Part shown: positions 1-22,972 of the stretch, piece after piece | Position numbering within the stretch: the stretch's first letter is position 1 | Layout: the number at the start of each line of letters is the position of its first letter | DNA from: a virus | Direction: 5' to 3' (one strand) | IMG/VR virus record: IMGVR_UViG_3300042691_020788 | Location: 1-22,972 of that record | Length of the DNA: 22,972 bases | The notes under the pieces: model-generated | What the model was told of the DNA's origin: nothing | Database searches by the model: none | What the model saw: only the letters and a program-made list of their open reading frames with translations | Made by a program: the position numbers and the translations under genes

Positions 1-1522
1 TCGCTGCCTTCGCTGCATTGCCTTTCGCAGCATCCTCTTGAATTTTTTCCCGGAGTACCACGGCCTCCTTCTCCTTCTTGACCTCGGCCATCATCACATT
101 CCTCCGCACGAGTGCGTATTGATACTCTTGCTGAACTCGTGGGTCGGTCTTGGCATAGTTCTCGGCTGCATTCTTGAGTGCATCGAACGAGGCCGTGGTT
201 GCTTGGAGGGTTCTCCGGGCAGCATCGGCACGAGTGACCTCTGATGCCTTGACTCCTCGCTCGGCAGCGATGGTCACTTGCATCTGCGAGATTTCCATCT
301 CGGCATTGTACTTGATGTTCTCCTTTATGTTGCGAATTTGCTTTGCAGTATATTCATCGCTCGACAATGCGACTTTATCGTATGCCTTCCGAACTGACCT
401 ATCCCAAAAATTGAACGAGTCGAAGAGATACTTCAATGCCGGGCCAACGATGCCGGAGGCATCCTTGCCTCCTTGCTTGATTGTGTTGAAGAATCGCTCC
501 ATGGATGCACCGAGCGAGTCAGTTTGCTCAAGCATCTGAGGCCCGAATGTCTGCTGCATCTGCATCGCCAACAATGGCAACACATCCTTCGCCATGACAT
601 TTCCGGAGGAAATCATCTTATTGAGTTCAATCTCAGAAACACCGATGGCATCGGCAGTCATTGCGAATGCTCCGGGAATCCTCTCTGACAATTGGCCACG
701 GAGTTCTTCCGCTTGCAGCACACCTTTCGAGAGCGATTGCTGCAATGCCCGGAATGCACCATCCATCTGCTCGGCAGAGAGACCCATTGCTCGTGATGCG
801 ACAACAACGGCCTTGAATTGCTCGTTGGTTGCCTCCACGGATTGTCCGGACAAAATCGCAGATGTTGCGAAATCCTTGTATGCTCCGGATGCCGTTTCAA
901 ACGAAACTCCGATGTTGTTGGATAATGACTTGAGTGATTCGATTTGCGCTTGTGCTGCTGAACTCGACCCGGTGAGAAACTTGAATTGAGCATTCAGCGA
1001 TTCAACTTGTCCTCCCATTTTCGCCATGGCGATGGTGGTTTCATAAATCTCCTTGGCAAGATAAATTTTGCCTCCCAATTTGACCATGTTTGTCAATTGA
1101 GTCAGCATATCGGCTTTTCCTCCGGCCGATGGCATCGTTGGCATCTTGGTCTGAGCGAGTTGCCGTTGGAATGCTGCTGCTGCTGCTTGATTCTTTCGGA
1201 GTTGCGCCTCGACTCCGGAGAATCCGGCTGCTGCCTTATTCCCGGCAGAAACGGCCTCCTTTCCGGCCTCCTTCAACGAATTTGTGAATGCCCTAACTTG
1301 AGATTGCGATTTACCAATGGCTGCACCGAACTTGACTGCTCCGGTAGTTGCCGGGCCAAGTCCGGCCGTGGAATCGCCTCCGGTCTGCCGTAGATTCTCT
1401 TGAAATTTATCGAGTGCTGCGTTCGCTGCTTTCTCTTCTGCCGTTAGCTTATCGAATGCCTCCGTTGCCTTGGACAATTCAGAGGAATCGACAACATATT
1501 TAATTTTGACCTCATTCAACAT
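1..1522 (-). CDS. Phage tail tape measure protein, N-terminal part (runs off left edge)
   Basis: An open frame of at least 507 codons starts at the ATG at 1522 (MLNEVKIKYVVDSSELSK) and is still open at base 1. After an Ala/Gln/Lys-rich helical N-terminus comes a segment typical of the lambda/TP901-type tape measure domain: residues around 170-330 contain FKFLTGSSSAAQAQIESL, SNNIGVSFETASGAYKDFA, AEELRGQLSERIPGAF and NVMAKDVLPLLAMQMQ. In this family the protein spans the tail lumen and fixes tail length, so the phage should have a long tail. The gene follows a terminator (1551-1575) and a TAnnTTTG promoter-like motif, so it may be transcribed separately from the chaperone gene upstream. Start choice: the ATG at 1531 hits a stop after four codons. 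Total length and the C-terminal domain cannot be seen. Confidence 0.92.
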   Translation of the reverse strand, partial: MLNEVKIKYVVDSSELSKATEAFDKLTAEEKAANAALDKFQENLRQTGGDSTAGLGPATTGAVKFGAAIGKSQSQVRAFTNSLKEAGKEAVSAGNKAAAGFSGVEAQLRKNQAAAAAFQRQLAQTKMPTMPSAGGKADMLTQLTNMVKLGGKIYLAKEIYETTIAMAKMGGQVESLNAQFKFLTGSSSAAQAQIESLKSLSNNIGVSFETASGAYKDFATSAILSGQSVEATNEQFKAVVVASRAMGLSAEQMDGAFRALQQSLSKGVLQAEELRGQLSERIPGAFAMTADAIGVSEIELNKMISSGNVMAKDVLPLLAMQMQQTFGPQMLEQTDSLGASMERFFNTIKQGGKDASGIVGPALKYLFDSFNFWDRSVRKAYDKVALSSDEYTAKQIRNIKENIKYNAEMEISQMQVTIAAERGVKASEVTRADAARRTLQATTASFDALKNAAENYAKTDPRVQQEYQYALVRRNVMMAEVKKEKEAVVLREKIQEDAAKGNAAKAA

Positions 1523-1539
1523 GGGTTCATGCGTTTTCG

Positions 1540-1547
1540 CAAAAGTA
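1540..1547 (-). promoter_or_regulatory. Possible promoter -7 box (TACTTTTG) for the tape measure gene
   Basis: On the minus strand the sequence reads TTTACTTTTGCGAAAACGC just before the tape measure start. TACTTTTG is an exact match to the Bacteroidetes -7 consensus TAnnTTTG. No TTTG lies 19 bp upstream (the spot holds GGTC), so the -33 half is missing. A near-identical block, TCTACTTTTGTGAAAACG, precedes the gene starting at 5602, also right after a terminator. A start site about 6 bp downstream would give a leader of about 11 nt. Confidence 0.4.
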
Positions 1548-1550
1548 AAG

Positions 1551-1575
1551 AAAAAAGGTCGGCATCGACCGACCC
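1551..1575 (-). terminator. Intrinsic terminator after the tail chaperone gene
   Basis: On the minus strand a 6-bp stem GGTCGG/CCGACC (1574-1569 with 1562-1557, loop TCGATG) is followed at once by six T residues (1556-1551). It starts 2 bases after the stop codon at 1577 and lies before the tape measure gene, consistent with rho-independent termination or attenuation between chaperone and tape measure. Confidence 0.65.
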
Positions 1576-1576
1576 A

Positions 1577-1918
1577 TTATTTACCAATTTTTCGATTTGC
1601 CTCCCGGAGTCTTGAGTTCTCCTTTTTCAACTCGTTGAGCCATGTGGAGTAAGTCAAGTAATATTCGTATATTGGTTTTTCGACCAAGCATTTAATCTTT
1701 TGTGGGTCTCCATCTCCGAAATGATAGATTTCGACAAATCTTCGCCTAAACTCCCGATGGATATAAGTGAAGTAATATGATTTATCGTGTTCATCATTCT
1801 TCTGCTTTCTGCCTCCAAATAGGTCGGAGAATTCTTGCTCAATTCTCGTAAAGAGGGAATGAATTCTGAGTCCGGCAGACTCAAAAAAAAACCCGGCACA
1901 TCGTTGTGAGTCATCCAA
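1577..1918 (-). CDS. Minus-one-frame continuation of the tail assembly chaperone-like gene
   Basis: This frame overlaps the 3' part of the 1654-2412 gene. Its second half (KSYYFTYIHREFRRRF, then YEYYLTYSTWLNELKKEN) looks like genuine coding sequence. It has no convincing start of its own: the only ATG, at 1918, lies inside the upstream gene. Both frames share a run of nine T residues (mRNA sense) at 1891-1883, GGGTTTTTTTTTGAGTC, where one base of -1 slippage joins them into a product of about 278 residues. A 5-bp hairpin, GAGTC/GACTC with loop TGCCG, follows the run directly. Many tailed phages make two tail chaperones by frameshifting in exactly this position, immediately before the tape measure gene. 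Alternatives are a homopolymer sequencing error that split one gene, or a frame switch somewhat further downstream. Confidence 0.6.
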   Translation of the reverse strand: MDDSQRCAGFFFESAGLRIHSLFTRIEQEFSDLFGGRKQKNDEHDKSYYFTYIHREFRRRFVEIYHFGDGDPQKIKCLVEKPIYEYYLTYSTWLNELKKENSRLREANRKIGK

Positions 1919-2412
1919 TGCTTCATCTTTGCCTCATTGTATGGATACTGATAATCCAATGGATTCTCGCCCTCATCAAAGTACATGACCGATGCCAACT
2001 TGAATGTCCGAGTGAACGAGAATGACATCGAGAGTTGCTCCTTGAGTCGGTTCGCTAAGATTCCAATCTCATACAACTTCTTGTCTGCCGGAGTTCGTTG
2101 GTTCATCACAAGTTGAATGAGCGACTCATTCCATGATTGCAGAACTGCCGGGTTGATTTGCCACAATTCCTCCGTGAGAATATCCCTCGCTGCGATGGCT
2201 CTCTGAAATGGGATGTTCACATCGGCCGAAAATCGGAAGTAATTGATGCCACCGGAAGTGAATGCGAACTCGATTTGGTCATGTCGCTCCTTCGGTGCGA
2301 TTCCGTTGTATCGTGGCACTCCGGGAATCACCGGATTCACCACTCCACTATCTCGACCGGAGGAATCAGTTTTCGAATCACGAAAAAATTTAGACCTAAA
2401 AAAAGCAAGCAT
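1654..2412 (-). CDS. Tail assembly chaperone-like protein (zero-frame product, 252 aa)
   Basis: The gene sits directly upstream of the tape measure gene, the usual place of lambda gpG/gpGT-type tail assembly chaperones. I recognise no catalytic motif. The middle (KLASVMYFDEGENPLDYQYPYNEAKMKHW) resembles, from memory, a protein conserved before the tape measure gene in Bacteroidota phages. The first 173 codons lie before a T9 run at 1891-1883. After it this frame continues for about 78 codons using codons less common here (ATA, AGT, TTA), while the -1 frame looks more native, so the C-terminus of the main product is uncertain. The start at 2412 overlaps the preceding gene by 76 bases. The chaperone role is inferred from position. 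Confidence 0.7.
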   Translation of the reverse strand: MLAFFRSKFFRDSKTDSSGRDSGVVNPVIPGVPRYNGIAPKERHDQIEFAFTSGGINYFRFSADVNIPFQRAIAARDILTEELWQINPAVLQSWNESLIQLVMNQRTPADKKLYEIGILANRLKEQLSMSFSFTRTFKLASVMYFDEGENPLDYQYPYNEAKMKHWMTHNDVPGFFLSLPDSEFIPSLRELSKNSPTYLEAESRRMMNTINHITSLISIGSLGEDLSKSIISEMETHKRLNAWSKNQYTNIT

Positions 2413-2672
2413 AAAGCAAACGATGAATCAAAGAGGAAAAACGAGATGGCGATGTACTGCCATCCGGCAGAGCAATACGGACATTCACCCAATGGTTTCG
2501 CCAAGTTCACCGGGAGTCTCTGCAATTGGCAGAGATACCACCGACCAACCGGATGGTCTTCCATCAAGAAATTCAAGAAATATGACAACATTGCGCTCAT
2601 TGTCGCAATCGTTGCTTGGCATAATAATGCAGCAACCTCTGCGTTTCCCTCCGCAAGATACTTGATACTCAT
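2337..2672 (-). CDS. Small phage membrane protein with CxxC-x-x-x-W motif
   Basis: 111 residues. There is a hydrophobic segment near residues 14-36 and a stronger C-terminal one near 72-99 (YIAISFFLFDSSFALCLLFL). Between them lies KPLGECPYCSAGWQY, a Cys pair followed by Trp. This arrangement resembles the DUF1360-type phage membrane proteins (CxxCxGxW), and similar proteins occur between terminase and tail genes in Bacteroidota phages; that link is from memory. It starts 11 bases after the previous stop and its end overlaps the chaperone gene. Function unknown; the Cys pair could bind a metal or form a disulfide. Confidence 0.75.
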   Translation of the reverse strand: MSIKYLAEGNAEVAALLCQATIATMSAMLSYFLNFLMEDHPVGRWYLCQLQRLPVNLAKPLGECPYCSAGWQYIAISFFLFDSSFALCLLFLGLNFFVIRKLIPPVEIVEW

Positions 2673-2683
2673 GTTCTTCCATT

Positions 2684-3049
2684 TTAGTAATCGAGTTTGA
2701 ATTGATTTTGTAATGATGTTCCGGCAGTCACTTGAAAAATCAATGATGTCACCGGGTCTCCGGATGCTTGAAGTTCAACAATCTCCAATGTTGTCGGATT
2801 GAACATAAACACCTCGTAAATCGGAGAGCCATATCCGTTGATGAATCCATCCGGAAGTTCTTCATCGAGAAAAATGGTTGCATAACCATCAATAACAGAC
2901 TTGGTCACCTCAACTACTGAGTCTCCCTTGTATATCCGAATCGTGATGGTTGGCTCGATGTACGATTCCGGAATCTTGATGAGCAATTCAACCGGGCATC
3001 CAACGAACGAATCGCAGATGCGAAAACTATTCTTGCAACAATTTACCAT
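2684..3049 (-). CDS. Hypothetical phage protein downstream of terminase (121 aa)
   Basis: The ATG at 3049 (MVNCCKNSFRICDSFVGCP) is preferred over the upstream ATG at 3181, which would lie deep within the terminase gene and add a low-complexity, non-native N-terminus. The chosen start still overlaps the terminase end by 23 bases. The protein has a Cys-rich N-terminus (four Cys in the first 18 residues) followed by a beta-rich body (TITIRIYKGDSVVEVTKSV, YGSPIYEVFMFNPTTLEIV). This fits a small structural or tail-associated protein. No family is recognised with certainty. Confidence 0.75.
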   Translation of the reverse strand: MVNCCKNSFRICDSFVGCPVELLIKIPESYIEPTITIRIYKGDSVVEVTKSVIDGYATIFLDEELPDGFINGYGSPIYEVFMFNPTTLEIVELQASGDPVTSLIFQVTAGTSLQNQFKLDY

Positions 3050-4367
3050 CGAACTTTGAGAGATTATATTCCCCGGCAATTTCGGAAAAATTCCCGAAAG
3101 AAAAATATCGCCAACAATCGAGTGCGTGAGACTTGTCCGGGTTCTTGGTCTTCCATGGGTCGAGTGAGAGTCTTCGGTCAACCTTGGCCTCCTTCAAGTC
3201 AATGATGAGGTCACGGCAATTGGCCCGGCTGATTTGAACCCGGCACTTCGAGAACACCAATGTGTCCACGATTCTCGTGTTCAGATGGCTCGGTGCTGAA
3301 CGCATGATGGCCATGACATTGTCCGGAAGACTCATGTAGTTCACGATGAGTTGATATGCCGATACATTGCCTCTCGTGGTTGCACTCCGGGAGTTTCCGG
3401 CCGGGTCTCCATGGATGATGAATCTGCGACCCGGATAATCGCTCTTGATGGTCTCGCAGAGGTCACCGAGGTCTCCGATGCGATACACCTTGAGAACATT
3501 GATTGTCGCATAATACTGATGACCGGGTTGGTTCTTGGAATACTGAGCCACCACGCAAGTATTTGTGACATTGAAGTCGAATGATAGATGAATGTTGAAC
3601 GATGGATGTGCCTTGATGTCACCATCCACAACATGGAGTTGCTCATCGAAGTTCTTTGCATAAAGCGATTCCCTATCCCAAATTCCCCAATTGCCGTTCG
3701 CATATACATCCCAATATGTGAAGTCAATCTCCTTGAGTGCCTCCATCCGGATTGGATACTCGGCATCGAGAAACTGCAACGAGTCTCGATAGGTCGAATG
3801 AGCGATGAGTATCTTGTCTCGCTCCAATGCCGGAGGATTGTCGAAGAATCGCTCCTTAATCCAATGTGAATCGCTGACCGGGTTGAATGTAAGGAAGAAT
3901 CGTTTTGGATGCTTGCTCACTCCCCGGAGGCGAAGAGTGATTTGAATGTAATCATCCTTCGTGAATTCCGTGGCCTCCTCCATCCAAATGAATTTCGCTT
4001 GAGTGAGCGACTTGAGTTTTTCCGGATTATCCACTCCCATCATGATGATGCGATTCGTGGCATACCGAATCTCGAAGAGGCCATCCAAGCATCGCACGAG
4101 ACCATCCAATCCCCACTCGCTTATCTTGTTCTTAAAATCGCCATACACGGAGTTCCGGATGGTTGCAGCGACCTTCCGCAGAACAACGAATGTCTGATGC
4201 TGATTCGTTGCATCATCGAGAATCTGAGCAAGGAGGAACTGAATCATGGTTTGCGATTTCCCCGAACCAGCACCACCATAGAGAATATTGTGAATCTTCG
4301 GCCGGGTTATCGCTCCGAGATACTTCTGATTCCACAATCGTGGATTGCTGATGTCAATGACTGCCAC
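3027..4367 (-). CDS. terL: Terminase large subunit
   Basis: 446 residues with both terminase domains. ATPase: Walker A GGAGSGKSQ at residues 31-39, Walker B FIWMEE at 126-131, coupling motif LTFNP near 159-163. Nuclease: candidate metal ligands D264 (LSFDFNV), D321 (FIIHGDP) and D417 (HALDCWRYF). It pumps DNA into the prohead and cuts concatemers. The start is GTG, three bases after the stop of the small subunit, consistent with coupled translation. The protein aligns from its first residues with typical terminases (ISNPRLWNQKYLGA), so the GTG is well placed. The 3' end overlaps the next gene by 23 bases. Unusually, no portal gene follows. Confidence 0.96.
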   Translation of the reverse strand: MAVIDISNPRLWNQKYLGAITRPKIHNILYGGAGSGKSQTMIQFLLAQILDDATNQHQTFVVLRKVAATIRNSVYGDFKNKISEWGLDGLVRCLDGLFEIRYATNRIIMMGVDNPEKLKSLTQAKFIWMEEATEFTKDDYIQITLRLRGVSKHPKRFFLTFNPVSDSHWIKERFFDNPPALERDKILIAHSTYRDSLQFLDAEYPIRMEALKEIDFTYWDVYANGNWGIWDRESLYAKNFDEQLHVVDGDIKAHPSFNIHLSFDFNVTNTCVVAQYSKNQPGHQYYATINVLKVYRIGDLGDLCETIKSDYPGRRFIIHGDPAGNSRSATTRGNVSAYQLIVNYMSLPDNVMAIMRSAPSHLNTRIVDTLVFSKCRVQISRANCRDLIIDLKEAKVDRRLSLDPWKTKNPDKSHALDCWRYFSFGNFSEIAGEYNLSKFDGKLLQE

Positions 4368-4370
4368 GAA

Positions 4371-4697
4371 TCAATCCTCGCTTGTCTCATCCTCCTCTCC
4401 CGGTGGTTTCGGCATGATGACCACATTGGTTGAACCGGAGAGTTCGATGCTCTCCTTGGCCTTACCATAGGCCCGGTCGATGATGAACTCAGCGGCACGG
4501 ACATCTCCTTTGATTGCCTTGTTTCTCATGGCCATCATGATGGCCTCGGCAGCACTCTTGCCGTTTTGAATGTCACCAAGTACCGAGTCCATGATTGTCT
4601 TCATGGATGGCAGTTTCGGCCGACCATTCGGATTGCCGGACTCGCCTTTCTTAAATCGATTCCCTTTTCCACGGATGTTCTCGAAATTCCCTTTCAT
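4371..4697 (-). CDS. terS: Terminase small subunit-like DNA-binding protein
   Basis: 108 residues immediately upstream of terL. The N-terminus (NRFKKGESGNPNGRPKLPS) carries the GxSGNPxGRP signature of the DUF5681 proteins found before phage large terminases. The middle (IMDSVLGDIQNGKSAAEAIMMAMRNKAIKGDVRAAEFIIDRAYGK split over two helices) fits the helical region that follows in that family. The acidic C-terminus is PGEEDETSED. Expected role: recognising phage DNA and handing it to the large subunit. Position and signature agree; direct small-terminase activity is inferred. Confidence 0.82.
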   Translation of the reverse strand: MKGNFENIRGKGNRFKKGESGNPNGRPKLPSMKTIMDSVLGDIQNGKSAAEAIMMAMRNKAIKGDVRAAEFIIDRAYGKAKESIELSGSTNVVIMPKPPGEEDETSED

Positions 4698-4716
4698 CGC
4701 TTTGCTTCCGCTTTGT

Positions 4717-5256
4717 TTATCTCTGACTGATTTTTGCCGGGATTCCGAACCCGGATAATGCTTGAGCGATTAGCGAGTGCGACCTCTGAGCCTCCTCCTC
4801 GGAGTTGAATTGAATCACGAGCGACTTCCCGGATTCGCTCTCGAAATTGGATGTCTCCTCCTCCAACGATGCCTCCTCGCTCTGCCATACATTCATTCCC
4901 CACTCCTTGAGTTCCTCGGCATCCCAATTGTTTCCGAGGTCATCCCAATCCCATTCACCATGGCTGAGATTATCCTTGATGATGAACTCTCGTTGCTTCT
5001 CCTCGCTCCAATCGACTTGGATGATTGGGCATTCCTTCCATCCGGCATCCTTCATCGCCCGGAATCGCATATTGCCTCCGAGGATGATGTTGTCTTGGTT
5101 GATGATTATCGGCCGGACATCGGCCATCTCCGGGAAGTCCTTGAGCGACTTCACGAGTTTGTGAAACTCATCATCCTTGATGATACGAGGATTCTCCGGG
5201 TTCGGTTTGACCCGGTAGATTGGCCATGTCATGATTCGTGTTTCCTCGTTCAGCAT
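4717..5256 (-). CDS. ParB/sulfiredoxin-fold nuclease domain protein
   Basis: The ParB-like N-domain is visible: VKPNPENPRIIKDDEFHKLV, then ADVRPIIIN, ILGGNMRFRAMKDAGW and a short acidic tail. These match the phage ParB-type (ParB/Srx) domain with its GGNxRxxA motif. In phages such proteins are found beside terminase genes and may act as DNA-binding or nicking proteins in packaging, but no role is proven from the sequence. Starts at 5256 (MLNEETRIM, overlapping the upstream stop by 7 bases) or 5232 (MTWPIYRV) are both possible. The C-terminal half is rich in Trp, Glu and Asp (EWDWDDLGNNWDAEELKEW). Confidence 0.85.
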   Translation of the reverse strand: MLNEETRIMTWPIYRVKPNPENPRIIKDDEFHKLVKSLKDFPEMADVRPIIINQDNIILGGNMRFRAMKDAGWKECPIIQVDWSEEKQREFIIKDNLSHGEWDWDDLGNNWDAEELKEWGMNVWQSEEASLEEETSNFESESGKSLVIQFNSEEEAQRSHSLIAQALSGFGIPAKISQR

Positions 5257-5453
5257 CGATGCTCTCTGATGATTTCCTTGAGTTGTCGCTTCTGCTCTTC
5301 CCGGCTCTCGATGAAGTCTGACATGAGTTGCCGGAGTTTGTCTGCTGCCTTGAATTCTTGACCACAAGCAACGAGCCATCGGTCATGGAAATCACGAGTC
5401 ACTTGGACTGAGACCTTAGTATATTCGACAAACTCTCGTGGCTCTCTTGGCAT
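5250..5453 (-). CDS. Small hypothetical protein (67 aa) upstream of the ParB-like gene
   Basis: The ATG at 5453 overlaps the stop of the 49-residue gene by one base (TAATG), strong support for this start; longer versions would run through that gene in another frame. The protein has a beta-like strand then helices (YTKVSVQVTRDFHDRWLVAC, then a charged helix SREEQKRQLKEIIREH). This pattern could fit a small ribbon-helix-helix DNA-binding protein, but no clear motif confirms that. Confidence 0.75.
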   Translation of the reverse strand: MPREPREFVEYTKVSVQVTRDFHDRWLVACGQEFKAADKLRQLMSDFIESREEQKRQLKEIIREHRC

Positions 5454-5602
5454 TACATCTTCTTTTTCTTCGCTGCCTTCTTGGCTTCCTTGGCCACGGA
5501 GAGAGCGATTGCGACTGCTTGCTTTTGTGGCCTTCCGGCTTTCATCTCGGTTGAGATGTTTTTTGAGATTGTCTTCTTGGAATATCCTTTTTTCAGAGGC
5601 AT
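5453..5602 (-). CDS. DUF6496-like small basic phage protein (49 aa)
   Basis: The protein begins MPLKKGYSKKTISKNISTEM and continues AGRPQKQAVAIALSVAKEAK before a Lys-rich tail. This matches a well-known family of about 50-65 residues in tailed phages (PLKKGxSxKxIxxNIxxEMxxGxPxKQAxAIAL). The function is unknown; the basic tail suggests nucleic-acid contact. It is the first gene after a terminator and a TACTTTTG motif, so it probably starts the transcript that runs through ParB-like, terS and terL. The next gene overlaps its stop by one base. Confidence 0.88.
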   Translation of the reverse strand: MPLKKGYSKKTISKNISTEMKAGRPQKQAVAIALSVAKEAKKAAKKKKM

Positions 5603-5619
5603 GGCGATTTTCGTTTTCA

Positions 5620-5627
5620 CAAAAGTA
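5620..5627 (-). promoter_or_regulatory. Possible promoter -7 box (TACTTTTG) for the terminase operon
   Basis: TACTTTTG on the minus strand matches TAnnTTTG exactly and is followed by TGAAAACG. The start codon at 5602 lies 17 bases downstream. No TTTG lies 19 bp upstream. The same arrangement (terminator, T-rich stretch, TACTTTTG, YGAAAACG) stands before the tape measure gene. Confidence 0.42.
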
Positions 5628-5642
5628 GAAAAAATCTAAAAC

Positions 5643-5665
5643 AAAAAATCCGGGTAAAACCCGGA
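5643..5665 (-). terminator. Intrinsic terminator between the small-gene cluster and the terminase operon
   Basis: On the minus strand a 7-bp stem TCCGGGT/ACCCGGA with loop TTT (5665-5649) is followed by six T residues (5648-5643). It lies 28 bases past the stop of the 57-residue gene at 5693 and 40 bases before the ATG at 5602, so it would end the upstream transcript. Confidence 0.8.
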
Positions 5666-5692
5666 CTCTTTGCCTCTGAATCATATGCAATT

Positions 5693-5866
5693 CTAAATAC
5701 CCCGAATAATAAGGTTTGGCCGTGGAACGGCATTATCCTCTATCCATTTTTTTTCTTGTACGGCCTTACCATACACGAGGAGAGGTCGGCCTCTCCGGTC
5801 TCGTGCCGTGTAAAGTTGGTCTGCCCCGGTCTCGGTGATTTTGAAAATTCCGAACTTGGCTCTCAT
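5693..5866 (-). CDS. Small hypothetical protein (57 aa)
   Basis: An ATG at 5866 overlaps the preceding stop as ATGA and reads MRAKFGIFKITETGADQLYT to a TAG at 5693-5695. The protein has a basic patch (ARDRRGRPLLVYGKAVQEKK) and looks like a compact beta-hairpin-containing fold. It is the last gene before the terminator at 5643-5665. The coupled start and uninterrupted frame support it. No family recognised. A strong inverted repeat lies inside it at 5774-5805. Confidence 0.72.
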   Translation of the reverse strand: MRAKFGIFKITETGADQLYTARDRRGRPLLVYGKAVQEKKWIEDNAVPRPNLIIRGI

Positions 5867-6108
5867 ATCCGTGATGAATAAGGTTCACGAATGATTTCCC
5901 ATGTTCCGGCCGGAGTCAATCCCATTGGGATGTTCTTGACATCGTTGTCGATGATGTCATACACGATGACCTCATCGGCATGATAATCCTTGACATCAAA
6001 CCCGATGACCACGAAGTGATTCGGGATGCCGGACTTGTTGCCGGACTTGGCTCTGAACTCCGTTCCGAACGGAACTGAGGAGTCGATTGTGATTTGCTTT
6101 TTTGCCAT
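5863..6108 (-). CDS. Hypothetical protein (81 aa)
   Basis: Reads MAKKQITIDSSVPFGTEFRA and has a beta-rich body (FVVIGFDVKDYHADEVIVYD). It starts 17 bases after a conserved GGGGAGGA hairpin and ends with an ATGA overlap to the next gene. It belongs to the cassette driven by the promoter at 6707-6737. Function unknown. Confidence 0.75.
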   Translation of the reverse strand: MAKKQITIDSSVPFGTEFRAKSGNKSGIPNHFVVIGFDVKDYHADEVIVYDIIDNDVKNIPMGLTPAGTWEIIREPYSSRI

Positions 6109-6125
6109 TTTTGAAAGTAGAAAAT

Positions 6126-6145
6126 GGGGAGGACTGCTCCTCCCC
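6126..6145 (-). repeat. Conserved intergenic hairpin, copy 1
   Basis: Perfect 8-bp inverted repeat GGGGAGGA/TCCTCCCC with a 4-base loop, inside the longer shared minus-strand block TTTCACCGGGGAGGAGCAG. Copies 2 (6395-6414) and 3 (16923-16942, opposite strand) share the TTTCACC flank. Each lies 11-17 bases before a small gene. No T-run follows, so it is not a standard terminator; it may be an RNA processing or stability element. Confidence 0.8.
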
Positions 6146-6153
6146 GGTGAAAC

Positions 6154-6378
6154 TTAGAAACAAGATTTGAGGTCAGAAACAAACATCGGATGAACCCGGC
6201 AATCCCAACCGGATGAATACTTGAGTGCCGAGAAAATTGTCTGACCTCCGGATGTTACCTTTTTGTGAATTGGTCGGTCAATATCGACATCGCCTCCCAA
6301 CTTCTTGAGGCGAGTGATGAACTTGCGAATGGTGCGACCATCCAAAACTGCGATTTCCATTTTTGCTTGATTTTCCAT
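6154..6378 (-). CDS. Hypothetical protein (74 aa)
   Basis: MENQAKMEIAVLDGRTIRKF followed by ITRLKKLGGDVDIDRPIHKK. The start at 6378 follows hairpin copy 2 by 16 bases; an internal ATG at 6360 (MEIAVLDG) is a possible alternative. The protein is the second in a three- to four-gene cassette of short unknown proteins. Nothing in it identifies a function. Confidence 0.72.
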   Translation of the reverse strand: MENQAKMEIAVLDGRTIRKFITRLKKLGGDVDIDRPIHKKVTSGGQTIFSALKYSSGWDCRVHPMFVSDLKSCF

Positions 6379-6394
6379 TTTGAAATTTGAAAAT

Positions 6395-6414
6395 GGGGAG
6401 GATTGCTCCTCCCC
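6395..6414 (-). repeat. Conserved intergenic hairpin, copy 2
   Basis: GGGGAGGA/TCCTCCCC with loop TTGC on the plus strand, between the 6424-6675 and 6154-6378 genes. On the minus strand the flank reads AATGTTTCACCGGGGAGGAG, which matches copy 3 at 16.9 kb almost base for base (CAATGTTTCACCGGGGAGGAG with one loop difference). Confidence 0.82.
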
Positions 6415-6423
6415 GGTGAAACA

Positions 6424-6675
6424 TTAGGCTGCAATGATTTTGAAGTTGAACGCATCGGTTGCATTGGCCAATCCTTGGCTCTCCTCAGAGCCAAGGTTAA
6501 GGTCTCTTGGAAAACCCATCTTCAAGAGTTTGTTCCAAACGATTTGTCGCTCTCTACTTGATGCGAAAACTAATACTTGACCATCTGAAAAAATAATCAA
6601 ATGACCCGACTGAGAATTGTAAGCCATTGAAATTTTTCCGCTTACTCCCGATTTTTTGATTTGCAATGTTGTCAT
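6424..6675 (-). CDS. Hypothetical protein (83 aa), first gene of a promoter-led cassette
   Basis: The start at 6675 (MTTLQIKKSGVSGKI) is preferred over the ATG at 6702, which would sit at or before the predicted transcription start. The protein is beta-rich at the N-terminus (GHLIIFSDGQVLVFASSRER). Inside its 3' half the DNA holds a perfect 10-bp hairpin at 6473-6496. No family recognised; it looks like an early or accessory phage protein because it sits directly behind the shared promoter. Confidence 0.75.
   Translation of the reverse strand: MTTLQIKKSGVSGKISMAYNSQSGHLIIFSDGQVLVFASSRERQIVWNKLLKMGFPRDLNLGSEESQGLANATDAFNFKIIAA
6473..6496. repeat. Perfect 10-bp hairpin inside a small gene
   Basis: CCTTGGCTCT and AGAGCCAAGG pair perfectly around a CCTC loop, within codons for LGSEESQG. 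There is no T-run after it on either strand. Confidence 0.75.
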
Positions 6676-6706
6676 GTCTTTAAATTGGTTAGTGTTAAAC
6701 ATGAGG

Positions 6707-6737
6707 CAACATTACTGCGAGTTTCTGAAACTGCAAA
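6707..6737 (-). promoter_or_regulatory. Bacteroidetes-type promoter, shared family copy 1
   Basis: On the minus strand TTTG (6737-6734), a 19-bp spacer, then TAATGTTG (6714-6707), against the consensus TTTG-N19-TAnnTTTG. The -33 region reads TATTTTGCAGTTTCAGAAA, shared with the copies at 16.7 and 22.7 kb. An upstream AAAAAATATTTCATTTTTTT tract and a downstream AACACTAACCAA are also shared. It drives the cassette starting at 6675. Confidence 0.82.
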
Positions 6738-6776
6738 ATATCAGAGCAAAAAAAATGAAATATTTTTTCCGGCAGA

Positions 6777-7013
6777 TTATATCCGCTTGAATTTCTTGGC
6801 CTTAGACTTTACCGATTTGTTGCCAACGCATCCCCATGCTTGCCTCGATAACTCGTTCGGGCATGGGGTTGTCTTGGACTTACACTTCGGAATTCCGGCC
6901 GACCGAGTGCAGTAAGCATCGCCCTTCTTCGTGCCGGGAGCGATAGAATATCCCTTCGCCCCGAACTTGATGGTCTTGCCGTTGATGGTGGTCTTGAACT
7001 TTTTCTCTGCCAT
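6777..7013 (-). CDS. Small Cys-rich hypothetical phage protein (78 aa)
   Basis: MAEKKFKTTINGKTIKFGAK, then GDAYCTRSAGIPKCKSK, CPNELSRQAWGCVG and a Lys-rich tail. The four Cys residues and the motif CPNELSRxAWGC are, from memory, conserved in small proteins of Bacteroidota phages. Basic composition suggests contact with nucleic acid or a structural role such as zinc binding. It follows the next basic gene by 3 bases, so both are probably co-transcribed. Function unknown. Confidence 0.8.
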   Translation of the reverse strand: MAEKKFKTTINGKTIKFGAKGYSIAPGTKKGDAYCTRSAGIPKCKSKTTPCPNELSRQAWGCVGNKSVKSKAKKFKRI

Positions 7014-7016
7014 GGT

Positions 7017-7148
7017 TTATCGGCCTTGGCCTCGGTACTGCTTTTTTCGTGAATCCTTCGGCCTCCGGGTCTTCCGTGGTTTGCCTTCTCTGCGTTTGCC
7101 GAATGTGGTCTTGGTCGACCCGGTGGATGCCTTGGATTTCGCTGCCAT
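7017..7148 (-). CDS. Very basic small phage protein (43 aa)
   Basis: An ATG at 7148 opens a 43-codon frame ending with TAA at 7017. The protein starts MAAKSKASTGSTKTTFGKRR and continues EGKPRKTRRPKDSRKKQYRG. The segment TTFGKRREGKPRK and the ending YRGQGR match a small, highly basic protein seen repeatedly in Bacteroidota phage genomes (from memory). The charge suggests binding to DNA or RNA. It lies between two minus-strand genes with short gaps. Confidence 0.85.
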   Translation of the reverse strand: MAAKSKASTGSTKTTFGKRREGKPRKTRRPKDSRKKQYRGQGR

Positions 7149-7160
7149 GGTGCGAAGTTA

Positions 7161-7442
7161 CTAAGTTTTCATTTTCGCAATGACTTCATTTTTGGCCCGG
7201 AGATAAAACATCACGGCCTCGAATAATTCGGCAGTCGCTCGATGCTTCCGGGTTGTGACTCCGAGATTGGCTTTTTCATACTTCTCTCGCTCTCTTGTGG
7301 CCATGCGTTGAAGAGCGAGGAGGCAGTCATGCAATGACATCATTTTTTCCTCGATGTAAATCACATCACGAACAATTCTATCCTTTGCGTACTCTTCCCG
7401 GCTGATTGCGTAGGCATCCGGCTCAATCCATCTTTTTTCCAT
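7161..7442 (-). CDS. Hypothetical helical protein (93 aa)
   Basis: Start at 7442 (MEKRWIEPDAYAISREEYAK); the ATG at 7451 is an alternative, and both overlap the end of the upstream gene. The protein is mostly helical and charged (YIEEKMMSLHDCLLALQRMA, then KHRATAELFEAVMFYLRAKN). It follows two replication-type genes, so a replication accessory role is possible but not shown. Confidence 0.75.
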   Translation of the reverse strand: MEKRWIEPDAYAISREEYAKDRIVRDVIYIEEKMMSLHDCLLALQRMATREREKYEKANLGVTTRKHRATAELFEAVMFYLRAKNEVIAKMKT

Positions 7443-8253
7443 ATTTTTCATCGTATAAGTTTATCAATTCATCCTTGTCGGCCATGGACATGAAGTCGAT
7501 GACCATCTGCCTCTTTGCGTTGTCGGCAATCAACTTGTGCATCACATTGTTCTTGAGTTCCTCGGTAAATATCAAATTCTCGCCATGCTTGCTGAAAAGG
7601 TCTTGGAACGCATAAACATCTCGCCTCTTGTCTCTATCCTTGAGGAATTCAATCGGTGGTGCTTGTGTCTGCCGGAATGCTTCCCGGAAGTAGTATGACC
7701 TCCTCTCCTCGATTGATGGCTCGAATGCTCCGATGTCAATCAGTTTTTTGAACTGAAAATCGAGGGTCAAATCGTGAAATGTCGGTTTAGTCACGAAATT
7801 CACGAATCCATCACGAACCAATTTCCGCTTCTCCTCCTCCGATGGTTCGGCAAATCCGGTGATGCTTATTTTTTCCGGAGGCAATGTCGAACGATGTGAA
7901 TGGTCATATCGAAATTGCTTGTACCATCCGTAAATATTCGAGGCCGAAATCGTGGTGAGTTGATTCTCCAATCGGATTTCGCCATATGAGGCCATAGAGA
8001 TGGCCAAGGTGACATCATCGACCGGAGCATGAGGGTAAACATCCAAAATTTTTTTCACGGCCTCTGAGGCCGTTATTGCGAGAGTTTTCGCATCCGGGTT
8101 CAAACCCATCACGAGTGCTGCCTTGTGCAGCGCATCGTTGACCTTCATGACAACCGATTTCGGGTCTGCATTGAATTCATGCATAAGTCTTCCGGGAGCA
8201 TTGGCAACCTTGGCCAATGCTGCGGAATTAGTTTTCACCATGTTGCTCATCAA
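7423..8253 (-). CDS. Hypothetical protein downstream of the replication initiator-like gene (276 aa)
   Basis: No Walker motifs or other recognisable catalytic sites. The N-terminal half is Ala-rich and helical (VNDALHKAALVMGLN, ITASEAVKKILDVYPHAP) and contains ISMASYGEIRLENQLTTISA and IYGWYKQFRYDHSHR. The second half is rich in charged helices (SIEERRSYYFREAFRQTQAP). In many phages the gene after a DnaD/DUF4373-type protein encodes a helicase loader or partner, but this one lacks the P-loop expected for DnaC-like loaders, so I leave it unassigned. It overlaps the preceding gene by 26 bases, which indicates coupled expression. The DNA contains an 8-bp palindrome with one central base at 8057-8073. 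Confidence 0.8.
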   Translation of the reverse strand: MMSNMVKTNSAALAKVANAPGRLMHEFNADPKSVVMKVNDALHKAALVMGLNPDAKTLAITASEAVKKILDVYPHAPVDDVTLAISMASYGEIRLENQLTTISASNIYGWYKQFRYDHSHRSTLPPEKISITGFAEPSEEEKRKLVRDGFVNFVTKPTFHDLTLDFQFKKLIDIGAFEPSIEERRSYYFREAFRQTQAPPIEFLKDRDKRRDVYAFQDLFSKHGENLIFTEELKNNVMHKLIADNAKRQMVIDFMSMADKDELINLYDEKYGKKMD

Positions 8254-9016
8254 ATAAATCGTTTATGATGTTCACGGATTGTTGATAATTGGCCATCCGA
8301 ATGTCCATTTTTGATTGACCGGGATTTCCGGTGGTCGGCCGGGAGAACTTGGAATCGTTGCGATGCCAAGTTGCAAGTCGATTCGGAATCTCGAATGTCT
8401 TCTCAAGTTGCCAACGCATTTTTCCTTTTTGATTTTTTTCGCTCCAATAATTGGCAAAACTAAGCAACATCTCCTCTGAATACTTCTCCCGGTATTCACT
8501 TACTTTTTCAAAAAAAAGAATTTTCAAGTCTTCAACTTTTTCGATTTGTGCGGATGCCGGAACGGCATCACTAATATCTATTTTACTTTCTTTTACTTTA
8601 CTTTTCTTTTCTTTATTAGCATTGCGATTTGTATGCGTTCGCATTGCGTTCGCATCCGGTTCTGCAACTTGTTGATTGCGAAACTTTTCCCAACGAGTTA
8701 GTGCTGCTTTTTTCGCTCCATTCATGACATTTATTTGTGCTTGAATTCTGCGATTTACCGATGCAGATACGAACGCATTTTCATCGCATATAAACAAATC
8801 AAAGTCATGCACTACGGACTCGACAAGGTCGCATTGCACTCGCAATTCGAACGCAATGCGTTCGCATTCCGAACGCATAATCTTTCCCGATTCCTCATAT
8901 AACATCTCAACGATGCACCAATAAACACCGACTCCGGCCATTCCGTGTCGCATCGCTAACTTGACCAACTTCCGGTCATTCCGGGCATTGAAATCGTGGC
9001 TAAAATACTCTTTCAT
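8228..9016 (-). CDS. DUF4373 (Lin1244/Lin1753-like) replication protein
   Basis: The N-terminus, MKEYFSHDFNARNDRKLVKL then MRHGMAGVGVYWCIVEMLYE, is the hallmark of the DUF4373 domain, a winged-helix-like domain at the start of phage and plasmid replication proteins. Residues around 115-145 form a low-complexity linker (MRTHTNRNANKEKKSKVKES) encoded by a repeat-rich, AT-rich stretch. The C-terminal third (LLSFANYWSEKNQKGKMRWQ, then EKTFEIPNRLATWHRN) resembles the DnaD-like C-terminal region. Likely role: replication initiation or primosome recruitment. The start overlaps the previous stop as ATGA. The candidate origin lies within this gene. Confidence 0.9.
   Translation of the reverse strand: MKEYFSHDFNARNDRKLVKLAMRHGMAGVGVYWCIVEMLYEESGKIMRSECERIAFELRVQCDLVESVVHDFDLFICDENAFVSASVNRRIQAQINVMNGAKKAALTRWEKFRNQQVAEPDANAMRTHTNRNANKEKKSKVKESKIDISDAVPASAQIEKVEDLKILFFEKVSEYREKYSEEMLLSFANYWSEKNQKGKMRWQLEKTFEIPNRLATWHRNDSKFSRPTTGNPGQSKMDIRMANYQQSVNIINDLFDEQHGEN
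8572..8880. other. Candidate replication origin: iteron-like repeats plus AT-rich tract
   Basis: Two tandem copies of GCGTTCGCAT lie at about 8635-8655 (ATGCGTTCGCATTGCGTTCG), next to a tract at 8572-8622 made almost only of A and T with scattered C (TTTTACTTTCTTTTACTTTA). A second cluster at about 8828-8877 has GCGTTCGCAT once more and several partial copies in both orientations (CGAACGCA, GCATTGCACTCGCAA). Repeats beside an AT-rich unwinding region inside the replication initiator gene is the lambda ori/O layout. Function is inferred from pattern only. Confidence 0.45.
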
Positions 9017-9324
9017 AAAAATTCGAATCCTTGTGCATAAATTACTGATTCTTGAGTGCGGAACGGATTCTCGGATTCGGTGAAGAGATGGCCGAGCATC
9101 TTGATTAGCATCCGGGCCTCGCCCATGCCCATTTCAATCATGACCTCTCTTTCAATGCCATCAACGCAATCGCTCATGTGCAATTGAATCACACCCATTC
9201 CTCTCTGCTTATGAACAGAACCGATGACAAGGTTCATCCGTGTCTTCATCTCGGTCGATGAATGCAGAATCGGCTTCCGACCTTTGCCGTTCCATTTTTT
9301 CGCTTTCGTTTTTCTAATTTCCAT
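9013..9324 (-). CDS. Hypothetical protein (103 aa)
   Basis: Starts MEIRKTKAKKWNGKGRKPIL, a basic N-terminus, then TRMNLVIGSVHKQRG and IEREVMIEMGMGEARMLIKM. The end overlaps the replication gene as ATGA, so the two are coupled. The roughly 170 bases before it contain the structured element at 9342-9415, which would form the 5' leader of this gene if transcription continues. No family recognised. Confidence 0.75.
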   Translation of the reverse strand: MEIRKTKAKKWNGKGRKPILHSSTEMKTRMNLVIGSVHKQRGMGVIQLHMSDCVDGIEREVMIEMGMGEARMLIKMLGHLFTESENPFRTQESVIYAQGFEFL

Positions 9325-9341
9325 TTTTGAATTTGGTTAAT

Positions 9342-9415
9342 AAATCGGCCACGAACTGAGGAACTGATGAGACACCACATCGTGGTCAGTCGCTCAATCC
9401 GTGGCCGGATGATTT
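9342..9415. ncRNA. Long bulged hairpin in an intergenic region (candidate structured RNA or DNA element)
   Basis: Nested pairings: AAATC with GATTT (9342-9346/9411-9415), GGCCACG with CGTGGCC (9347-9353/9400-9406), TGAG with CTCA (9357-9360/9393-9396), ACTGA with TCAGT (9363-9367/9386-9390) and CCAC with GTGG (9375-9378/9382-9385) around an ATC loop. About 25 pairs in 74 bases, with asymmetric bulges. It lies between two minus-strand genes just ahead of the replication operon. It could be a leader RNA, an sRNA or a single-strand initiation or attachment site; strand and function are not decided by the sequence. Confidence 0.5.
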
Positions 9416-9437
9416 ATGATGTTGACCGGGTCTCACA

Positions 9438-9461
9438 CCGGACTCGATTTCTCAAGTCCGG
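9438..9461. repeat. 7-bp intergenic hairpin next to the long structured element
   Basis: CCGGACT (9438-9444) and AGTCCGG (9455-9461) pair perfectly around a 10-base loop. There is no T-run to make it a terminator on the minus strand. It lies 23 bases from the larger structure and may be part of the same element. Confidence 0.55.
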
Positions 9462-9493
9462 CAAAACACGGAAATCATTTTTGTTCGTGCAAA

Positions 9494-9946
9494 TTAATTT
9501 TGCATTATGAAATAATAACCGAGAAACGCAATCGCCTCCATGATTGCCAAGAATGCGAGAATTGTGGTGGTGACCCGGTTCTTGTGAAACTTATTGTTGA
9601 TTTCATCGGTTATGTCATCATTTATGAATCCGAGCATTCCTACGGACTCCTCAAGAGATAAATTGCGTTTCTTGAGGTCATCAATGGCCTTGGCCAATTC
9701 CGAATTCCTCCGGTGGAGGTCATTGCGTTCATGCTTGAAATAGTCGGCAGTCTTCCGATATGAATCCTTTCGCTTTACTTGCTCCTCCCGGTTGATTATG
9801 GTGTTGACAATTGCCATCGGCAACCATAGTTTCACAACTTGGCCGGATGCCTCTTTTCCCTCGACTTGATAATACTTTGTCTCTGGGTTCGAGTTGATAA
9901 CCGACCACTCGCCCAAGTGCATAATTTTGAATGTGAGTTTTTCCAT
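9494..9946 (-). CDS. Coiled-coil protein with C-terminal membrane anchor (150 aa)
   Basis: The ATG at 9946 (MEKLTFKIMHLGEWSVINSN) avoids overlap with the nuclease gene, so it is preferred over the ATG at 9991. After a small beta-like N-terminal part (VEGKEASGQVVKLWLPMAIV) come charged heptad-like helices (YFKHERNDLHRRNSELAKAI, DDLKKRNLSLEESVGML). A final hydrophobic stretch (TTTILAFLAIMEAIAFLGYY) forms one C-terminal membrane segment. This is a tail-anchored layout. Function unknown. Confidence 0.78.
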   Translation of the reverse strand: MEKLTFKIMHLGEWSVINSNPETKYYQVEGKEASGQVVKLWLPMAIVNTIINREEQVKRKDSYRKTADYFKHERNDLHRRNSELAKAIDDLKKRNLSLEESVGMLGFINDDITDEINNKFHKNRVTTTILAFLAIMEAIAFLGYYFIMQN

Positions 9947-9975
9947 GATGTTTTTTTGATGCAAAAAAAATGGAA

Positions 9976-10383
9976 TTATTGGAAATACCAATCAATCAAA
10001 GAAATCGCATCATCGAGTGACCAAGTGATGCAGACCAACCATCCGGAATTCACCAATCGGTCGGTCACGGAAATCTGATGCTCTGATGGCTTATTCTTGC
10101 CGACCTTGAGTTCAATTGCCAATCCGGAAAACCCATGCCGGGCATCCAATATCATGCAGTCCGGAACTCCGGGAAGAACTCCCATTGCCTTGAGTTTCGA
10201 TGCCTCGATGGCATTCCTCGACCCACCATTCGGGCAATGAAACCATAATGCTCCGTTGAACTTGAGATAAATGGCAACGGCTTTTTGAAACTCATCCTCC
10301 TTGCCAATGTATGGCTTGTGAATGAATTCCGGTGCTTGGCCGTGCATCCGGCCCGGCTGATGGCTCAGAATCGTTTTTTGCAT
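9976..10383 (-). CDS. VRR-NUC-type nuclease
   Basis: From the start at 10383 (MQKTILSHQPGRM) the protein contains the VRR-NUC core of the PD-(D/E)XK superfamily: EDEFQKAVAIYLKFNGALWF with the leading Glu, HCPNGGSRNAIEASKLKAMG, then GVPDCMILD (catalytic Asp) and AIELKVGKNKPSEHQ (ExK). Phage VRR-NUC proteins are often near replication genes and are thought to act on branched or recombining DNA. The ATG at 10419 would reach towards the divergent plus-strand gene, so the shorter form is preferred. It opens the long minus-strand block. Confidence 0.9.
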   Translation of the reverse strand: MQKTILSHQPGRMHGQAPEFIHKPYIGKEDEFQKAVAIYLKFNGALWFHCPNGGSRNAIEASKLKAMGVLPGVPDCMILDARHGFSGLAIELKVGKNKPSEHQISVTDRLVNSGWLVCITWSLDDAISLIDWYFQ

Positions 10384-10406
10384 TATTGGGAAATTGGCTA
10401 ATATTG
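10377..10406 (+). promoter_or_regulatory. Possible promoter for the plus-strand replication block
   Basis: TTTG (10377-10380), an 18-bp spacer and TAATATTG (10399-10406) lie before the start at 10427. The spacing is one base short of the ideal and the TTTTGCAG extension of the shared promoter family is absent. It lies in the 43-base gap between divergent genes, where a plus promoter is needed. Confidence 0.5.
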
Positions 10407-10426
10407 CAACGCAAATCAAATCAAGA

Positions 10427-10786
10427 ATGGAAGAAAAAGCATTGAAAATGTATCACTACTCCAAGGTATATGGAGTTCCCCCCTATAAGTTAACCCGGTG
10501 GTTGCATAAGTTCGAGACCATCATGGTCGATGGATATGTCAAACCATGGATAATCGACAACGAGAAAAATCGAAGATTGGCTCTCTCGCTGATTTTCTCG
10601 ACCAAGTCAACCCGGCCGAAGTTGCCACGATTGACAATCGATGAATTCATGGCCAAGTACAATGTCTCGGCCAACGAATTGAGAACTCGGTGGAACTCAC
10701 TTGTCAAGGAGGAGAGCAATGGCCTCGTGCTGATTGCTGACATTGCCACCAACCGGAAACACATTGCAGAATTGAGAAGAAACTGA
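10427..10786 (+). CDS. Hypothetical protein, possible HTH-type DNA-binding (119 aa)
   Basis: Start at 10427 (MEEKALKMYHYSKVYGVPPY) follows the promoter-like motif; the ATG at 10394 lies upstream of the expected transcription start. Two segments look like helix-turn-helix: YHYSKVYGVPPYKLTRWLHK near residues 9-28, and TIDEFMAKYNVSANELRTRW near 74-93. First gene of the plus block, and divergent from the nuclease gene, so a regulator is plausible but unproven. The next gene overlaps its stop by one base (TGATG). Confidence 0.72.
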   Translation: MEEKALKMYHYSKVYGVPPYKLTRWLHKFETIMVDGYVKPWIIDNEKNRRLALSLIFSTKSTRPKLPRLTIDEFMAKYNVSANELRTRWNSLVKEESNGLVLIADIATNRKHIAELRRN

Positions 10787-11166
10787 TGGCACAAGTGACA
10801 TTTGAGGCACTTGCTGATTGGCTAATCAGCGAGGCCGAGGCCGGAGAGAATCACGAATTGCATCTGCTGCCGATTCCGGCCGATGGCATTCCGACTGCTG
10901 ATGAATTTTTTGGCCAACTCATGGGCATTCTTGACCTCCCGGCACATGGTGACATCATCGACCATGATGGCTCGCAATGGCTCGTTATCCGGGCATTCGG
11001 GATGTACTTCGTACATTCGTATGAGTACGATGTGAACGAGGCAGTACGAACGATGCATGAAGTTCATGAGTTCATCGATTCGACCGAGGAGAGTGCAGAG
11101 GAGGAGTCGCAGAATCTCCGTGATACTTACGATTCACTCCGGAAAGACCTCGATTCCGGTCTCTAA
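10786..11166 (+). CDS. Acidic hypothetical protein (126 aa)
   Basis: MAQVTFEALADWLISEAEAG, then HGDIIDHDGSQWLVIRAFGM and a very acidic C-terminal helix (STEESAEEESQNLRDTYDSL). The one-base overlap with the preceding gene supports the start. Acidic small phage proteins can mimic DNA or inhibit host proteins, but there is no specific evidence here. Confidence 0.78.
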   Translation: MAQVTFEALADWLISEAEAGENHELHLLPIPADGIPTADEFFGQLMGILDLPAHGDIIDHDGSQWLVIRAFGMYFVHSYEYDVNEAVRTMHEVHEFIDSTEESAEEESQNLRDTYDSLRKDLDSGL

Positions 11167-11238
11167 AATTTTTTTTCGATTTTTTCTTTTTGTCGCTCAA
11201 TGAGTTACAAATTATTTTCATTTTTCGTGAAAAATAAT

Positions 11239-11269
11239 TTTGCAGATTCAAAAACTTGCCGTTCCTTCG
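11239..11269 (+). promoter_or_regulatory. Bacteroidetes-type promoter, shared family copy 2
   Basis: TTTG (11239-11242), 19-bp spacer, TTCCTTCG (11262-11269). The extended -33 block TTTTGCAGATTCAAAAAC and the downstream TCACTAACCAA match the family; the -7 box is the weakest of the four. Upstream lies an AT-rich stretch with TTTTCATTTTTCGTGAAAAA. The gene at 11296 starts 26 bases after the -7 box. Confidence 0.75.
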
Positions 11270-11295
11270 CATCACTAACCAAGAGCAAAAAAGAC

Positions 11296-11511
11296 ATGAA
11301 ACTCACTAAAATCGAAACAATCGAAAAAATTGAATCCGGAGCAGTACTTGTAAAAAAGTTCGAACGGATGTATGGTACTTACTTCTTTATGAATTGCCCC
11401 GATGGAACTACAATTTGGAATCTCAATGAGAGCCATTGTAAATCAATCATCGCATCCGGTGCTTTTAAAAAGACAATGGTCGATTCAAATATGTTCGAAT
11501 TTTCAAAATAA
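11296..11511 (+). CDS. Hypothetical protein (71 aa) behind a shared-family promoter
   Basis: MKLTKIETIEKIESGAVLVK then FERMYGTYFFMNCPDGTTIW. The ATG at 11296 is chosen because the longer frame would start within or ahead of the promoter. Codon use is more A-rich than in the flanking genes, as in other small cassette genes. Function unknown. Confidence 0.75.
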   Translation: MKLTKIETIEKIESGAVLVKKFERMYGTYFFMNCPDGTTIWNLNESHCKSIIASGAFKKTMVDSNMFEFSK

Positions 11512-11539
11512 TCTCTCACTAAAAAAAACAACGCACACC

Positions 11540-11764
11540 ATGACAACGCAAGAATTATTATCACGCATTGATGCTCGCACAACAACATCTTATGGCCACT
11601 TTCGTGTCACCATTCAGTATCGTGGAAAGCAGTATAGCTGCACAACCACCGATTCAATGGCATACGATAAGCATCTCGATGAGGATGCGAAAGGATTCCA
11701 TACTCAGAAAAGCGCATTGAAAGCATTGTGGAACGAATGCAAGCGCAAGAACAATCTCTACTAA
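11540..11764 (+). CDS. Hypothetical protein (74 aa)
   Basis: MTTQELLSRIDARTTTSYGH, then FRVTIQYRGKQYSCTTTDSM and a Lys-rich C-terminus. The pattern beta-strand, beta-strand, helix suggests a small compact fold, possibly nucleic-acid binding. It follows the previous gene by 28 bases in the same transcript. No family recognised. Confidence 0.75.
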   Translation: MTTQELLSRIDARTTTSYGHFRVTIQYRGKQYSCTTTDSMAYDKHLDEDAKGFHTQKSALKALWNECKRKNNLY

Positions 11765-11789
11765 GTCACCAATTCAAATTTCAATACTT

Positions 11790-12434
11790 ATGATTACTGC
11801 AAAAAGCACATCGACCATCGTTTCCGAGCCAATCCCGGCCGGAACTTATCTCGCCCGGTGTTATTCCATGGTTCATCTCGGAACGCACGATGATGAATAT
11901 CAAGGCCGAGCCAAGAAGACAAACAAGGTTCGCATCACATGGGAGTTGCCGACCGAACTCAAGGTGTTCAATCCGGAGAAAGGAGAGCAACCAATGGTTG
12001 TCTCCAAGGAGTTCACCTTGTCCATGTCGGAGAAAGCCAATCTCCGGGCATTCTTGACCTCATGGCGAGGCAAACCATTCACGGCAGAGGAGGCAGCATC
12101 CTTCGACATCACCAAGTTGCTCGGAGTGCCATGCCAACTTTCAATCATTCACGAGCCATCGAAAAAAGACCCATCGAGGATGTACGAGAGAATCAGCAGC
12201 ATCTCCTCCGTGATGAAAGGAGTCACTTGTCCGGCTCAGATTAACCCGACATTCATGTTCTCGTTGGAGGCATTCGACCCGAACGCATTCGCAGCACTCC
12301 CGGATTGGCTCAAGGACATCGTGAGAAACTCCGATGAGTATAAGGCACTCTCTGCTCCGGCAGAGCAGCCACAAGTCGCTCAGAGCGATTCTCCGACCTC
12401 TATCGTTGATGATGGCATTGACCTCCCATTTTAA
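11790..12434 (+). CDS. Probable phage single-stranded DNA-binding protein (214 aa)
   Basis: The protein reads KVRITWELPTELKV, VSKEFTLSMSEKANLRAFLT and ITKLLGVPCQLSIIHEPSKK, a beta-rich pattern compatible with an OB-like fold and, from memory, with a family widespread in phages of Gram-negative hosts beside recombination genes. The C-terminus ends DDGIDLPF after an Ser/Gln-rich linker, like the acidic DDxxPF tip through which SSB proteins contact partners. The ssDNA-binding role is an inference from the tail and context. Cys residues are not arranged as a zinc site. Confidence 0.62.
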   Translation: MITAKSTSTIVSEPIPAGTYLARCYSMVHLGTHDDEYQGRAKKTNKVRITWELPTELKVFNPEKGEQPMVVSKEFTLSMSEKANLRAFLTSWRGKPFTAEEAASFDITKLLGVPCQLSIIHEPSKKDPSRMYERISSISSVMKGVTCPAQINPTFMFSLEAFDPNAFAALPDWLKDIVRNSDEYKALSAPAEQPQVAQSDSPTSIVDDGIDLPF

Positions 12435-12436
12435 TC

Positions 12437-12937
12437 ATGGAAAAGTTAACTATTTCAATACTTCGCTCAAGTCAGATGGAAAATATAATATCACTTTTGA
12501 AATTCTCCCCTCGTGGTGGGGAGATTTCAAATGCTGCCGATGTAATCGCAGCAGAAGTCATCGATGGCCACGAAGATGGTCTCCAACTCCTTGTCGGCAT
12601 CAAGGCCGTTCAGAAATTGCTCGATGCCATCACCGAACGCATCGAGGAATCAGCACTCAACGAGGCACTCCTTGAGGCGAAGAGATTCGAGAAGTTCGGA
12701 GCGAAAATCGAGGTCAGAGAAGTCGGCACTCGGTACAACTTTGATGGTTGCCAAGACCCGGTTCTTGTCCGGTTGGCAGAGGCGAAAAAGCAATGGTCAG
12801 ACCTCGAAAAAGACCGCCAAACTCTGCTCAAGACTCTTCGTGGCAAAACCGAGATGCTCGACACCGAGACCGGAGAAATTATCTACGCATTGCCTCCGAT
12901 TAAGACATCAAAAACCGGAGTTGTGATAACTTTGTGA
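12437..12937 (+). CDS. Hypothetical helical protein (166 aa)
   Basis: Starts two bases after the previous stop (MEKLTISILRSSQMENIISL). Long charged helices follow (VQKLLDAITERIEESALNEA, LAEAKKQWSDLEKDRQTLLK), with KIEVREVGTRYNFDGCQDPV between them. Proteins of this kind, with a YxFxxCxDPVL segment and a coiled coil, occur near SSB or RecT-like genes in Bacteroidota phages, from memory. Role in replication or recombination inferred only from position. It ends the plus block before the two-way terminator. Confidence 0.78.
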   Translation: MEKLTISILRSSQMENIISLLKFSPRGGEISNAADVIAAEVIDGHEDGLQLLVGIKAVQKLLDAITERIEESALNEALLEAKRFEKFGAKIEVREVGTRYNFDGCQDPVLVRLAEAKKQWSDLEKDRQTLLKTLRGKTEMLDTETGEIIYALPPIKTSKTGVVITL

Positions 12938-12978
12938 ATCCTAAAAGATAGGTGTTAATTTGGTTAGTTAAACAAAAA

Positions 12979-12999
12979 AACCCGGCTTTTGGCCGGGTT
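12979..12999. terminator. Bidirectional terminator between convergent blocks
   Basis: Stem AACCCGGC (12979-12986) with GCCGGGTT (12992-12999), loop TTTTG. On the minus strand it is followed by seven T residues (12980-12974 region), and on the plus strand by TTCTTTGTTT. It lies between the end of the plus block (12937) and the end of the capsid gene (13059). Confidence 0.85.
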
Positions 13000-13005
13000 C
13001 TTTGT

Positions 13006-13065
13006 TTAAGAATACCCATCCGAGTATCCATCGGAGTATGCTCCGATGAATCCCGGACTTAGGTA
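13006..13065 (-). other. Short -1-frame extension at the end of the capsid gene
   Basis: If the ribosome slips -1 in the run CTTTTTA at 13070-13064, the capsid frame continues past its TAA as YLSPGFIGAYSDGYSDGYS and stops at 13006, just before the terminator. The SDGY repeats look protein-like. A perfect 8-bp hairpin (CATCGGAG/CTCCGATG, 13029-13048) lies downstream. No start codon in this frame makes it a free gene. It may be a programmed extension or a remnant. Confidence 0.4.
13029..13048. repeat. 8-bp hairpin after the capsid gene
   Basis: CATCGGAG and CTCCGATG pair perfectly around a TATG loop, 11 bases beyond the capsid stop codon in the minus sense. It is followed by no T-run and is separate from the terminator at 12979-12999. 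Confidence 0.7.
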
Positions 13066-14177
13066 AAAAGTGCCTCGAATACTCCGTTCACACCTTCGTT
13101 GGTATCTCCGGTTGCGAAGAGGTCAGTCGGAGGAGTATAGCAATCGAAGAATTGCTCAAGATAGCAAGTGTAACTTTCTGAACAAGAATCCTCAAGAATT
13201 CTCACATCGGCCTTTACTGATGGCATTCCGGGGAGAGGCATTGTGAATCGCTCCATGTCACCGATGCGACCATATTGGCCAACATATTGGAGATATGGTG
13301 TATAGATGGCAGAACCGGGAGAGAAAATCAACGCACCATTCTCGTTGCCGAGTTGAGTCACGATGTTCTCATCATAATAGTATTGAGCGATTCCGGTGTT
13401 GTCACGAACGGCAGCGAAATTGATACCATTCGCTCCTTGGCCGAAGTAGCGAGAATCGTTCATCCAAATGCGTTGCAATGCACCCGCACCACCGATGATG
13501 ATTGGCGCACCTTTGAATCCGGTCTTCATGATTTCTTGCTTCATTTGGAACAGACCAATCGCATTGATTTCACCATTCGTTCCTTCCACATCGAATGTCT
13601 TGGAGGCAGCACCACCGACCCATGTTCCTTTTCCGGTATCCATGATGTCGAGAAGTTCGATGTTGATTGCTTGCACAAGAGCATTGGATGCTGCTTGGAA
13701 GTCGGTGAAAAGTTCACGAATCACGGAGAGTTCAGTCTGAGCAGCACCGAGGGCATTGGCTCGCTGCACGATAGTCCCCGGCTGATTGCTCCCGGTTAGT
13801 CTCACAAGTTCAAGATACGATTCGCAGTATATGCGAATCTGAGCCTCAGTCATTGTGAAGTTGATTCCCTTGTACTTAGAGACCTCAAATGTGTCCTCAA
13901 GATATTGAAGAGTATCACCTTCGCCCACGGCACATTCCTTCGTGTCAGATGCAGCAGAGGCGAGCAGTCGCTGCTTGTAAGCAACACGAACTTGCTTGGA
14001 TTGTCCCGTGCCATTGTCATTAGCAAGGCGAATAACTTGACCGGGAATCATGTTGGATGGGTCGGTCAGAGCAGCGAGCGCACCACCATGAATGTTCACA
14101 TTGAGTGCGTTGTTGATTAGATTGTCGGACAATGAAGTGAGAATTGCCGGACAAATATTGTTTGTTGATATTGGCAT
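13059..14177 (-). CDS. Major capsid protein
   Basis: 372 residues, immediately after a scaffold-like gene (two-base gap). Reads MPISTNNICPAILTSLSDNL, then a basic region (SKQVRVAYKQRLLASA), FEVSKYKGINFTMTEAQIRI, an Ala/Gln-rich helix around QRANALGAAQTELSVIRELF that could be the HK97 spine helix, and PIIIGGAGALQRIWMNDSRY. Several Cys residues cluster near the C-terminus (ILEDSCSESYTCYLEQFFDC). Its length, position and the scaffold neighbour fit an HK97-fold capsid protein as found in Bacteroidota phages; no fold search was possible. A -1 frame extension is described separately. Confidence 0.85.
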   Translation of the reverse strand: MPISTNNICPAILTSLSDNLINNALNVNIHGGALAALTDPSNMIPGQVIRLANDNGTGQSKQVRVAYKQRLLASAASDTKECAVGEGDTLQYLEDTFEVSKYKGINFTMTEAQIRIYCESYLELVRLTGSNQPGTIVQRANALGAAQTELSVIRELFTDFQAASNALVQAINIELLDIMDTGKGTWVGGAASKTFDVEGTNGEINAIGLFQMKQEIMKTGFKGAPIIIGGAGALQRIWMNDSRYFGQGANGINFAAVRDNTGIAQYYYDENIVTQLGNENGALIFSPGSAIYTPYLQYVGQYGRIGDMERFTMPLPGMPSVKADVRILEDSCSESYTCYLEQFFDCYTPPTDLFATGDTNEGVNGVFEALFT

Positions 14178-14179
14178 GA

Positions 14180-15088
14180 TTAAATCGATTTTTCGGCTCT
14201 TGCTGCCGTGTTGGCAATATCAGCCAAGGCAGAGGTCAAGTATGCCGGAAGTTTCTGAGGAGTGCCTCCCGGATTGACCGGGTTGATTGTGGGAGTGCCG
14301 AAAGAGGCCGGAGATGAACTGCCACCATTCATGCCGGGTTCTTTCAAAAGTTTATTTTCTTGCAAAACTAATGCTTGGAGTTCGGAATATCCAAATTCTT
14401 TTCCGCTGACAACAAGAGGCAGCGATTCATCCTTGGCATTCACGATTCGTGCTTGGTTGGCATCGGCATCGAAAACTACCTTACCACCAAGTGCATTGAG
14501 TTTGTCATTTATGACTGCCTTGTATGCCGGAACTCGTGCCGATTCCGGGATTGCATCGTTCCATTGGATTCCGGCCAATTGTGCCTTCTCCCATAAATCT
14601 TGCATCCGAGAAACATACTTCGATTCAACGGCAGAGACATCGCTCTGCGCTTTCCGAACGGCCTCATCATACTTTGCTTGAGCCTCGGCAATCTTGGCAA
14701 CATATTCTTCTGATTGTGCCTTATTGGTCGATTTCCCGGCTTTCTCCACGAGGTCATTGAGTGCCTTGAATGCGAGTTTCACTTTGTCACCGGAATTCTT
14801 GGTTGCCTTGATTTCCTCGATGACCTCTCCCGGCAATGGGGAGTTCTTGGCGAGTGAAACAATCTCTTCATCATATCCCATCATGAAATTCCGGATGAAA
14901 TGCGTTTTGAGGTCGAGATTGTTTTTGGCAATATCGAGAGTCAGCAGATTCGACTCGAACTTCTGAGCGATTGGTTCGGGAACTTCGATGTCACCGAGTG
15001 ATGATGCCGAGAGCATCATTGCGAAGTCGGAATCCTCTGCGAGTCCGGCTCTCTTGCCTTGTTGATTCAAAAACTCTCTCAGATTCAT
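14180..15088 (-). CDS. Probable capsid scaffolding protein (302 aa)
   Basis: Directly upstream of the capsid gene and coupled to its own upstream gene by ATGA. A helical, charged protein with coiled-coil character (YVAKIAEAQAKYDEAVRKAQ, SDVSAVESKYVSRMQDLWEK) and a Gly/Pro/Ser-rich tail (GGSSSPASFGTPTINPVNPG) before a final helix. This is the usual layout of phage scaffolds, whose C-terminus binds the capsid protein. I see no protease motif, so maturation cleavage, if any, must come from elsewhere. Confidence 0.75.
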   Translation of the reverse strand: MNLREFLNQQGKRAGLAEDSDFAMMLSASSLGDIEVPEPIAQKFESNLLTLDIAKNNLDLKTHFIRNFMMGYDEEIVSLAKNSPLPGEVIEEIKATKNSGDKVKLAFKALNDLVEKAGKSTNKAQSEEYVAKIAEAQAKYDEAVRKAQSDVSAVESKYVSRMQDLWEKAQLAGIQWNDAIPESARVPAYKAVINDKLNALGGKVVFDADANQARIVNAKDESLPLVVSGKEFGYSELQALVLQENKLLKEPGMNGGSSSPASFGTPTINPVNPGGTPQKLPAYLTSALADIANTAARAEKSI

Positions 15089-15528
15089 AACGGCAATTCA
15101 TCGAGAGATTGTTGGATTTCTTCCTCGGTCAACGGAGCAGATTCGACCTTCTTTTTCTTGGCCTTCTTCGGCTTCTCTGCGACCTCCTCGTTGGCTGCTG
15201 CCTCTGCTGCCATCTCTGCCATGAGTTCGGCCTTGAGTTGTGCTTTGAGGTCATCAATCAATTTCGGGTCGCTCAGAGAGTTCATGTCCGGCTGAGAAGT
15301 CATCCCTCCGGGAGTCACTCCGAGAGGCATCACGATTCGCCAAATTCTCGACCTCTTGTTGAGAGGCAATTGCAGATTCCGCAATGCGTTGGTCGCATTG
15401 GTTATCACCTTGATTGGCCGATTCTGAAACCCGGTTTTCGGGTCTTTCTCCCATCGTACCACTTCCACCCTTGCTTGAGGCCCGAATTGGGCAATCGCTC
15501 TCCGGATGTAGTCTAATCCATCATTCAT
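15085..15528 (-). CDS. Hypothetical protein upstream of the scaffold gene (147 aa)
   Basis: Start at 15528 (MNDGLDYIRRAIAQFGPQAR); the ATG at 15558 would begin among the inverted repeats upstream. An N-terminal ordered part (IKVITNATNALRNLQLPLNK, RIWRIVMPLGVTPGGM) is followed by an Ala/Glu-rich helix and a Lys-rich stretch (AEKPKKAKKKKVESAPL) ending in EEEIQQSLDELPL. The tail suggests a flexible adaptor. It ends with ATGA overlap to the scaffold gene, so the two are made together. Function unknown. Confidence 0.72.
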   Translation of the reverse strand: MNDGLDYIRRAIAQFGPQARVEVVRWEKDPKTGFQNRPIKVITNATNALRNLQLPLNKRSRIWRIVMPLGVTPGGMTSQPDMNSLSDPKLIDDLKAQLKAELMAEMAAEAAANEEVAEKPKKAKKKKVESAPLTEEEIQQSLDELPL

Positions 15529-15558
15529 TTGTTTTGAATTTTGATTTTTGTGAAACAT

Positions 15559-15591
15559 TTCGCAAATGTGCGAATTTGATTTTTCAAATTC
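15559..15591. repeat. Overlapping dyad symmetries before the scaffold-capsid genes
   Basis: TTCGCA (15559-15564) pairs with TGCGAA (15569-15574), and GAATTTGA (15572-15579) with TCAAATTC (15584-15591). They fill the gap between 15595 and the gene starting at 15528. They may be an operator or a leader structure for the scaffold-capsid genes. Confidence 0.5.
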
Positions 15592-15594
15592 AAA

Positions 15595-16065
15595 TCAGCA
15601 CTCCCGGCAATCAATGCGTTCGAGCATCGTGAAGTCGATGGTGAAGAATTGGGTCTGAGTCTGCCTCTCGTTGATGCCGAAGAAAGTCCGAGCATTCTCC
15701 CGATTCGAGAAACTCGAATTCCCCAATGTCACTCGTGCGACATTGTTCAATGATGCTGCCATAACCGCCTCCATTCCGGCAACCTTGGAATTCACCACGA
15801 GTCTGAATTGGATGTCTCGATTGATGATGTGACTCCGGCCTCCACCGGGTTGAGTATTTGGCCGGGCCGACTGCCGGATGAAAAAACACACGATGTCGAA
15901 GTTGTCATTCACGGAGCAGAATCGTTGTCCATCTGCGGTCACATAGTTTCCGGCATCGCTCGGAGTTACGGCTTCAACGGCTTCGCCATAGTTGAGAATC
16001 TTGAGACCGGGGAGTGCCTCGATGGTATCGCATATCGTGCTGAATGGAGTTATTAGTTTTATCAT
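15595..16065 (-). CDS. Tail completion/terminator-like protein (156 aa)
   Basis: Starts with ATGA overlap after the HK97-gp10-like gene. Sequence includes MIKLITPFSTICDTIEALPG, IVCFFIRQSARPNTQPGGGR, DIQFRLVVNSKVAGMEAVMA and QFFTIDFTMLERIDCREC. Size, beta-rich end and its place right after a gp10-like protein match tail completion or tail terminator proteins, which cap the tail. This call rests on synteny and length, not on a clear motif. Confidence 0.6.
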   Translation of the reverse strand: MIKLITPFSTICDTIEALPGLKILNYGEAVEAVTPSDAGNYVTADGQRFCSVNDNFDIVCFFIRQSARPNTQPGGGRSHIINRDIQFRLVVNSKVAGMEAVMAASLNNVARVTLGNSSFSNRENARTFFGINERQTQTQFFTIDFTMLERIDCREC

Positions 16066-16607
16066 TTGAGAATTTGATTGATGATTCGGTTGAGAATTTG
16101 CATCGCTTGCTCTTCCTCCTCTTTACTGAGCGCAAAGATAGGCCCGAATCTCTTCTCATGGTATCCGGCAATCTTGGCCGACTCTGCGTTCTTGAATCCG
16201 ACTCCCCACGAATTATCATCCAATGGTGAGGGAATCCAATCTCCGAACATTGCTCCGGTCAGAGTGAGGTCGATGAAATCGGTTTGCAATCCGAGCGACT
16301 GCCGGAACTCCTTGTATCCTCCGTAAAATTCATCCGTGTCACCGAATGCTTTCATCCGCTTGCTCATCTGCTTTTTGTTGGCAATCGAACCGAATTTCCC
16401 GGTGATTTTGCCAAATGCCAAGGTCTTGGTCGAGTATTCACCAATCTGCGAACCATCGGCTTTCTGACCATCGTTCTGCACTCTCTTGGCCACGGCAGCA
16501 GCACCATCGATTGCGAGTTCACGCAATACTCGGTTCACATCACCGATTGCCTTGAGTTGGCCGAGGTGATTTTTGAAGAGGTCAGATGTCGAGTTGAATA
16601 CTTGCAT
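16062..16607 (-). CDS. HK97 gp10-like/Mu gpG-like neck or tail-completion protein (181 aa)
   Basis: Shows the pattern of the gp10/virion morphogenesis family: an N-terminal helix (FKNHLGQLKAIGDVNRVLRE), a middle basic region around STKTLAFGKITGKFG, DLTLTGAMFGDWIPSP, then NAESAKIAGYHEKRFGPIFA, which resembles the AxYHxxG...P(F)xF end of these proteins. Such proteins join head and tail. It is the first gene of the head-neck block and lies downstream of the divergent promoter region at 16.65 kb, although no clear minus-strand promoter could be fixed there. Confidence 0.72.
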   Translation of the reverse strand: MQVFNSTSDLFKNHLGQLKAIGDVNRVLRELAIDGAAAVAKRVQNDGQKADGSQIGEYSTKTLAFGKITGKFGSIANKKQMSKRMKAFGDTDEFYGGYKEFRQSLGLQTDFIDLTLTGAMFGDWIPSPLDDNSWGVGFKNAESAKIAGYHEKRFGPIFALSKEEEEQAMQILNRIINQILK

Positions 16608-16688
16608 TTTTTTTGACTCTCAAATATTGTGATTTTGAATGACTTGTGCCGGAGCGAAAAAAATATTTCACTTTTTTTCATCCAATAT

Positions 16689-16719
16689 TTTGCAGATTCA
16701 GAAATACGTTATTGCTTTG
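16689..16719 (+). promoter_or_regulatory. Bacteroidetes-type promoter, shared family copy 3
   Basis: TTTG (16689-16692), 19-bp spacer, TTGCTTTG (16712-16719). The -33 block ATATTTTGCAGATTCAGAAA is nearly identical to copy 4. An AAAAAAATATTTCACTTTTT tract lies upstream and CACTCACTAACCAA downstream. The start codon at 16743 is 23 bases after the -7 box. Confidence 0.85.
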
Positions 16720-16742
16720 CACTCACTAACCAACAACACCTT

Positions 16743-16934
16743 ATGATTTCTATGGTTCAAGTCATCGTTTATCGTATCACGGATTTGGGAAATCCGTTTT
16801 ACTCTGCCAACTTCCAAGAGCATGAATGTGCTTCTTCCAATTTGGCCGATGCAGCATCGTTTGCTGCTCAAATCAACTCCAATGCGAACTTGTTCGCACG
16901 AGTTCAAGTTCAATGTTTCACCGGGGAGGAGTAA
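16743..16934 (+). CDS. Hypothetical protein (63 aa) behind a shared-family promoter
   Basis: Start at 16743 (MISMVQVIVYRITDLGNPFY); the longer frame from 16629 only translates the promoter. The protein continues with a helix rich in Ala and Asn (NLADAASFAAQINSNANLFA). An 8-bp hairpin, ACGGATTT/AAATCCGT with four T residues after it, occupies codons 13-18 (16779-16797) and could act as an attenuator. The stop codon lies inside hairpin copy 3. Function unknown. Confidence 0.75.
   Translation: MISMVQVIVYRITDLGNPFYSANFQEHECASSNLADAASFAAQINSNANLFARVQVQCFTGEE
16779..16800 (+). repeat. Early intragenic hairpin with short T-run
   Basis: ACGGATTT (16779-16786) pairs with AAATCCGT (16790-16797) around GGG, and TTT follows. 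About 55 bases downstream of the expected transcription start. Terminator-like but with a weak T-run. Confidence 0.55.
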
Positions 16935-16942
16935 TCCTCCCC
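16923..16942 (+). repeat. Conserved intergenic hairpin, copy 3
   Basis: GGGGAGGA/TCCTCCCC with loop GTAA, which contains the stop codon of the 63-residue gene. It is 11 bases before the ATG at 16954. The flank AATGTTTCACC and the block after it (CATATTTCAAAAATGG) match copy 2 on the opposite strand 10.5 kb away. Confidence 0.82.
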
Positions 16943-16953
16943 ATATTTCAAAA

Positions 16954-17370
16954 ATGGATATGCACAATTCAATCATCGGAAGTATTGAGAATGTAAGGAT
17001 TCACTCTCTCGACAATTACTTGTTCATCAATGGCACTCTCTCGGCCAATTCCGGAGGTCTCAGCCATGCTCAGAATCTCATCCACAACTTGGGAGGCACT
17101 CTCTCCGTTGTTGCATGGAGAATTGATGTGTTGGACATGGACATGGCATTCATGGCCGTAACCATCGACAACTTGGACATCGGCCTCAACATCCGAATCA
17201 CCATCGATATCAGTCCGGAGATGGCAGCGAAACAAATCGAGGCATGGCATGGCAATGATATTATGAAATGCAAGAGGAGATGTGGCCTTACTCTCATCGA
17301 CAATTCGTATCTTGTTCCCTCATCTGATGATTCAAAGTATGAATGGAAAAAGAAGTCCGTGGTCAATTGA
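16954..17370 (+). CDS. Hypothetical protein (138 aa)
   Basis: Starts at 16954 (MDMHNSIIGSIENVRIHSLD) right after hairpin copy 3; the longer frame overlaps the preceding gene. Beta strands with regular hydrophobic spacing dominate: NYLFINGTLSANSGGLSHAQ, GTLSVVAWRIDVLDMDMAFM, VTIDNLDIGLNIRITIDISP. It ends with a basic stretch (YEWKKKSVVN). No family recognised; could be an accessory host-interaction protein. Confidence 0.75.
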   Translation: MDMHNSIIGSIENVRIHSLDNYLFINGTLSANSGGLSHAQNLIHNLGGTLSVVAWRIDVLDMDMAFMAVTIDNLDIGLNIRITIDISPEMAAKQIEAWHGNDIMKCKRRCGLTLIDNSYLVPSSDDSKYEWKKKSVVN

Positions 17371-17443
17371 GGCCATCGTGGCCGGAGGATTCATCATCCT
17401 CATCTTGGTCATGATTTTTCGCAGCATCATCGCCAATCAATAA
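17339..17443 (+). CDS. 34-residue single-pass membrane peptide
   Basis: ATG at 17339 (MNGKRSPWSIEAIVAGG) overlaps the preceding gene by 32 bases and ends with TAA at 17441-17443, 6 bases before the terminator stem. After a short basic N-terminus, IVAGGFIILILVMIFRSIIA forms one strongly hydrophobic helix. It is the last frame of the cassette. Small size lowers confidence, but the position before the terminator and the hydrophobic segment are in its favour. Possible small holin-like or membrane regulatory peptide. Confidence 0.5.
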   Translation: MNGKRSPWSIEAIVAGGFIILILVMIFRSIIANQ

Positions 17444-17449
17444 AAAAAG

Positions 17450-17470
17450 AACCCGGTCAAAAACCGGGTT
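17450..17470. terminator. Bidirectional terminator
   Basis: AACCCGGT (17450-17457) pairs with ACCGGGTT (17463-17470). Plus-strand T-run to 17474; minus-strand T-run from 17448 to 17442. It separates the convergent plus cassette and the minus gene ending at 17504. Confidence 0.9.
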
Positions 17471-17503
17471 TTTTCTTGTCATCAAAAATGGAAAAACTTA
17501 TGA

Positions 17504-18541
17504 TTACGGACGATTGAATCCTTGCTGAATCAACCCGGAATTTTCGCAGTTGAAACACAAGTCTTCTCCTTTTAGATTGAGTTGATTCGCCCATGTGGCG
17601 ATTGATGAGTTGTAATTGTCGAGGAATGTGGTCATGTTTCGCTCGGTCAATTCTCGATTGCTCTGAGCGAAGTAATTCGCACGAGGCGATGAGATTTTCG
17701 CCCATAATATTTGAAAGCATAGGAGATTCGCCCATGCATCGGTGAGATATTCCTTTTCTCGGCAAATGAATTGGTCAAGTGAGCAGACAAGGTCTGCATC
17801 TATATAAACTCCGGACTGCGTTGAATCGCTCGTGTAATCGACTCCGAGGCCGTAATTCAACGGAGCAGTCACCGGGAAGATGTTCCATCCGTTGTTCATT
17901 ATCCACGAGAATCTCTGACCACATTCGATGTCGAATTGTTCCCAACCATAATCCATGAACGAGCCAACCAATGTGTCCACAATTGAACAATCAACGGCAA
18001 CCATGATGTTGATTTTGTCAAAATCGCTCACAAATGTCTCGTTGATTGGCACATAATTCATCCCCGGTGCGAGGTCTGCCGTGCCGGAGTAAATCACCGA
18101 GCCATCTTGAGTTTGAAAAAACTTAAACGGCACTCCCATTGATGGATGTGGCCCGGCATTATAGATGTACAATTGCCGGATGCGGAGGCCGAGATACTTC
18201 GACCCTTCGACCGACACGAAGACTCCTCGGTATTCTGCCGAGGCCGGGAGAGGAGTAATCTGCGACCATTGCTGCACATATTGCTTGGAAGTCCGAAAAA
18301 GGACTTGGTCGAGTCTCGCCTCGGCCACCGAGAAAAGAACCTTCTGCACATCCATCCGGAATCGTTGGTATGCTGCTCTCTGAGTCGATGCCCAAAATCC
18401 GGCATAGGATGCTTGCTCCGGAGTGCTGATTGATTCGAGCAACTCCATTCCCATTCCGGGGTAATCGTTGATGTAAACACCGGAAATCGGGTCGCTGCCT
18501 CCACATGAGAGCAGACCAACATAATTCGTGAGACAATTCAT
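17504..18541 (-). CDS. Conserved phage protein of unknown function, possibly virion or tail associated (345 aa)
   Basis: The ATG at 18541 (MNCLTNYVGLLSCGGSDPIS) fits the conserved start of a family I recall from Bacteroidota phages (NCLTxxxGLxxC...SGxYINDLPG); here GVYINDYPGMGME follows. The ATG at 18592 would overlap the upstream gene. Later parts contain FRTSKQYVQQWSQITPLPAS, GLRIRQLYIYNAGPHPSMGV (a beta-rich domain) and ENSGLIQQGFNRP at the end. Cys residues are numerous. Family membership is likely, function not established; a structural role fits its position among head and lysis genes. Confidence 0.78.
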   Translation of the reverse strand: MNCLTNYVGLLSCGGSDPISGVYINDYPGMGMELLESISTPEQASYAGFWASTQRAAYQRFRMDVQKVLFSVAEARLDQVLFRTSKQYVQQWSQITPLPASAEYRGVFVSVEGSKYLGLRIRQLYIYNAGPHPSMGVPFKFFQTQDGSVIYSGTADLAPGMNYVPINETFVSDFDKINIMVAVDCSIVDTLVGSFMDYGWEQFDIECGQRFSWIMNNGWNIFPVTAPLNYGLGVDYTSDSTQSGVYIDADLVCSLDQFICREKEYLTDAWANLLCFQILWAKISSPRANYFAQSNRELTERNMTTFLDNYNSSIATWANQLNLKGEDLCFNCENSGLIQQGFNRP

Positions 18542-18550
18542 GGCGATGAT

Positions 18551-18558
18551 TTTCGCAA
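18551..18558 (-). promoter_or_regulatory. TAACTTTG motif before the 345-residue gene
   Basis: On the minus strand TAACTTTGCGAAAATC stands just before the ATG at 18541. It matches TAnnTTTG and shares GCGAAAA with the motifs before the tape measure gene. No TTTG 19 bp upstream. It may be a secondary promoter. Confidence 0.3.
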
Positions 18559-18560
18559 AG

Positions 18561-18797
18561 TTATGAATTTGATTCTTTTTCTCCGCTGGCATTCAGAATT
18601 CGGAAAATCTTATTCGATAATCCGACCCAAACTCCGAGAACTTGAGCGAGAATGAAGAGGAGGATATTGTCGGTCGATTGAACTCGGTTGACCTTGTAAA
18701 GCCAACCGACTCCAATCAGCAGACCAACGAGGATTGCCGTGACTGCCGTGTATGCATACACTTGCATCCTCTTATTGTACTGCCTTTCGGAATTCAC
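18561..18797 (-). CDS. Two-helix membrane protein, holin-like (78 aa)
   Basis: A GTG at 18797 gives a GTGA overlap with the preceding stop and begins VNSERQYNKRMQVYAY; an ATG at 18887 would extend it by 30 residues over the previous gene. Two membrane helices are clear: AVTAILVGLLIGVGWLY and NILLFILAQVLGVWVGL, with a charged tail (ASGEKESNS). Size and two-helix layout fit a class II holin. Beside a spanin-like gene and an endolysin, the lysis role is a reasonable inference. Confidence 0.6.
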   Translation of the reverse strand: MNSERQYNKRMQVYAYTAVTAILVGLLIGVGWLYKVNRVQSTDNILLFILAQVLGVWVGLSNKIFRILNASGEKESNS

Positions 18798-19111
18798 ATT
18801 CCCGGAAATAATCCCCGGAGTAGACCTCCCACGAACTTGCCTCTTCGCTCGGCCCGGTCTGACTTGGTTGTCTTCACTTGTTGGCATGAATCGAGATACA
18901 TCGTTGCTTTTGCCATCTTGATTGTTGCGTTCTGCATGGAGTCAAGTCGCATCTCGTTGTGAGCGATTCGCATCGTGAGACCCATGTTCCATTCCTCCAA
19001 TTTCTTGGCCGACTCAATGTCTCGTTGGTATGCTTGGTTGTCAAAATAGAAATTGACTCCGATGGCAATCAGAATCAGAACCAATGCCAATCGCTCAATG
19101 ATAATAGTCAT
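18794..19111 (-). CDS. Inner-membrane spanin-like protein (105 aa)
   Basis: ATG at 19111 overlaps the preceding stop as ATGA. One N-terminal membrane helix (LALVLILIAIGVNFYF) is followed by a charged helical region (YQRDIESAKKLEEWNMGLTM, RIAHNEMRLDSMQNATIKMA). This is the layout of Rz-like i-spanins, which help break the outer membrane of Gram-negative hosts. No Rz1-type lipoprotein partner was found nearby, so the call is tentative. Confidence 0.5.
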   Translation of the reverse strand: MTIIIERLALVLILIAIGVNFYFDNQAYQRDIESAKKLEEWNMGLTMRIAHNEMRLDSMQNATIKMAKATMYLDSCQQVKTTKSDRAERRGKFVGGLLRGLFPGM

Positions 19112-19389
19112 TTGAAGATGTTTTTGAATTCCCAAACGATTGATTTCAGCACTCCGACCTTCTTGGTCTCATTCCCTTCAACGATTGTGAAATCGTGTTG
19201 CTTGGCTTTCTTGTATAGGTCAATGAACGCATTCAGCAATCGCACGGATAGGAGCAGAATCCATCCGTAATGGAGGAGGAACGATTCAATCGTGGATAAG
19301 TCCGGAGGCATCACTTCTGCCAATTGCACCCATGCGACTACGGCATATGCCGGGATGTCTGCGAGAAAGTGATATATCGTGTCTTTCAT
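19108..19389 (-). CDS. Small membrane protein of the lysis cluster (93 aa)
   Basis: Start at 19389 (MKDTIYHFLADIPAYAVVAW) or 19431 (14 residues longer, through an AT-rich promoter-like stretch). Hydrophobic segments AYAVVAWVQLAEV and LLHYGWILLLSVRLLNAF are followed by a basic helical tail (KKAKQHDFTIVEGNETKKVG). Candidate holin or antiholin by position next to the divergent endolysin gene. Function inferred. Confidence 0.55.
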   Translation of the reverse strand: MKDTIYHFLADIPAYAVVAWVQLAEVMPPDLSTIESFLLHYGWILLLSVRLLNAFIDLYKKAKQHDFTIVEGNETKKVGVLKSIVWEFKNIFK

Positions 19390-19449
19390 TAATTTCGTAA
19401 AGTATTGCACAAAAATATCGGCAAATTGCATTCATAATTTCTCCAATTT

Positions 19450-19872
19450 ATGGTCACATCACGAGATTGTTTCGCCAAGTACGGCAAACCCGACCCGGCA
19501 AATCCATGCATGACTTTATGGGATGTTCCGACATCACTCGAAATCGGGATGATACCGAAACGCATTTATTGCAACAAGGACATGGTGATGCCTCTGAGCA
19601 TCGCATTCGGGAATCTCATCAACCGGGGATTCGTTGCTGAACTCAAGACATGGGATGGTTGTTTCAACATCCGGAAAATCCGGGGAGGCAATGCCATGTC
19701 GCTGCACTCATGGGGAGTTGCCGTTGATGTCAATGCGTTCAGCAATGGCCTCGGTAAAGAGCCAACTCTCTCACCGGGATTCGTGAAGTGCTTCACCGAT
19801 GCCGGGTTCGATTGGGGAGGAACTTGGAAACGCAAGGATGGGATGCATTTTCAACTTGCGAAAATCAAGTAG
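19450..19872 (+). CDS. M15-family peptidase endolysin (D-Ala-D-Ala/L-Ala-D-Glu peptidase type)
   Basis: 140 residues with the M15 zinc ligands in order: SLHSWGVAVDVNAF gives H86 and D93, and DGMHFQL gives H133; FDWGGTWKRKDGMHFQL is typical of the M15_4 endolysins. It should cut peptide crosslinks in the cell wall. There is no signal peptide, so it would need the neighbouring holin-like proteins. It is the only plus-strand gene in a minus-strand block, divergent from the membrane genes and convergent with the next gene (the stop codons abut at 19872/19873). Confidence 0.93.
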   Translation: MVTSRDCFAKYGKPDPANPCMTLWDVPTSLEIGMIPKRIYCNKDMVMPLSIAFGNLINRGFVAELKTWDGCFNIRKIRGGNAMSLHSWGVAVDVNAFSNGLGKEPTLSPGFVKCFTDAGFDWGGTWKRKDGMHFQLAKIK

Positions 19873-20100
19873 TCAATCTAACAACATACGAGGGTCGATG
19901 AATGGCTGCAACTCCGGGTTTTTCGCCCATTCGACCGGGGAATACACGAAGTCATTGACTTGACCTTTCATGACCTTTTCGTGGCGATTCGTACCGAGTA
20001 CGATGTCTTCCGGTAATCCATCCGGAAATGCAGCACAAGTCACGATGTTCAAAGGTCTCCAATGAATACAAGTGCGACATGGCAGTTCTTTTGCTTCCAT
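19873..20100 (-). CDS. Small Cys-containing phage protein after the minor head gene (75 aa)
   Basis: Starts within TAATG overlap of the minor head stop. It contains CRTCIHWRPLNIVTCAAFPD, a Cys set (C8, C11, C22) with AAFPDGLPEDIVLG. Small proteins with CxxC...CxAFPDGIP occur next to minor head genes in many tailed phages (from memory). A zinc or iron-sulfur site is possible. Function unknown. Confidence 0.8.
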   Translation of the reverse strand: MEAKELPCRTCIHWRPLNIVTCAAFPDGLPEDIVLGTNRHEKVMKGQVNDFVYSPVEWAKNPELQPFIDPRMLLD

Positions 20101-21824
20101 TACTTTTTGAAATATTTATTTACGAGTTTTCCGATTTCTGATGCCCATTTTGATGGCCGGGAGTGCAAATGAAAATTCGCAAATCCCTCGGCAAAGAATT
20201 CATCGACATTGGTCTGCGAGTAGTCTCCGAGATAGTTTCTGCGGAATGACTCTTCGAGTTTCATGAACTCCGGAGATGTTCGCAAAAATCTCGCATCTGC
20301 CTCGGCTATCTTGGTCATGTCTGCTCTTATCCCTTGTTTGTAATCAACAAACAATTTGTCCATTTCACTCCAAAATTGACTCGATGATGGTTGAAATGCT
20401 CGACTCTGAGAAATGAAGTGAGCGAACTCATGCACCGGAGTCGCAATGCGTTCATTGACTTCATCAACGATTGATTTCGGCATTGAGATTCTGTTTTTTG
20501 GCAATCTTGACAAAACCCGGTCGAGGTCAACTCCGCTGCCAAAATTTACTTCCACATACAATCGTTTTCCGTTCGAAAGAGAACTTACAACTCTGCCGTA
20601 ATAATCATTTTTTTGCCGAAAAATCAATTGGCTTTGCCATCCGGTTTTTCCATCAATTCGGTACATATTGGCCAACTTATCAATCGCTGCAACTTGCTCA
20701 CGCAATACATCTGCGGACACATCACGAGCGACAATTGTTTTCGAAAAACTCAGACCATAGTTTTTTTCAAGTGAATCGTTTAGGTATTGCTTCAATCCAT
20801 CAATGGTTTTCGGCAATCCGGATGTATCTCCGGCAAATCCCTTCGGTGGTTTCGGAGTTGGCAATGGCTTCGGCAAAACCGGAGGAGCAGTCATCTGCGG
20901 AGGGATTGCCGGAGGAGGAGGAGCGACCGGAGGCGATGGTGGAGTCGCTGCCGGAGGAGTGATTCCTTTCGCCCGGTTATACTGCTCCTCAGTCACGGGC
21001 CAAATCTTGTGTCGACAATTATATCCTCCGGCATAGGAGAAAATCGTTGTTGAGTTTGTTCCGGCCATCTTGCCATCCCATGTCTGAGATGCCCATTTCT
21101 CGACCTCTTCCTTCGTGTAATACTTCCCGGCTCTTGATTGGCAGAACTGCCTCGTGTCTCCGATGATTGTTCCTTGGTACAAATAATGCCTCATACCGAG
21201 GTCTTCGGAGATTGTCTGCAAGTATTCACGATTGAAGACCATCAACGAGTCATTGGTTGTCTGCTTGATGTAGTTTTCAAGATATGCCTTGCGTTGCGGA
21301 GTGCCTTCGATGAACTTCGCCAAGGTCTCCATCAGAGTCGCTCGGTCAGAGACTCCGGCAATATTGGCTTTCAAGACCTCTTGAATCGCATTGCCGAAGT
21401 TGTCAACGATGCCTCCACCGAGGAGTGCATCCTTGGTGATGGCGATGTTGGATTCGAGAATTGCGTTGTACAACTTCCGGGTCGGCTCAAAATCATCCAT
21501 GGTTGACCCGATGAATTGGTCGGTCAGATTCTTGATGGTCTTGAACTCGTTGGTCAACTTCAAGACCTCTCGTTGGTAGTCCGGATTCTTGACCACGAGG
21601 TCTCCCATCTTTCTCTTGAGGCCGATGAGTTCTCGCAATGTCTTCGCCCGGTCATTCGGGTCGAGAGAGAGATTGGCAGCTACTCTCTGCACATCACGAG
21701 AGAGAGTTGCAAAGACCTTCGGCAATGCTCCGGCCATGCCGTTTTCGAGCGAGACCTCAAGGTCTCCCAATTGCTTGATGATTGCTCGTTGCTTCGGAGT
21801 TAGCGCATCCAACGGGTCTGCCAT
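20100..21824 (-). CDS. Minor head protein (SPP1 gp7/Mu F type) fused to a zincin-like domain
   Basis: 574 residues. Residues 1-285 form the phage minor head domain, ending with RQFCQSRAGKYYTKEEVEKW and GGYNCRHKIWPVTEEQYNRA, the classic GYxCRHxxxP motif of Mu F-like proteins. A proline-rich linker spans about 290-328. The C-terminal part has VHEFAHFI (HExxH at 465-469) and, about 75 residues on, VDEFFAEGFANF with two Glu residues that could be the third zinc ligand. So this virion protein may carry a metallopeptidase into the capsid or host. A portal gene would be expected upstream but the strand changes there. Confidence 0.88.
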   Translation of the reverse strand: MADPLDALTPKQRAIIKQLGDLEVSLENGMAGALPKVFATLSRDVQRVAANLSLDPNDRAKTLRELIGLKRKMGDLVVKNPDYQREVLKLTNEFKTIKNLTDQFIGSTMDDFEPTRKLYNAILESNIAITKDALLGGGIVDNFGNAIQEVLKANIAGVSDRATLMETLAKFIEGTPQRKAYLENYIKQTTNDSLMVFNREYLQTISEDLGMRHYLYQGTIIGDTRQFCQSRAGKYYTKEEVEKWASQTWDGKMAGTNSTTIFSYAGGYNCRHKIWPVTEEQYNRAKGITPPAATPPSPPVAPPPPAIPPQMTAPPVLPKPLPTPKPPKGFAGDTSGLPKTIDGLKQYLNDSLEKNYGLSFSKTIVARDVSADVLREQVAAIDKLANMYRIDGKTGWQSQLIFRQKNDYYGRVVSSLSNGKRLYVEVNFGSGVDLDRVLSRLPKNRISMPKSIVDEVNERIATPVHEFAHFISQSRAFQPSSSQFWSEMDKLFVDYKQGIRADMTKIAEADARFLRTSPEFMKLEESFRRNYLGDYSQTNVDEFFAEGFANFHLHSRPSKWASEIGKLVNKYFKK

Positions 21825-21829
21825 GGCCT

Positions 21830-21837
21830 CAAATTTA
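21830..21837 (-). promoter_or_regulatory. TAAATTTG motif directly before the minor head gene
   Basis: Exact TAnnTTTG on the minus strand; its transcript would start at about the ATG at 21824, that is nearly leaderless. The -33 position has AATG in place of TTTG. Weak candidate for the promoter of the minus block. Confidence 0.3.
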
Positions 21838-21904
21838 CAACTTCCGAATCATTTGTCATTCTGCGATTTCATTGCTATTTTTCGCAGATTTAAGAACATC
21901 GAAA

Positions 21905-22402
21905 ATGGAATATTTATATGATAATGTTCCTCGGTTCATGGAGGCCGAGGCGAGGGTTCAGCGCATCCTTGAGGCGAGAGGATATACAATCCTCCGAACA
22001 TCCGGAGAGTTCAACAAGGCCGACCTTTTTCTCGGAAAAGAGGTCGATGGCCGGAATACACTTGTCGGAATAGCAGAGGTCAAATCACGAGAGTATGCCG
22101 GGAATGTTCCGTTGACTCTCGAATACATCAAGAACTCCGGTGGTTATTTGGTTTCGTACCACAAACTTGACCATGCTGCCAAGTTGAGCGAGTTGCACGA
22201 AGTTCCGTTTTTTCTCATCGTGAATCTGATGCTCACTCGGCAATTGCTATTCTTCCAACTTACTCATCACACCGGGAAATTCGCCACCAAATTCATCACC
22301 GAGCGAACCATCACGCAGAAGTCATCGAACGGAGGAACGGCCAATCGGCTCAACGCATTCCTCCCGGCTGATGGCGAGTTTTTTTCGGTCACCAAGTATT
22401 AA
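21905..22402 (+). CDS. PD-(D/E)XK-like nuclease (165 aa)
   Basis: MEYLYDNVPRFMEAEARVQR, then ARGYTILRTSGEFNKADLFL and VGIAEVKSREYAGNVPLTLE. The arrangement E16 (helix), D near residue 41 (KADLFL) and ExK in AEVKSR is the PD-(D/E)XK core. The part after (YIKNSGGYLVSYHKLDHAAK) fits the helix that follows. It may be a phage endonuclease or Holliday-type resolvase, different from the VRR-NUC at 10 kb. The start at 21905 avoids the AT-rich intergenic region. The specific family is not recognised. Confidence 0.72.
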   Translation: MEYLYDNVPRFMEAEARVQRILEARGYTILRTSGEFNKADLFLGKEVDGRNTLVGIAEVKSREYAGNVPLTLEYIKNSGGYLVSYHKLDHAAKLSELHEVPFFLIVNLMLTRQLLFFQLTHHTGKFATKFITERTITQKSSNGGTANRLNAFLPADGEFFSVTKY

Positions 22403-22403
22403 C

Positions 22404-22661
22404 ATGAATAATTTCCAAAAGTACGGAATCACCATGCTCTCGGCTCTGATTCTTGAGGCCGGGTCAACGATGTACATCGCTGCCGTGGCTGACCGCCATG
22501 CGATGATGTTATTTTGGGCATTCATCGGGCCATTCTTGAATCTGCCGTTCACCGGGTTCATGTTGGAGACCAAGACATGGAGGCAACGATTCGCTCTCGC
22601 ATTGTCCATGGCCATTGGATATTGCCTTGGCTCATTCGTTGTTTATTGGCAGCGATTGTGA
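22404..22661 (+). CDS. Small multi-pass membrane protein (85 aa)
   Basis: The start at 22404 (MNNFQKYGITMLSALILEAG) follows the nuclease stop by one base. Hydrophobic helices: ITMLSALILEAGSTMYIAA, MMLFWAFIGPFLNLPF and FALALSMAIGYCLGSFVVYW. It looks like a three-helix membrane protein. It is followed by the family promoter copy 4. Function unknown; holin-like or superinfection-related are both possible. Confidence 0.72.
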   Translation: MNNFQKYGITMLSALILEAGSTMYIAAVADRHAMMLFWAFIGPFLNLPFTGFMLETKTWRQRFALALSMAIGYCLGSFVVYWQRL

Positions 22662-22698
22662 CCGAGGAAAAAATATTTCAAATATTTTCATCCAATAT

Positions 22699-22729
22699 TT
22701 TGCAGTTTCAGAAATATGGTATTCCTTTG
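22699..22729 (+). promoter_or_regulatory. Bacteroidetes-type promoter, shared family copy 4
   Basis: TTTG (22699-22702), 19-bp spacer, TTCCTTTG (22722-22729). ATATTTTGCAGTTTCAGAAA in the -33 block and CTCACTAACCAA after. Upstream AAAAAATATTTCAAATATTT is also shared. Drives the gene starting at 22760. Confidence 0.85.
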
Positions 22730-22759
22730 CTCTCACTAACCAAGTACAACAAAAAAGTC

Positions 22760-22972
22760 ATGCAAAATCTCACAAACATCCTCCTCGCTCAGACTGCCGA
22801 ATTCAAATCAGCATTTATCGCAAAAACTCAAGCATTCGCAATTCGTGAATTCGCTCGTTTCGAAAAGATTGCTTCATGGGACAAGGCAGAATGGTGCAAG
22901 TTTTTCGGACTTACACCAAGTATTGGAAAAATTTACAATGGAGTTCAATATATGGAATTCCCAAACAATTTC
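22760..22972 (+). CDS. Hypothetical protein, cut by the right window end (at least 71 aa)
   Basis: The ATG at 22760 opens a frame (MQNLTNILLAQTAEFKSAFI, then QAFAIREFARFEKIASWDKA and EWCKFFGLTPSIG) still open at the last base. It is the first gene behind family promoter copy 4, like the small genes behind copies 1-3, though the protein sequences differ. Helical and charged, no family recognised. Confidence 0.7.
   Translation, partial: MQNLTNILLAQTAEFKSAFIAKTQAFAIREFARFEKIASWDKAEWCKFFGLTPSIGKIYNGVQYMEFPNNF

Follow-up and report, generated by a model that had tools for sequence, protein, structure and literature searches.

Elimination of GATC and other short words in a clade of uncultured tailed phages suggests evasion of many restriction systems

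The window, the whole stretch of 22,972 bases that was analysed here, is the entire record of an uncultured virus and represents part of a tailed-phage genome, probably of freshwater origin. The terminase large subunit, encoded at 3027..4367 on the minus strand (PHROG 3717, E = 3e-54), served both to find the family of the phage and to compare codons as described below. Adjoining it on the same strand is the gene for a DUF5681 protein (4371..4697; Pfam PF18932, E = 5.5e-16), whose position makes it a possible terminase small subunit. A protein with a ParB N-terminal domain is encoded at 4717..5379 on the minus strand. Its match to a PHROG family that bears the name DNA methyltransferase is confined to the ParB part of that family, and it is thus a protein without the methyltransferase domain. 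The minus strand also encodes a replication initiation-like protein with a Lin1244/Lin1753 N-terminal domain (8228..9016) and a conserved protein (13059..14177) that has homologues in two members of the clade formed by the closest relatives (86-89% identical). The latter gave no PHROG match; judged from its position only, it is probably the major capsid protein, and a scan with this candidate matched only two already-known clade members. The M15 peptidase encoded at 19450..19872 on the plus strand (Pfam PF13539, E = 4.9e-14; endolysin in PHROG) is, on the strength of these matches, the probable endolysin. The structural protein at 20100..21824 on the minus strand has a related counterpart in Flavobacterium phage lotta8 (31-32% over 38%). 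We found no near-identical cultured phage and no near match among 50,697 phage records, and two scans of genome contigs yielded no genome relatives or prophages. When ten clade proteins were used in a defence-protein scan, a single weak match to BrxD (E = 0.0056) was judged to be due to chance.

The host is probably a member of the Bacteroidota, as suggested by sparse Shine-Dalgarno sequences, a marginal count of promoter-type boxes and one distant homologue. Shine-Dalgarno-like 4-mers lie upstream of 3 of the 22 genes. Having genes mostly without Shine-Dalgarno sequences is a trait of Bacteroidota, and it is true of some other phyla too. The TAnnTTTG promoter consensus has been described for Bacteroidota (PMC6847099); boxes of this type number 14 in the window as compared with 8.8 expected, which is marginally above chance as 5 of 100 shuffles reached that number. 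Four boxes have counterparts in a like context in the relative G002. Two are copies of TACTTTTG on the minus strand, located at 1540..1547, upstream of a long reading frame, and at 5620..5627, and two are copies of TAATTTTG on the plus strand, located at 9495..9502 and 11235..11242. Three of them are conserved in G002, and for the box at 9495..9502 the relative carries a like element, TATTTTTG, in the same context. Searches by tblastn with the replication, portal-like and tail-like proteins did not point to a host. Some of the sample accessions looked like those of bloom lakes, which prompted the idea of a Microcystis host. Microcystis is known to have many restriction systems (PMC8262939). 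The idea was dropped in view of the few Shine-Dalgarno sequences, the lack of an eliminated site in Ma-LMM01 and the lack of a genome match.

The initial annotation had stated that GATC is missing from all 22,972 bases and that roughly 90 copies would be expected, and both statements were borne out. At a GC content of 46.8%, base composition predicts 89 GATC in the whole window, and the Burge-Karlin compositional bias, which is the measure used in published surveys of site avoidance, predicts 91; the observed count is 0. The comparison of 4-mer counts with a maximum-order Markov expectation, which the annotation had proposed as a check, gave 0 against 139, and the z value of -16 is the lowest of all 256 tetramers. 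In the codon shuffle, which covered 16.3 kb of coding DNA and preserved each protein and the codon usage, 89.5 ± 6.8 GATC were expected against 0 observed, and the lowest of the 300 shuffles still contained 70. The depletion of GATC is therefore greater than protein and codon-usage constraints explain. With a Poisson probability of about 1e-39 for zero GATC, chance is excluded as the cause.

At least eight further tetramers and several words of 5-6 bp, which the initial annotation had missed, are likewise missing or nearly so. No copy of CAGG/CCTG, CGCG, CTAG, CGNCG, GGNNCC, GGWCC, ACNGT, CASTG, CYCGRG, RCCGGY, RCATGY or GTCGT is present in the window. Near-absent words are GACG/CGTC, ACGT and GCSGC (one copy each), CCAG/CTGG and AGCT (three each) and ACAG/CTGT (four). 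For the coding part, the codon shuffle gave observed and expected counts of 4 and 175 for CCWG, 1 and 108 for GACG, 0 and 64 for CGNCG, 1 and 46 for AGCT, 0 and 37 for GGNNCC, 0 and 35 for both CGCG and ACGT, and 0 and 24 for ACNGT. CCGG is in excess in the same analysis (183 against 83 expected). The excess is about the size of the CCWG loss, which is what would be expected if Pro codons in a CCWG context moved to CCG. An EcoRII-type target, CCWGG, was ruled out because CCWG is missing whatever its context. When elimination is defined as a count below 0.1 of a Burge expectation that itself exceeds 15 (PMC6286503), seven palindromes of the list tried are eliminated, GATC (0/91) and six others, together with three non-palindromic tetramers, CCAG (3/93), CAGG (0/82) and GACG (1/75). 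Most avoided words are palindromic and these three are not. CTAG is weaker evidence because TAG is rare in any case and so is TA, which stands at 0.38 of expectation in the window. A greedy search with an order-2 Markov null returned 15 rows for the window and 27 for the pooled clade. We speak of about fifteen avoided words as a rounded figure, given that one word may fill several of these rows in split or overlapping versions; the exact word list varies with the null model and some words overlap.

Is the selection against these words still at work? The window and G002 are separated by 3,726 substitutions. Random placement of these substitutions would produce about 61 GATC in the aligned part of G002, and none was found. 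For the same part, the test gave 0 found against 175 expected for CCWG, 3 against 90 for GACG, 0 against 35 for ACNGT and 0 against 32 for GGNNCC. The control words TGCA, CATG and AATT were near expectation, and TTAA and GCGC deviated; this null takes no account of codon constraints, and the control words carry more weight than the exact z-scores. In the terminase gene, the alignment has 30 positions at which relatives carry GATC. None of the 30 is kept in the window, and 15 were removed with the residues unchanged. The selection against GATC is thus current and not the relic of one ancestor. These comparisons also bear on the idea that composition or mutation bias, in the form of an unusual tetranucleotide signature of the host-phage pair, explains the missing words without any cutting. 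The scarcity of TA alone makes CTAG rare, and restriction palindromes can be avoided by host genomes too (PMC6286503). Nevertheless, we regard a signature of this kind as improbable, since random substitutions would have remade the words, exact words drop to zero although the window contains 1,687 copies of one-step GATC neighbours, the losses go beyond dinucleotide, trinucleotide and codon nulls, and different words are missing in sister clades of the same family.

The variation among relatives was followed in roughly 80 viral loci that two scans had gathered for a single terminase family. Ten records with about 90% or more terminase identity have the same missing-word set as the window, and GATC occurs once in the 153 kb of these ten relatives. 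Such sharing speaks to a possible artefact of library construction or assembly, for example if the DNA had been cut by a GATC enzyme before it was sequenced and the assembly had drawn on uncut molecules alone. The window is a single uncultured assembly and some library protocols do use GATC cutters, but the same absences are found in records from many separate sample accessions, and this shared pattern already refutes an artefact; moreover, many words besides GATC are missing, with compensating codon changes, and relatives from the same kind of source retain GATC. We give the artefact practically no credence. Farther out in the family, the group at 74% terminase identity lacks GATC, ACGT and CTAG, and the groups at 70-72% keep GATC and variously lack CAGC, CGAG, CTAG, GACG and ACGT. 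CATG is missing in three loci (L043, L049 and L052), one of which, L049, is additionally without GATC and CCGG, and GGCC is missing in three others (L083, L086 and L087). In many relatives at about 60% identity, either no tetramer is missing or the losses are confined to GGNNCC-type words, and most of the distant relatives retain GATC. On a quick tree with open forks, three changes are needed for GATC avoidance, and one each for CCAG and ACNGT. Single words also return in single records: ACGT in G001 (23 copies) and G004 (11 copies), GTCGT in L029 (11 copies) and CAGG in G003 (11 copies, nearly all within TCAGG). The fact that word sets differ by clade and that single words come back in single records is as expected if host enzymes differ or change. 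A strand-biased, Type III-like avoidance was rejected, as G003 has 7 of its residual CAGG copies on one strand and 4 on the other.

Taken together, we consider it very probable that the phage evades many restriction systems at once by sustained site elimination, with GATC as one of about fifteen targets. Selection would have removed, and would go on removing, recognition words, largely via synonymous codon changes, and the phage DNA would then offer many bacterial DNA-cutting enzymes nothing to cut. The selecting agents would be restriction endonucleases of past and present hosts. Restriction appears to be the natural cause of the GATC loss because most of the other missing palindromes match known Type II restriction specificities and because the same method recovers known words in control phages, namely GATC and GGNCC in Staphylococcus phage K and GGCC in SPO1. 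The enzymes matching these control words are Sau3AI, Sau96I and BsuRI. The initial annotation had proposed a restriction-driven loss of GATC, and the inheritance of the absence, the substitutions and the synonymous removal support selection against GATC well. The part that did not stand is a single GATC-targeting enzyme, which was rejected in view of the many other avoided words; the direction of that interpretation was right and its scope too narrow. A search for three methyltransferase families found no member in 8 clade records and at least one in 14 of the 36 others (p = 0.033, a value not adjusted for ancestry, the contigs being fragments), which is suggestive only of a trade-off between phage methyltransferases and site elimination.

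The non-palindromic words deserve separate consideration. By the strictest of three nulls, non-palindromic tetramers are eliminated in each of the 8 clade records that reach 10 kb. The same test found such elimination in 5 of the 37 other records of the family, 2 of 8 lotta relatives, 1 of 10 named phages and 0 of 67 T7-like records; the records are related, so these counts are not independent. A sister group eliminates CAGC and CGAG instead of CCAG, CAGG and GACG. In a survey of site avoidance, avoidance was seen almost only at orthodox Type II sites, with little or none for other sites (PMC6286503), and the non-palindromic losses run counter to this finding. Then, what defence would select against such words? 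It may be that ordinary restriction acts on the palindromes and that the non-palindromic words are avoided through some other defence, for instance a system resembling BREX or phosphorothioate systems, or pressure on CRISPR PAMs. CCAG, CAGG and GACG are asymmetric words of 4 bp, unlike most orthodox Type II sites, their loss throughout the clade is set against none in the T7-like records, the sister group eliminates other asymmetric words instead, and the residual CAGG on both strands of G003 disfavours a strand-sensitive Type III system. Under PAM pressure only the copies beside targeted protospacers matter, and avoidance should not hit zero genome-wide. Enzymes with asymmetric 4 bp sites do exist, for example MnlI (CCTC) and AciI (CCGC), so classical restriction may account for these words as well. 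The motifs of BREX are non-palindromic 6-mers (PMC7230728). We consider another defence of these kinds unlikely. Equally tentative is the proposal that the loss of CCAG, CAGG and GACG, and of CAGC and CGAG in the sister group, records an undescribed sequence-specific bacterial defence with very short asymmetric targets. If it were true, phages that evade such a defence would reveal its targets in their genomes.

Under the preferred reading, evasion of many restriction systems by site elimination, the words missing from a phage genome document which enzymes its hosts wield. The record here is unusually long and shifts between clades of a single phage family. Uncultured phages could in this way reveal host restriction repertoires, narrow down hosts and gauge the turnover rate of restriction targets, and the eliminated non-palindromic words point to enzymes worth seeking.

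Non-temperate double-stranded DNA phages typically show elimination of 4-6 bp Type II palindromes (Rusinov et al. 2018, PMC6286503). The window is like the phages of that survey in eliminating seven palindromes by the survey criterion and differs in that three non-palindromic tetramers are eliminated as well and in that the host enzymes were known in the survey. Losses of GATC in Staphylococcus phage K and T7 and of GGCC in SPO1 are alike in kind, but each of these phages has one eliminated site in 23 kb as compared with seven plus three in the window, and Ma-LMM01, FCL-2, KHP30 and phi10:1 have no eliminated site by the survey criterion. In the part of the literature that was searched, we found no published case of site elimination in the phage family of the window. 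The lytic Bacteroidota phages lotta8 (Flavobacterium) and P2559S (Croceibacter) eliminate seven palindromes each, the same number as the window, so multi-word avoidance is not unique to the phage described here. Their palindromes are largely different (CATG, CCGG and GGCC), and neither phage eliminates a non-palindromic tetramer by the strict test. In the HF1 group of haloviruses, GATC and CTAG are wholly absent in all isolates, AGCT and GGWCC are absent in some and many 6-mer palindromes are missing, from which the authors inferred strong purifying selection by diverse host defences (PMC7230728). These viruses are archaeal, have genomes of about 70-78 kb and mostly carry an N6-methylase gene (PMC7230728), in contrast with the clade of the window, in which the three methyltransferase families were not found; non-palindromic words were outside the scope of that study. 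Site elimination itself is thus a known strategy, and what is unusual in the present phages is its breadth, its clade-by-clade turnover and the loss of non-palindromic tetramers.

The tetramer CCGG is strongly enriched in the window (1-22972), where 253 copies per strand are found against 69 expected from composition. This enrichment is apparently a trace left by synonymous escape from CCWG (W being A or T) through the proline codon CCG. Despite the enrichment, the window contains no copy of RCCGGY. GCGC is scarce at 0.52 per kb over 1-22972, whereas most clade members have it at three to five times that frequency; this further word may therefore be in the process of loss within the window's own lineage. 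The dinucleotide TA is strongly under-represented in 1-22972, at 0.38 of expectation. Between relatives, the TTAA count is below that expected from random substitution.

Avoidance is also observed elsewhere in the terminase family. The distant relative L049 (21,320 bases; 61% terminase identity) is without GATC, CATG, CCGG, ACGT, CGCG and GGNNCC; these losses arose independently, and L049 is a second case of broad avoidance within the same family. In four sister-group phages (L033, L036, L040 and L041) the non-palindromic tetramer CAGC is almost eliminated, as is CGAG in two of them.

For the ParB-domain protein at 4717-5379, the match to a PHROG family that bears the name DNA methyltransferase is confined to that family's N-terminal part. 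Some relatives encode methyltransferases elsewhere, and a search for three methyltransferase families in eight clade records found none. The product of 21782-22402, at the record edge, has a Pfam match to PDDEXK_14 (PF24579, E = 7e-6) and is a putative phage endonuclease. The structural-type protein at 20100-21824 carries an HExxH motif (HEFAH), suggesting that it is possibly a metalloprotease; the motif lies within the C-terminal part shared with the Flavobacterium phage lotta8.

Follow-up and report, generated by a model that had tools for sequence, protein, structure and literature searches.

A dispersed family of probable Bacteroidota-type promoter blocks ahead of exchangeable gene cassettes in a phage and its relatives

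In a viral DNA stretch of 22,972 nucleotides (the window; IMG/VR record IMGVR_UViG_3300042691_020788), four copies of a block of 81-93 bp are dispersed ahead of different short genes, and the same block recurs at syntenic sites in related contigs of uncultured viruses. We consider it likely, reading from the DNA, that each copy is a phage promoter of Bacteroidota type and that the copies form one co-regulated set that leads exchangeable, moron-like gene cassettes.

Block copies in the window and in relatives

The four copies lie where the initial annotation had placed them (Table 1), and a profile built from copies on other contigs only recovers S3, S4, S1 and S2 with 64.9, 57.9, 56.4 and 39.6 bits, respectively, the next-best match in the window scoring 4.6 bits (E 0.46) and the best in 100 dinucleotide-shuffled windows 11.0 bits. 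As had been described, TTTG is separated from a -7-like box by exactly 19 bp, the extension TTTTGCAG(A/T)TTCA(G/A)AAA is matched exactly and an A/T tract lies 5' of the box, in each of the four copies. The boxes are like TAnnTTTG, as was claimed, but do not reach the full consensus, scoring 5, 4, 5 and 5 of 6 (T-12 A-11 T-8 T-7 T-6 G-5) at S1 to S4, with A-11 missing from three of them. A further element that had been overlooked, CACTAACC(AA), follows 35-44 nt past the TTTTGCAG start in all four.

Table 1. Coordinates of block copies, their elements and associated genes in the window
Feature	Position	Strand	Remarks
Block copy, site S1	6679..6771	-	TTTTGCAG start 6738; A/T tract; long-leader type; relatives-only model E 3e-17
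S1 block elements	TTTG 6734-6737; core TTTTGCAGTTTCAGAAA 6722-6738; N19; -7-like TAATGTTG 6707-6714; leader CACTAACC 6687-6694	-	
Promoter-proximal ORF in variable S1 cassette	6424..6675	-	83 aa, unknown function
Two more small S1-cassette accessory ORFs	5863..6378 (6154-6378, 5863-6108)	-	
Conserved gene 3' of S1 cassette	5693..5866	-	
Block copy, site S2	11209..11289	+	TTTTGCAG start 11238; relatives-only model E 5e-12
S2 block elements	TTTG 11239-11242; core 11238-11254; -7-like TTCCTTCG 11262-11269; leader CACTAACC 11273-11280	+	
ORF between S2 promoter and gene 11540-11764	11296..11511	+	71 aa; read as insertion relative to G006
Conserved operon downstream of S2	11540..12937 (11540-11764; 11790-12434; 12437-12937)	+	11790-12434 is PHROG 862
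Terminator-like hairpin and T-run, end of S2 operon	12975..13008	+	
Block copy, site S3	16655..16738	+	TTTTGCAG start 16688; relatives-only model E 7e-20
S3 block elements	TTTG 16689-16692; core 16688-16704; -7-like TTGCTTTG 16712-16719; leader CACTAACC 16724-16731	+	
Promoter-proximal variable ORF in S3 cassette	16743..16934	+	63 aa; opposes flanking structural genes
Second S3-cassette ORF	16954..17370 (reading frame 16822-17370)	+	relatives G004, G018 and G019 retain this family
Terminator-like hairpin and T-run closing S3 cassette	17441..17474	+	
Empty S5 site	19860..19890		endolysin gene directly meets gene 19873-20100
Block copy, site S4	22666..22750	+	TTTTGCAG start 22698; relatives-only model E 1e-17
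S4 block elements	TTTG 22699-22702; core 22698-22714; -7-like TTCCTTTG 22722-22729; leader CACTAACC 22734-22741	+	
S4 ORF start	22760..22972	+	71 aa before contig end cuts ORF; 170-174-aa family

The initial annotation had made its claim depend on the presence of the block in related phages, and about ten other contigs carry it; five syntenic sites hold all the full copies, 18 of them distinct, together with two divergent ones at S2. The common layout is TTTG-N19-TnnnnTYG, the -33 TTTG and the 19-bp distance being kept in 18/18 full copies; within the -7 box, T-12, T-7 and G-5 are likewise invariant (18/18 each), followed by T-6 (15/18), T-8 (11/18) and A-11 (9/18). The invariant columns comprise -37 to -20 (except three two-letter positions), T-12, T-7, G-5 and CACTAACC, the columns between them being variable, and the divergent S2 copies retain the TTG of the -7 box but have G at -12. 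Half of the copies carry T in place of the near-invariant A at -11, which speaks against a promoter. As probes, shorter patterns performed poorly: most of the 102 viral stretches found with the core 17-mer alone were chance matches, as were most matches to a gapped core-plus-octamer pattern.

Putative promoter anatomy and its reading

The spacing and layout of the block fit those of Bacteroidota sigma-ABfr (-33/-7) promoters, published examples of which consist of TTTG/TANNTTTG with the transcript start 4-5 nt further on (PMC6847099). Read in this manner, the unit would open with an A-tract/T-tract where an UP element would sit (about -65 to -46) and continue with an extended -33 element, ATTTTGCAG(A/T)TTCRRAAA (-37 to -20), and a degenerate -7 box, T(A/T)nnnT(T/C)G, exactly 19 bp past TTTG. 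The predicted +1, about 4-5 nt past this box, would then fall at or just 5' of CACTAACC, and the unit would end in a short, A-rich and presumably unstructured leader; the leaders tested do not fold and, as an Rfam search of the window gave no match near gathering score, the leader belongs to no known RNA family. Behind every full block an ORF starts within a few tens of nucleotides of the predicted +1. The octamer CACTAACC stands about 10-25 nt 5' of the ATG, does not contain AGGAG, and is also found promoter-less ahead of second genes, so that what is conserved extends beyond a promoter. The initial description is supported in part: the sequences agree with a dispersed promoter family, of Bacteroidota type, whose copies lead accessory gene sets that vary between relatives. 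It was, however, drawn too narrowly in leaving out the 5'-leader octamer.

Putative promoter families of like layout are not confined to this group, as two further phage groups own dispersed sets, giving three groups that each carry a uniform sequence of their own at partly syntenic sites, with spacers that differ among the groups and are uniform inside each. The cultured Flavobacterium phage 1/32 has four TTG-N19 promoter copies, three of which, those at 5876, 8636 and 41653, show a perfect TAAATTTG; terminators lie directly 5' of the promoters, and behind this promoter family is a distant homologue of the S4 gene (37.6%, full length). The third family belongs to the G012/G015 group (61-62% terminase), where it occupies the equivalents of S1-S3 and one more site; the genome of G012, an apparently complete relative, is about 38.5 kb.

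It is possible, although we would put it at somewhat less than even, that the block is chiefly an operator, in which a phage regulator (a silencing repressor or an activator) recognises GCAG(A/T)TTCRRAAAC in the interval from -33 to -7 and controls all cassettes jointly, the promoter itself being ordinary and the conservation that of a binding site. The invariant run indeed reaches well into the spacer beyond the -33 box, where sigma alone needs none, the three groups have spacers that look as if each co-evolved with its own factor, and a partial dyad, AGWTTC-R-RAAACT, has matching outer arms in one genome (L203, GCAGATTCGGAAACTGC). However, most copies lack a full dyad and the phage 1/32 family has none, and a perfect dyad was rejected as a general feature, most copies being symmetrical in the inner part only. 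Likewise, Pfam and PADLOC searches of 51 proteins returned neither HTH proteins nor any other family of DNA-binding regulators, and no recognisable transcription regulator or sigma factor, besides one ParB_N domain; the lack of a recognised regulator or sigma factor also counts against the promoter reading. Such an operator would supplement the promoter reading and not replace it.

An unlikely alternative places the true -7 box at TATTTTG/TAATTTTG, overlapping the supposed -33, with a start near GATTC and the remainder, CACTAACC included, as a conserved 5' untranslated region. At S2, TAATTTTG is a perfect TAnnTTTG in the window, G004 and G006, and the A/T tracts would then lie near -38 to -19, as do AT-rich motifs in F. 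johnsoniae promoters. However, 17 of the full copies have some 8-mer other than TAnnTTTG at this place, whereas the downstream T-N4-T(T/C)G keeps its distance in all 18, its TTG persists even in the divergent S2 copies, and phage 1/32 has the perfect TAAATTTG as the equivalent box.

Sites, cassettes and gene exchange

In a comparison of contig fragments, where G012 with its 127-bp terminal repeat is the one genome that appears complete, each genome carries up to five copies at five fixed intergenic sites. As had been proposed, each copy in the window stands before a different short gene of unknown function, with ORFs of 83, 71, 63 and at least 71 aa that have no Pfam or PHROG match. That the copies lead accessory cassettes holds for the variable gene set behind each, but the copy at 11238 also leads a conserved replication-type operon; in G006 a gene matching 11540-11764 lies directly behind the S2 promoter. 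At S1 to S4 the first gene behind the promoter differs between genomes, and at S1-S3 the genes further downstream are kept. Linkage of first-gene families, computed with start codons 3' of the leader, places the 170-174-aa family at S4 in the window, G004 and G018 and at S1 in G002 and G003. Whole cassettes are also present or absent: S4 is occupied in G004 and empty in G019, and the S5 promoter and gene cassette present in G018, and at the same position in G002, G004 and G020, is absent from the window.

Exchange appears to extend into the block itself. The S3 block of G004 is chimeric, its upstream half identical to S3 of G018 (33/33) and its downstream half to S1 of G003 (29/29); the partners in this comparison were nearest neighbours by choice, and the Fisher p-values are therefore optimistic. 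A PHI-like permutation test for recombination within the block gave p 0.0002-0.004. Judged from these patterns, upstream and downstream promoter halves have probably recombined within the invariant core, and chimeric blocks and relocated genes are consistent with the regulatory element as a putative shuffling site.

These same observations, together with an inverted CACTAACC at the outer edge of the S4 block of G004, could suggest that recombination is the main role of the block, for instance as a mobile-element remnant or an integration site, with incidental promoter activity. We regard this as very unlikely, as no integrase or transposase family was found among the 51 proteins, neither terminal inverted repeats nor a regular target duplication marks the empty sites, and full blocks all face a nearby gene start, with conservation centred on promoter positions. 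An integron-like system was also rejected, as neither an integrase family nor an attC-like site was seen. Least credible is that the copies are alike merely through recent duplication without functional constraint, as the 88% identity of the S3 and S4 window copies over 81 bp might suggest, since same-site copies from different genomes vary at free positions around an invariant core and the G012 sites syntenic to S1-S3 have a different consensus, from which it follows that the sites are old and their sequence has changed in concert.

Comparison with known systems

The promoter reading has its closest parallels in other dispersed regulatory elements. The promoter-early stem-loop (PeSL) elements of T4-type phages (Arbiol et al., 2010; Comeau et al., 2014), as they are summarised in PMC4503421, similarly intersperse small accessory genes with numerous copies of a single early-type promoter, and homology of the regulatory elements is credited there with gene shuffling among related phages. 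However, that summary concerns -35/-10 sigma-70 promoters of T4 type in large myoviruses, whereas the present ones have the -33/-7 layout of Bacteroidota and their phage measures about 40 kb, and PeSLs carry a stem-loop terminator, whereas a terminator lies at most 160 nt upstream in only 1/21 copies of the window family. The early promoters of T4-like phages also occur as phage-specific variants of one class, before ORFs without homologues and at conserved positions, but with another sigma type, in tens of copies and without sharing the leader octamer (PMC1524935). The SAS/ESAS repeats of Cluster K mycobacteriophages are likewise dispersed before different gene families, conserved across genomes and of subgroup consensus; however, they are 13-bp Shine-Dalgarno repeats with AGGAG, which sit at the ribosome-binding site, 3-7 bp before start codons (PMC3203893), whereas the distance of the window block from its gene is that of a promoter, and its leader lacks a Shine-Dalgarno element.

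In archaeal viruses, one virus-specific regulatory sequence, in some cases with inverted repeats, stands over many unrelated small genes and has served to predict anti-defence genes (PMC11065993). A common regulatory sequence ahead of small unrelated genes in one virus is what is found here as well, although the archaeal promoters are of BRE/TATA type and their early timing and some anti-defence functions were tested. Morons, finally, are inserted phage genes that bring a promoter and a terminator of their own (PMC1524935). The S3 and S4 cassettes resemble them in having both, against or between structural genes, and in the empty sites for S4 and S5; the S4 cassette differs precisely by presence in G004 and absence in G019, and the hairpin at 17441-17474 ends S3. 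Here, however, all sites share one block. The sharing of a single promoter family is not known for lambdoid morons.

A possible model of promoter-addressed gene slots

On the promoter reading that we favour, the host RNA polymerase, presumably with its sigma-ABfr, would read every copy, so that each cassette is expressed, most likely soon after infection and perhaps as strongly as the initial annotation supposed. The identical promoter core and leader would in addition provide short homology, recombination at which may swap or add first genes. More tentatively, and rather doubtfully in its full form, Bacteroidota phages may hold promoter-addressed gene slots, in which a group-specific promoter, its spacer and leader changing in concert at all sites and read by a group-specific factor, doubles as a homology platform for docking and exchanging promoter-proximal genes, most of them anti-defence genes, and leader-gene units stack behind one promoter. 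That many cassette products counter host defences is conjecture; none of the first genes scanned matched Pfam, and Pfam and PADLOC searches of the 51 proteins gave no defence-related match besides one methyltransferase. A predicted fold of the 174-aa S4/S1 protein (pLDDT 82) matched no PDB entry and uncharacterised phage proteins only, and the S5 protein model was of poor quality (pLDDT 48).

We found no account, in the literature searched, of Bacteroidota phages with multi-copy promoter families. If the promoter reading holds, the block would be a sequence tag by which exchangeable and probably host-directed genes can be picked out in Bacteroidota phages that are otherwise unreadable, a use that parallels that of regulatory motifs in archaeal viruses. 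The concerted change of promoter sets points to a trans-acting factor or to active homogenisation, which can be tested in the cultured Flavobacterium phage 1/32. No prophage or terminase relative was found in GTDB genomes, where six matches to a longer block pattern were judged by eye to be non-members. Bearing on the putative Bacteroidota host, the best phage matches are to Porphyromonas phages (replication protein, 50% over 41%) and to Flavobacterium phage 1/32 (S4 gene), and a Leeuwenhoekiella phage is among them as one of many tape-measure hits.

Results

The window, analyzed as the whole 22,972-bp IMG/VR record, is a linear fragment of a tailed phage. Its genes include those for a terminase large subunit, a replication initiation protein and an endolysin-like product, and the left end of the window truncates the tape measure gene. 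The four promoter copies claimed in the initial annotation all lie exactly where it had placed them, with the TTTG-N19 spacing confirmed, and the extension that it described, TTTTGCAG(A/T)TTCA(G/A)AAA, is present in each. Over 81 bp, the conserved block at 16658-16738 shares 88% identity with the one at 22668-22748, and the minus-strand copy (6722-6771) is 86% complementary to both. A profile built only from copies on other contigs recovered all four (E 7e-20 to 5e-12; next match 0.46), and in 100 shuffled windows its best score was 11.0 bits.

A gapped-pattern search together with the terminase protein gathered related viral contigs, about a dozen in number (terminase identity 92-100% in one group, 62-72% in others), a sample of metagenome fragments representing few genomes. 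From the whole contigs, 18 distinct full block copies were aligned by register; two divergent copies (G004 22672 and G006 4531) exist besides these. Conservation is near-complete at -65 to -46 (A-tract and T-tract), at -37 to -20 (ATTTTGCAG-W-TTC-RR-AAA), at -12 T, -7 T, -5 G and -4 C, and in the leader octamer CACTAACC with the AA that follows, and the variable columns are -45 to -40, -19 to -13 and -11 to -8. The octamer lies downstream of the -7 box, at a distance of 3-4 nt in one class of copies and of about 12 nt in another. Gene maps with orthology assign every block copy to one of five places (S1-S5), of which S2 to S5 are directed opposite to the structural genes.

Sites, predicted promoter boxes and hairpins (window coordinates unless a genome is named)
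Feature	Position	Remark
S1	between genes 6777-7013 and 5693-5866	
S2	ahead of operon 11540-12937	
S3	between 16062-16607 and 17504-18592	
S3 closing terminator-like hairpin	17441-17474	
S4	adjoins 21905-22402	
S5	between endolysin gene and 19873-20100	empty in window
TAHHTTTG before tape measure gene	1547; G004 32831; G018 1061; G002 17475	
TAHHTTTG before 20100-21824 gene	21837	
Window TAHHTTTG without -33 TTTG, before structural genes	1547, 5627, 18563, 19417, 21837 (-)	several at same place in relatives
ACCGGGGAGGAGYARTCCTCCCCATTTTCAAA hairpin	6121-6159(-), 6390-6425(-), 16912-16947(+)	also G002, G004, G006, G016
Phage 1/32 family	5853, 8613, 41630; weaker 33930	each shortly 3' of terminator-like hairpin

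The genes behind these sites are exchanged. Defined by start codons after the leader, first genes at S1 are of five kinds among six genomes, and three genomes have three different ones at S2, where an additional 71-aa gene in the window separates the promoter from the 11540 gene, the counterpart of which directly adjoins the promoter in G006. Three lineages differ at S3 and retain the second gene family; at S4, three genomes share one family and G008 has a different gene, and S5 retains a single family in four. In G002 and G003, the S4 family (170-174 aa) is found at S1. In G004, a new S1 gene displaces the first gene of G016 to second place, where it is still preceded by its own TTTTAACACTAACC leader but by no promoter. 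Whole cassettes also come and go: at S4, an insert of about 0.7 kb in G004, comprising a terminator, a gene and a promoter of its own, has no counterpart in G019, where the site is empty; at S5, G018 has a cassette and the window an empty site. At the outer edge of the G004 cassette (L247, the S4 region, ~10955-10975) lies an inverted CACTAACC copy, CTCACTAACCACAACAAGC; none was seen in other copies. Members of the S4/S1 174-aa family (L247:10343-10867 with its relatives; alignment A2) share strong conservation over the N-terminal 25 and the C-terminal 70 residues, with a variable middle; by fold, the family has relatives in phages only.

Within the block, the upstream half tracks the site and the downstream half often does not. 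In the best case, with partners picked afterwards, the G004 S3 copy is identical upstream to G018 S3 (33/33) and downstream to G003 S1 (29/29), switching inside the invariant core. A PHI-like permutation test on 45 informative columns gave p 0.0002-0.004, and incompatibility between halves exceeded that within them (p 0.004).

Discussion

Recombination may be the route of exchange, and the cassette genes may possibly serve in anti-defence. The -7 element of Flavobacterium johnsoniae is TAHHTTTG, spanning -12 to -5, and the start lies 4-5 nt beyond it (PMC6847099); by this ruler, block transcripts are predicted to start at or just before CACTAACC. Perfect TAHHTTTG boxes without the -33 TTTG precede several structural genes at corresponding positions in four genomes and likely represent a separate, perhaps late, promoter class, from which the block family would therefore be distinct. 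Because the blocks are linked to replication-side operons, they may be early promoters. They may also be strong.

An independent check on the promoter reading is provided by cultured Flavobacterium phage 1/32 (KJ018210), in which F132_63, 37.6% identical to the S4 protein over its full length, is preceded by a copy from a different family of dispersed elements, which combine an A-rich tract with CTTGCGRGAATGAAAAATAGTTG and TAAATTTG at 19-bp spacing. A third family, TTGAAAATAAAYTTGCANAAT-N14-TTYATTTGC with 20-bp spacing, has four copies in G012 (terminase identity 61-62%), at equivalents of S1, S2 and S3 and at a leftward replication-side operon, and occurs also in G015 and another contig. Between groups, then, whole promoter sets changed in concert and the sites were retained. 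G012 (IMGVR_UViG_3300034107_000416; 38.5 kb, 127-bp identical ends forming a terminal repeat) is probably a complete genome. The best named relatives of single proteins, from phages of Porphyromonas, Leeuwenhoekiella and Flavobacterium, fit the proposed Bacteroidota promoter type.

In its action the family would resemble both the PeSL elements known from T4-type phages and the early regulatory sequences that archaeal viruses carry; however, it belongs to neither, as the promoter type differs from both (and, for PeSL, the sigma type), and the joined terminator of PeSL is lacking in 20 of 21 copies. What is new is the Bacteroidota setting, the leader octamer that the copies share, and the way in which the promoter sets change in concert from group to group.

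Other repeats were observed. In accessory cassettes, the dispersed ACCGGGGAGGAGYARTCCTCCCCATTTTCAAA hairpin (-17.2 kcal/mol, z -3.0) sits immediately ahead of the ATG with which the following small gene starts, and is a second element common to these cassettes. Direct and inverted GCGTTCGCAT-type repeats cluster at 8619-8655 and 8809-8878, within the replication initiation gene (8228-9016), and look like iterons or an origin. CTAACC with AACAC-like surroundings, possibly a leader relic, occurs in three genomes (window 12957-12967, G004 21195, G006 3027), directly 3' of a terminator common with the major capsid gene.
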